Assembly (NCBI RefSeq): GCF_032118995.1
Contig: NC_092660.1
Span: 20,818,501 to 20,882,500, forward strand
DNA length: 64,000 bases
Source of the DNA: Asterias amurensis
Taxonomy: Eukaryota; Echinodermata; Asteroidea; Forcipulatida; Asteriidae
Direction of reading: 5' to 3'
Positions 1 through 64,000 of this stretch are shown here, one piece after another (within the stretch, counting starts at the first letter, position 1; each line of letters begins with the position of its first letter). The translations under genes were made by a program, and so were the position numbers. The notes beneath the pieces were generated by a model, which saw only the letters and a program-made list of their open reading frames with translations, made no database searches and was not told the DNA's origin.

Positions 1-3000
1 CAATGTTACAAAGGAGTTCCTCGCTAGGGACGTTCCTAAGGTATACGTAAACACGCAACTTAGCAACTAAGTGATCGCAATATATCCTGATAAACACACC
101 ATCATGTTTTATGGTTTATTTAAATAACAATCACAAATTTGCGGTCCAACGACCGAATTGCATTCTGAATTTGCATTTAAAAATACATTCACAAAATAAA
201 ATAAAAAGTAAAAGATTATCAAACATTCTGTACAAAAGGGGAAAATTTGCCCAAGAGCAAAATGATTAGTTCACACTCATTATGCTAATGGATGTTAGTA
301 AATTGCAACTGTGGAGACGTCATAATTATCTTGTTACTGGAAATGAGCATCTAGAATGTATCTAAGCGGTCCCCAACCTTTAAACCAGGGGCCCAGGGTT
401 TCTAACTTGCTTTGCTTATGTTTCACTTAGTTACTTGTTCATGTTTGTTGTGTTGTCATTTAGCCTAATTCGAGAAAGACTCTGCTAGGGTCGAAACGTC
501 ATTCCATTAATTGTTTGTTTTATTTTAAAGGTATAGGTTTTTTTAACAGAGGAGATTAAAGCACATTATAAATGGATGTCACTGTGGGGTTTTGTGTTCT
601 TGAAATTATTTTCTACACATTTTTATATGTATTTTTTAGATTTTTAAAAATGTGACAGAGTGTCACAGGTTTGTCTATCAATTAAGCCGCGGATTCGGTC
701 TTTGTTCTCCCACGTATAGGCCTACACGTTATTTCGATTTATTGTTTGAAGCTAAGTCCTTTTTCGTTTCTGTGCGCAAACCGAAAATTGAATAATCTTA
801 ATTTTGTTACTTGAAGCCACTTTTGGTGGTGTGAGGTCAGGGGGCAGTCATGATTGATGTGGCTGATGGTTTGGGAGCTGCCACACTGACACAGCTGTAG
901 CTCTTACTGCCAAAGCTATACCAGTTCTAAGTCTTAGGCGAGTTGGACCTAAACCCCAGAAGGAACATCCCCCACGTGAATGTCTAGAGGAAGGAGTTGG
1001 AACAAAGTCACGGATTAGTAGACTTAGGTTACCAGACAAAACACACTGTAACGATCCTCTATAGTCCCCTTCTCAGATAGGATTAATAAGATTAACCCAT
1101 AGCGGTTCGTGAATTTCCTGCCTAGCACAACTCATAGCGGTTCGTGAACTTCCTGCTAGCACAACGCTTGTGCTAAGCAGGAAATTCACGAAACGCTATG
1201 AGTTAATCCTATCTCGAGTTATATTACGACGAGTAACTCGTCATAATAAGGAACACGTTGCCTTGAATCGGTCGAGTTGATATTTGAAGCGTTTGTAGCC
1301 GTTTGTTTAAAGTCACTTGGAAATAGATTTGTTTTCCTTTCAAACATAAGAGTATATGCTTACGAACAATAAAACAATTTTTTTAGTAATTGTTTGTCAC
1401 GATTTATTGTTTAAACAATATATAAAGTTGTTTGGGGGGCTGACTCCGCCTACCCCTTTTGTGACGTCAATCGAGGCAGACTTTGCCTGCAATGCGTATA
1501 GTAAACACACGTGCAAAGTACATGTACGTCCAAGTCGTGAGTTGGTACATTTCAAAAAGTGTTTTTCTGCATTCAGCAGCAATATACCTGGTCGGCATTG
1601 CCGGAAAAAAACAATATATATATTTTTTTTTTTGAAACGTACAAACTCACGACTTGGTCCGTACATGTACTTTGCAATTGTGTTTACTCTACGCATTACA
1701 GTCCAAGTCTGCCTCGATTGACGTCACGAACAGCGCCCTCTCGGGTCGGGGTATACTCTTAAATTAGTAAATTACATAAGAACTAATTTTTTAAAACCTT
1801 AGTTAACTGTTTATTCACATTCCACTCATCAAAGCACATATATTAGTGACAAAAGCTTTATTTTGAAAAAATACCACTTCCAGGTAACTTTAAAATGCAT
1901 AGGTTAGAAAGATGTTGAAAACTTAGGTAGAATACAATGATCCACACAAACATGCCTCGAAATTGCAAGGTTTTCCTTTGACCTCGTCGACTAACATGGT
2001 CGGCCATTTATGGGAGTAATTTTTTTTACTTCTATAAATGGCCGACCGTGTTAGTTCGCAAAGTAAAAGGAAAACAAACCACGCACTTTCGAGGCAAAGT
2101 TGTGTGGATCATGTATTCCACTTTAATTTAAAACATCTTTCCGATCATATGCATTTAAAAACAAACGGTTACAAAGGTTTGTATAGACCAAGACCGATCC
2201 AAGGCAACGTGTTTCTTTAACTTAGGATGGGTTCAATGCGTCCTAACGTCTATGGATAGGCCTACGGAACTTAACTTGTCCTAGGCTATTGAATGCTTTT
2301 TGGCTTTCTTGCAGGTTTCTCCTCTTTCGGGTCGAATGTTCCCTAGATGCAGTGTGGTTGGTAATAGTGGAATTCTCTCTAACAGTAAATGCGGACACGA
2401 TATCGATCAAGCAGATTACGTCATCAGGTAAAGACTTATGAACATGATTTTGGTTTAGCCGATTCCTTTGAGCTTTTGTAGGTATTCGTACTCCAAGTTA
2501 GTTAACAAAACAAAACATTATTAAAAAAGAAACAAGAAAAAAGGAAAAGACGTATTGTGCCCTTAGGGGCGTGGCAACCCCTGCAGGATGCCCGCCGGTC
2601 GATCGGAGCTCTTTCCGGTCCCCAGGGAAAGACAGATTCAAAACTAATTAATTTGAAATAATAATAATGTTATTGACTACATTGTTCTAATAATAAAATT
2701 GTAACATTTTATCTGTTCCTCACTAGGTCCAATGTACCACAAATACGCCCTCATACGGTGGATGCTGGACGGAAGTCTAATTTGACAACAATGAATCCTA
2801 GTATTGCTACGCGAAGGTACAAAATAATAATGGTACATCACACAATGTAAACACGTAGACAATTTATCTCATTTTATGAAATGATGCTACACTGTAAAAA
2901 ATTACCGTAATTTTACGGTGAAAAGTACGTAAATAGCTATGGTGTTTTACCGTAACGAGATTTTTCCATGACTTTACGGTGCAACCCCGTAAATACCGGC

Positions 3001-6000
3001 TCGCAATGCACCATGGGATTGTCTAAAAAAAATACCGTAATTTTTACGGTGATAACGACATTTTTCCATGACTTTACGGTGCATCCCGTAAATACCGGCT
3101 CGCAATGCACCATGGGATTGTTTAAAAATAATTACCGAAATTTTTACGGTGAAAAGTACGGTGGAACCCATAAATAATGGCTCGCAATGCACCATGGGAT
3201 TGTTAAATAAAATCACCGTAATTTTTACGGTGAAAAGTACGCAAACATTAGTTTATTCCAATTCCAGTCGTCTAGTTTTCAAAATACCCATCATCGGTAA
3301 CCTGTTAAGGTTTCTATTTCATCAGTTATTCTATGTGGATGTTTATATTGTGTTATGAAGACCACTAAATGCAGCGGCTGAATTCGATCAGTGCAAATCG
3401 AAAGCAGTTGTTGCCTTTTGATGGTGTTCAGAACTTTTCTTGAATATCTGCCTTTTGATGGTGTTCAGAACTTTTCTTGAATATCAGCATTTAAGATGGA
3501 ACTATTTTGAAGGGAGATTATTATCTCATTTGCAGTTTTATGATGAAAATTATTTAGAATTATATTTCTTGCCAAATTATTTTGATAATTACCAAAGCTG
3601 TATCGTACCTTTAACATATGGTTATTTTCCACTTTTTAAAAAACAATACCATTGGAGTAATTATACTATTGTAATAAGCCATTACAATTACGGTCAGGTT
3701 CCACTTTTTCAAATACGGCCCCATGGCAGTAATATCAACGTGTAATATACCGTACAAATCACGGCACTCTGTAACCTCGTGTACGGTTTTACACCGTATT
3801 GACAGCCTTATCACCGTAAAAATAACGCCACAACAGCTTCCTCACCGTGAAAATCACGGCACACCGTACCTTCATGTACGCTTCACACCGTATATTGACA
3901 GCTTTCTCACCGTGAAAATCACGGCACACCGTAACTTCGTGTACGGCACACCGTAACTTCGTGTACGGTTTACACCGTAAACTGACAGCTTTCTCACCGT
4001 GAAAATCACGGCACACCGTAACTTCGTGTACGGTTTGCAACGTAAAATTTACGGGAATCGGTTGGCATCTCGCTGCACAACCGATTCCCGTAAATTTTAC
4101 GGGAATTTTTTAGTGTACTCGAGTATGACTGCTCAGGTACGAGTACGAGTACGAATAAAAGTAGCATTCGAATACGAGTACGAGTTTCATCAAAACAGTA
4201 CCCAACTAGTACTCAAATAAGAGTACGGACTATCAAAACGGTACCCCAGTAGAACTTGAATAAGAGTATGAGGTTTATCAAAACAGTACCCCAGTAGTAA
4301 TCGATTACGAGTACAGGTACCCATCAAAACGGTAAACCAGTAGTACGTGAGATTTAGAGTACACCCCCTCGAATAAGAGTAGCCTACGAATACCAGCCAA
4401 TGGTACCCCAGAAGTACTCGAACAAGAGTACGAGTACTATCAAAACGTTACCCCATGCAGTAGTACTCGAACAAGAGCACGCGTACCATCAAAACGGTAC
4501 CCCACCAGTAGTACTCGAATAAGAGCACGAGTACCATCAAAACAATACCCCATAGAGTAGTACTTGAGTAAGAGTCTGAATACAACGGTACCCCACCAGT
4601 AGTACTCGAATAAGAGTACGAGTGCCATCAAAACGGTACCCCACCAGTAGTACTCGAATAAGAGCACGAGTACCATCAAAACAATACCTCATGCAGTAGT
4701 ACTTGAGTAAGAGCACGAGTGCCATTAAAACGTTACCCCGTGCAGTAGTACTTGAGTAAGAGCACGAGTACCATCAAAACGTTACCCCGTGCAGTAGTAC
4801 TTGAGTAAGAGTCTGAAAACAACGGTACCCCACCAGTAGTACTCGAATACGAGTACGAGTGCCATCAAAACGGTACCCCACCAGTAGTACTCGAATAAGA
4901 GCACGAGTACCATCAAAACGTTACCCCGTGCAGTAGTACTTGAGTAAGAGTCTGAATACAACGGTACCTCACCAGTAGTACTCGAATAAGAGTACGAGTG
5001 CCATCAAAACGGTACCCCACCAGTAGTACTCGAATAAGAGCACGAGTACCATCAAAACGTTACTCCGTGCAGTAGTACTTGAGTAAGAGTCTGAATACAA
5101 CGGTACCCAACCAGTAGTACTCGAATAAGAGTACGAATACCATCAAAACAGTACCCCACCAGTAGTACTCGAATAAGAGCACGAGTACCATCAAAACGTT
5201 ACTCCGTGCAGTAGTACTTGAGTAAGAGTCTGAATACAACGGTACCCCACCAGTAGTACTCGAATAAGAGTACGAATACCATCAAAACTGTACACCAGTA
5301 GTACTCGAGTAAGCGCATGAATACCATCAAAACTGTACCCCAGTAGTACTCGAAACAGAGTACGAATTCCATCAAAACTGTACACCAGTAGTACTCGGAT
5401 AAGAGTACCAATACCATCAAAATACCCCAGTAGTACTCGAATAAGAGCACGAGTACCATCAAAACTGTACACCAGTAGTACTCGAGTAAGCGCATGAATA
5501 CCATCAAAACTGTACCCCAGTAGTACTCGAAACAGAGTACGAATTCCATCAAAACTGTACACCAGTAGTACTCGGATAAGAGTACCAATACCATCAAAAT
5601 ACCCCAGTAGTACTCGAATAAGAGTACGAATACCATCAAACTTTACCCCAGTAGTACTCGAGTATTAAGAGCACTAGTACCATCAAAACTGTACCCCATT
5701 AGTACTCGAGTAAGAGCACTTGAGTACCATCAAAACAGTACTCCAATAGTACCAATACAAAGTTCGAGTCCCGAGGATGGTTAGAAGGAAACACACTTAT
5801 GAAATAACAGCGAAACCATGACCCTTTGATCTTTGATTTTAATACTTTCTTCATGTAGTCACTAGTAGATCCAGTAGGTTTCCTAATAAAGCAACTGTAT
5901 ATTATTAATTTCAAAGCTCATTGATGATTGGTTGAAGCTTTTTAATGCCATCTTGGTTTTTAATTGAGCTGTAATCCAATTTATAAACACTTCCCTTTTA

Positions 6001-7125
6001 TGTTTTTATAACGTATTATTCTTGTTGTGTATCTTTTAAGCTCAATTCGGCCCTCGGGCTGCCGTGTTTGAATTTTAAATAAACCAATAATGATGATCCC
6101 CGACTGTTATCCGTGCGAATGAAGTCTTAGATGTCTAGGTAGACCCCAATAACAATGTTTGTGTTTTTCTCTGTCCTTTCGCCAAGATTTAACAAGCTGA
6201 AAAACAAGACAGATACTGTTGCTTTTGCAAAGATCGTTCAGGAATACTACGGTATCCTGTGGTTGCCATGTCTCACAGCTACTAGTTCAACTGACGTATG
6301 TCTGAAGGTAAAACACACACTGGAATTGGAAAACGTCCGGAACCTCACGGCAGCTGTCGCAGATCCACGCCATTTTCTAGCCATATACAACTTCTGGAAA
6401 CAGAGAAACCTTAAACGGGCTCTTTCGACAGGTATGTTTGTCGCCCTCTGTCGACCACAACAATGCAAATTGGGATAATTAATGCGCGTGCGAAGCGCCT
6501 GAACATCTGACGTCACATAGGGACTCAGTCTAACCCCTATGTTGATGTTGTTATGTTGTTGCCACTGTTGTTGTTTTATATTAGTACGTCGTCTTACAAA
6601 TTTCGGATTTAACAAAATCAACTTTACATTAGCGGGACTTGAACCTTGAACCATACAAGTTAAAAAATCCAGCATGGGGAAAACATTTGTCATGCTTATT
6701 GACTAACCTAGCACACAATATGTTTACAAACAAACTAATTAGACAAGTCGAACGACATCATGCAGGCCGCAATCAATGGCAAACACAATTTATTTTTTTA
6801 AAGTGCGGTCAAAATGAAGTCAACACTTTAAGTTATATCAGTGTTAACAATATTTAAATGTATTTTTTGTGATCCAACTGAAGGTTTCTACATGACTCAC
6901 TTGGCACTGACGATGTGCGAAGAGATACACCTCTACGGCTTCTGGCCCTTCCCATCATACAGGGTGTCAGACAGAGTGACAGACACATTGAGGAAAGTCA
7001 AGTATCACTACTTCGACAACGTTGGCTTCAGTTCGTTTCATTCAATGAACGATGAGTTTGCTGTACTTCTTCAAATGCACGTTATGGGAATCCTCAATTT
7101 GCACACCACAGAATGTGGTGTCTGA
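1..7125 (+). CDS. ST8SIA-like: ST8Sia-like alpha-2,8-sialyltransferase, gene 1 (5' partial)
   Basis: Coding exons seen: 1-40 (end of exon 3), 2315-2427, 2727-2816, 6187-6431 and 6884-7125 (stop TGA). All borders are GT/AG and the phases (0,2,2,1) match the paralogues downstream. The first 40 bases read NVTKEFLARDVPK, matching the end of exon 3 in gene 2 (NVTEGFFAENVSP), so exons 1-2 and most of exon 3 lie outside the window. Sialylmotif L begins at [16 protein letters not shown] (exon 4) and runs through TTMNPS (exon 5). Motif S is [20 protein letters not shown], motif III is YHYFD and motif VS is HSMNDE (exon 7). The family moves sialic acid from CMP-sialic acid to a terminal sialic acid in the Golgi. 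Exon 7 is three codons shorter than in genes 2-4, and the end reads ECGV instead of DCDV. Acceptor specificity cannot be read from sequence. Confidence 0.85.
1075..1215. repeat. Short foldback with a duplicated left arm
   Basis: GATAGGATTAA at the left end matches TTAATCCTATC at the right end. The inner stem (CTCATAGCGGTTCGTGAA and its complement, then TAGCACAA/TTGTGCTA) has its left arm present twice. Lies in intron 3 of gene 1. Confidence 0.65.
1248..2219. mobile_element. MITE family B, copy 1 (piggyBac-like), interrupted
   Basis: The ends AAGGAACACGTTGCCTTG and CAAGGCAACGTGTTTCTT are inverted, and the body is one long foldback (TGGTCGGCCATTTATGGGAG against its complement near 2030-2050). 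It is split at about 1310-1890 by another MITE. Other family copies in the window lack that insert. Confidence 0.8.
1311..1889. mobile_element. MITE family A nested in family B
   Basis: The termini AGTCACTTGG and CCAGGTAACT are flanked on both sides by TTAA. The inside is a foldback: TGACGTCAATCGAGGCAGAC on the left pairs with the reverse complement near 1711-1728. Related copies are at about 25703-26035 and 52201-52760. TTAA flanks are the target preference of piggyBac-type elements. There is no transposase, so it is non-autonomous. Confidence 0.75.
2888..4117. mobile_element. Long foldback element with ACGGT-rich ends
   Basis: TACACTGTAAAAAATTACCG at the left end pairs with the right end CGGGAATTTTTTAGTGTA. 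Internal modules containing TTACGGTGAAAAGTACG recur on the left (2910-3245) and in inverted form on the right (3750-4110). The middle (about 3250-3700) is AT-rich and unexplained. A module at 3411-3486 is a perfect 38-bp tandem duplication. Lies in intron 5 of gene 1. Confidence 0.6.
4118..5760. repeat. Minisatellite, about 45-50 bp unit, around 32 copies
   Basis: The unit contains CAGTAGTACTCGAATAAGAG followed by a CATCAAAAC segment and GGTACCCC. Units vary in length and sequence, most at the left edge. A larger block (about 5285-5640) repeats a group of units. Reading frames across it are by-products. It occupies intron 5 of gene 1. Confidence 0.9.
5761..6186 (+). other. 3' part of gene 1 intron 5, nothing recognised
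   Basis: AT-rich intron sequence ending at the acceptor before exon 6 (CGCCAAG). No repeat or gene recognised. Confidence 0.5.
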
Positions 7126-8441
7126 CAATTATTATTTAGTAATTATATTACATGATTGCTGATTCAGAGTAAGCCTTTAACTGGTTTCCATTGCCATGTA
7201 CATTGCTACTTTTTAAGAATTACTTTTAAAGTTTACTATAATTATTACATAGTAGTTTCGCTTGAAACAGTAACAACCTTATAATAATTTTACTTGCGGA
7301 TGCGATACAAAATTTGACGTCACCAATTCGCAACGAATATTTCATTCGGGTTGAGCAGTGACGTTAAGTTCGTATCACATTCGCATATTTCGCAGGAAGT
7401 TGAACCGACGTGGACGGAGATTCTGTGCCCCCCCCCCCCACAATGAACTACTGTAAACACAATAATACTACTGCGCCGGTTTCCAGGCAGCCTGTACACT
7501 GCACATAGCTCCCCAAAATTGAGCATTAATTGTTAATGAAAAGGAACAATAAACGTCTTGTTTTATAGTCTAAAAGATTACCAAAAGTCGGCACACAGCA
7601 AAACAAATGATGATATAAATATATACATTAAATTTAGTCTAAAATGAGAGGGGGACAAATTCCCCTTGCGAAGACAGATGACCCTAGGAGATGATGTGTC
7701 CTAGGAGATTCGGTCCCCCGGACCGTTGTGCGGGGGGACAGAATTCCACGTGACACCGGGGACACCGGGGCAAACACTTTATGGCGCTTGGATGACTTAA
7801 GTGGGGTGGGGGGGGGGGACACATTAACCCACCGAGACCATTACGCAATATTAGATCATATTTACCATGGTAACAGACACAAATTAAATAATGCTAATGC
7901 GCAAGTGGACGAAAGCCTTTAATTTCTTCGGACGCGGCAATACCCTGTGTTTGTAAAGCCTGTTTTTATTGGTTTCTATGTGTCGAAATTTCGGTTTATT
8001 GGAGTATATGCTTATTATTTCGCTTGTCTTTCACGTGGTATTTAAGATGTTTTTGTTAACGTAAGACTGGTTCAGTTGAAGCCTAGACAACTGCACGCCA
8101 AGCAAACTCTTACGTTGTACCAAAAATTAATTATTTCGTCAGCTAAAAGTTTATTATAGAGGCATCATGCCTAAATGCCCCCCCTTTAAATTGTCATTAT
8201 GCCCCTCCCGCTTTATTATGCCCCCTCTAATTATTCAACAGCTACTTGACAGCACCCCTTTGTTTCAACAGCCAAGTGTTAACCAATCAGAAGCCTGGAC
8301 ATACCCAGTGAGTAAGTATTAAAGGATCACCATGTGCAGCACATACATCATGCAACCATGCCATTCCATGTCATACTGGATGTGATGTTGCAGTGAGAGT
8401 GCATTAGACACAATTCAAACTGTGAAGCCCTACTTACACTG
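7126..8441. other. 3' flank of gene 1
   Basis: Holds the candidate poly(A) signal, a C-rich run near 7429, and a GGGGGACA-rich inverted stretch (about 7644-7830; CCTAGGAGAT occurs twice, CCCCCCGG-type arms). No gene seen. Confidence 0.5.
7548..7553 (+). terminator. Candidate poly(A) signal of gene 1
   Basis: AATAAA about 420 nt after the stop codon of gene 1, followed by a T-rich stretch (GTCTTGTTTTATAG). First canonical hexamer downstream by eye. Confidence 0.4.
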
Positions 8442-8598
8442 GGTGCGTTCGTTTAGCTTCCCTGGGTCGACCCCGATGTGTGGCGTTTTTTTTCCAGGAC
8501 AAACGTGGGTAATTGTCTGCACACGTTCGTCCTTAAAAAAAAAAAAAAAAAAACCGCCTCACACCGGGGTCGACCCGGGGGAGCTAAACGAACGCACC
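8442..8598. mobile_element. Short MITE with 38-bp inverted ends
   Basis: GGTGCGTTCGTTTAGCTTCC at the left is matched by GAGCTAAACGAACGCACC at the right. The complementarity extends through the GGGTCGACCCCG segments. The centre carries a run of about 19 A. No coding capacity. Confidence 0.75.
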
Positions 8599-9332
8599 AT
8601 GTATTTTCTGTTTACATCCTTTCCAAACAGAAATTTACAAACCTACTTCAATTAATGTGCACCTCCGAATTAACCTAAGTTTTCGACGGGTGTAACAATT
8701 TCTTTTTTAAACTTGCATTCTTATTATCCCCAATGCAAATTTCAGATGATGTAAGACACGTGCCCTAAAATGGCAAATGTTGTTGGTTCGAATCCCACCG
8801 AGTAACAACTGTTGATTATCACCACACAGGGCAGGGCTGAATTTACCGTTCTTAATACATATTGATTTGTGGTAAAACACAAACAAAGTAATGTACAGGA
8901 ATTTGACAAAATAATGCTTTAAGTTTTAAGATGTTAATTAACAGTAACTCCAAACGATTGCTTTAGTTTTTTTAGTGACTATGATTTTCCAATGAAAATT
9001 AACGATGATTATACTACAATGTACACAAACACCTTCTTTTAACTGTCTATCTTATGCCGACTGAGATTGATTTAAATCAAGACAAGAAAACAACAACTTG
9101 ATGTTTGAAGTTTAAAATCAGTAATATTTCCGAAAGAGTTTTTGTTATAATGCAGTATATTATGAATGACATGATTTATTTGTGTCTTCAATTACTACTA
9201 CAGGTTACCCATGGTTTTATCAATCATTCGATCATTCCTACTGACCACCTTTTAATTTTGTTTTAGCTGCTTGTGTTATATATTGCTCAAATGTTGGGTG
9301 ACATGCCCTTTGAATTCCGCAGTTCGATTTAA
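8599..9332. other. Intergenic, tRNA-like B box only
   Basis: GGTTCGAATCC at about 8796 looks like the B box of an old tRNA-derived SINE; no complete head can be traced. The rest is AT-rich with no recognised feature. Confidence 0.4.
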
Positions 9333-9671
9333 AGACACTGGACACTATTGGTAAATGTCAAGGACCAGTCTTCTCACTTCTTAACATGTGCATAAAATAA
9401 CAAACCTGTGAAAATTTGAGCTCAATTGGTGGTCGAAGTTGCGAGATAATAATGATAAAAAAAACCTTGTCACTGGTCACACGAAGTTGTGTGCTTTCAT
9501 GATGCTTGATTTCGAGACCTCAAGTTTTAATTCTGAGGTCTATAAATCAAATTCGCGAAAAACTACTTCTTTCTCTCTCCAAAACTACGTTACTTTAAAG
9601 GGAGCCGTTTCTCACAATGTTTTATACTATCAATCTCTCCGCATTATATTGACCAATAGTGTCCACTGCCT
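9333..9671. mobile_element. MITE family C, copy 1 (TTAA-flanked)
   Basis: The ends AGACACTGGACACTATTGG and CCAATAGTGTCCACTGCCT are inverted and flanked by TTAA at 9329-9332 and 9672-9675. The body has the family landmarks GTGAAAATTTGAGCTCAATT, a GAAGTTGCGAGATAATAATG stretch and GGGAGCCGTTTCTCACAA. Confidence 0.8.
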
Positions 9672-10582
9672 TTAATATTCATAGAAGCCTCCGATTATAG
9701 ATGACGAAAACATTTTATTATAGTTTTAGACTCTTAGAAGAGCTTTGTGTATTGGTTACCTCTTTATAAGTTATTGTTATGACATGGTACTGTTATCATG
9801 AAGTATGGAAATAAACGTGAGTTTGAATTGAAATTGAATTAACAATTATTGTTAATATTATACCCTTTATTAGTTCGGGTCTAAGCCGAGACTATGGGCT
9901 CGTTCAAAGTCAGTATGGTGGTCAAATTTCACATTCACGATGGGATAATAGTTGGTCTTTAAGGGAGATGAAATAAATTCACATTGATCTGTATTTTCAT
10001 AAGCTTAGCTCGCCATTCAACCAACCTAACGGAAAAAGGGGGAAAAGGTCATTAAGAATACTAACGCAGCACAATAATTATTTGTTTTGTCAGACTATCA
10101 CACAATGGTGCTTGTTGCGTGAATACACTCAATAATACAAACTAGGTTAAATGAACTTCAAGGCTGTCAACTGGTGATCATCGTTGTGAAAAAAACGAGG
10201 GAACAAAAAGAGATACGATTTGACGGTTTTTTTTCTTCAGGGTTTCAGCATTTCTATTCCGGAAATTATATAAGCTATAGTGATTTTGTATGTATAAACG
10301 ACAGTGTTCTATTTCTCTCCTTCACTGCTTATCTATTTCCTTTCGTCGTCTTCAGTTAGCCTGGTTATTATTCGTCAGCATGTAATGTCATTGTTTTGTT
10401 TTGTCATTGTTCTTCTTCGCCGTTTGTGTGTTTGTTTGTCTGTAACAAGGCTGTTGTCTACAGGAATCGGCTTACTCTAACAGGAGATAGCGGTTATCGG
10501 GTGATAGCGGTGCGTGGTTGATAGCGCGTTGGGGGTGATAGCGCGCTCTTTTGTGACAAATCCAGGAGAGTCTTGAACCAAG

Positions 10583-10828
10583 AAGCGCTTTTACCAACTC
10601 GTTTTGGGGGTCTTATGTTTTTCTTTACATTTGCCAACGATTTTGGTGGGAGAAAATGTAATGCATAATGCATTAGCGTGTTGAGTTGCTGGCCAATAAG
10701 AAGCCACAATTACTTGCATGACGTCACAAGAACGTTCGATGCAAATTCGTTACATTTTCTCCCACCAAAATCGTTGGCAAATGTAAAGAAAGACATAAGG
10801 CCCCCAAAACGAGTTGTTAAAGCGCTTC
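10583..10828. mobile_element. Foldback element with AGCGCTTT ends
   Basis: Arms of about 90 bp: TTTACATTTGCCAACGATTT on the left pairs with AAATCGTTGGCAAATGTAAA on the right, and CAACTCGTTTTGGGGG pairs with CCCCAAAACGAGTTG. About 60 bp of unpaired centre. Confidence 0.7.
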
Positions 10829-11196
10829 GCGGTGATAGTCTTTTTTCGTGCGTTACATATTGGGGCTGTGCCTATCCGGTGTGCCGCGTGCGCCTTGAGT
10901 AAGGCTACCCCGTCCTTGGCATTGAACGTCAGACGTATGAATCATGTCCCCTGAATAATTATACTGAGCTTCCGTGTAACTCACGCCATATTGCTCACTG
11001 TGAACAGGAACTATAGACGGCTTTTAATGGAGAAATACATATTTCTACTTTCACACTTTAACAAAGCGATTGAATGGGTACGGCTAGAGTACTAACAGGG
11101 ATCTCATTATACACACATGTGTGTAAGAGACATTTATTTATGAACAATTTTAAGTTACACATGTTGTGGTATTCGTGATAGACAAACCGTACAGTT
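10829..11196 (+). other. 5' flank of gene 2
   Basis: No TATA box is clear. ACACACATGTGTGT at about 11111 is a small palindrome. The transcription start cannot be placed. Confidence 0.4.
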
Positions 11197-14100
11197 ATGA
11201 CACGCCGATTACGGGCTTGTCTTTTGCTATTATGTTCGATTGTTTTACTGAGTATTGTGTATAATGTCTTCTACTTCACGAAGAAGCCGCCAAGGATGCT
11301 TCAAATGACACACTTGAGACAGGAGTTAATCAGAGAAATTACATGGGGAAATACTTCGTTCGTCTTTAATGCAGACGAGCATAAGCAAGAAGGCATCAAC
11401 ACAATCATTGTTAGAGGTATAACAGGTAACACCGAGGCTATAGTAAGGTGAGGAGGATTAGCTGTAACATAACCTATCGATGTTTGTACACACGCAGGTA
11501 AACGCATATACCTGCCCTGGATCGGTCGAGTTGGTTTTTGAAAAGCGTTTGTAACCGTTTGTTATAAAATGCATATGGTTAAAAAGATGTTTTAAAAGTA
11601 GAATACATCGATCCACACACATTTGTCTCGAAAATACGTGATTTTTTTTCTTTTTACTTTGCGAACTAACACGGTCGGCAAGTTATGGGAGTCACCATAT
11701 TATGGCCGACCGTGTTCTTTGGTCGACGAGGTAAAAGGAAAACGACGCAATTTCGACTGTTACTTGTGTGGATTTGATAAATTAAAAATCCTTGTGAAAT
11801 TTGCATTGCTATGGGCGCTGCCATTTTCTACATGATGAAAGTCAAGGCGCCCGACCAACTGCAAAGTCTTGCACCCGCTGTATAGGTTGGCGTGATGCTT
11901 GAGAATACTAGTGCATACCGCATTGTAGGGGAGATACACCAAGTGAGAAGACTGGTCCTTGACAATTACCAAAAGTGTCCAGATTTTCTACGCAAGGACT
12001 GACAAAAATATGTTCCATTTTCTCGGAGTGATTGAAGGAGTGTGGTACCATTATTTGCTTGTTCTATTCGATTCTATCAATTGTGTTTCCACTTAGTTTA
12101 CACTCATCCCATGGAGGCCTAAAATAAATCTGTTATCAATAACAAATCTTTTATAGGACATTAAAAAACTACCATTGCCAACATTATTCCCGACACAACT
12201 TGTAACATACCCCAGAACTTAAACCATTTTTGCAATGAAGCTTTGTCAAGAAATGTAGTTTTACTTTAACAAAATTGTGTTTGCAAAGTTTATCTACGTC
12301 AACTCTGTTTTCTACTTTCCCTAATTCTTTGGGCAAAAAAAAGATATTGTTGAGTTGGCCTCCAGTTGGTTTATTTACTCACACAACACGGAACCGTTCA
12401 GAATCAGTCTCAACAATCCATAGTAGAAGGGGTTATTGAAGGGAGTATGAGGTCAAATTGTTGTTCTACAGTTTATTTCGTTTACTGCTTCGCCGATTTC
12501 CCTTTCATAAGGCAAATACAATAAATGTCGAGTTGCCAACCAGGGAAAATATTTGAAAGCCTTATGTCAATAATATTATAGCCCCCTACACAAGGTAGAA
12601 ATAACGATACTGAAACGCCAACAAATAAATGAATAAAAAGAAAAGGAAACAACTTGTGGAAACACCAGAAACATAGAAATATAAAGACGCCGAAATATAA
12701 TTTAGAATAAAAACCTCGGATACAAAGAAGCAAACGGGAAAACACGGATATACAGAGAATGTAGAAACAAACATGAATTAAGAAACACAAAATAAGAGAT
12801 ACAAGAAACAAAGAAGCTCAATAAATAATTGAAAAGGGGAATCAATTCACAAATAAGAAAGGCCTGCAGAATCTTATGAACACAGAATAACGTCAAGAAC
12901 AAAACATAGCAACTTGCATCAGTACCGTACCCGTTATCAGCTTTCAAAAATACAAAAGAGTAGTTAAACTTTTTAACAATATATTAGCACCCATTGATCA
13001 CACAGAACATTGAAAATCGCTATAAGATCAAGACTATGACTCAACTATGTCAAATGAATTTCATTCTTCATAAATAGTTGGTAGACTTTCAGACTGAAAA
13101 TGGTGAATTAAAGTCTTGAATACCTGAGCATATAACGAAAAAAACGAATTGAACCTGAGTGAGAAGAACCAAATCATGTGTGCACCATGGCAATGCATTC
13201 ACAATAGCTGAAAAAGAAACCTTTAGCTTAAACAAACTAGGGGTAACTTGTATATTTACATGCGTTCATGTAGAAATGAAATTGAATTTATGTCGACTAA
13301 AAAGGATCAGGAAAATGTATTTCGATGCCGTAAGTTGAATCATTTGACCTTAGAGAAACTATGGTTTAAGAAATTACCGAATATTTATTAAACATCATGA
13401 AAACTCATGACAGTTATTTGTTGGGTTTGAGATGCAATTCATGTTTCGAGGGTTTTTCTGTGGTTCTCCTTTTATTAACACTTAGTTGCATGAGTATCAG
13501 GGCTGATATTATAATGTGCTATTTGTGTATGACTGTCATCACCTGACATAAATCAGACAGTATTTTGGATCCCCTCTTATCTAAAGGTATCATAAGCACC
13601 ATTTGATTTGAAGCAACCGTGTTCGAAAAGGTAAGCTTTAGTTAGCGTTGAAGAAAAAGCTTATTGGGATCGTTGTTACTGTATCTCGTGAATTTAAACG
13701 TTTTCACCCAATCACACGTTAGAATGTGTAAAGCATAAAAAGCACACACAGTCTCGTCTGTGTAGACGGTGTACAGAAAAATTCACGAGATTTCACCTAT
13801 ACTTTATGTTGTTTATTGACTATTATTATTTCTGTCATTATTATTTTGCTTTCAGGAAAAGCTCCATACCGGGTCAATTTCAAGTATTAAAAGAAATTGG
13901 GGACCAATTGACTTTTTGCGATCACGTGCTAACGTCAACACCATGGAAACCAAATCCTCTAAATCTAGCCGAGTTCAGGTAATTAAGAACACGTTGCCTT
14001 GGATCGGACGAGTTGGTCTAAAAAAAAAGCGTCCGTAACCCTTTCCACTGCGTGGTTTTTCCTTTTATTGTGCGAACTAACACGGTCGGCCATTTATGTT

Positions 14101-17100
14101 GACTCCCATAACTGGCCGACCGTGTTAGTCGACGAGGTAAAAGGAAAACCGTGCAATTTCGAGGCATGTTTGTGTGGATCATTGTGTTCTACTTTTACAA
14201 CATCTTTCTACCATATGCATTTTATAAAAAACGGTCACACACACTTTCCAAGGACCAACTCGACCGATCCAAGGCAACGTGTTCCTTTAATATAATGGAT
14301 TAGAGACACGATTAACCGGAATTGAAATAATATCGTTGTGTTAATAAAATTCTCTTGCATCGGGGATAATGATTAGGCCGTTTACTTGGTTTTACACCTA
14401 TACGGATGTGTAGCACTGTATGAGCCCAATACTTTCTCAAGTCCTGTGAAAAATCAAAGGCATAATTATTTTCGGGTGGGATTCGAACCCACGACCCTTG
14501 CAATTCTAGAGCAGTGTCTAACCAACTAGACTACCGAGATTGCCCGGTAGCTAGTGGCAGTTCGAACAATATTTTAGCAGTGAGTACTGCAAACTAATTA
14601 GTATACTATAGATTTTAAATTTGCATCTAGAATAAAGAACACTATTAACTGGTTTAACCGATACGCACCGATGTGTGTAGCACTGTATACTCATTACTTT
14701 CCCGTCTGTGGAACATATTACATGCATATTAATACTCAGATGGGATTCCAAATTCTTATTCAATTTTATTTTAAAAATATGGTGTGTTTTTTCTCTTGAG
14801 AACGGTGAAAGAAAAACCACACGTGATCAACCCCATGTGCACTATGTATCACCTTAAAGTATCAATGACTTTCTTAAAGAATTGACAAACACTGTTTTCT
14901 TATTTTGTACATTGTTGAATATATTTGTGGGAAAAAATACTAATAAGTAAGCCAAGTAAAATGTGGGTCTTTGAAGGGGAAGTTTACGTACGTTTGGTAT
15001 AATTCCTTTTTTGGTTAGAAGCCTATACACCAGCTTTCGAGTGTCTAAAGCATTTTGAGATACATTTTACTTCAAGATGTGTTTACGTAATTAGCTTTTA
15101 TTCCCCAAAATTTGAATCTGACAAGGTTTGGCTGCGGTATCATTTCTCAGCTTGTGTAACCCTGTAGTATTATTCTTTCTGTGTGGACAAACGCTCCGGA
15201 AGGCGGCGATATCTCGAATACACGACCGTCCTCTTGACACGAATTTTTCACAGGTTAATTTTGATTGTAAAAATCTTCTAGATACACAGGATTAAAACAA
15301 TCAAACGGTTCCAATACAAAAACTTTTGCTCAATACTTTCCTCTAAACCGCTTTTTATCGAGTGCGCCCTCTATATTAAATATATCGTTTAGTGTTATGT
15401 TATTTTGCGAAACCTGGATAAGGATAAGGATATTTTGTTTTTATTAGCAACCATAACCATAGCCGACGGTGTGAGATTTTGCATGGGTTTATTGGTACAT
15501 AAATATAAAGGCTCACCTTGTGTAACTCGCCATATTGGAAGATAAGGAATCACAGGATGTTGATCGTTTTAGTAGATGTATAGTAGCTTCATATTTTTCA
15601 CCAAAAAACAACTTTTGAGCTTATCTACGGCATAACTTAAGATTGAGATCGATTTTAACATTTATTATACAAAACATTGTATAATAAGTCATATTGATAG
15701 TTCAATGCTTTTGAACTACGTCATCACGTTACGTCCAACCGAACAACGTGTTTTTGTAATAACAAATTTATGTCTAGTTATTAGCTGTTCCGGCGTAGTG
15801 GTGGGAACAGCTATTGAAATCGTCAAGATTTGTGTGTGTTATTGTTATGATTTGTATCCTCAAAAGCCCATAGGTTTAACCAGGGCAATTTCTCACGGCC
15901 AAAAGTCATACTTTGTCCAATATGAAAGAGTCAAAGCCTATACCATATTAAAGCTTAGGTTTTAAAAAGTTACAGTTAAATGTAATGAGCATCTATTCAT
16001 TAATTAATTAACTAAGTTATAACGACATGAATATTCAATCAGCCGATATATATATTTTTTTCTTTCTTACTTTTTAGGTACTGTTTAACCATTCGATAGC
16101 CTTAATTTCCGGACGACGTCACCATGACGTCATGTACTGCACGTCTTGTGTGCATAAACGGCCGGTGTTGTTGCACTTTTTGTTCAATAGAGATTTCTTA
16201 CGTTCACCGACTAATTCACGGATAGAGTCCATAGATATATCCGGGCTACATCTAGGTACATGTTTGGGGCTACATTTAGGTTCGGGCTACATCTAGGTGC
16301 CGCACAGGAGTGTGACCTTTTTTCCACAGCGGTAGCAAGATGAAGAAAATGAAGAAGACTTCTTTGTTGTAGCTATGGCACGTACTGCATCTCGGCTTGC
16401 AGTTTCCATTGCGATTGCTAATCCTGTAGCTTTCTTCAATGTGAGCTTATCTTCAGCCAATAACCGTTTCTGGATGTTACCAGCTCGCAATCCGCAGACA
16501 AATCTATCACGTAGAGCCTAATTGAGATACTCTCCGAAGTTACAGTGCTTGGCTAACTTGCGTAATTCAGCTTGATTGACGCTGACACGTTCCCCCTCTT
16601 TCTGGTCTCTTATATGAAATCGAAACCTCTCCGCAATTACCAGGGGCTTGGGAGACAGATGTGAAGTCAAAATGTTCACAAGTTCATCATATGTTTTGGA
16701 GGAGGGTTTGGCAGGTATTGTCAAATTCTTCAACAGCCCGTATGTTTTACTTCCAATAAGACCAATCAGAGCCGGTACTTTATTGCTATCATCATCAATA
16801 CTGTTCACCTCAAAATATTGTTCTAAACGTTCAACATATGTTGGCCAATCCTCTTCTGCATTGTTGAAGGGATCGATTCGCCCGATCATCATAGACGCCA
16901 TCGTAATGTACACCGACTATTCACGTTGACTTTGTGTGTGTATAGCATGCACAAAATAGTTAGGATGACGGAGATCAAGTTGTCAAAAGTAACTTTGGAA
17001 AAACGGGATCCAAATCACTTATTTTCAGCAAGAAATAATGCTTCAAAATGCCAACAGTCTAGTTATAGAGTTGAGGTATATATTATATATCAGTTTGATA

Positions 17101-20100
17101 AAGTTTAGAGTAATCCTCGTCGCCAGTTTGTGAGATTTTGCATGGGTTTATTGGTACATAAATATAAAGGCTCACCTTGTGTAACTCGCCATTGGAAGAT
17201 AATGAATCACATGTCTCAACCCTTGAGGGCGCTATTTGAACAATGAAAGTGGCAATGTGCATATATTAAAGGGGCACATCTTACAGACGGGTTGGATTCG
17301 CTGCAGTCATAAAACCTACGGAGGCTCAGGGGATTCGAACCTACGCTATAGTCCTACCGAATTACCCGACTTGGCAACTCATGTCTATGTATTAATTAGT
17401 TTGAATGAACGATGATTTATACCGGTCATTAAACAGCCGTTAGAGATTCTCTGGTGGTGTACCATTGACCGCACCCTCTCTATCTACACCTCCCCCCCCC
17501 CAAATCCAGGATGAAGCTCATGAACAAGACCAAGTCGACCTTTCAGGACGGGTTTGTCTTGACTCATCACAACACGAGAGTAGGAAACACTTTGCCGTAT
17601 ACTGTGGATAACTACAATCTTGGTTCTAAGACAAAATTCTTCAATGTAACAGAAGGATTCTTTGCAGAGAATGTTTCCCCGGTAAGTCTCGACTCTTCCG
17701 GGTGTTTAAGAACAACAACATAATGCAGAAATTAATGGAAAAAAAACACATATCTCCTTAAGAAATCTTGCGTATTTAAAGTCGAAAGTCTTAGACTCCT
17801 TAAAAAGAGGCAGTGTTTCTTTAAAAACTTACATTTTGAAATTAATACAAAATTGATCATCTGAAATAGACCTTCACTACACAAGGCCACACAGCAAAAG
17901 AAGGGTCTTCTACGAGCTCTCAAAAAGATTAATTAAAGACAATGTAAATCATCAGGGGTAGAGGGTGTTTTAGGCTAATTCAAGAGGAAATATTATGTTG
18001 GAGCAAATGTTTTAAGGTGTTGGCCTACCTGAGTTTAGGCCGATGTATTGGAAAACTGCGTGTGAACATAAGTACTATGTACTCCTTTGTTTTGTCTTCG
18101 ATCTTTCTTTTTGGGGTAATAATTATTGTATTTTCGTCTCTCCAGAATTCACCTCTATCTGGCAAACAATTCAAACGATGCAGCGTGGTTGGCAATAGTG
18201 GAACTCTTTCCAATAGCAGCTGTGGAAAGGAGATTGACCAATCAGATTACGTCATCAGGTACTTTTCGAAGAAACAAAACAGTACAACAAAACAAAACAA
18301 ATGTTAAAAAAAACGAAACAACAAAAATTACGACAATAAACACAACATCTACTGCCTTTACTTCAAATTCAAGACTTTTCAAGAAATCCACGGGCGGGTT
18401 ATTGTTTGTTTTGACATTATGCATATTTCATTGTTGCAGTCCGAGTTCACATTGAGGGCGCTATTTTAATTGACAAGACAACATCCTCGGCAGCTTCAAA
18501 ATCATATTTGTGACCCACTCTGTGAAAATGAGTCACATGTCGCCCATTGCAATATTAAGTAATGGACAGTTTAATGTGGAAAATGTTGTAGTGGCTAGTT
18601 TCAAACGGGAGTAACTCAGCAACGCGATACACCCCAAAGCTTATATTAGACACATACCAAATTACTGCTGCTGATGTGTTCTTTCCAGCCATGCATATAA
18701 CTCAATTCCTGAAATTGCCTACATCTGACTCATTTTCACAGAGCGGGTCATATTTTTTAAATCTTCAACATGCACTTTGGTGACCACGTGACTTTGTGGT
18801 CCATTAACATAGAGATTTACTTGATCCTAACTGATGGTTAAGATTGCCATGTGTTATTCGAAAATGTAAATCGAAAATATAGGCACAATATTTAATAAAT
18901 AAAACGTTTATTACAAAGATGACAACGTAAAACATAGATAAAGATGAAAACAAACTGACAATGTCGTTAAAGCTTTAAGATCAAAACATAGGAGGGGATA
19001 CAATGAAAACAGCCGTCGATTTCACCAAACTCTTCCCAACTTAGGATTAAACTTAGGCCGGACGTAGAAAGAGTTCAGTTCTGTATCCTTAATAGACGTT
19101 AGGATGGATTGAACTCATTCCTAAGTTAAGACGAGTTACTCGTCCTAACTCAAGATTGGATTCATCCTAGACTTTTGTGAAATTGGCTGCAGGCTTCTGA
19201 TTTTGGTTTTAATTGTGATTTTTCTAATCAGTGCTTTTAAACAAATGTTTTCATCAGGATGAACCTTCCGATACTACGCCCTCATATGGCGGACGCTGGA
19301 TGGAAAACCAACTTAACGACGATGAATCCTACTCTAGTTACAAGAAGGTAGGAACTCAATCATTTTGTGACGTTTTCCGTCAGGACTATAATGTTACATC
19401 AATAACATTTCAACATCTTTGGTATAAACTGTAAGTGCGAAAAACAAATCGAAGTAAGACATCCTTAACGTTTCTGTGTGGACATTATTTTATCTATTTC
19501 TTCAGATTTAACGGTTTGAAGACCAAAGAGGGAATCGATGAATATTTAAATATCATTGCTGACTTCTATGGAGTCCTTTGGTTACCATGCATTACGGCCA
19601 CCCGCACGCAAGATATGTGCTTAAAATCCAAACAAACCCTTGACGACTACGGTGTCCGAAACCCAGAATCAACTATCGCTAACCCATTCCATTTTGATGC
19701 ACTACTCGACTTCTGGAAGGAAAGAACTATTAAGCAGTTTCTTACATCAGGTACGATTGGGAACGTTATTGCTTGTATTCATCACATTGTATATATATTT
19801 TTTTCTCAATATTATTTACTTCTTTAAATGACCGATGGTGAATGAGGTCATTGTCAATCCGTTCTGCTTGAACATTTTCCGGCGACAGTACGTCTTAATG
19901 TCTTCAGGTCTGAGAAGGACTAGAAGTGAGAAGCAGTCAATATGTGTTTATAACACAGCTCGGTCTTAAATGCCAAATAAGAACAGAAATCTGGAAAAGA
20001 TAGGAAGTTTTGTAGTTGCAGTTCACGGTTCAAGTCAAGAGAGGGCGCTGTAACCCGGCACTATTTTCCAAGACCAGTGCCCGCTCGGGTACCAGTTCCA

Positions 20101-20774
20101 ACACGCGCGCGCGATCACTATATTAGTTCATCCCACGTGACCATGTTTCAGCCAATCATAATACAGAACAAGCAAGAGGTGTGTTATTATGACGATTATT
20201 CCCCGTCGGGCTTGTGAGTGACCAGAAGAGGGGATTATTTCCCTCGGCCTTCGGCCTCGGCAAATAGGTCACTCTTTTGGTAAAGTCCCTCGGGGGAATA
20301 GACGTACACTAGTTACCTCATTGCAGTCAATATGTGAATACTATAAGACGAAAAGCTATAAATGAGATGAAGTGGAGTTCGCGCCTTCTCTGTTGAATTA
20401 TTTACCTCGTTTTGTTTGAAAGTAGGTTGGTAGTCCAGCATGATTGTTGAATATTGAAAAAAAAAGACGGTAAAAGACCTAAACTCACTTCACATTAATA
20501 ACTGAACTTTGTTTTATTCATAGGTTTCTACATGACCCACTTGGCACTGACGATGTGTGAAGAGACACACCTCTACGGCTTCTGGCCCTTCCTCTACAGG
20601 GTGCCAGACAGAGTGACAGACACTGGGACAAACACATTGAGGAAAGTCAAGTATCACTACTTCGACGAAATCGGTTCAAGTAAAGCTCATTCGATAAGCG
20701 ATGAGTTTGCTGTATTGCTTCAGATGCACGTTCTGGGACTCCTTAAGTTGCATGTCGGTGATTGCGACGTTTGA
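11197..20774 (+). CDS. ST8SIA-like: ST8Sia-like alpha-2,8-sialyltransferase, gene 2 (complete, 414 aa)
   Basis: Seven coding exons: 11197-11447, 13856-13978, 17510-17681, 18146-18258, 19258-19347, 19506-19750 and 20524-20774 (1245 nt in frame, stop TGA). Type II Golgi topology is predicted: a basic tail MTRRLR, a hydrophobic anchor at about residues 7-27, a stem, then the GT29 catalytic domain. Sialylmotif L starts at C194 ([20 protein letters not shown]) and ends near TTMNPT. Motif S spans residues 332-354 ([10 protein letters not shown]), motif III is HYFD 376-379, and motif VS is H387...E392. Sequons NKT (exon 3) and NLT (motif L) may be glycosylated. Exons 1-2 are clearly diverged from genes 3 and 4, while exons 4 and 7 are very similar to them. 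Intron 2 carries a fossil LTR element on the other strand. Start: first ATG before the anchor; no clear TATA box upstream. Confidence 0.88.
11516..11773. mobile_element. MITE family B, copy 2 (partial)
   Basis: Starts within the terminal repeat (TGGATCGGTCGAGTTGG) and runs to TACTTGTGTGGAT. The right terminal part is missing. A short piece of family C (about 11931-11982, AAGTGAGAAGACTGGTCCTT) follows. Confidence 0.65.
12925..13552 (+). repeat. Dispersed repeat, inverted partner downstream of gene 3
   Basis: Matches, in reverse complement and with many differences, the sequence around 34140-35775. Shared stretches include TTGATCACACAGAACATT, AGACTATGACTCAACTATGT and ACCAAATCATGTGTGCACCA. Lies in intron 1 of gene 2. 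No coding capacity is evident, so the class is unknown. Confidence 0.65.
13985..14289. mobile_element. MITE family B, copy 3
   Basis: Ends AAGAACACGTTGCCTTGG and CCAAGGCAACGTGTTCCT with the palindromic centre CACGGTCGGCCATTTATG / CTGGCCGACCGTG. It starts 6 nt after the exon 2 donor of gene 2. Confidence 0.8.
14380..14547 (-). mobile_element. tRNA-derived SINE
   Basis: On the - strand the head (14547-14473) has A box TAGTCTAGTTGG and B box GGTTCGAATCC in tRNA order, followed by a body with TGTAGCACTGTATG (+ strand spelling). A diverged second body copy is at about 14635-14760. A functional tRNA is unlikely because the arms do not pair well and a body is attached. Confidence 0.55.
15470..17211 (-). 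mobile_element. Fossil LTR retrotransposon, Ty3/gypsy type
   Basis: Terminal direct repeats of about 85 bp (15470-15554 and 17129-17211) begin TGTGA and end TCACA, and are nearly identical, which suggests a fairly young insertion. Next to the right-hand repeat, read on the - strand, is AACTGGCGACGAGGATTAC, a primer-binding-site type known from Ty3/gypsy elements. A gag-like region (about 16290-16905, - strand) has the pattern RLEQYFEVNSI...ERFRFHIRDQKEGE and a zinc-knuckle-like CYRCG. No pol part was recognised. The element is broken and only a fraction of full length. It sits in intron 2 of gene 2, opposite to the gene. Confidence 0.7.
17320..17385 (-). mobile_element. tRNA-like SINE head
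   Basis: On the - strand: AGTTGCCAAGTCGGGTAATT followed by GGTTCGAATCCCCTGAGCC. It has B-box character in tRNA order, but the fold is poor. Just upstream of exon 3 of gene 2. Confidence 0.35.
19030..19185. repeat. ACGAGTTACTCGT-type repeat
   Basis: Contains the palindrome ACGAGTTACTCGT among CCTAAGTT/AACTTAGG-type words. Related words occur at 1215-1250 and 2220-2290. Class unclear. Confidence 0.4.
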
Positions 20775-22404
20775 GTCGGAAAACTCGTCATTCCATGTAC
20801 TTTGCACATCTCAAGTGTTTTGGTAATTATGGCACTCTTATGGAGACCGTGTCAAACATGACGTCACTGAGATCGAAAGAGGGACAAGACCCTCGTGTTA
20901 GAGAAGAGAACCAACCCTTAACTCTATTCACATGAACTTAGCATGGAATACAACCACGACCACACAGTGAGAGGCGAGTGTTTTAGGCACTCTCCATCTT
21001 TAACGCAGCGGGGGAGGGGGGGGGGGTCGCCGGAAAAAAGTCTCTCTGATTATTTAACACAGATAACATAGTAAACAGTTCAACACCAAGAATAAAGCCT
21101 TTTTTAAACCTCTCACTAGGGGGGTTCTCATAAATGATGACGTCATTATACATAGACCATTGATCTCAAAATAAAGTAGAGTTCGACGACCTTATGGAAT
21201 GGAGTGCATGCAGTAGTAAGCGCTTGCGCAGTGGTTATTGTGAAAAGGGCAATTAAACATAATGATAATTTCATACACAGAAACCAATCAACCTATAATT
21301 TTGTAAAAAAAAATTATATATATTTGTTTACCTTATACAACGGTTTTTCGGTTCAACTTCCGGCTGGTACCGGAGTATAAAGGTCGACATAGGGTCATGT
21401 CTGCGTGTGAATCTTTAGCACTTGTTATTCAAAATGGTGAAAGATGATTTACTTGTGTTATGTGTTCCTTCTAATTTTTTAAGAGTTTGTTTAGGAGGCT
21501 GTTTCAAATTGCCGTGTGTGTTTTTATATTTGCAGGTTAATACCAAAATTGTTACAAGGTGTTCATCATTTTGAGTGAAGATATAAACATGTTTGTTACA
21601 ATTGTAATGGATCAGTGTGATTTGTTTGGTGAAACTCTAGACTTTTGCTATTTTTTCAAGAAAATATGTCCAGTCCATCTGCCAAGTTCTCGTCGCCAAA
21701 GTATATGACCGCAAGTTTCCATATTAAAGTATTTCTCGATGAGAACACAACACAAATGCATATAGGGTATGTGTGTTGCGTTGTTTTATCTTTAGCCTTT
21801 GCGAAAGACCATGCTCTATACAGGGTCAAAACGTAAGGCCACTAATCTTGTTTTTTTTTCATCTACATTTTCATGTCATTTGGTGAGTAAGTAGCAGAAT
21901 CTAGTTATATTTTTAAATATTAAAATAATTAAAATTAAAATTTCCAATCAAATACTTCCTTTTTACTTATTTCAATGAGTCGGGTAACGAAAATGCAAGC
22001 AATACATCTAAAGAAATCGATAGGCCTACTTTATATAAAAAAAAAAAATAAAAAAAAAATAAAAACTGTTGAGCAATTTGGCCTAGGTTTAAAGTTTGGC
22101 AAGATCTTGTCACAAACGACTGTCATGGTTTGATTTTTAGAAACTGGTTTTTAAATGGAGTTAGGTTGCCATGTGCCTGAAATACTACTCTATATTGTTG
22201 TTTTGTGCATAAATCTTCCAGTTTTCAAACTTTTCTATATTTAATATAGGAGTAATTTGCAATGTGTTAGGTACATTTAAGGATCTCAAGATGCTACACA
22301 ATGTACTTCATGTTATAAGTAATGATGTGACAAAAATCTAAGTAACCTTTGTGATTCTAGTCTTTTTATGAAAGTTTCCCTTACGGGGTCTATAATGTAC
22401 TTCT
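20775..22404 (+). other. 3' flank of gene 2
   Basis: Candidate poly(A) signal at 21091, a G-rich run (about 21010-21027), A-rich stretches near 22040-22070, and GGGTCAAAACGTAAGGCCAC at about 21821, which resembles 45108-45130. No gene found. Confidence 0.5.
21091..21096 (+). terminator. Candidate poly(A) signal of gene 2
   Basis: AATAAA about 320 nt after the stop codon of gene 2, followed by CCTTTTTT. Confidence 0.4.
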
Positions 22405-22702
22405 TGTAGGAAAAAAAAAACCAATGTCCATAGATTTACATTAAACTTACACAGTTTGAAGATAATGATAGTGGAAAGCTTCACTGAAAATATTACTTAT
22501 TGAGGTGCCGTAGTGTTTAAGAAATGAGTAAAACAATGTCATGAAAATAGTTTTCGTTTCAGTGATCATGAGACGAAAATTTTCATGACATTGTTTTGCT
22601 AATTTTCAAAAACTACAGCACCTCAGGAACTGATGCTTTCGACTATTTCATTTTCTTCAAACGGTGTAAGTTTAATGTAAATCTGTGGACGTTGTGTTTT
22701 CC
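22405..22702. mobile_element. MITE family F, copy 1
   Basis: Foldback: TTTACATTAAACTTACAC near the left end pairs with GTAAGTTTAATGTAAAT near the right end. The inner arms are TGTCATGAAAATAGTTTTCG and its approximate complement. Other copies: 28766-29143 and 36634-36808. Confidence 0.7.
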
Positions 22703-22709
22703 AGTTAGA

Positions 22710-22832
22710 GCAATGGTTGGGTGTCTTGCTCAAGGACACAAGTGTCACGGTTGGGGATTCGAACCCGACACTCTGCTGATCAGAAACAACCGAGTTTGAA
22801 ATCCGGTACTCTTAACCGCTCGGCCACGACAC
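22710..22832 (-). mobile_element. SINE with class II tRNA-like head
   Basis: On the - strand the head (22832-22740) reads GTGTCGTGGCCGAGCGGTTA with a long variable arm and B box GGTTCGAATCC. The 7-bp acceptor stem closes (two G-U pairs). The adjacent GGGTGTCTTGCTCAAGGACA (+ strand) is a typical SINE body word. A Leu- or Ser-type ancestry is likely. Confidence 0.5.
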
Positions 22833-22856
22833 TTCCACAACATTAGTTTTCGAGAA

Positions 22857-23010
22857 AGAATTAGTACTTTTCAACGTGTTTGATTTCAAGACCCCGGGAT
22901 AAGATCTTGGGAGTCTAGTCCGAAATCAAGCATCTGAAAGCACACAACTTCGTGTGACGTTTGTGTTTGTTTCCATTACTATCTCGCAACTTGGATGACC
23001 AATTTACAAT
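22857..23010. mobile_element. MITE family C fragment
   Basis: Landmarks CAAGCATCTGAAAGCACACA and CTATCTCGCAACTT of the family, with no terminal repeats. It runs straight into the 54-bp minisatellite. Confidence 0.5.
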
Positions 23011-23014
23011 TATG

Positions 23015-25530
23015 ATTGTTAAAGCAAAGGTTGAGGTTTCCATAACGGCACATGGTTCAGATAGAATGAATGTTAAAGCCAAGGTTCAGGGTTCTATAAT
23101 AACACATGGTTCAGTTACAATGACGATTAAAGCAAAGGTTGATGGTTCTATAATAACACATGGTTCAGTTAGAATGAATGTTAAAGCAAAGGTTGATGGT
23201 TCTATAATAATACATGGTTCAGTTAGAATGAATGTTAAAGCAAAGGTTCAGGGTTCTATAATAACACATAGTTCAGTTAGAATGAAGGTTAAAGCAAAGG
23301 TTGATGGTTCTATAATAACACATGGTTCAGTTAGAATGAAGGTTAAAGCAAATGTTCAGGGTTCTATAATAACACATGGTTCAGTTAGAATGAAGGTTAA
23401 AGCAAAGGTTCAGGGTTCTATAATAACACATGGTTCAGTTAGAATGAAGGTTAAAGCCAAGGTTCAGGGTTCTATAATAACACATGGTTCAGTTAGAATG
23501 AATGTTAAAGCAAAGGTTGATGGTTCTATAATAACACATGGTTCAGTTAGAATGAATGTTAAAGCAAAGGTTGATGGTTCTATAACAACACATGGTTCAG
23601 TTAGAATGAAGGTTAAAGCAAAGGTTGATGGTTCTATAATAACACAAGGTTCAGTTAGAATGAAGGTTAAAGCCAAGGTTCAGGGTTCTATAATAACACA
23701 TGGTTCAGTTAGAATGAATGTTAAAGCAAAGGTTGATGGTTCTATAATAACACATGGTTCAGTTAGAATGAAGGTTAAAGCAAAGGTTCAGGGTTCTATA
23801 ATAACACATGGTTCAGTTAGAATGAAGGTTAAAGCAAAGGTTGATGGTTCTATAATAACACATGGTTCAGTTAGAATGAAGGTTAAAGCAAAGGTTGATG
23901 GTTCTATAATAACACATGGTTCAGTTAGAATGAATGTTAAAGCCAAGATTCAGGGTTCTATAATAACACATGGTTCAGTTAGAATGAAGGTTAAAGCCAT
24001 GGTTCAGGGTTCTATAATAACACATGGTTCAGTTAGAATGAAGGTTAAAGCAAAGGTTGATGGTTCTATAATAACACATGGTTCAGTTAGAATGAATGTT
24101 AAAGCAAAGGTTGATGGTTCTATAATAACACATGGTTCAGTTAGAATGAAGGTTAAAGCCAAGGTTGATGGTTCTATAATAACACATGGTTCAGTTAGAA
24201 TGAATGTTAAAGCAAAGGTTGATGGTTCTATAATAACACATGGTTCAGTTAGAATGAAGGTTAAAGCAAAGGTTGATGGTTCTATAATAACACATGGTTC
24301 AGTTAGAATGAAGGTAAAGCCAAGGTTCAGGGTTCTATAATAACACATGGTTCAGTTAGAATGAATGTTAAAGCAAAGGTTTATGGTTCTATAATAACAC
24401 ATGGTTCAGTTAGAATGAAGGTTAAAGCAAAGGTTCAGGGTTCTATAATAACACATGGTTCAGTTAGAATGAAGGTTAAAGCAAAGGTTCAGGGTTCTAT
24501 AATAACACATGGTTCAGTTAGAATGAAGGTTAAAGCAAAGGTTCAGGGTTCTATAATAACACATGGTTCAGTTAGAATGAAGGTTAAAGCCAAGGTTCAG
24601 GGTTCTATAATAACACATGTTTCAGTTAGAATGAATGTTAAAGCAAAGGTTGATGGTTCTATAATAACACATGGTTCAGTTAGAATGAATGTTAAAGCAA
24701 AGGTTGATGGTTCTATAATAACACATGGTTCAGTTAGAATGAATGTTAAAGCAAAGGTTGATGGTTCTATAATAACACATGGTTCAGTTAGAATGAAGGT
24801 TAAAGCCAAGGTTCAGGGTTCTATAATAACACATGGTTCAGTTAGAATGAATGTTAAAGCAAAGGTTGATGGTTCTATAATAACACATGGTTCAGTTAGA
24901 ATGAAGGTTAAAGCAAAGGTTCAGGGTTCTATAATAACACATGGTTCAGTTAGAATGAAGGTTAAACAAAGGTTGATGGTTCTATAATAACACATGGTTC
25001 AGTTAGAATGAAGGTTAAAGCAAAGGTTGATGGTTCTATAATAACACATGGTTCAGTTAGAATGAATGTTAAAGCCAAGATTCAGGGTTCTATAATAACA
25101 CATGGTTCAGTTAGAATGAAGGTTAAAGCCATGGTTCAGGGTTCTATAATAACACATGGTTCAGTTAGAATGAAGGTTAAAGCAAAGGTTGATGGTTCTA
25201 TAATAACACATGGTTCAGTTAGAATGAATGTTAAAGCAAAGGTTGATGGTTCTATAATAACACATGGTTCAGTTAGAATGAAGGTTAAAGCCAAGGTTCA
25301 GGGTTCTATAATAACACATGGTTCAGTTAGAATGAAGATTAAAGCAAAGGTTGATGGTTCATAACACATGGTTCAGTTAGAATGAATGTTAAAGCAAAGG
25401 TTGATGGTTCTATAATAACACATGGTTCAGTTAGAATGAATGTTAAAGCAAAGGTTGATGGTTCTATAATAACACATGGTTCAGTTAGAATGAAGGTTAA
25501 AGCCAAGGTTCAGGCTAAGGGTCAGGTTTA
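23015..25530. repeat. Minisatellite, 54-bp unit, about 46 copies
   Basis: The unit contains GGTTCTATAATAACACATGG, then TTCAGTTAGAATGAA and GTTAAAGC. Two site types alternate irregularly (GATGG or CAGGG; AATGTT or AAGGTT). The unit is 18 codons, so it reads open for long stretches on both strands, but no start context, splice sites or non-repeat coding sequence accompany it. A segment at about 23890-24130 recurs about 1132 bp later, near 21 units, pointing to unequal exchange. Confidence 0.95.
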
Positions 25531-25702
25531 AAATCAGTTTTAATGTCAGTGTCAGAATGAATATCAAGTTTACCTTTTAAACCCAACTCTTAAAGTCAAA
25601 ATAAGGGCCTGTCAGAGCCGAGGGAATTGTGTTAGTCAGCTTTGTGTTTGTCCTATATAGGGGCAATTATATTTGTGTAATAGTAGAAAATCACAGTAAA
25701 TA

Positions 25703-26035
25703 CTTAAAGTCACCTGGAAATAGATTTTTTGTATCCTTTCAAACATAAGAGTATATGCTTACGAACAATAAAACAATTTGTTAAGTAATTGTTTGTCACG
25801 ATTTATATGTTTAAAAAATGTATAAAGTTGTTTGGGGGGCTGACTCCGCCTACCCCTTTTGTGACGTCAATCGAGGCAGACTTTGCCTGCAATGCGTATA
25901 GTAAACACACGTGCAAAGTACATGTACATCCAAGTCGCGAGTTGGTACATTTCAAAAAGTGTTTTTCTGCATTCAGTTTGTACGTTTTTTTTAAACGTAC
26001 AAACTCACGACTTGGTCCGTACATGTACGATTTGA
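25703..26035. mobile_element. MITE family A, copy 2 (partial)
   Basis: TTAA followed by AGTCACCTGGAAATAG, then the family interior up to ACTTGGTCCGTACATGTAC, where similarity stops. The right third and right terminus are missing. Confidence 0.7.
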
Positions 26036-26379
26036 AAAGTTCACAATGCCAAAGAAAAGTAAATCCGGTTTCACACTTTGCGAAGGCGAATACGTGCTGA
26101 AGATTCACTATAGTACACTGTTTAATGACGCAACTATTCCCTTTGCTTTCACAGGTCGTAAAGTTAGGGAAACATTTAATAGTTAACCAAGACTCCACGA
26201 GTGACTTAGTAACTGTAGCCTTAGCCTTGATCAAGGCGCTACAGCCAGCCGCGATCGGCAAAATCCCAGTCCCCATCACTGAATTCCGCCAGCGCACCCC
26301 CATACATAACACAGTGCATATAATACGTGTACAGCGTATGTACACATACGTACTGTACATGTACATGTACCATCTGTAT

Positions 26380-26456
26380 ACGGTACACTTACGGTACACT
26401 TACGGTACACTTACGGTACACTTACGGTACACTTACGGTACACTTACGGTACATGG
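26380..26456. repeat. 11-bp tandem repeat, 7 copies
   Basis: ACGGTACACTT repeated seven times, about 60 bp before the candidate promoter of the small gene. Confidence 0.85.
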
Positions 26457-26517
26457 GTACCTCCCAAGTAGCGCCTTGATGGTTTTGTATCTGCCAAAAT
26501 TTAGGGTGGAGCTCATT

Positions 26518-26570
26518 ATGCTAATGTATACTAACAACCCGTTCTCATTGGTTGTTGGTTGACCTATAAA
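26518..26570 (+). promoter_or_regulatory. Candidate core promoter of the small gene
   Basis: Octamer-like ATGCTAAT at 26518-26525, inverted CCAAT (ATTGG) at 26547-26551 and TATAAA at 26565-26570 are in the order and spacing of a compact animal promoter. The first good ATG is about 100 nt after the TATA box. Confidence 0.35.
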
Positions 26571-26672
26571 CTCTCGCTGCGATGTCAATCACAACGTTGT
26601 TCTGCAAGCACTCGCACACATGTGCTCGTCGACGTATTGTAAAAAAGCAGTGACTGTAGTACAGTTGCAATA

Positions 26673-27153
26673 ATGGCGGCGGGCGAGGGAGAAATCCCTA
26701 CTAGTAAAACAAAACTGTAAGTCGCTGGAAATCAGTGGTGTATAATTTGCAACACAACTACAGAAACTTTCAACAAAATGTAACAACCGCGTTTAATGCA
26801 ATCATGGGTTTAGAAATAGAAGGAAGAAAAGTAGACCATGTGAAATGTGTTTGAGAAAGGTTAAAAAAGTATCCAGGTGTCATGGGTTTCCGGCAAGATG
26901 GCTACTTGGTAAGAATTCTTAGGTGTTGGGCATATGACAGTACAACACACCCCATCCCCTTGAAGCACAAACACAGACCAGATGAGATAAGAAACCCAGC
27001 TGTTTATTTTGTCTTAATGTAGACATATATTATTCATTACGTTTCTCCGTGTAAATCAAAGTTGGGGATCGAAAATATGTGTTGTCGACAGACGGTAGAA
27101 GATGGCGTGTGGCTGAACAACAACTACAAATAAAGTTCAATTTCATAAACTAA
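26673..27153 (+). CDS. Candidate small three-exon gene, Cys-rich product (76 aa)
   Basis: The exons are too short to stand out as open reading frames. Proposed exons are 26673-26716, 26814-26908 and 27062-27153, joined in frame to a TAA stop. The ATG has a good context (ATAATGGCG). Donors are GTAAGT and GTAAGA; the acceptors (TTTAG and AAAG) have weak pyrimidine tracts. The predicted product starts MAAGEGEIPTSKTKL, continues with a basic stretch and a CEMC...CH cluster that could bind zinc, and ends KFNFIN. An AATAAA at 27129-27134 overlaps the coding end, which would be unusual and argues for caution. Upstream lie ATGCTAAT, an inverted CCAAT box and TATAAA. I do not recognise the family. It could also be the start of a longer gene or a decayed repeat. 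Confidence 0.35.
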
Positions 27154-27887
27154 CTCTTGCCATACTACTAGTACTACACTACAACGTTACACTTTTAGTA
27201 CAGCAGCTTCCAATTCAGGGACAAATCTACCAGCTACGTTGTAATTATGATGCTAGTCCTCGTGTTATAATGAAACGCAAGACAACGAAAGTTGTTCGAA
27301 GTTGTTCAACACCATTACCGACCGGGCGAGTCATGTCCGGCTCACCCGCCCGGCAGCGCATCAGACCCCTTACAATCACAGCTAATATACACCACGCTCC
27401 CGACTGCTATAAAAAGCACGTAGTACAGTACATTTAAATATATATACAGCTAGCGTACAGCGTACACACACATGGACGTGGCATGATTGCTAGCAGTAAT
27501 ACGTCATTCTCAATCGCGCCTGTGATTGGCAATGTTTAGAATGACACGCCCACATCATGAATACCCTTTTATCGGAATTCCGATAAAGCTTTACAAACCC
27601 ATCAAGGCTGTTGTTTGAGCCACGTGTATGAGGTTGAAAATACAAAGACACGACCGTTCTCACGACTACGCTATACTGTTCTCGCTGTACAATGTATGGT
27701 AATGTAAATTGTGTATGCACTGCATGCGTGTGCCGCAAACCGGGCCGGGGAACAGTACGTCAACAGCCTTGATCAAGGCTACTGTAGCCTACATGCAATA
27801 TATTCATAATACAAACATGGTAAGAAATCTGGACGCAGGTTATATGGAAGAGACCCCGGTAAAGAAAAGTTGTTGTTGTTGTATTTA

Positions 27888-27918
<31 letters not shown>

Positions 27919-28765
27919 ATTTAGCTTTTTGAAGAAATAAGCGAATAAGTGATTTTCTTTTTCATGACTGTGTTCTACATCACAAGTATAACTATAATTT
28001 GTCTCCATGACTAAGTTTGAGTTCACCCACAGGGCTGCGTATTGAAATAATTGCGATAACTTGCATTTAGAAGCCTTTTTCTGTCCCTATAGCGCATATG
28101 TGAAACAGGATGCCAGACTAGTGTGCACATTGTGTCGTGCTCCGTTACCAACATGGCGTCACAGGAACCACGTGACCAAATGAAAGGTGTCCTTCCGTGT
28201 CGCAATCATAAAGTTATATATAGCTCTATGATCACAATACACAGCTCTTGGTCCAACAATATTGTTCCATTGCTTTCTCATCTATACGACAATTACTTGT
28301 AGATCAATATCACCTTGATGACCAACTACAATTCTGGAAACGTTGTATAACATTTCTGTGCAATTACTTGAGTAATTCTATCTGACACGTCACCACTAGA
28401 TTGGGGACAGCTTGTTCTACTGAAGGTATGGGCAGTGCTTCAAAGTCCAAATCAATACTGAATTTAAAGTTGTGTCGTTTAAAATTCAGATATCAATATA
28501 AACCACAGGGGAAACTGACTGGGTACATTTTTGGGGTTGAACTAAGAATTGACTAAAGTGGGATTCGAACCAACGACCTCCGGATTAACGTGCCGGCGCT
28601 CCCTGATAATTTTGTCAATATATTTGTTCGGGGGTGCCTGTCAGAAGCCATACAACCGTTAACTGCCGTGTAGCCAGGGATCACACCCAAATTACGATAC
28701 AATCTGGGAAGCGGCAGCCAGGGGATCACCTTAAAGGGTATAAAAAATATGTACTTTTTCCATAC
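27154..28765. other. Intergenic with simple repeat and tRNA-like piece
   Basis: Contains (AAAT)n at about 27887-27920, a GTTGTTGTTG stretch, and a tRNA-like B box on the - strand at about 28558-28605 (GGTTCGAATCCCAC). Several ATGGCG words occur without a convincing exon. Confidence 0.45.
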
Positions 28766-29143
28766 AAAAACACAATGTCCTCAGATTTACATTAAACTTA
28801 CACAGTTTGAAGATTATGATAGTAGAAAGCTTTCCTTGAAATTTTACTTACTGAGGTGCTGTACTTTTTGAGAAATGATTAAAAGTAATAATTTTCGTCT
28901 CAGTTTTAGCATGTAAAAACGTATTAACCAGTTATGCTATGGTTTTGGTTTAATATCATAACTGGTTAAGGGGATTTTACATGCTAAAATAATTTTGGTC
29001 TCATGAGACAAAATAATGATTTTGTGACTTGTTTTACTCATGTCTCAAAAATTACACAACCTTAGTTAGTAACATTCGAAGGGAAGCTTTCCTCTATCAT
29101 TATCTTCAAACCCTGTAAGTTTAATGTAAATCTGTGGACATTT
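28766..29143. mobile_element. MITE family F, copy 2
   Basis: TTTACATTAAACTTACACAG at the left and GTAAGTTTAATGTAAATCTG at the right, with the inner stem TTTTAGCATGTAAAA / TTTTACATGCTAAAA. Confidence 0.75.
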
Positions 29144-29997
29144 TAGGCTTGGTGGTCTGGGTATCATGCCAACCATGCTGTCCTATCAGTCGATGATGTC
29201 ATCGTCAGCCAATCACCCGTGCAAGAAAACCCTTCTGTCTAATAGTTGACTTTTTCGTAATGTGAGGTTTAGATTAACGGTGGAAATCGCTGTATCCTGA
29301 CTGGACTAGGAACGATCCGGTCTCAGTTTAAACATTTCCAGGTAGAATATGAAATAATATATCCATACATACTAATTGGGGACTGTTGCCGACATTCATA
29401 ACATGAAAATTTTCCGTGTTTTTGTGACTTGTTTTCTCCGTTTTTGAAGCCATTTTTCACGTACAAATTTCTCTTTTTAAAAATTGAGTTGCACCGATTT
29501 TTTTAATACATAACGCCAGATATGCTCTTTGTTTCAATTTACTGGTACATTAATTTGGTTGAGACTTTCCAGAAAAGGCCGAAAAAGACTGAATTTCAGC
29601 CCTTTGTACTAATTAGTATTCAAACCGAGGTCACGCATGAAAAATCACGCCTACTCGCGCAGATAAATAACAAAAATCGAGGGTTCTGCGGGTGGACTGT
29701 GTGTGTGTTAATTTTTAACTTCAGTGGATGTCAAACCTCAGATCTATTTACATATCATACCCACACTGCAGACTGAATGACAAACCCCACCTTCAGCGTG
29801 TTGGTACGCACCACCTACATAGTTCATAATTATTGACCGTTGTTATTTACATCGAAACTACAAGAAAACTGAACCGTGTCTGAGCAAAGAGAACAATGAT
29901 CGCTATACACGCAGCACGCATCCTAGCAGTGGATAAATCGACGCATTGCTCAGCTGCATGCGGACGCTACTTGAGTTTTACTGACGGGTAATATTAT

Positions 29998-30210
29998 TAG
30001 TTTCATGTAGCGGCTATCTGGTAATTCAACTCGTATATAAAGAAGACATTTCTAAAAACGTTTAGGCACACTGTTAGTTTCATGTAGCGGCTATCTGGTA
30101 ATTCAACTCGTATATATGAAGACATTTCTAAAAACGTTTAGGCACACTGTGGTGACGGCGTCTGGCGTTACAGACTCTCAACAAGTCGAGAGGGAATTGT
30201 GAACTTCTGA
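29998..30210 (+). promoter_or_regulatory. Gene 3 promoter with tandem-duplicated core
   Basis: A block of about 72 bp, from TAGTTTCATGTAGCGGCTAT to GTTTAGGCACACTGT, occurs twice in a row (about 29998-30073 and 30074-30150). The first copy carries TATATAAAG at 30035, the second TATATATG at about 30111. A single related block stands before gene 4. The ATG of gene 3 follows about 60 nt after the second block. Confidence 0.6.
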
Positions 30211-33200
30211 ATGATGAAACGGCGACTTCGATCTCACTTTGTTATTTTCTTGACGGTGTTTTGCCTAAGTGTTTTATATACTCTATTCTTCTTAACGGGA
30301 AAACCTGTGATATTTGGACTGAACATTTTGAACAGAGAACGGACTGGAGCACATTCACCTCTTTCCCTCGATGCAGTGGATCAGAGGCAAGATGGCGTCA
30401 TTGAAATAACAGGAACCACCAAAGATATCGATTCCAAATTAAGGTGAGAATTTAATCACTAAACCAGAAATCCGCACACGTTGAAAAAAAGGAGGATGGT
30501 TCAAACATCAGCTCCATAGAGGAATAAACCTCATTGCTTTAGTACCTCTGATTCACAGGAAAAACGATCTTGGTTCTTTGCAAAATCAGTCACAACACTG
30601 CAATTATTTTGATACCCTTTTTTCCTCGGCCAGGCAAAGATCCGATCGGATTGAGTTCCGAATATTCAAAGAAAGTGGGGATCATTTGATGTATTCATAC
30701 GACCTCTTGCTGACGTCACTACCCTGGGAATCGAATCCTAGCAATCTAGCCAAGTTCAGGTAATAACGTTCTGGTGTTAAAACAACATAGTATCTAATGT
30801 GGTTAAACGGATGTTTAAGGTTGCACTGGATTACCGGACACCATAATATTCGGTCTCAATGCAGCATGACCAGGTTTGCAGCCTAGTCTGGCACCCTGTG
30901 GGCGTACATACGTTGTTGGGACTAATAATAATATGGTTTCTAATCATAGACCTTTCCAAATAAACAAACCGCGCTTGTTGGCATGAACAGACGAATGTTA
31001 CAAATATTCAGTTGTGCTAACAAATTCAAACTTTTCTGCAAATTGTCGTTAAAGATTACCGCCCACCCCATGATTAATTCCTATGTTTCCTATAATTTCG
31101 ACACAATTTTTAATAATTTGTGGAACATTGTTACGATTGTAGCTATTGTTTTTGCTTTGCATTGATGACTTTCCAAGGTTTTCCAACCTTAGCTGGCAAC
31201 ACTTAGGGCTGTGACGTTACACAATAAAAATATAACGGTCATGTTCCATGTAAGCGCAATGGTGCCATCTTTCGACGTTTTCCCTCGGGAGAAACTTGCA
31301 CAGAGATTAACCAACACAAATAAACCCAGACTTCGTGCTCCAGACTTCGTTACATTAATAAATAACTCTGTTATTTATTCACACGATGATTACCTCAGTC
31401 ATCAAACCGTACTGTTCAGTTGGGGTATCTTTCGCATGGTGGCGCCCTACTGTCTAACAATCTCTTTTCAATGTTAAAGGGAGAAGTTATTAAACCATAC
31501 CAACTCGACCTTCCAAGACGAGTTCGTGTTGACACGTCGTAATGTGAGAGTAGGAGAAAAACTCCCTTTTACCTACAGTAACACAAGGCCAAACAGTAAA
31601 AAAGAAGTTTTCTACAAGCTCTCAAAAAGATTCATCAAAGATGACGTGCCACCGGTAAGTCAAAACTCAGGAGGAAGTAATGAGTACATATTACAAAGAG
31701 TAGGCCTCTCTGAGTTTAGGCCGATGTATTGGAAAACCACGTATGAACATAATCATGCACTCCTTTGTTTTGTCTTCGACCTTTCTTTTTGGGGGAATAA
31801 AATTGCATTTTCGTCCCTCCAGAATTCACCGTTATCTGGTAAACGATACAAACGATGCAGCGTGGTTGGCAATGGTGGAATTCTCTCTTATAGCAGCTGT
31901 GGGAAGGAGATTGACCAATCAGATTACGTCATCAGGTACGGCGGCCATTTCGGAGCCCTCAGCTTCAACTTGTTTTGGTTCTTTCCGCCTCTTTGAGATC
32001 GTTCTGAAAAGGTCACGTTCTTCAATGTTTCTTCCCATTGATATTAAGACCACGAGTAGCAGATTAACTGCAGCAAGTATACACTACACTAATATGCTCA
32101 TTACTTTCCCCCTATAAGTAGAATCTTGTTAAAGCAGTGGACACTATTGGTCAAAGACTAGTCTTCTCACTTGCTGTATCTCAACATAATATGCATAAAA
32201 TAATAAACCTGTGAAAATTTGAACTCAATTGGTTGTCGAAGTTGCGAGATATTAATAGAAGAAAAAACACACTTGTCACACGACGTTTTGTGCTTTCAGA
32301 TGCTTGATCTCGGGACCTCAAGTTCTAATTATGAGGTCTCGAAATCAAATTCGTGGGAAATTACTTTTTTCTCGAAAACTAATTTACTTCAGAGAGAGCT
32401 GTTTCTCACAATGTTTTATACTATCAAAAGCTTACCATTGCTTGTTACCAAGTAATTTTTTATGCAAATTTTTTTTGGGAGTAATTACCAATAGTGTCTA
32501 CTACCTTTAACGAAGAGGTTAAAAATGTGTTTAAATTGCTTGTTTTCATCAGGTCGAATCTCCCGCCTTTACGCCCTCACGCGGCAGACGCTGGCTGGAA
32601 AACCAACCTAACGACGATGAATCCGAGTGTTGCTGACCATAGGTACAACATTATAAATTTCTCAATATTTGACTGTGGTGACTTAGTTCGAGTTGCCATT
32701 TTTTCGTTTTAGTTTTAAATATGGCGATAAAATATAAATCCAACATCTTCATGGAAAAATATTGTGTTGTCCAAACAAAACCTGAAAATAGGAAAACAAT
32801 AATTATATATTTTTATTTTACAGATTTAACAACCTAAAGACCAAAGCGGATGCCAATGAGTTCGTAAAGGTTATTGGTGACTACTACGGTGTCCTTTGGA
32901 TGCCATGCGTGGGATCCCCCGCCAGGATTAAACTGTGCTTCAAAGCAAAACACACCCTTGACAGATACGGTGTCCGAAATCCAAAGACCTCCATCGCAAA
33001 CCCATTCCATTATCTAGCAATAATCGACTTCTGGAAAAGCAGAAACATGACAATATTCCCAACAACAGGTGAGTTTAGTTCGAGATCCCCCCCCCCACAA
33101 GGTTATCCATTGAAAATTTATACGGATGCAGAGTTAAAAGTTAAAGACATAATCTCACTTGAGAACTTCTTATCTTTCTAAAGGTTTCTACATGACTCAC

Positions 33201-33434
33201 TTGGCACTGACGATGTGTGAAGAGACACACCTCTATGGCTTCTGGCCCTTCCCCTACAGGGTGCCAGACAGGGTGACAGACCCTTGGACAAACACCATGA
33301 GGAATGTCAAATATCACTACTTCGACAAAATTGGGTCAAATAAAGCTCATTCAATGAACGATGAGTTTGCTGTATTGCTTCAGATGCACGTTATGGGACT
33401 CCTTAAGTTGCATGTTAGAGATTGCGACGTTTAA
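30211..33434 (+). CDS. ST8SIA-like: ST8Sia-like alpha-2,8-sialyltransferase, gene 3 (complete, 410 aa)
   Basis: Seven coding exons: 30211-30443, 30634-30759, 31480-31654, 31823-31935, 32553-32642, 32824-33068 and 33184-33434 (1233 nt in frame, stop TAA). The product starts [10 protein letters not shown]; either Met could initiate. The signal anchor is at about residues 10-28. Motif L starts at C190 (CSVVGNGGILSYSSCGKEID) and ends near TTMNPS (residue 241). Motif S is residues 328-350 ([12 protein letters not shown]), motif III is HYFD 372-375, and motif VS is H383-E388. C190 and C339 are in the positions of the disulfide that joins motifs L and S in the family. Sequons NHT, NST, NLT and NMT are present. 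This is the most compact gene of the array (3.2 kb) and the closest relative of gene 4, including the promoter. The C-terminal end is LHVRDCDV. Acceptor preference is unknown. Confidence 0.9.
32134..32506. mobile_element. MITE family C, copy in gene 3 intron 4
   Basis: AGCAGTGGACACTATTGG at the left and CCAATAGTGTCTACTACCT at the right, flanked by TTAA at 32130-32133 and 32507-32510. Confidence 0.8.
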
Positions 33435-34139
33435 GGATTCGCTCTGAGTTTCATTCAACCGGGATTTCCGAATATTCGTTGAAGTTATCTTTACATGGCG
33501 TCACTGCAGTAGGACGCCCTTACACAGAGGTGAAATAAGGTTTGACATTGGCTAATTCTATAAGCCGCACGTACAAAAACATGAAGGCATCATGTTTCGT
33601 TTTTCACAATGTAGTTTTTACATGCACACCTGCCCATGCAGTTGTTGCAGTCGCCTGAATCGAGTGCGGTGCGTGTGATACTAATAATCACGATCATTTC
33701 CATCATACTAAAACAAAACAAGATGGCAGTTTGTTTGATGATGTTGACGTTACCTCTGTCAAACCATAAACAAACTAATTAAGTAATCTGTAACAATAAT
33801 GTAGTAATGCCAATTTTTATATTTTGCAAGGCGCTTTGAGGCCTTGCATAATGTTTTAATTATTATTATTTTTATTATGGCGGTTTTTCAATTTTATACT
33901 TAAAGTGTTAATCACCCTATTTACAGAAAGAAAAATGAAAAAAATGCGATGATATGTTAATTAGTTGTGTTTTATAATTCTCTAATCGAGCAATTCATGC
34001 TGTTATGGCAACTGGAATGCTGTTATGTGTGTTATTAACAACCCATTAGCAAAAGTACCAACTGTGAATCCGTTTGTCACATTGTGTCGCATCACTGCCC
34101 AATAATTTCAATAACTTCCAATCATCCATTTTAATAATT
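33435..34139 (+). other. 3' flank of gene 3
   Basis: The first 110 nt resemble the 3' flank of gene 4 (CATTCAACCGGGAT, then GTAGGACGCCC/TTAGGACGCCC), so the duplication includes 3' UTR. No clear poly(A) hexamer close to the stop. Confidence 0.5.
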
Positions 34140-35775
34140 TATATCCAGATGATGATAGTCATACACAAATAGCACCTGATATCAGTCCTGATACTCATGC
34201 AACTATATATAGAATGGTTTATTAAAAAATGTCATAAGCAGCCACATGCTGAATTGCAACAATTTACAATAAAAAGGGTAAACAATACAAAATTTGATAA
34301 AAAAGTTATACAAATTACATTAAAATTTGACATTAGAAATTTCCTGATAAAAGAAAAAAAGGGACATAACCAGTTTGGAAAAAAAAAACACACAAAAAAA
34401 CAAACTAAATGAAAACGTAGAAGAACCGAAAAACCCTTTGAGTGTAGGAAATATGAATTGCATCTCAAACCTAAAGAAGAACCGTTTGGAGTTTTCACGA
34501 TGTTTAATAATATTCGACAATTTCTTATAAACCATAGTTTCTCCAAGGTCAATTGACTCAATACACGGTGTCGAAATACATTTTCCTAATCCTTTTCAGT
34601 CGACATTAATTCATTCCTTTTCTACATGAACGCATGTAAATCTACAAGTTACTCCTTGTTTGTTTAAGCTAAAGGTTTCTTTTTCAGCTACTAATGCACT
34701 GCAATTCGCTTTGGTGTACACATGATTTGGTTCTTCTCATTCAGGTTCAACTAATTTATTTTGTCATATGCTCGGGTATTCAAGACTTTATTTCACCAAT
34801 TTCAGTTTGAAATATTTATGAAGGATGAAATACAATGGTTTTTACATAGTTGAGTCATAGTCTCGATCTAGTGATTTTTTATTTTATTTTATTTTATTTT
34901 TTTACTCCATTATGCCACAAAAAACATACAAAAGGTACCAAAAAAAATCACAGAAAAAGCAAACAACAGGATTAAACACAAATGCCTAAAGGGCAGTTAA
35001 ACAAGAAATCCACGGACAGAAGACAAACGAGAATGGACAACAAAAAGACCAAGGACTAGACTGTACCAACTAGACATCTACACACCAGATAAACAATATA
35101 TAAACCGGGTAGACAGTTCTAATTAAAGCATATTAACCCATTTTTTGTTATGGTGATCGAGTGATCCATTTCTCGCTGCTATGACTTTACTGTTTTTAAA
35201 TAAACAAAGAGGTGAAGCATATTCTCACGCTCAATTCGTTACAAAAGAAACAAATGTCAGAATTCTTCTTTTTAGTTTTGCAAAGAAAGGAGTTTGTTGG
35301 AATGAGAAAAAGAATGAATTTATATTGAAAATATTGCAACTTAGGGTCTTTAGTAGTTTTAAAAGGAACTTGGTGAACCTCATCCCATTGTGGAGAATAT
35401 TTAAGCAAAGTGGTCCATTTCTGTTGGCATTTAGTAGGCTCTTGAGTTGTAAACAAATTTAGACGGTTCATTTTGGTTACAAAGTTTATGAATTAATAAT
35501 GAATTTGACTCAATCTCATTTGTCAAGTAACAGCCAAACAGTTGTTTCCAAGCCCTAGGGAGTGCTTTAAGAAGACCACAGTGCTTGATGAAAGTACATA
35601 GAACAGATATCCATAAGTTTTAAAATCCCTTCATCCTTCCACGAAAGGTAGAAAATACATTTGTTATTGATTTTGACATTAGAATTAGTGATTTTTTAAT
35701 GTTCTATGTGATCAATGGATGCTCAACTGTTGAAGTTTAACTACAATTTTTTGATTTTTGAAAGCTGATGCCGTG
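34140..35775 (-). repeat. Inverted partner of the 12.9-13.5 kb repeat, split by a LINE
   Basis: The reverse complement aligns with 12925-13552. The alignment is broken once, at 34869-35698, by a LINE insertion flanked by a target-site duplication. Confidence 0.65.
34882..35685 (-). mobile_element. 5'-truncated LINE with 13-bp target-site duplication
   Basis: TAGTGATTTTTTA occurs on both sides (34869-34881 and 35686-35698). On the - strand the element ends in an A-rich (AAAAT)n tail at the 34882 end. Upstream, about 35200-35470, it encodes PFKTTKDPKLQYFQYKF, later PTNSFL, then DICFFCN. This is the pattern of the zinc-binding region after the reverse transcriptase in L1/Tx1-like LINEs. The reading frame is lost soon after the CFFCN motif. 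Only the 3' end inserted. Confidence 0.7.
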
Positions 35776-36633
35776 TTTATCATTCATTTTTAAACGAGAA
35801 TAGGCTATGTTGTTAATGAATGAGTTTTTGTTGAATAAGGCTGAGAATAATCTTAAACATTTAACTGTTTGTTCAAAATGTATCAGCATGATGTTATCAA
35901 ATTGTAAGTCTACAGCGTCGTCATGAAAATGTTTTCACAAATAATTGTTACCAATTTTACTCAAAAACCAATAACGGTCTTGTGTATAGAGTCAATCATT
36001 GCGTTATTTCAAGAGCAGATTATAAGTAGCATTTAGACTGAACCGTGCGATCTTTACAACTGCTTTTATGGACAAGAAGGTTTGTTTTAAAAACAATCTT
36101 AAACAATACTTCGTTCAAACGAGAACAAAACTTCTTTCGACCGAAAATATGTTTCGATTGAACGAAGATCTGTTTCGTTTTCAATGGAATTATTTTCGTT
36201 GGGACGAGAACTGTTCATGATTTATTCCAAACCTATGTCCCTTGCAAAATGTAGACATGCTGTATTTTGTATGTTTGGATCATTTCAATCGCCATGGCAC
36301 CTATTGGCAATAACAAACGTTCACCTTTAGAACTGTACGTGCCGTAGATGAATTTCCCCTGGGCAGCGCCATTATAGGTCACATGGTGCCTTTAACATTG
36401 TTTGATGTTTTCATGTGCAACTCAGTTTTAACTGCGATACATGTTCTAATAAACCATTTTTGAATTGAATTAAATTGAATTTAATATATAATAGGAAAAG
36501 GCATCGATATGGTGAATGAGACTTGACAATATGATTATATAGTATGGCCTATGTATTTTGTTAATAGTAATTTATGAATCTTAAGTGAAACCCAATAATG
36601 TAAACACAGTTCGCCACAACACACAACGTCTGT

Positions 36634-36808
36634 ATTATTTACATTAAACTTACACGATATGAAGATAATGACGTAGAAAGCTTCCCTGTAAATATTACAT
36701 GCTGACGTGCTGTAGTTTTTCAAGAAATGGAAAAAACATTGCCACGAAAATAGTTTTCGTCTCAGGAGACGAACATCATTTTAGCATGTACAACGTATGT
36801 CCCAGTTA
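36634..36808. mobile_element. MITE family F fragment
   Basis: Begins TTTACATTAAACTTACAC and ends at TTTTAGCATGTACAACGT; only the left half is present. A second MITE starts directly after. Confidence 0.55.
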
Positions 36809-36809
36809 A

Positions 36810-37131
36810 AGCCATTGGACACTTTCGGTAAACAGTATTTTCCAAAGGCCCACACTTCGTGTATCACAATTATATATATAACAAACCTGTGAAAATGTAT
36901 GCTCGATCGGTCATCGGAGTCGGGAAAAAATAATGGGGAAACCCACCCTTGTTTCCGCACGTTTCGCCGCGTCAAGACATGTGTTTAAAAAACAATCCGA
37001 ATTCTCGCTATCGAGAATTGATAATTGTTTTAATGTTTTCTCAAAAAGTAAAGCATTTCATGGAATAATATTTCAAGAGAAGTCTTTCACTATTACCTTC
37101 TGTAAGCCCTGTAAGTTATTGAGATGTCAAA
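36810..37131. mobile_element. Diverged MITE related to families C and F
   Basis: The left end AGCCATTGGACACTTTCGG follows TTAA (36806-36809) as in family C; the right part (CTTTCACTATTACCTTCTG) resembles family F. The right terminus is uncertain. Confidence 0.4.
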
Positions 37132-37557
37132 CTCATAACTAACGATTCTGGATTAAAAACACTAGACGTTGTCCTTTAATTTGGTCATGAACGTCAAAGG
37201 TCCGAAATTCACAATTAATGATTTCAGTGTAATTTTTATTTAGTGACAGTGTTTGATGAAATGATATGATATAATCTCAACAGTCGGTATATAAATTGAC
37301 GACATAATAATATAAGCCATTGGACTTTTGCGTGCTGCACGTAATGGCCGGTACACAACACTACCTCTCGTTCATACATAATTTGACCGTTCCAAAATGT
37401 CATCGAACCCACAAAGAGAATGTGTTGTGTCTGAGCAACGAGAGACCTCCTTTGCATACGAGAGCACGTATATAGGGTATTGACACGCAGCACGCATATC
37501 AATTGATAGGTTGACGCATTTCTCAACTGCGGACACTACTTGATTTTAACGGGTAAT

Positions 37558-37706
37558 TATTAGTTTCATGTAGCGGCTAACCATCTGGGAATCGAACTCG
37601 TGTATAAATAAGACATTTCAAAAACGTTTAGGCACACTGTGGTGACGGCGTCTGGCGTTACAGGTAGTAATTCTCAAGAAGTCGAGAGGGAATTGTGAAC
37701 TTCTGA
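37558..37706 (+). promoter_or_regulatory. Gene 4 promoter, TATAAATA box
   Basis: TATAAATA at 37603-37610 lies about 100 nt before the start codon, inside a block homologous to the promoter of gene 3 (TAGTTTCATGTAGCGGCTA, then GTTTAGGCACACTGTGGTG). The GAATTGTGAACTTCTGA just before the ATG is the same in both genes and is likely 5' UTR. Confidence 0.55.
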
Positions 37707-40700
37707 ATGATGAAACGGCGACTTCGATCTCACTTTGTTATCTTATTGACGGTGCTTTGTCTCGGTGTTTTATATACTCTATTCTTCTTAACGGTAAAAC
37801 CTGTCATATTTGGACTGAACATTTTGAACAGAGAACGGACTGGAGCAAATTCACCTCTTTTCCTCAATGCAGTGGAGCAGAGGCAAGATGGCGTCAATAA
37901 AATAACAGGAACCACCAAGGATATCGATTCCAAATTAAGGTGAGAATTTGATCGCTAAACCAGAAATCCCGTGTTGAAAAAAGGGAGGATGGTTTTCAGA
38001 TTTGTATGTTTTTTTTCTAAGTTAAGTTAGTTTTTTCGTAAAAGGCAGTATATAAACCACATTCTGATACAGACCGACGGATGTTTTAGAGCGCTCTCGA
38101 TGCCATTTCGAATAAGGTGACATGCCTTATTAGGTTAAAAAAGGTTCTACGAAGCCTGCTACAAGTCATGCCTGAAACATTGCGACAATCAACTTATCAA
38201 GTAAAAGGATTGTGCATTGCAGAAAAAACCACGAAACCTTTTCGGCTTCACTTTCCCCATATTATGCAAAGAACGAAGCAAACGTGTCAGACAACATGTA
38301 AATGTAGCTGTAAATAAAAGAGGAACTGCAAACTGGCGTCTACTTGCGTTTACACGATGGTTTTAGGGTAAGCCTACAGTGGAATTATTCATAATGTATC
38401 AGCGCGGATCACCGTGCATCGAGGGGTTCCAAATACCTCTATGGGATTGCTGTAAATAATGCAATCTATAGTGATGTCATTCATGTAATGATTACATGCA
38501 TTCAAAAAGAGGCCAGTACAAAATGCGCACGATCTGCCAAAGAATAATGATCAGGGACAAACCACCCGGCTAAATTTACAGTCAACATTTTCGGCATGTA
38601 CAAGAACAAAAAACATCCACATTATTTTACACACACCTGATGTAATGACCTACATGGATTACGTAAAAAGTCGAGCATTTAAGCTGAACTGGTATTTTGA
38701 GTCGAGAGAAAAAGAGTGAAAAACACAGTCATGTGTTTTTTTTTTAACATCGGAATTTAGGTTCGAGATGTCAAAATAATGAAGTTTTTTTTTTTTATGT
38801 GATCGTTAAAATAACTGCAGCAGCGTTTTATAAGCAAAACTGTTTTAATGGAATTGACTGCAGCAGCGTTTTAAGCAAAACTATTTTAATGGAATTGACT
38901 GCAGCAGCGTTTTAAAGGAACACGTTGCCTTGGATCGGACGAGTTGGTCAAAACAAAAGCGTTTGTAACCGTTTTTATAAAATGCATACGGTTGGAAAGA
39001 TGTTTTAAAAGTAGAATACAATGATCCACACAAGTTTGCCTCGAAATTGCGTGGTTTTCCTTCTACTGTGCGAACTAACATGGTCGGCCATTTATGGGAG
39101 TCAAAATTTTGACCCCCATAAATGGCCGACGTGTTAGTCGACAAGGTAAAAGGAAAACCACGCAATTTCGAGGCATGTTTGTGTGGATCATTGTATTCTA
39201 CTTTTACAACATCTTTCTACCCATATGCATTTTATAAAAAACGGTTACAAACGCTTTTCAAAGACCAACTCGACCGATCCAAGGCAACGTGTTCCTTTAA
39301 GCAAAAATGTTTCAATGGAATTGACTGTTTGTATACTAACAATACGTATTTCTAAATCTGTGCATATGTTCAATATTACAAAATGATGTACACACCCTAT
39401 TGTGTATACGTGACACCAAGGTTCCCTCATACTAACACGCGCAGGACTTAAACATAGTCTAAAATGGTAATGCCTAAGTAAGAGACTTAATTTCATCTGA
39501 GTTATCAATATATCACCGTAGTAATTTTGTATTGTGATGTCACAACTTGCTTTAGCAATTCTGATTCATAATATTAGATCTTTTAGTGTGAAATCGGCCA
39601 TAAGGAATAATTATAACCTCGCATGAAATGGGATTTGAGGCATTGCATGGTGAGGTACCAATTATTATTTGTTTGGTTTTCGATAATAACACCCAGCATG
39701 TAGATGTCTACATGCTGGGTGTATTTTGTTCATAACGAATCAATCGCTACAATTTGATACCCCCTTTTTCCTCCGCCAGGCAAAGATCCGATCGGATTGA
39801 GTTCCGAATATTCAAAGAAAGTGGGGATCATTTGATGTATTTATACGACCTCTTTCTGACGTCACTACCCTGGGAATCGAATCCTAGCAATCTAGCCGAG
39901 TTCAGGTAAGGTTTAAAGGCACTGTACACTATTGGTAATCACTCAAAATAATTGTTAGCATAAAAAATTACTTGGTACTAAGAGCAAACGGCTCCCTTTG
40001 AAGGAACGTAGTTTTTGAGAAAGAGGTAGTTTTTTCACTCTTAAACCACTTATGTATCTGCAAGCACACAAAGTTGTGCAACAAGGGTGTTTTTCTCTCA
40101 TTATTTCCTTGCAACTTCAATGACCAATTGAGCTCAAATGTGACAGGTTTGTTATGTAGTCCATATGTTGGGAAATACCAAGTGGCATTACTGACAATAT
40201 TATTACCAAATGTGTCCAGTGCCTTTAAATGAACTATTCTGGTCAACAACGTGATCTAGCTATATTGTGAAAAGGGTATCATTACTTCCATTGTAATATG
40301 GACCGGGAAAAGGTTACCCTACTCCTACGAGGAACAGTGCACAAATACAATAAAACATCAGACGTATAGTCAGCACATATAGTGAAACATTATTGCAGAG
40401 ACTTCATTTTGAAATTATGAATAGTTTCAGCCGCAGCTGAGTCCTCCAGGAGGATGTATGATTTGTTTGTTCCTGAAATTGAACATTAATCGTATGCGCT
40501 GCTGTGTGTTGGCATGCACTAATGCCAGTATTTCTAGTACGAAATCGAGGTGGAATTTTCCAAGTTGATCCCTTAATATGAAAAGACAGGATGCGAAACT
40601 GAAACATTTTAATCATGGTTTTATCATATGAAATTAAAATATCCTGCAATTATAAACATGTATTTTTTTATTTTTTTTTACATTAAAACAACATAAAAAT

Positions 40701-43700
40701 GCGGGCACCCGGATATCACGGTCCCTTTATGAACAAGCCCAGGGTCAACACAAGCCTGCTGGCTACACACGTACAATCTTAATATTCAAAGCTCATACCC
40801 GATTCAACTACAAATCACTTCATTTCTCTGACAAAACCATGATGTTAATGCCTGTTTATTGTATGCAAATCCGTGTGATGGTCTTGCGTTGTCATTTTTA
40901 TGAATTGGTTTTTTTCCCCCTCGCAATTAACCAATTTGTGAACTTTGTTTATTTTGTGGCTTCTAGATTTTAGCATTTTGAGCACTTATAGTTGACTTGT
41001 TTGCAATCCCTTGGATCCATTCTATGGAATGGGTGCAACGTAAATCAACACGTTATCTGCTATAGCACACGTGCTTTCTATATGGGGAATCATCATAGAC
41101 ACATTCCACAATTGACTTTATCAAACATAAATCTTATGAACTTTGACTTTCAATAAAGAGCTTTGTGAAGAATCAATACAATATCCAGACATGATCGGAT
41201 TAATAAGTGTAGAGCCCGGGAAGGAGGCCAACCCTTTAATTAAAGGGGACAACCATTCAACAAACTACTACAAACTAAAGTTCCAATGATGGCGTCTTTA
41301 GCCTATAAAAATACCATGATCTCCTGCAACTACTAAACTACAACTGAAATAGCATTTATACCAGTATAGTTCAATCACTCATGTAAAGGGAACAGGTGGG
41401 TAGAGGTTGGCAAGTTAACAATACTAGATTCAACTAGCCCTAAAAAGTACAACATTTCTCAAGACAAAGTGAGATGTTATAAGGTCACATACTCAAAGAG
41501 AGGTCTTGGACATTATCCTGCACAAATCAAAATAGTATTTGGAGCATTGCCGAAGCCGTGCTCCCTACAACAATAGAGGTAAATACTTATGAAGAATCTC
41601 TCTCCCGCAACGCTAACATCACGGAACAAAGGAAGGACCGAAGCCGATGCCGATTACAGGGTTTTCAGAAGTATTGAGGACGCACTTTGTCAATAATTAT
41701 TCAACTAAAATTTTTGTTTTGAAATACTTGTGTAATTCGAAACAAAATGAAATGGTGGTATCTGCGTGGTGGCGCCCAACTCTTGTTGTACCATCCCACC
41801 GCCCATTAATCAAATCTCTTGTCAATGTTAAAGGGAAAAGTTGTTGAACCATACCAACTCGACCTTCCAGGACGAGTTCGTGTTGACTCATCGCAACGTG
41901 AGAGTAGGAGATAGACTGCCGTATTCATTCACTAATACCAGGCCAGACAATAAAACATTCTTCTACAAACTCTCCAAGAAATTCATTAAAGACGATGTCC
42001 CACCGGTAAGTCACAGTTCCAAAAAGAGCACGGGTGGAGGGGGAGTTGATCTTTAAATGAAACTCACTATGTGTGTGAACAAATACTTCAAAGTGTGGAC
42101 CTAAGGACATATGGCGCATATGGGATGTTTTGTGTTGTACATTTTAAGCATACGTAAAATTACCATTTCCCACGTCAGGTACGTACGCGCAGGCGTCATA
42201 CGTGAGCATGAAATAAGCCAAAAGTTAGTGACGTCACCTAGACATGACACCATTCTTGACGTTCACGTTCACGGTTTTGCTCGCGTAACATGCAGCTAAA
42301 CCTCGCTAAATTTATCTGCACGTTGCGCGAGCAATCACGTCAACGTGAATGTCAAAATAATATTGTGTTGTTTCTAGGGGACGTCGCCACTTTGAGCTTA
42401 TTGCAGGATAACGTATAACGTCTGCACGTACGTACCTGACGTGAAAAATGGTAACCTCACGTATGCTGAAAACGTGAAATTTGAACGGCACAATTTTATT
42501 TTCTGACGTTCACGTTCACGTTCACTTTGCTCACGGAACGTGCAGCTAAACCTCCCTATTATTACATGTGTGCATGTGCTTTTCCATTTACCAATTGGTT
42601 TTCAATGGGAAAGAAAAAAGGAATAAATAATGTCTATTGTTCATAATCCGACAAACTCTAAGAAAAGATGTTGGCGCAAAAACCACACCTTGGGTCTCAG
42701 TAAACGATACTCGTCAGATAAGTCCTATCGGTTAAAACAAACATTAAAATAGGCCGACGTATTGGGAAAAGACGTATGAACATCCCCACCCTATAAATAT
42801 ATATATTAATGAGATCCTTTGTTTTGTTCTTGATTTGTTCAAGTTTGTATTTTTGTCTCTCCAGATTTCACCACTATCTGGTAAACGATTCAAACGATGC
42901 AGCGTGGTTGGCAATAGTGGAATTCTCTCAAATAGCAAATGTGGAAAGGAGATTGACCAATCAGATTACGTCATCAGGTACGACGGCGGCCATTTTCGAA
43001 CCATCGGCTAAGTCTCTCTGTGCATCGTTTTGAAAAGGCCACGTCTATATTTCTTTCAATGTATAATTTTTATTGAGACCACGAGTTGAAAATACATCAC
43101 AATAAGATACAAAAAAAGTTGTCTGTTGACTCCATTCACCAATATTACGAAGCATATTGCTAGAGAAAAGTTAAACATGTGTGAAGTTTTTAATGTTTGT
43201 TTTTGGATATCAGGTCGAATTTTCCGCCGATACGCCCTCACGCGGCGGACGCCGGTTGGAAAACCAACATAACGACGATGAATCCGAGTATTATTCAAAG
43301 AAGGTACAAAGTCAATAATGTGTTTACAATTTTTCTCTAAAATACTCAACATAATTGTTAGCATCAACACTTACTTGGTAACAAGCAATGGAGAGCTGTT
43401 GATAGAATAAAACGTTGAGAGAAACGGCTCACTCTCTGAAGTAACGTAGTTTCCGAGAAAGAAGTAATTTTCCATAAACAAAATATTTGAATTTGATTTC
43501 AATACCTCATAATTCGATTTTGAGTTCCCAAAATCAAGCATCTGAAAGCACACAAGTATGTGTGACAAAGGTGTTTTTTCTTCCGCTACTCGCAACTTCG
43601 ACGACCAATTGAGTTCAAGTTTTCACGGGTTTTTGTTCTGTGCATAATTATTATGTTGAGATACATTAAGTGAGAAGACTGGTCTTTGACAATTACCAAT

Positions 43701-44945
43701 AGTGTACAATGCTTTTAAAGACAGTGGACACTATTGGTAATTGTCTAAGACCAGTCTTCTCACTTGGTGTATCTCAACGTAGTATACATAAAACAACAAA
43801 CCTGTGAAAATTTGAGCTCAATTGGTCGTCGAAGTTGCGAGATAATAATGAAAGAAAAAACAACCTTGTCACACGAAGTTGTGTGCTTTCAGATGCAAGT
43901 TGATTTCGAGACCTCATCTAATTCTAAGGTCTCGAAATCAAATTCGTAGGGAGCCGTTTCTCACAGTGTTTTATACTATCAACCTCTTCCCATTACTCGT
44001 TACCAAGTAAGGTTTTATGCTAATAAGTATTTTGAGTAATTACCAATAGTGTCCACTGCCTTTAATGTCAAATCAATCAAAATGTTGACATTGAACTGAA
44101 GATAACTCATCGATCATCTTATAATAAAATGCTTTGCGAATCACCTCCTGAATATATATATATATTTTATAATTGTTGTGTGTATTGTGTGATTGTTGAT
44201 TTTATTTTATTTTAAAATTACAGATTTAAAAACCTGAAGACCAAAGAGGCTACAATTTCATTCGTAAATGCCACCGGTGATTACTACGGTGTCCTTTGGT
44301 TGCCATGTGTGGCATCCACCGCCATGATTGGTTTATGCCTAAAAGCAAAACACACCCTTGATAACTACGGTGTCCGAAATCCTGAGACATCCATCGCCAA
44401 CCCATTACATTATCTAGCAATACTCGACTTTTGGAAAGAGAGGAAAATGACGGAGTTCTTGTCAACAGGTACGAGTCTGGGTGTTAGTTCTTTTCAACGA
44501 TTGGGACGGGGGGAGTTGATTGTTAGCCCACTCTTGAACATTGTCTTACTTGAAGCTATATGAATGTTCTTTACAATTGAAGTGATATCGAGTCTTCGAA
44601 GTTTTATAAAGACTTAAATTTGTAGACCGTAAATACATTTTCCTGACTTCACAAAAGTGTAGCTATTGAAAACTGAACTTTGTTTTATTCATAGGTTTCT
44701 TCATGACTCACTTGGCACTGACGATGTGCGAAGAGACACACCTCTACGGCTTCTGGCCCTTCCCCTACAGGGTGCCAGACAGAGTGACAGACACTGGTAC
44801 AAACACCATGAGGAAAGTCAAGTATCACTACTTCGACAAAATCGGGTCAAGCAAAGCTCATTCGATGAACGATGAGTTTTCTGTACTGCTTCAGATGCAT
44901 GTTTTGGGACTCCTTAAGTTGCATGTCAGAGACTGCGACGTTTGA
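37707..44945 (+). CDS. ST8SIA-like: ST8Sia-like alpha-2,8-sialyltransferase, gene 4 (complete, 409 aa)
   Basis: Seven coding exons: 37707-37939, 39780-39905, 41834-42005, 42865-42977, 43214-43303, 44224-44468 and 44695-44945 (1230 nt in frame, stop TGA). Exon lengths equal those of gene 3 except for one codon less in exon 3. The type II anchor is at about residues 10-28. Motif L starts at C189 ([20 protein letters not shown]); motif S is 327-349 (starting [14 protein letters not shown]), motif III is HYFD 371-374, and motif VS is H382-E387. Exon 1 and the upstream region are nearly the same as in gene 3, so the pair arose by a late duplication that included the promoter. The introns have since gained MITEs: families B (38914-39299) and C (39917-40223, and a back-to-back pair at 43338-44061). 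All motifs needed for catalysis in the family are present. Confidence 0.9.
38815..39345. repeat. 44-bp direct repeat, third copy split by a MITE
   Basis: ACTGCAGCAGCGTTTTA followed by AGCAAAAC and TTTTAATGGAATTG occurs at 38815 and 38859, and again at 38903, where family B is inserted. The remainder of the unit resumes at 39300. Confidence 0.75.
38914..39299. mobile_element. MITE family B, copy 4, with its empty site beside it
   Basis: AGGAACACGTTGCCTTGG and CCAAGGCAACGTGTTCCT ends with TTAA on both sides, and a nearly perfect foldback. The neighbouring repeat unit without insertion has a single TTAA at the same place, so TTAA is the target duplication. In intron 1 of gene 4. Confidence 0.85.
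39917..40223. mobile_element. MITE family C, copy in gene 4 intron 2
   Basis: AGGCACTGTACACTATTGG at the left and GTGTCCAGTGCCT at the right, flanked by TTAA (39913-39916 and 40224-40227). It begins 11 nt after the exon 2 donor. Confidence 0.8.
42147..42558. mobile_element. Foldback element in gene 4 intron 3
   Basis: AGCATACGT, TTACCATTT and ACGTCAGGTACGTACG at the left pair with CGTACGTACCTGACGT and GGTAACCTCACGTATGCT at the right (to about 42469). A direct copy of an inner block (GACGTTCACGTTCACG, then GTGCAGCTAAACCTC) follows at 42512-42558. Confidence 0.6.
43338..43714. mobile_element. MITE family C, left member of a back-to-back pair
   Basis: Family landmarks run from CTCAACATAATTGTTAGCAT to CCAATAGTGTACAATGCT. 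The left terminus is eroded. The right end touches TTAA at 43715-43718. Confidence 0.75.
43719..44061. mobile_element. MITE family C, right member of a back-to-back pair
   Basis: AGACAGTGGACACTATTGG at the left and CCAATAGTGTCCACTGCC at the right, flanked by TTAA at 43715-43718 and 44062-44065. The first TTAA is shared with the neighbouring copy. The two together form a foldback of about 720 bp in intron 5 of gene 4. Confidence 0.8.
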
Positions 44946-46475
44946 GACTCATTCAACCGGGATGGCCTTTCTTTGAAGTTCTCTTCAATGATGTCACTGC
45001 ATTAGGACGCCCTCACGCAGAGGTAAAAGAAGCGTCGCACATATTAATTTACCAGTCAGAAAGCCCTTAGACAAACCAAGGTGTACACAAAGAGTCTGCT
45101 AGGGTCGAAACGTAAGGCCATTAACTAATTATGCATCTATCCCTGCCATCGGTCCTTTTGGTTGGTAACTTGTTTGCAAAATTTAATTATTTATATTTCT
45201 CGTAGTTATTTCTGGTAATGAAAACACAATGCATCATAAGTAAATTTAATCAATAGCTCATAACATAAGAGGCTTGCTTTATGAACCACAAAGATCAAGT
45301 GTTAAGGGTACAAGGGACAATCAACCCCATTCTATTCCAAGGACTAAGCAACTATTGGTATAGTGTCTTGCTTTGACACAATTGTCAAGACCGGACTTGT
45401 TAGGTTCGTGATTCGCTGCGATCGGTTCATTTGGTTTATGTCGAAGTGGTATGAGTTTTGTGCTACCTGAAATATTGTGAAAGATTTATTACTCATCAAA
45501 TGAGCTTACGTACCCTTCTTTATTTGTCCAAAGTTCTATTTTATGTATGTTTGTGTGAGCCGTAAACAATTGAACGTTCTTAACGAGGGTGCAATGTGCC
45601 ATATCATTAAATTTTAGTACTTAAAACGATGTTATCAGTGTTTTATTTATTCACACCTTACATGGTTCGACTTCGTTTCCAGCAACCGTACCCATTCATG
45701 TTTATTTGGCATTTGGACATGCATTACGATGGGTAGATGTCGGAGAACGACTCAGTACAAGGATACATTATATTGATTGCAACCCCCAACCCGCCCCATT
45801 CACCACTCATTCACCCCAACATTATGATAAAGAATAGTATTACGGTATCATGGAGTGGCCAAAGTTAACAGCCAAATGCTGTCATGCTGCGAACATCACA
45901 ATAAAACATACATTACGGTACCCGGAATGATCAATTGCATCATTGCAATCATCTGCATATAATCTGAAACTCAATTTGTATCAATACCCTAAGAATTACT
46001 AGTACATTTCAGTGTGACGTCATGACGACGTCATCGATTGTTGAATAACTTAACATTAAGCGTTCCACAAAATTTGTGCTTGTGCTATCCATACATCTTC
46101 GGATGTTTTTTTTTTTTTAATTTAAAACAGGAATGATTTGTTCATGACATGACCCTAGTTTGACCTTTATTTGACCTTTATTGCGGTCTGTTTGCATCCT
46201 AGAGTCTGCTCCCATCTGCCGATATCCCAGGGAATTCTGTTCAGGAGATTCTTCCCCCGTACGGGAAATTTAATAGGGCTGAAAGAGGATATTTCAAAAG
46301 AGGGCGCTATCAGAATTAGCCTGTTTACAGCTCGACGTATATGGGGAACAGAATCTCCGGGGACAGAATCTTAAGCCACAGCGGCCCCATATCACTGATA
46401 ATGCATTTAAAGGTATGGGAAGGTTTGAGGTACATTTAAATGTGACTCTGCATTTAATCGTTATAGTCATTGCCG
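44946..46475. other. 3' flank of gene 4
   Basis: Contains GAGTCTGCTAGGGTCGAAAC at about 45090 (also seen near 480), a T run near 46109, and a GGGGACAGAATCT stretch at 46355-46370 next to the minisatellite. No gene seen. Confidence 0.5.
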
Positions 46476-48115
46476 AACGGGCTCGATAGCCACAGCAGAA
46501 CGGGTTCGATAGCCACAGCAGAACGAGCTCGATAGCCACAGCAGAACGGGTTCGATAGCCACAGCAGAACGGGCTCGATGGCAACAGCAGAACGGGCTCG
46601 ATAGTCACAGCAGAACGGGTTCGATAGCCACAGCAGAACGGGTTCGATAGTCACAGCAGAACGGGCTCGATAGTCACAGCAGAACGGGCTCGATGGCAAC
46701 AGCAGAACGGGTTCGATAGCCACAGCAGAACGGGTTCGATAGCCACAGCAGAACGGGCTCGATAGCCACAGCAGAACGGGTTCGATAGCCACAGCAGAAC
46801 GGGTTCGATAGCCACAGCAGAATGAGCTCGATAGTCACAGCAGAACGGGTTCGATAGCCACAGCAGAACGGGTTCGATAGCCACAGCAGAACGGGCTCGA
46901 TAGTCACAGCAGAACGGGTTCGATAGCCACAGCAGAACGGGTTCGATAGCCACAGCAGAACGGGCTCGATGGCAACAGCAGAACGGGCTCGATGGCAACA
47001 GCAGAACGGGCTCGATAGTCACAGCAGAACGGGTTCGATAGTCACAGCAGAACGGGTTCGATAGCCACAGCAGAACGGGCTCGATGGCAACAGCAGAACG
47101 GGTTCGATAGCCACAGCAGAACGGGTTCGATAGCCACAGCAGAACGGGTTCGAAAGCCACAGCAGAACGGGTTCGATGGCAACAGCAGAACGGGCTCGAT
47201 AGTCACAGCAGAACGGGTTCGATAGCCACAGCAGAACGGGTTCGATAGCCACAGCAGAACGGGTTCGATAGCCACAGCAGAACGGGTTCGATAGCCACAG
47301 CAGAACGGGCTCGATAGCCACAGCAGAATGGGTTCGATAGCCACAGCAGAACGGGTTCGATAGCCAAAGCAGAACGAGCTCGATAGTCACAGCAGAACGG
47401 GTTCGATAGCCACAGCAGAACGGGTTCGATAGCCACAGCAGAACGGGCTCGATAGTCACAGCAGAACGGGTTCGATAGCCACAGCAGAACGGGTTCGATA
47501 GCCACAGCAGAACGGGCTCGATGGCAACAGCAGAACGGGCTCGATGGCAACAGCAGAACGGGCTCGATAGTCACAGCAGAACGGGTTCGATAGTCACAGC
47601 AGAACGGGTTCGATAGCCACAGCAGAACGGGCTCGATGGCAACAGCAGAACGGGTTCGATAGCCACAGCAGAACGGGTTCGATAGCCACAGCAGAACGGG
47701 TTCGAAAGCCACAGCAGAACGGGTTCGATGGCAACAGCAGAACGGGCTCGATAGTCACAGCAGAACGGGTTCGATAGCCACAGCAGAACGGGTTCGATAG
47801 CCACAGCAGAACGGGTTCGATAGCCACAGCAGAACGGGTTCGAAAGCCACAGCAGAACGGGTTCGATAGCCACAGCAGAACGGGCTCGATGGCAACAGCA
47901 GAACGGGCTCGATGGCAACAGCAGAACGGGCTCGATGGCAACAGCAGAACGGGCTCGATAGTCACAGCAGAACGGGCTCGATAGTCACAGCAGAACGGGT
48001 TCGTTAGCCACAGCCGAACAGGTTCGATAGCCACAGCCGAACGGGCTCGATAGCCACAGCAGAACGGGCTCGATGGCAACAGCCAAACGGGTTCGATAGC
48101 CACAGCAGAACTGGC
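46476..48115. repeat. Minisatellite, 23-bp unit, about 71 copies, 552-bp higher order
   Basis: The unit is AGCAGAACGGGTTCGATAGC plus CAC, with variants GGGCTCGATGGCAA and TAGTCAC. The order of variants in 46650-47160 is nearly repeated at 47203-47712, an offset of 552 bp or 24 units. Open frames on the - strand (PFCCGYRTRSAVAIEPVLLW) follow from the repeat. Confidence 0.95.
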
Positions 48116-49587
48116 TTAGATTCAGAAACGATTATTGGCAGATGTATAGACACGCGCTGCACATGCAACAATAAAGACATGTGCCGTTGTTGTGACATAG
48201 TACGGTTGGGCTGGGTTATAAGATTTACAATTTGCTCCTCTGCATTTTGACATCTTTGTAATAAAAGTTGGAATCTGTACTTACGTGCACTAACCCAACA
48301 TCAGCGAGCCAGAAGCACGACGACGAAGCTCATTGGAAACAACATCTAATGGAGACTGGAGTGAATGATCAAAGGAATGAATTAGTAATCGGGGGCAGTA
48401 TATTATCAGGTGTCAAAACACAATAGGAGGTTATATAGATTATAAAGAATCATGTGAACAAGTACAATTCTTATGTATGGTGTTTAGTTATTATAATTAT
48501 GCAAAAACCCTTCCAGTAGAAGATGTAAGTCACGTGTTCTCACTAGTTTTGTCACTTTTTGGGGCACAGTAACTTTACTAACTTCCATATTTCAATTCGT
48601 GACGTCATCATCACAAACTCTGTGGCACCGTGTTGGATTTCGAGGCCCGTTATTGTGTACTTCAAGAAGCAATAAGTACACGTTAGTGTAACACAGGATA
48701 GAGAAGTATCTTCAATTTCATTCGAGATTCCAGATCAAAACAATGTACTGAATGTACACGAACACTTACCTCCCAAATCCGTCGCTATCCTGAAGCGAAG
48801 TACTAATAAGTAGGGTGAGCTAACAATGCAAAAGGCAGTCTGTGACATGGACAACTCCACGACTGAAGACACCTTTGCAAACACATGCAGTATAAATAAA
48901 GTCTCTCTGCTATACTCTACCTCTGTTTATGGAGAAGTGTCCTAGCTTGCAACTATATCCCTGTTTAGCGGTACATTGATGACTTGGTGCTCCATGAATT
49001 AGCAGCCTCATTGAAACCACTTTTACATCATTAATGTTCCTCTCCTAGTAGTGTCAAGAGATGTGCTCAAACGGTCTCGCACTAGTATACCGATACATTA
49101 TTCCTCCCACCCACCACCTTTGGACGCACGGCACGCCTCTTTGTCGAGTCACATTCTCATATGGTTCCGGTTCCCATTATGCAATCCCAACTTTGGAATG
49201 TCTTGCCTGTATTGTGTTTACTTGCTGCATATAATCTGTCCCAGTTCAAGCGTTATGTGAATGGGTTTCTTTTAACTTCATTCTCTTTGCTTTCTTTTTC
49301 GAATTCTTTTGTTTAGCCCACACCTAGACTGGCCCATTGTGCCTTGTGGTTAGCGACTTCCATTATAAATATTAAAAAAGTGATTTTGCTCGTGTCTTAC
49401 TGTGATATAGTGAGCGATAAATACATAGTCGGTACTGATTCTATGCATCCAGATTTGGGGCTCCAGGTGTCTGACCTGGACCCGAAATGTGTGACCCAAA
49501 ATGTGTCAAAATAACCCAGAAGTGGGTCAAAGTAACACAGAATCCAAGCTCATTATTTCTGACAGGTCTCTGGGTCAACGGGCTCAT
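48116..49587. other. Intergenic, nothing recognised
   Basis: Unique-looking AT-rich sequence. From about 49440 it becomes rich in CCAGGTGTCTGACCTGG and GTGACCCAAAATGTGTC words leading into the next minisatellite. No gene or known repeat recognised. Confidence 0.45.
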
Positions 49588-50350
49588 CAGGGCTCCTAGG
49601 ACAGGGGATCCGGGTCACTTCTGGGCTCTTAGGACAGGGGATCCGGGTCACTTCTGGGCTCCTAGGACAGGGGATCCGGGTCACTTCTGGGCTCCTGGGA
49701 CAGGGGATCCGGGTCACTTCTGGGCTCCTAGGACAGGGGATCCGGGTCACTTCTGGGCTCCTAGGCAAGGGATCCGGGTCACTTCTGGGCTCTTAGGACA
49801 GGGGATCCGGGTCACTTCTGGGCTCCTAGGACAGGGGATCCGGGTCACTTCTGGGCTCCTAGGACAGGGGATCCGGGTCACTTCTGGGCTCTTAGGACAG
49901 GGGATCCGGGTCACTTCTGGGCTCCTAGGACAGGGGATCCGGGTCACTTCTGGGCTCTTAGGACAGGGGATCCGGGTCACTTCTGGGCTCCTAGGACAGG
50001 GGATCCGGGTCACTTCTGGGCTCCTAGGACAGGGGATCCGGGTCACTTCTGGGCTCCTAGGACAGGGGATCCGGGTCACTTCTGGGCTCCTAGGACAGGG
50101 GATCCGGGTCACTTCTGGGCTCCTAGGACAGGGGATCCGGGTCACTTCTGGGCTCCTAGGACAGGGGATCCGGGTCACTTCTGGGCTCTTAGGACAGGGG
50201 ATCCGGGTCACTTCTGGGCTCCTAGGACAGGGGATCCGGGTCACTTCTGGGCTCCTAGGACAGGGGATCCGGGTCACTTCTGGGCTCCTAGGACAGGGGA
50301 TCCGGGTCACTTCTGGGCTCCTAGGACAGGGGATCCGGGTCACTTCTGTT
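49588..50350. repeat. Minisatellite, 33-bp unit, about 23 copies, very homogeneous
   Basis: The unit is CTGGGCTCCTAGGACAGGGG then ATCCGGGTCACTT. Most copies are identical or differ only at CTCCTAGG/CTCTTAGG, so the array is young or actively homogenised. Each unit carries GGATCC. One unit near 49765 is one base short, which shifts the reading frame of the long open stretch. Confidence 0.95.
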
Positions 50351-51494
50351 TTAGAGTGCATTCTTGACTTAAGACAAAAAAAGAGACTTTTAATATGCCT
50401 ATCGAACTAAAAGTTTGTCATCATTTTGAGGTGATGCCTAAATATCACCACTTGTTTAATCTTTTTGGTCAGGGAAGATGTGTTAGGGTCAAACGGGAGG
50501 ATGGAGAGTATACTATAGATTCATGTTTTAATATAAAGAAAGACAACACTAACATATTATTTCAATTCTTTATTATTCCATTTATATTACAATATAATTA
50601 TTAAAATTGGAAAGAGAAGATTGATTAAAACTAAAAATTTTCACATTATATTTTTGATTAAGTATTTATTGCAGCTTATTAGACCTGTCAATATTTTATT
50701 CATGAAAGACTGATAGTAATTTCAATTGTCAACATCATTTTCAAAATGATTTTATAAAGAATAAACAGGATGCAGCTGCAAGTCCGAATGGACATTACCA
50801 AACACTTTTCTTGGCAATAGAAAAACTGAACATCCATCTAAACTTCGATCAAGTTTATTTTAACAAAATAAGGCTCTAGTTTGAGTACGAAGCCCATAAA
50901 CGTACAGTAAAATCAATCAATAAAAACCCAACTAAAAACATACATTTTAAGAGTAAAGTTATTTCGAACTTCGATACAACAAAAACAATTAAATTCCATG
51001 TTTTTTATAGGCATGCACCTGAATCATTTGAGTAGGACGCCCTCATTTGAGTAGGACGCCCTCGGTTATAGGTCAACGGAAGGCCGTCCATTGGTCCATC
51101 GAGTGCGTCACGCGTACCTAGATGAGCGTTTTCAATTCGTCATCAACGCAACCGTCACTCTCCTGGGCCCAATTTCATTAAAGCTGCTTAACGGCCGATG
51201 TTGTGCTTACTGTGCGATTTCCATATCATTACAATGCTAACCGTAAGCACACGAAAAGGCATGCTAACCTTCCGGTGCTTACCGCACGAAAATAAATGAC
51301 GTAACAAAACAAATACATTGTGAACACGCAAGATGGCCGCCTAATTTTTGTTTGTTAACCTGTGAAATACGTTTACACCTTATCAAAAACATGACTAAGC
51401 GCTCCGTTATTAAGACCACCAAGGTAACACTTAGTTTAACCATATACGAAGACTAGTAAGGCACTTGTTGTAATCAACTTCAAGGCATAGTGCA
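50351..51494. other. Convergent 3' region of genes 4 and 5
   Basis: AT-rich. GAGTAGGACGCCCTC occurs twice in tandem near 51032-51062. TTTATT (a poly(A) hexamer on the - strand) near 50857 may end gene 5. No gene seen. Confidence 0.45.
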
Positions 51495-54400
51495 TCAATC
51501 CCCCCACATCTTCTCAAGATTGAATTTCCGTGCTGTAACTGTCTTCTTAGATTGAATGGAGATACCGTGTGCAGAAACCACTCGTTGCTTCGCCTTTTCG
51601 GCCTTTTCAGCGTCCTCGCAGTTCTGTATGTGTATCTTTAGGACGCCCTCTTGGTGTAGTCTGGTCAACTGATCAAACTCAGCATGCATATCATGAGTTC
51701 GTACCATGTGGGAGTTATCGAAGTAGTGATACTTGACTGGGTGCGTGGTCACGTGGGGTAGGTTGGACTCCACGAAGGGCCAGAATCCATACAAATGTAC
51801 CTCGTTGCAGAGGGCAATAGCGGCGGTGACAAGGTATAAACCTTCAAACAAAAATAATATTAACCCATTACAATTATGTCAAACAAATTATAAGATACAA
51901 TTCTAATGTTTAGTATTATTTTATTTAAAATGCAAGTTGAAACATGGATGTCTCAACAAAAAAATCTGCACATTTGGAGACTTCCAAACGCTATGTGACA
52001 GCGCACTATACCAAGTGAATTTCAATTGTGTTCTGAGAATGCCCACATAACCGATAATAATAGACCCTTTGCACAATGCGGAACGCACCCCCAAAGCAAC
52101 TTTTGAGACGACAGGTGGCAGCAGACTAGTTAATACCATTGATCTCCAGTATAATGGAGATCAATGTTAAATCCAAAATACTGGGGCGCTCGCGTAAAGC
52201 TTAAAGTCACCTGGAAGTGGTATTTTTTCAAAATAAAGCTTTTGTCACTAATATGTGTTTTGATGAGTGGAATGTGAATAAACAGTTAACTAAGGTTTTA
52301 AAAAATCAGTTCTTTTGTTATTTACAAATTTAAGAGTAGACCCCGACCCGAGAGGGCGCTGTTCGTGACGTCAATCGAGGCAGACTTTGCCTGTAATGCG
52401 CAGAGTAAACACAATTGCAAAGTACATGTACGGACCAAGTCGTGAGTTTGTAAATGTTTTTTTTTTTCCGGCAATGCCGACCAGGTGTATTGCTGCTGAA
52501 TGCAGAAAAACACTTTTTGAAATGTACCAACTCACGACTTGGACGTACATGTACTTTGCACGTGTGTTAACTATACGCATTGCAGGCAAAGTCTGCCTCG
52601 ATTGACGTCACAAAAGGAGTAGGCGGAGTCAGCCCCCAAACAACTTTATATATTTTTAAAACATATAAATCGTGACAAACAAATACTAAACAAATTGTTT
52701 TATTGTTCGTAAGCATATACTCTTATGTTTGAAAGAAAAAAAATCTATTTCCAGGTGACTTGTTGTAAAGGTGCATTGTGGTATAGCTGGTGATCAAATT
52801 TAATCAATATATATCCGGCACAATGCACCTCATTTAACAGTCTGCGCTTGCGCACTGCTGTTTGCGAAAATGTCTATGAATTTAACTAGTCTACTGCCAC
52901 CTGTCGTCTCAAAAGCCTAACAGATAATAAAAGAAGGCGGAAGTGACTTATTTTATGACTGCCAATGATTAATTAGGGAATCAGAGGCGGGTTTAAACCA
53001 CTAGTTGAAAACCGATTCGACACATTTTGATTCCCATTCATAAATACCTTTTCGGTCAAAAACATCAACACTTTTTGGTCAAAAAGTAAAGTAAATGCAA
53101 AAATATAATTGTTCAATGATTTCTTTCATCACAGCACCTCCAGCTATGAAATGGTAAGCCCTCCGATCCGCCGACCTCGGGTAAACAACTCCTTATAAGG
53201 GAATGCTGTGCGCGTCGCGCGTATCGCGTGATATGTCACAACTGTTTCAGCCGTTGCCTCGACCAATAGGAATTAAGAAACTGTAATTATAAGCACAGGT
53301 GCAAGCTCGCGTGTCACGCCCATGTTTCAACACTTTTTACAGGTTTATACACACCCACGTGACTCGCTCTCCACCAATAGGAATAGCGAAACTGTCTGAG
53401 GTATTTATGGATGGGTATTTAATGCTTTTTGTCAACAACTCACCAGTGGATGGGTATTTTGAGAGACCCTTTGTAACCCAGTAGTCCCTGATTAGTGAGA
53501 ACTGCTGTGGATCTCCGAAGGCGACTTTTAGGTACTTCTTGGGTGTAAGGCGTTGTAAGGCACGGGAGCAGATCGGCATCCAAGCCTCATCACTAAAACA
53601 CGGTAACATTAAGATACCCTGGAATTGAGCCATGTCAGAGTTAAACTTATCAGTCAACTGCTGACTCCCAAAATAATTATACCTGGAGGAAAATATTGAC
53701 AAAAAGGAAGGAATTATATTCATTCTTACACTGTTTAAAGCTTTGCATGCTGTGGATGGAAAAATAAGATCAGAATTAACTAACAGTAGGTTTTCTCGGC
53801 CAATTTCGGCAATAAGCAGCCAATTTAACCAGCAAGTTGTTTTATCCATCAAAGCAGCATTCAAACTCGCAGACGCTTCTTGGGACGTGTGTGTCACGAA
53901 AAAGAATGACGATACGCTAATTGAGCATAGTGCTGAATGAATTTGACTCGACTCAGAACGAAATTGAATGGCCGAATGCTGAATTTGAAACGCAGTAACA
54001 ACCGGAGAGGCAAAACAGCATTAATTCGAACGCATTAAAATTAAGTTGGCTGCTCATTTGCCGAATTTGACCGAGAAAACCTACAGTAAACTTGCGATAT
54101 AAGTATGTAAAATTTCTTTTGGAGGAGTGTTGGCTCCGAAAAGAGCCGATTTGGTCTCGACGCTTTTGGCTTCTCTCAAAGACGATCAGTGTAACTGTTT
54201 CAAACGTCGAGACCACAACGGCTCTTTTCAACACCAGTTTTGCTCTATGGTACATTGCGTACCAAATACAAACAATACATATTTAACTTACAACCATGTA
54301 CCAACTACAAACAATACATAATTAATATACAAACATGCACCAACTACAAACAAACACAACAGAGCAAAAGAAAAATCTGGCAATTCACCAAAAATATTGG

Positions 54401-57400
54401 ACAAGAAACCACTTGTCTCCCAACTCAGTGAGTTTGTGATACCGTGCCCCAATGGAGTTGCTATTATTATAGTGTTGGTTGGACCAGAGAAACGGTGACG
54501 GGATCTGGAATAAAAATGCCCTCGTTATGTCAAAGGTACCAGACTACACTAACGACCCATTCCAGATTATAGCCATGGGTATCAGACTGGTCTGGGATGG
54601 AAGTGGAAGAAAACGCAATATGACCAAACTATGATAAAGTTTGAGATTTGTTTCCCATGGCTCAAGAAAAATGAAGCTATCACTCACTTTCTTTTGAAGA
54701 TACTTGGGTTAAGGGTTGTAAAATCAGTCTTAAAGCCAACATCCAAGACGTAAGGGTCCATTTCCGGAACATTTATCCTGAAATCATAAAATTTACTTTT
54801 CAAAATTAAAGTAATAAGATAATGGCGAAATAGGTCACTTTAGAAGGACTTGTACATGAAGATTAGAACTAAATATCAAGCCATGCCGGGAAAAAGTTGT
54901 TAACTATAAACCAAAGTAGCAGGCAGACTTAATGTGGGCAAGTCATAAGACATAAGTCAAAATAAACTGTATTTCTCTAGAAGGTTGGAAAAAATTCCCA
55001 GTGAAAGTTTAACCTAATAATATATTCTGTTGCAATGAAGTGAAGCACCACGTCTCAAAAGTAGTATTGGTCTCTCTCCGAGTGAATCAATTCTTTTAGC
55101 AAATATTTTTACTTGGAGTTAAAATCTAGCGGGAACCAGCACTACACGCGGGTCCGGGTTTTTATAATTGGGCGGGCAAGAATAATCCCATGCTTCTTAC
55201 TGTGTAAAACACTTGTTGCTATGGAGATTAGTGGAATGACGTCATACTCACCTAAATACATATTCTGCATCATCGACTGCAAAGCCACACATACTGTTTA
55301 CAAGTAAACCACTGTTCCCAACAACACTGCATTTCTTGAACTCTTTCCCTTTGAAAGGTGATACCTGTAATAATGATTGTTGTTTTGTCTTAATTCCATC
55401 CGCATCCATTATAAACAGAACTTAAATATGGCCGTTTGCATAATAAAACCCGAAAGTTCAATGAGTAAAATGTTCATCTATATAAATATAATACAATAAA
55501 CAACAATATTAAACAATAATATTAAATTATCACATGAAACATACAACACATACTTCAATATAGAACATCTGCCAAAACAAATCCGCTGTTTTACAAAAAC
55601 AATATTTTTATTTGAACAGTTTGTTGTAACATGTTTCGTGATAACTAGCAGATGTTTTTATTTACGTTAACCATTGATGGTATAAACGAGCCAAACATTA
55701 GAATAAATCTAACCTTGTCCTGTTGTTGTGCAAACACTGGAGTAAGTGAAGCATTCTGGCCCGATAGATACATCGTCATAACTTGGCCTTCTTTCATTGT
55801 TGCATTGGATGTGAGTAACCGATAACGTATATCCACATGGTGGGCTTTCAACTCCTCTCTAAAAGAACCATTTATTAATCGGGTTAGTTGATTTTTATGT
55901 TCCACTCAATTTAAAATATGTATTGTTTTAATCGCTTTTTTTTTTAAAAGAGCAGTTAGTTAGGGTAGCCAGCAATAAAGCAGAGACGTTCGAACGAATG
56001 TCCACTTTTAATTACAAAAATAAATAAGCACTAGGAAACTAAGCATTTAATTTACTTTTAAACAAAAATTAGTTTCGGATGAATTTATTGAAAACAATTC
56101 CGCCATTATGACCATTAGCTAGCAGACTGCGAGGAGCACTTTTGCAAGGATTCTTTGGATCTTGGTCCCCGCAGTACCTTCGGTCTATACCAGAACACAT
56201 CCAGAACAAACAAACCAACACTGGGATGTTGGTCTGCCCTTGACATACGACTGTTCAATGTGTGCTCAACTGACCTGACTCGGGTTAGGTTGGTCTGACT
56301 CGGCTTCCATTTCCAATTCAAGAGAAGGTCCTCATAATCAGACCAATTCTTTTCCTTCTTCTCGGGTGTCTCCAAAATTGCCAAGACTTCTACGTTAATC
56401 AGCCTGAAATAAAAAGTGTTATAAAATTTGAAACAAAATGACAAAAGAACAAGAAACCAAACTCTATATAAGCAGTTGAAGATTGTTCATCTGATTTTTT
56501 TTTTTTTTAATCTGGAATTAAAGTTGAATTGAGCAGGTTATGGCAACTTAATGTGAACCAATGAAGTTATCAGTTTGCAAGACCATAAGGGGGTCGGTAT
56601 AAAATACACCCAACAAACCCCTTCCAATGTGGGACTTTGGAACGCTAGGTAGCGCCTGTCACATTAAATGTGCTATTGTTTACGTTGTTTTGAGCCACAG
56701 TCTCTAAACATTGAGTGCCAACGTAAAACCAATGTGATGATAAGCAAAAAAGTCCAATGCAATTCAGTTTTTTTTGTTTTTTGTTTTTGTTTTTTTTACT
56801 GCCAGTGTCTTTTATAAATAATTATTGTTGAATAATAATAATACTGCCGCCTTAGTTGGTCTTACTTCGGGTACCACCACAATGCCGAATATTGTTTAAT
56901 TTACTAAAAACTTGGCTTAACATTGATCGCCAGTGTAAACCCAGCGTGATTCTGCCGACCTACATCCAACGTTGGCCCAATGTCAGAAACAAACATAGTG
57001 CCAATTCCGATCTGGCGACGTATGAGTGCAAACATGGGACCAACGCCAAAAGCTGACACAATACCAACGCCAACGGTGCCAAACAAACACCAACGTTGGC
57101 CCAATGGCCAAATGTATGCGTGTAACGCAAACACGTCCAATACATTGAACGGTGATCTTGAAGGCACTGGACACTATTGGTAATTATTACTCAACAATAG
57201 CTGTTAGCATTAAGACTTAGCCTATTTGGTAACGAGCAAAGGAGAGCTGTTGATAATATAAAACATTGTGAGAAACGGCTCCCTCTGAAGTATTACACAA
57301 AGTTTTTGAGAAAGAGGTATAATCTCACTCAGTAAAAGACTTTACTGCAGCTGAAGCCTTTTATTATGCATCTGGAAGCAAACAAAGTATTGCAACAGGG

Positions 57401-60167
57401 GTGTTTTTTCTTTTATTACTCTCCTGCAAACTCGATGACCAATTGAGCACAAATTTTCACAGCTGGATTGTTATTTTATGCATGTTGAGATACTCCAACT
57501 CCGAATACTGGTCGTTGACAATTACTAAAGGTGTCCAGTGTCTTTAACGATAATAGTCCAGACTTATTATGCCATTATCTGATCATTCTGGTACTTGTTT
57601 AAAGGAACACGTTGCCTTGGATCGGTCGAGTTGGTCTTTGAAATGCGTTTGTAACCGTTTTTTATAAAATGCATATGGGTAGAAAGATGTTGAAAAAGTA
57701 GAATACAATGATCCACACAAACATGCCTCGAAATTGCGTGGTTTTCCTTTTACCTCGTCGACTAACACGTCGGCCATTTATGGGGGTCAAAATTTTGACT
57801 CCCATAAATGGCCGACCATGTTAGTTCGCACAGTAGAAGGAAAACCACGCAATTTCGAGGCAAACTTGTGTGGATCATTGTATTCTACTTTTAAAACATC
57901 TTTCCAACCATATGCATTTTATAAAAAACGGTTACAAACGCTTTTGTTTTGACCAACTCGTCCGATCCAAGGCAACGTGTTCCTTTAAACTGATAGACAA
58001 AACCTCAGCGTAAAATAATTACCTGTCGTTTCGGTTAGTAAACTAATGCAACATCGCCACATCACCTAAGTTGATTTCAGAGCCACGACCCGTAAATCTA
58101 TACTTGCTCTATGGTTTGTCTTAATAAAACGTTAACTTACTACATAGTCTCTCCATCTCTCGAAGAGTTAAAAGTGTCTTATCAAAATGTCTCTGAAGGA
58201 ATGATTATCCATTGTCATCACGTGACTTACTTTCTTCCCTGATCCATTGGTCTGTTGTATCCCTTCTCCCCAAGCCCCCAACGTTTCTCAGTATCCATGT
58301 CTTTATTAGTTTGTTGATCCAACTCGACCGTCATCTTGTCCTTTAGCCGAATCATGTTAATCAAAGCAGAACCACCGCCGAGTTTGTAAGATATTCGCTG
58401 ATCTGGTACTTGTCTATTAAAAACGAAAGGTACACATGCACAAGTAGTCAATGAATGAAATCACGTCTTCACATCTCTCAAAATGTTGCTTTTTGAGACT
58501 CTTTATTCATTTGAAGAGTTGAGTATTAACACCAGTGATTAGTGAGTATGTTTCGGGACCTATAGTCAAGTTCTAAATCTGAGGTCTCGAAATCAGATTC
58601 GATGAAAATGACTTCTTTCTAAAACTATGTCACTTCAGGGGGAGCCGTTTCTCACAATGTTTTATACTATCAACCTCTCCCCATTACTCGTTACCAAAAT
58701 AAGGTTTAGTGCTAATAATTATGTTGTGTAATTACCAATAGTGTCCACTCCCTTTAAAGGCAGTGGACACTATTGGTAATTACTAAAAATAATTATTATC
58801 ATAAAACCTTTCCTGATTACGAGTGATGGGGAGAGGCTGATAGTATAGGTTTTCTCGGTCAATTTCGGAAAATGAGCAGCCAATTTAACCACCAGCCTGT
58901 TCTATTTCGCACGAAATCGAATGCTACTAAAAAATGGGTCATTCGGTTTCATTTAAAGACTAGTCAAATCTACTTTTACGTCGTCGACTAACACGTCGGC
59001 CATTTATGGGGGTCAAATTTTTGACTCCCATAAATGGCCGACCATGTTAGTTCGCACAGTAGAAGGAAAACCACGCAATTTCGAGACAAACTTGTGTGGA
59101 TCATTGTATTCTACTTTTAAAACATCTTTCCAACCATATGCATTTTATAAAAAACGGTTACAAACGCTTTTGTTTTGACCAACTCGTCCGATCCAAGGCA
59201 ACGTGTTCCTTTAATATCTTGCAAACTCAATGACCGATTGAGCTCAAATTTTCACAGGTTTGTTGTTTTATGCATATTATGTTGAGATACACCAAGGGAG
59301 AAGGCTGGTCTTTAACAATTACCGATAGTGTCCAGAGTCTTTAAACAATGTGAATATAGATATGTGTGACTGTTTTATCAGTTAGGCTTGGTAAAAATAT
59401 GTGTTTTGGAGTTTTTGGAAAATGGTCTTGCAAAGAAAATATTGAAAGCTCACACCAAACATTTCGCTATTAAGAATGGATAATGAAAATAGCAGTGTAT
59501 AATAATTAATTTGCCTTTATATGAACTTACAACTTGCGCAGTTTCCAGTTGTACACGATGGTTTATTTACGACTGGAAACTCGTTAGAAAAGGTTCATTG
59601 CGTACGTACGGGTTTCAATTTCAAATTAATTCAAGAATACATTTATTTCCATACTCTGATAAAAGAATAACAACAGTTACATGTTTTTCGGAGTAAAGCA
59701 AAACACTTCTTTAAGTAAGAGTAAACATGAATAAATAAATAGAGTACGGGGCCGTTTTGATAAGCATAAGCTTATAAAAAAAAACAGCCAGACAGACAAG
59801 AAAACGAGACGACCAGACAGACAGACAGACAGACAGACAGACTGACAAAAAGGACAGATGAACATAATACATGACACAACGAATTCGTAATAGAAGCGGC
59901 AAGATGGCAGAACAGTTCAACCATACTGTATGGTTGAACCCGTACACAATGAACCATTTAAAACAAACTGACTAATATTATTACTAAACTTGAGGAAAAC
60001 TTTGGACTTTAGACTTAGGATCAGACATGGGATTTATCTTGATTGTTTGCTTACCCGTAGTGCCCATGGTAATGCTTATTGTGCAGCAGGAAACCGACTG
60101 TAGCAACACAAACACATACAACTACGATGACTCGTTTATTACGATGCATTGTATTAAACGCATCCAT
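51495..60167 (-). CDS. ST8SIA-like: ST8Sia-like alpha-2,8-sialyltransferase, gene 5 (convergent, 452 aa)
   Basis: Eight coding exons on the - strand, 5' to 3': 60167-60055, 58413-58231, 56403-56275, 55858-55714, 55364-55252, 54777-54688, 53682-53444 and 51841-51495 (1359 nt in frame, stop TGA). Residues 13-28 (VIVVVCVCVATVGFLL) form the signal anchor after a basic tail. Motif L starts at C202 ([16 protein letters not shown]) and ends near TTLNPS; motif S is 338-360 ([12 protein letters not shown]), motif III is HYFD 376-379, and motif VS is H387-E392. Phases from exon 3 onward equal those of genes 1-4. An extra exon (58413-58231, about 61 codons, charged, stem) and a C-terminal tail of about 37 residues, rich in Lys and Glu, set it apart. 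A splice acceptor directly before the ATG (60169/60170) suggests an upstream non-coding exon that I could not place. Confidence 0.86.
52201..52760. mobile_element. MITE family A, copy 3
   Basis: Opposite orientation to copy 1: starts TTAAAGTCACCTGGAAGTGG and ends TTCCAGGTGACTT, with the foldback centre around 52440-52545. The right flank is not TTAA, so the site is eroded or imprecise. In intron 7 of gene 5. Confidence 0.75.
53784..54086. mobile_element. MITE family D
   Basis: AGTAGGTTTTCTCGGCCAAT at the left pairs with AATTTGACCGAGAAAACCTA at the right; the pairing continues into AGCAGCCAA. About 300 bp, no coding capacity. A terminal piece of the same family is at about 58846-58910. In intron 6 of gene 5. 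Confidence 0.7.
54130..54236. repeat. Hairpin-forming inverted repeat
   Basis: GAAAAGAGCCGATTTGGTCT on the left pairs with the right arm ending CGAGACCACAACGGCTCTTT; the stem is about 30 bp with few mismatches and the loop about 45 nt. In intron 6 of gene 5. Confidence 0.6.
54242..54350. repeat. Short tandem repeat with ACCAACTACAAACAATACAT
   Basis: Three diverged copies of a unit of about 43 bp directly after the hairpin. Confidence 0.6.
56640..57140. repeat. Degenerate CCAACG-rich repeat
   Basis: CCAACGTTGGCCCAATG occurs twice (about 56967 and 57090), with many diverged relatives (GCCAGTGTAAACCCAGCG, ACCAACGCCAAAAGC, ACCAACGCCAACGGTGCC). An old tandem array in intron 2 of gene 5. Confidence 0.55.
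57161..57546. mobile_element. MITE family C, copy in gene 5 intron 2
   Basis: AAGGCACTGGACACTATTGG at the left and GGTGTCCAGTGTCTTTAA at the right; the family interior is intact. Confidence 0.75.
57600..57987. mobile_element. MITE family B, copy 5
   Basis: AAAGGAACACGTTGCCTTGG to CCAAGGCAACGTGTTCCTTT, a foldback centred near 57785. Very close in sequence to the reverse complement of copy 4 in gene 4. Confidence 0.85.
58555..58753. mobile_element. MITE family C, partial, left of a shared TTAA
   Basis: Family interior from GGTCTCGAAATCAGATTCG to AGTGTCCACTCCC, then TTAA at 58754-58757, which also begins the next copy. Confidence 0.65.
58758..59340. mobile_element. MITE family C split by pieces of families D and B
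   Basis: The left part (58758-58845) and right part (about 59215-59340, ending AGTGTCCAGAGTCT and TTAA) belong together. Between them are a family D terminal piece (from 58846) and the right half of a family B element (about 58971-59213). Confidence 0.65.
59808..59845. repeat. (CAGA)n microsatellite
   Basis: A run of CAGACAGACAGA in intron 1 of gene 5. Confidence 0.9.
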
Positions 60168-60280
60168 CTCTGTAATATAAATGATATACATTAAATGATT
60201 AATTGTAATCATCAGAAATTGAGTTGAAAAACCCTGTGAACTCCCTAAATGATGGAGAGCAGAAGTGTCATAAATATACA

Positions 60281-60420
60281 GTTCCACTTCATTCTCCCAC
60301 CGAGAAGCTGGTCAACTTCCACTTCATTCTCCCACCGAGAAGCTGGTCAACTTCCACTTCATTCTCCCACCGAGAAGCTGGTCAACTTCCACTTCATTCT
60401 CCCACCGAGAAGCTGGTCAA
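60281..60420. repeat. 35-bp tandem repeat, 4 copies, upstream of gene 5
   Basis: CTTCCACTTCATTCTCCCAC plus CGAGAAGCTGGTCAA, four near-identical copies, starting about 115 bp upstream of the first coding exon of gene 5. Confidence 0.9.
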
Positions 60421-61924
60421 CTTCACACACAAACGAGAACTCCCGATATTTCCCGTGATTTCTCCAATAATTTTCGGTCACGAATTTCAAATGAAGACGT
60501 GCATAGTGATGGTCTTTTGTGTCTTTTGTGTATCATTGTAAATGGTAGGAGTATAAGAAATCAATTGAATAAGAAGTTGATGTAACTGTAAATTTAAATA
60601 AAATGGTTAGAAGATACCCACAGACTACACAAGCTTATAATAGCCATCATATCAATGAGTTGATGTGTCTTACGAGTACATTTACAACGTTGCAGCCTAT
60701 ACGTTCAATGCAGCCTATACTTTGCAATCAATGTATTTCATCATATTAGGCTCTCGTGATTCTAAGAAAACAAATTCTACCATTGAAAATCGAATGCAGT
60801 CCGAAAGTTTGTATAGACCAGTTCATAAATCCCCTCCATTTGTGGTGCAGCTCATTTTGAAGAACACTATTAAATGATGAGAGCCAGTTATCCACCACTA
60901 TTCATTAAGCATATGCCTACATGGGATGGTTCTCCCATGGTCATACTTACACCGGTGAACTTGGGTTGTTTAGACCATGGAGGTATGAGATTTATACGCT
61001 CTGCAAGATGACGCTACATACACACCCTGACCAGTAAAAAACTGTAGTATCTAGCAGGTGTGCTCAACTATTTCGATGGATACACGTAGTAGCCCTTAGA
61101 CGGCTGGTAATTGTGTTAACGATGTCGAATATGTGTGACTAGACCACAATGCTAGGCTTCTATGTTTACTCAGGTGTCATGGTGCTTTCACAATGGTTGT
61201 GATAGTGCAATATTTGCTTATCCGTACGATTATTGTTTGCACTAATGGGTCGGAGTTTTAACACCGAACATGATTCAAGATTAGTACATATGTACCTGTT
61301 AAAGTATTGAGCTAAAACCATACAATAAACCATGGGCTGCTGACTTCCATAATGTTCAAACCCAACAGCTACACGTACTGTGCATGGAAGAATATAAACT
61401 TTAACATGATATTAAATCAAAGGTCATTTTCTGTGTACCATAAATTTACCTAATTGTAGCTGGATCCAAATCTATAGACGAGAAGTACATCAACAAAAAG
61501 ACCCGCAGTCTATGTTCTCCCGGCTCTACACTCACTCGAAGCTGTTGCTCCCATCCAGTACCGTGCCAGCAGCATAAATAACCATAGAGATATACAGTTT
61601 TCTGTATCAGGTAAAACAGAAAACATGTTTAGCGTCCCCATCCGCTTCATTTTACGACGCCGCCTCTTTTTTGTTAACAAAATAAAATAACTTAAAAAAA
61701 AAAATAAGACACATTAATTTAGCGATCTCAGACGAGTTATGATTGCTATTAAAATTATAAAGCCCGGCAGGTTGTCTTCCCAAAAATGTCGGCCAGCCAT
61801 TTAAGCAAAAAAACCTCTCTTTTTCGAACAGGCAAGACGCTAAACATGTTTTTTATTTGGCCCAAACGTTCGAAAGATGGAATCATTTGATCAATACATA
61901 CCACGATCTGTTATGCAGAGTGTT
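60421..61924. other. Upstream region of gene 5
   Basis: AT-rich. A 5' untranslated exon of gene 5 should lie here or beyond, but I cannot place it. Nothing else recognised. Confidence 0.4.
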
Positions 61925-62230
61925 GTTCAAACAATAGTCTTGGTCCCAAGACCATTGGTGTTGCGCGGTCACACACAACCAACGTTCCGATTATGCACGG
62001 CAAAAACTGTCCACGCTTGTAATGAACGAACGCTAGCGGGCGCTCTGTTTCTCTGATTTAGATCTCACCATGAGCACAGGACATGGTGAGATCCGTAAAT
62101 CAGAGAAACAGAGCGCCCGCTAGCGTTCGTTCATTACAAGCGTGGACAGTTTTTGCTGTGCATAATCGGAACGTTGGTTGTGTGTGACCGCGCAACACCA
62201 ATGGTCTTGGGACCAAGACTATTCAAACAA
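61925..62230. mobile_element. Near-perfect foldback, arms about 148 bp
   Basis: AATAGTCTTGGTCCCAAGAC on the left is mirrored on the right. The arms are almost identical, including GAACGAACGCTAGCGGGCGC. The loop is about 9 nt (AGCACAGGA). Very few mismatches suggest a recent origin or constant repair between the arms. Confidence 0.8.
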
Positions 62231-63132
62231 CGGCATTATACACTAGGCGTGCAGCCATCAATGTTGGTTTGCACTGCTAAATGAATGCGTGCACTGCACT
62301 ATGTATAGCTTACTCTGCGACTTTTGTTTAGTGTTTCAGAAAATTAGCACTGGCGACTTTTGGCCATTTTCAAAACATTGTTAAAAATGTGTACGCTCCC
62401 AAGAATGGTAACTTGACCTTATTATCAAACCGTCTAATACATTGACAAGCTGTAAAGACAAAAGGCTGAGTAACTTATAAGGATTCATTATTTATAATTA
62501 TTACATAGTATCTTTATTATGAGCAGTAGATATCCTTCGTTTTGTTTAGATTCAATATCATACAGGTCCGTATACACAAACAACATGCTCAGGGGAGATT
62601 ATTGAGATAAACCCTACGCTAAGAGTCTGGTCACAGCTTGTTCAAAGGAAAATGTGCTGTTTTATTCATTCAAACACATCTTTTCAAATAATTTTCTCAT
62701 CGAAAGGTCAGAAGATATGAGCTATGTTTGTTTTCATTTTAATTAAATCGGTTTGAAAACATTATTTTATCAAATTGTTTTCTAACACAACAGTACTACA
62801 GGGATGTGTAGCCAATACTGGATCACTAATTCACAGCTGGTTAAACTGAACGAAGCCCCTTTTGTAAGCAGACAAAAGAAAAGGTTCATTGTTGTTTTGG
62901 TAGCGACATGATATTGACCTGACCATTGAATTTGTACACGCAGTTTGTTCGCTTCGTATTCAAGTTGTGACAGTTATTGTTGTCTAACGTTTCAAATAAA
63001 ACATAACAATATGCTGTGGCCATCACTTTGTAAATACTATTGTAGGCCTATTAAATTGTTTTGTTCACAACGTTTTATCTTTCTTTGTACTACCAAATTG
63101 TGAAAAGGTACAGTTTGATTGCAACGTACATG
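62231..63132. other. AT-rich intergenic, nothing recognised
   Basis: No gene, foldback or tandem array seen. Confidence 0.4.
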
Positions 63133-63950
63133 TTATGAATAGAATAGAATAGAATAGTACTTTATTGTCACTTGTAAAAAAAGAAAATATTAGTACAGTG
63201 AAATTCGTTTTGGTTTTGCGTGTCTAAAAATACTATGTTATATACAAATACACTAACAATTAACCATTTACAAAAATACATGGAAATATAATATAAACAA
63301 CTCTGAAAAGTATTACAATATACAGGCGAAATACGAAAGATAAAAATAGTACGATATAATTAGACATTCATGGTTAAAACATGTCATTTAGAACACGAAC
63401 AGCTGTGGGATAAAAACTCTGCAAAGTACGGTTGGATCCAGATTTAATTGAACGGAAACGATTCTTAGACCGCATGGGCTGAAAGAGGGAATGTGCTGGG
63501 TGAAACTGGTCATCTACTATAGAGAGGGCTCGTTTTTTAACTCGAGAGAGATACAGTTCATCAAGTGATGGAAGTTGGCAACCTATGATTTTACTAGCGG
63601 TGCGAACGATCCGGCTGATACGCTTCCTCATCGGCTGTTGCATTGCCCCACCAAACGATCATTGATTGTGTCAAGACACTCTCAATCACCGCTCGGTAGA
63701 ACTTCAACAGAAGTGGCTGACTGACATAAAAGTTTTTCAGCCGTCTCAAGAAAAATAATCTTTGCTGACCTTTCTTAACAATTGAATCTGCATTACATCC
63801 CCATTTCATCCCCATTGATTTTTGCGAAAATCAATAACAAATTCCTGTGTTTTATTGACATTTAATTCTAGATCGTTCTCAGTGCACCAGTTCACAATAG
63901 ATTGTACTTCATTTCGGTACGATGTCTCGTCAATAATCAATAATCAATAA
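63133..63950 (-). mobile_element. 5'-truncated LINE (CR1/L2/Rex-like)
   Basis: On the - strand the 3' end carries (ATTCT)n and ACAATAAAGTA, typical of L2/CR1-like tails. Upstream it encodes the end of the second ORF: about 63935-63825 NWCTENDLELNVNKTQEF, then 63815-63594 GQQRLFFLRRLKNFYVSQPL and IVWWGNA, then 63643-63374 RISRIVRTASKIIGC and FYPTAVRVLN. The pieces lie in different frames, so it is dead. Only the region after the reverse transcriptase core and the 3' UTR are present. Confidence 0.75.
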
Positions 63951-64000
63951 ATAAAAGTCTGGCATAATTAGGCATTTTTTGATCCAGAAACCGTGTTACA

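Follow-up and report, generated by a model that had tools for sequence, protein, structure and literature searches.

A tandem cluster of six predicted ST8Sia-type sialyltransferase genes in Asterias amurensis, with signs of gene conversion between copies

Some of the sialic acid linkages made by echinoderms are seldom found in mammals, and a group of neighbouring starfish genes for ST8Sia-type sialyltransferases raises the question of how the copies arose, and whether their divergence has altered the acceptor or the linkage formed. The window analysed here is a stretch of 64,000 nucleotides of Asterias amurensis (contig NC_092660.1, here C13, positions 20,818,501 to 20,882,500), in which positions are counted from the first nucleotide. 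It contains five genes for ST8Sia-type sialyltransferases (family GT29), termed g1 to g5; g1 to g4 are arranged head to tail, and g5 is convergent with g4. A sixth gene (g0) is located upstream of the window, ~36 kb before g1. The whole cluster comprises six complete genes in ~115 kb, with g0 to g4 head to tail followed by the convergent g5, and so provides a small, defined set of candidates that includes five close relatives. Among the open-access matches listed, none dealt with this cluster or with the ST8Sia genes of a sea star as a family.

The exons were located by translated searches, their borders were read in the sequence, and they were then joined into models. All of g0 to g5 are divided into seven coding exons, whose splice sites are canonical and whose phases match. 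In g1 to g5 every internal exon border has an AG acceptor or GT donor and the joined frames are free of stops; exons 2-7 of g0 likewise have an open frame and AG/GT borders. The genes are as follows.

g0, C13:20763776-20789485 (loci L036, L010 and L011), upstream of the window, with exon 1 at C13:20763776
g1 upstream of the window, plus strand: exon 1 -25160..-24931 (C13:20793340), exon 2 -899..-774, exon 3 -131..40
g1 within the window (1..7125), plus strand: end of exon 3 1-40, exon 4 (motif L) 2315-2427, exon 5 2727-2816, exon 6 6187-6431
g1 exon 7, 6884-7125, plus strand: motifs S, III and VS and the stop
g2, 11197-20774, plus strand: 414 aa, Pfam GT29 E 5e-46
g2 exons, plus strand: 11197-11447, 13856-13978, 17510-17681, 18146-18258, 19258-19347, 19506-19750, 20524-20774
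g3, 30211-33434, plus strand: 410 aa, Pfam GT29 E 7.2e-50
g3 exons, plus strand: 30211-30443, 30634-30759, 31480-31654, 31823-31935, 32553-32642, 32824-33068, 33184-33434
g4, 37707-44945, plus strand: 409 aa, Pfam GT29 E 8.4e-50, PDB 5BO6 E 8.7e-45
g4 exons, plus strand: 37707-37939, 39780-39905, 41834-42005, 42865-42977, 43214-43303, 44224-44468, 44695-44945
g5, 60167-51495, minus strand: 391 aa, Pfam GT29 E 3.6e-47, PDB 5BO6 E 4.1e-41
g5 exons (5′ to 3′), minus strand: 60167-60055, 56403-56275, 55858-55714, 55364-55252, 54777-54688, 53682-53444, 51841-51495

A first-pass annotation of the window had described four head-to-tail genes and one convergent gene with intact L, S, III and VS motifs, and this arrangement is confirmed by the exon-by-exon models, the motif search and Pfam. 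It had also placed g1 only partly in the window, and exons 1, 2 and most of exon 3 do indeed lie upstream. Exon 1 of g1 is a candidate that a loose scan placed 24 kb upstream, with a junction phase that agrees; an earlier and stricter scan gave no convincing exon 1 for either g0 or g1. A genome search with this exon returned three matches, comprising itself, a 96% identical copy upstream of g0 and a weak match elsewhere (E 0.24). In g1 to g4, exon 1 encodes a hydrophobic segment after a short basic start (based upon a hydropathy window only), and exon 1 of g0 and g5 is similar by eye. The C-terminal tail of g5 is 38 residues longer than those of g0 to g4.

The intervening DNA contains a number of other elements. 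There are long minisatellites at 23018-25510 (unit 54 bases), 46475-48111 (23 bases), 49590-50348 (33 bases) and 4408-5745 (48 bases), the first three of which give the longest chance open frames in the window. A tRNA-Ser (anticodon AGA) is predicted on the minus strand within intron 2 of g2 (14467-14541) by ARAGORN, and Rfam agrees that this is a tRNA. On the same strand, frames at 16521-16916 and 63377-63658 resemble the remains of retroelement genes by eye, with no match in Pfam. A repeat with 69-89% identity is common to introns of g1, g2 and g4 (1891-2220, 11513-11773, 14057-14290 and 38978-39300).

The assignment of the genes to the GT29 family is general. All five proteins submitted to Pfam (g1 to g5, with g1 lacking exon 1 and g0 not in the set) match PF00777 with 157.7-170.3 bits, where the curated cut-off is 23 (E 7.2e-50 to 5e-46). 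Motifs L, S, III (HYFD) and VS (H....EF) are found by motif search in all six genes including g0, and each has the motif b sequence GFWPF within motif S. In the alignment motif a is NPSI in g0, g1, g4 and g5, NPSV in g3 and NPTL in g2; the motif a search pattern also picks up NPSN in the stems of g3 and g4, which is unrelated. The C-terminal cysteine and the motif L cysteine of the ST8Sia-specific disulfide bond are both present in all six genes, as a pair predicted from the alignment. When g4 and g5 were searched against the PDB, the top match of both was human ST8SIA3, with the E-values listed above. The next-best chain, an ST3Gal, scored E 1.4e-10 (g4) and 1.8e-12 (g5), and ST6Gal and ST6GalNAc were also far behind. 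Exon 6 of g3 searched alone against the PDB gave nothing useful, and the joined proteins were needed. The ST8Sia type claimed in the annotation is thus supported, since ST8SIA3 is the best PDB match of g4 and g5. It is likely that g0 to g5 encode type II sialyltransferases of the Golgi, belonging to the ST8Sia family, and that g0 to g4 arose by local duplication with gene conversion between copies, where activity, acceptor and Golgi location are predictions from the sequence.

The relationship between the copies was examined in three trees, containing ST8-like paralogs of this genome together with ST8SIA3. In all three g0 to g4 form one clade, with support of 91/96 with a distant outgroup (15 rows), 95/98 without the outgroup (14 rows), and 96/97 on exons 4-6 alone (14 rows, no exon 7). 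Grouping of g0 to g4 as an effect of conversion in exon 7 (see below) was considered, and the tree that lacks exon 7 gives the same clade. The rows for the genes on C4, C18, C8, C2 and C11 were assembled by eye, open frame by open frame, with splice sites partly checked, and that for the C5 gene skips a short unmodelled stretch. L004, which is a near copy of L003, was left out, as were the ST6GalNAc-like and other GT29 loci.

Both g5 and the C4 gene fall outside the clade of g0 to g4, and their relative order is not settled by the trees. A six-gene clade of g0 to g5 is not rejected (AU p 0.168 in the 14-row tree with exon 7 and 0.185 in the exon 4-6 tree), and neither is a clade of g0 to g4 with the C4 gene (AU p 0.423 in the former tree). 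A clade of g2 to g4 with the C4 gene that excludes g0 and g1 was rejected in the exon 4-6 tree (AU p 0.027). The pairing of g5 with the C4 gene in the best 14-row tree with exon 7 has support of just 61/40. Exon 7 of g5 is 40% identical to that of g4, compared with 49% for the C4 gene, so that g5 is no closer to g4 than is the C4 gene. These data support an origin of g0 to g4 by local duplication, with g5 as a more distant neighbour. In terms of mechanism, tandem duplication would have generated the five head-to-tail copies beside g5, which may be older. The local expansion proposed in the annotation consequently stands for g0 to g4, while membership of g5 is neither shown nor rejected. A tree with genes 1-4 in separate ancient clades, named there as the contrary outcome, was not found among the paralogs of this one genome and ST8SIA3.

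Other GT29 loci of the genome also lie close together. Two ST8-like neighbours on C2 (L003 and L004) are 14 kb apart, and in the two exons compared they differ by 2 silent and 6 changed codons in 223, as a recent tandem pair. A further run of GT29 exons extends over ~170 kb on both strands of C16 (C16:8348828-8518944, with parts in L029-L035), which looks ST6GalNAc-like by its motif. It includes two motif-S exons 1.66 kb apart of equal score and translation, perhaps a very recent duplicate.

Silent divergence is distributed unevenly along the genes of the cluster. For g1 versus g2 to g4, exon 7 has 0.317-0.352 silent differences per site, compared with 0.665-0.708 in exons 2, 3, 5 and 6 together. 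The corresponding values for g2 versus g3 or g4 are 0.188-0.203 and 0.460-0.480. Significance was assessed by permutation of codons among exons (5000 each) for eight of the 15 gene pairs, leaving out those with g0 (a near copy of g1), g2-g5 and g3-g5; the pairs are non-independent and the p values uncorrected. Exon 7 has the lower silent divergence in five of these eight pairs by both ways of counting (p 0.0002-0.0054, uncorrected), with no significant drop in g3-g4, g4-g5 and g1-g5.

Within exon 7 the silent differences of two pairs are concentrated towards the 3′ end. Between g1 and g4 they occupy 2 of 40 same-residue codons as far as HYFD, compared with 10 of 22 beyond it (p 0.00025), and between g1 and g2 they occupy 2 of 41 and 8 of 21 respectively (p 0.0017). 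There is no significant split in the other six of the eight pairs, for example g1-g3 with 6 of 40 and 7 of 23 (p 0.2). This suggests gene conversion over the section of exon 7 from motif S to motif III, and the segments concerned, together with a relic discussed below, are as follows.

g1 exon 7, 5′ part from motif S to motif III, 6884-7017, plus strand: probable gene-conversion tract with g2 and g4
g2 exon 7, matching part, 20524-20666, plus strand: used for the silent-difference counts against g1
g4 exon 7, matching part, 44695-44837, plus strand: includes the long S-III loop
g2 intron 3, exon 3 relic, 17881-17946, plus strand: partial copy of the 3′ half, 22 residues, 73% identical to g3 exon 3

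The relic in g2 matches exon 3 of both g3 and g4, and among the matches listed none is from exon 3 of g2 itself. In the DNA, 17870-18262 of g2 aligns with 31571-31939 of g3 with 78.9% identity over 394 columns, running through intron 3 into exon 4, and we regard this as a further sign of exchange between copies. Silent similarity extends to exon 4 in the pair g2-g4 (p 0.0026 and 0.0082) and is borderline there in g2-g3 (p 0.018 and 0.073) and g3-g4; the silent divergence of this exon is not low for g1 against g2 to g4, nor against g5.

Constraint on codons or splicing, rather than conversion, is a possible cause of the low silent divergence of exon 7. Consistent with this, exon 7 has a high GC3 in each of the six genes, g5 among them (0.58-0.64). 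As a check on whether silent sites of the motif-S exon are constrained, the C2 pair was also considered; its two silent changes in all are too few to decide. If conversion is the cause, exchange between the copies would act beside selection in keeping the donor and catalytic part alike, above all from motif S to motif III in exon 7. The pattern in exon 7 also suggests testing trees of these paralogs for conversion before a functional role is assigned to any residue.

Exon 6, which encodes the section between motifs L and S, was named in the annotation as the likely place of functional change. Among the four catalytic exons it is the one with the lowest identity in all 16 pairs compared, which include human ST8SIA3 and distant paralogs, with values of 70% for g3-g4, 57% for g2-g4, 47% for g1-g4 and 16% for ST8SIA3 against the C8 gene. 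From the agreement of all 16 pairs, low conservation of this exon is a trait of the family as a whole. In g3-g4, the closest pair, no other exon reaches the dN of exon 6 (0.187). In g1-g4 its dN of 0.421 is exceeded by the stem exons 2 (0.597) and 3 (0.524), and in g2-g4 its dN of 0.288 is exceeded by exons 1 (0.539) and 3 (0.402); for g2-g3 the comparison of stem exons with exon 6 is mixed. The dN/dS of exon 6 is 0.37 (g3-g4), 0.50 (g2-g3), 0.30 (g2-g4), 0.32 (g1-g4), 0.30 (g1-g3) and 0.16 (g1-g2). Where g5 is one of the pair, dS is saturated in several comparisons, which makes them unreadable, and exon 3 of g2-g5 has dN 1.419 above dS 0.777 in a poor alignment. The contrast shown by exon 6 is partly due to the unusually similar exon 7. 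What remains of the earlier claim is that, of the catalytic exons, exon 6 is conserved least, and that it has the top dN in g3-g4; against it, this is family-wide, with dN/dS well below one among g1 to g4 and a higher dN in the stem for g1-g4 and g2-g4.

Two structural features distinguish the cluster in the alignment by eye. Two extra cysteines ~10 residues apart in exon 6 are common to g0 to g5 and the C4 paralog, and absent from the other rows; in g4 they are encoded within

g4 exon 6, 44224-44468, plus strand: section between motifs L and S, carrying the two extra cysteines

The spacing from GFWPF to YHYFD is 16-20 residues in g0 to g4, compared with 9-14 in the other rows.

Could these features reflect a change of linkage? 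The expansion might have made enzymes of new linkage, notably a glycolyl linkage (α2,11, 5-O-glycolyl), in which exon 6 and the long S-III loop alter the way the acceptor sialic acid is held. We consider this doubtful. Sialo-oligomers are reportedly present in Asterias rubens, to judge from the title of a paper. In the sections of the literature drawn on here, the starfish ganglioside LLG-5 carries Neu5Gc(2->11)Neu5Gc(2->11)Neu5Gc (PMC8228791), although its source is Linckia, and much starfish sialic acid is methylated at O-8 (PMC6994554), from which we infer that α2,8 extension would be blocked. The long S-III spacing of g0 to g4, the exon 6 cysteine pair and the high exon 6 dN of g3-g4 are in keeping with a new linkage. 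Against it, the dN/dS values of exon 6 among g1 to g4 (0.16-0.50) and its low conservation in every pair have been noted above, and the S-III loop could spread by conversion with the linkage unchanged. Were the α2,11 reading correct, conversion in the local tandem array would have spread a lengthened acceptor-side S-III loop, and divergence would have gone on in exon 6 and the stem. It seems improbable that one or more of g0 to g4 is the transferase acting on the glycolyl hydroxyl of Neu5Gc (α2,11) in starfish gangliosides. The idea of different linkages from duplicated echinoderm ST8Sia genes is not new, given that the 2008 study of Harduin-Lepers et al. raises, in the part consulted, a possible role of the ST8Sia group named EX in α2,9 or glycolyl-linked chains (PMC2564942). 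According to the portion of a 2019 review cited here, sea urchin sialyltransferase homologues were then still to be enzymatically characterised (PMC6994554).

The pair g0 and g1 requires separate comment. Their exons 2-7 are 98.4-100% identical, with an overall dN of 0.010 and dS of 0.002, so that dN exceeds dS on very few changes; exon 6 has two changed residues and hardly any silent change, too few to judge. The substitutions amount to 0.44-2.5% in the four introns measured (2, 3, 4 and 6), and the flanks differ by 3.8 and 7.4%. Such near identity of coding exons might arise from false duplication in the assembly, with two alleles of g0/g1 or of more of the cluster placed in tandem, or some of the copies might be pseudogenes; the assembly paper, in the part seen, describes the purging of haplotypic duplicates (PMC10625585). 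This is unlikely to be the explanation. There are zero runs of N in the 114 kb joined from the window and five upstream loci, the flanks differ to the extent given, the distance from exon 1 to exon 2 is unequal (~24 kb in g1 and ~18 kb in g0), and the frames are open in all six genes. An assembly artefact is thus the less likely origin of the g0/g1 pair, and the simplest reading of its sequence would be repeated exchange between the two genes.

It is very improbable that the cluster is a polysialyltransferase locus: in the excerpts cited sea urchins produce polysialic acids (PMC9630641, PMC6994554) and Lytechinus pictus is credited with an α2,8-polysialyltransferase activity (PMC2564942), but the 32 residues before motif S contain 4-6 K/R and 1-4 D/E in the six genes (a weak measure), and the 2008 study, in the part seen, gives S. 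purpuratus no ST8Sia II/IV ortholog (PMC2564942). The PSTD that marks polysialyltransferases is described as strongly basic (pI ~12), and ST8SIA3 as having none, in the section of the source used (PMC12682141). The calculated pI of the region before motif S is 11.8 for ST8SIA3, above all six genes, and 10.9 for g0 and g1, so that this measure does not separate ST8SIA3.

The cluster can be compared with three known systems. Human ST8SIA3 (PDB 5BO6) aligns with g4 over residues 108-407 with the E-value given above; it differs in that its exon 6 region is just 19% identical to that of g4, and the S-III loop is longer in g0 to g4 than in ST8SIA3 and the compared paralogs. Within the genome, the C5 gene is a candidate for a likelier ST8Sia III counterpart than the cluster genes. 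In the C5 gene a single open frame spans motif L and the segment after it; in the C4, C18 and C8 paralogs, as in the cluster genes, each of the four catalytic segments has an open frame of its own. The placement of the C5 gene is unstable, outside the group of the cluster at 96/97 in the 14-row tree with exon 7, and inside it at 86/81 without exon 7.

The second system is the ST8Sia EX group. The consulted part of the 2008 study describes multiple ST8Sia duplications in sea urchin and amphioxus, and names the group (PMC2564942). The likeness to the present cluster, drawn from description, is that both are multiply duplicated invertebrate ST8Sia genes. The same source, so far as seen, gives the EX group no distinguishing motif (PMC2564942), and our guess is that the C2 and C11 gene set of this genome would be nearer to EX.

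The third comprises the vertebrate mono-α2,8 enzymes (ST8Sia I, V, VI and relatives), with which the cluster has in common motifs L, S, III and VS, an NPS-type motif a, GFWPF and the C-terminal cysteine. A zebrafish st8sia6-like gene has seven exons, in an organization comparable to human ST8SIA6 according to the portion of the report cited (PMC6387029), and there are likewise seven coding exons in each cluster gene. Because of this match we place the cluster near the mono-α2,8 group; based upon exon count and position in trees drawn without vertebrate ST8SIA1/5/6, it probably belongs to the branch having the seven-exon layout of that group. Where it differs from the vertebrate mono-α2,8 genes is that g0 to g5 stand together in one tandem cluster.
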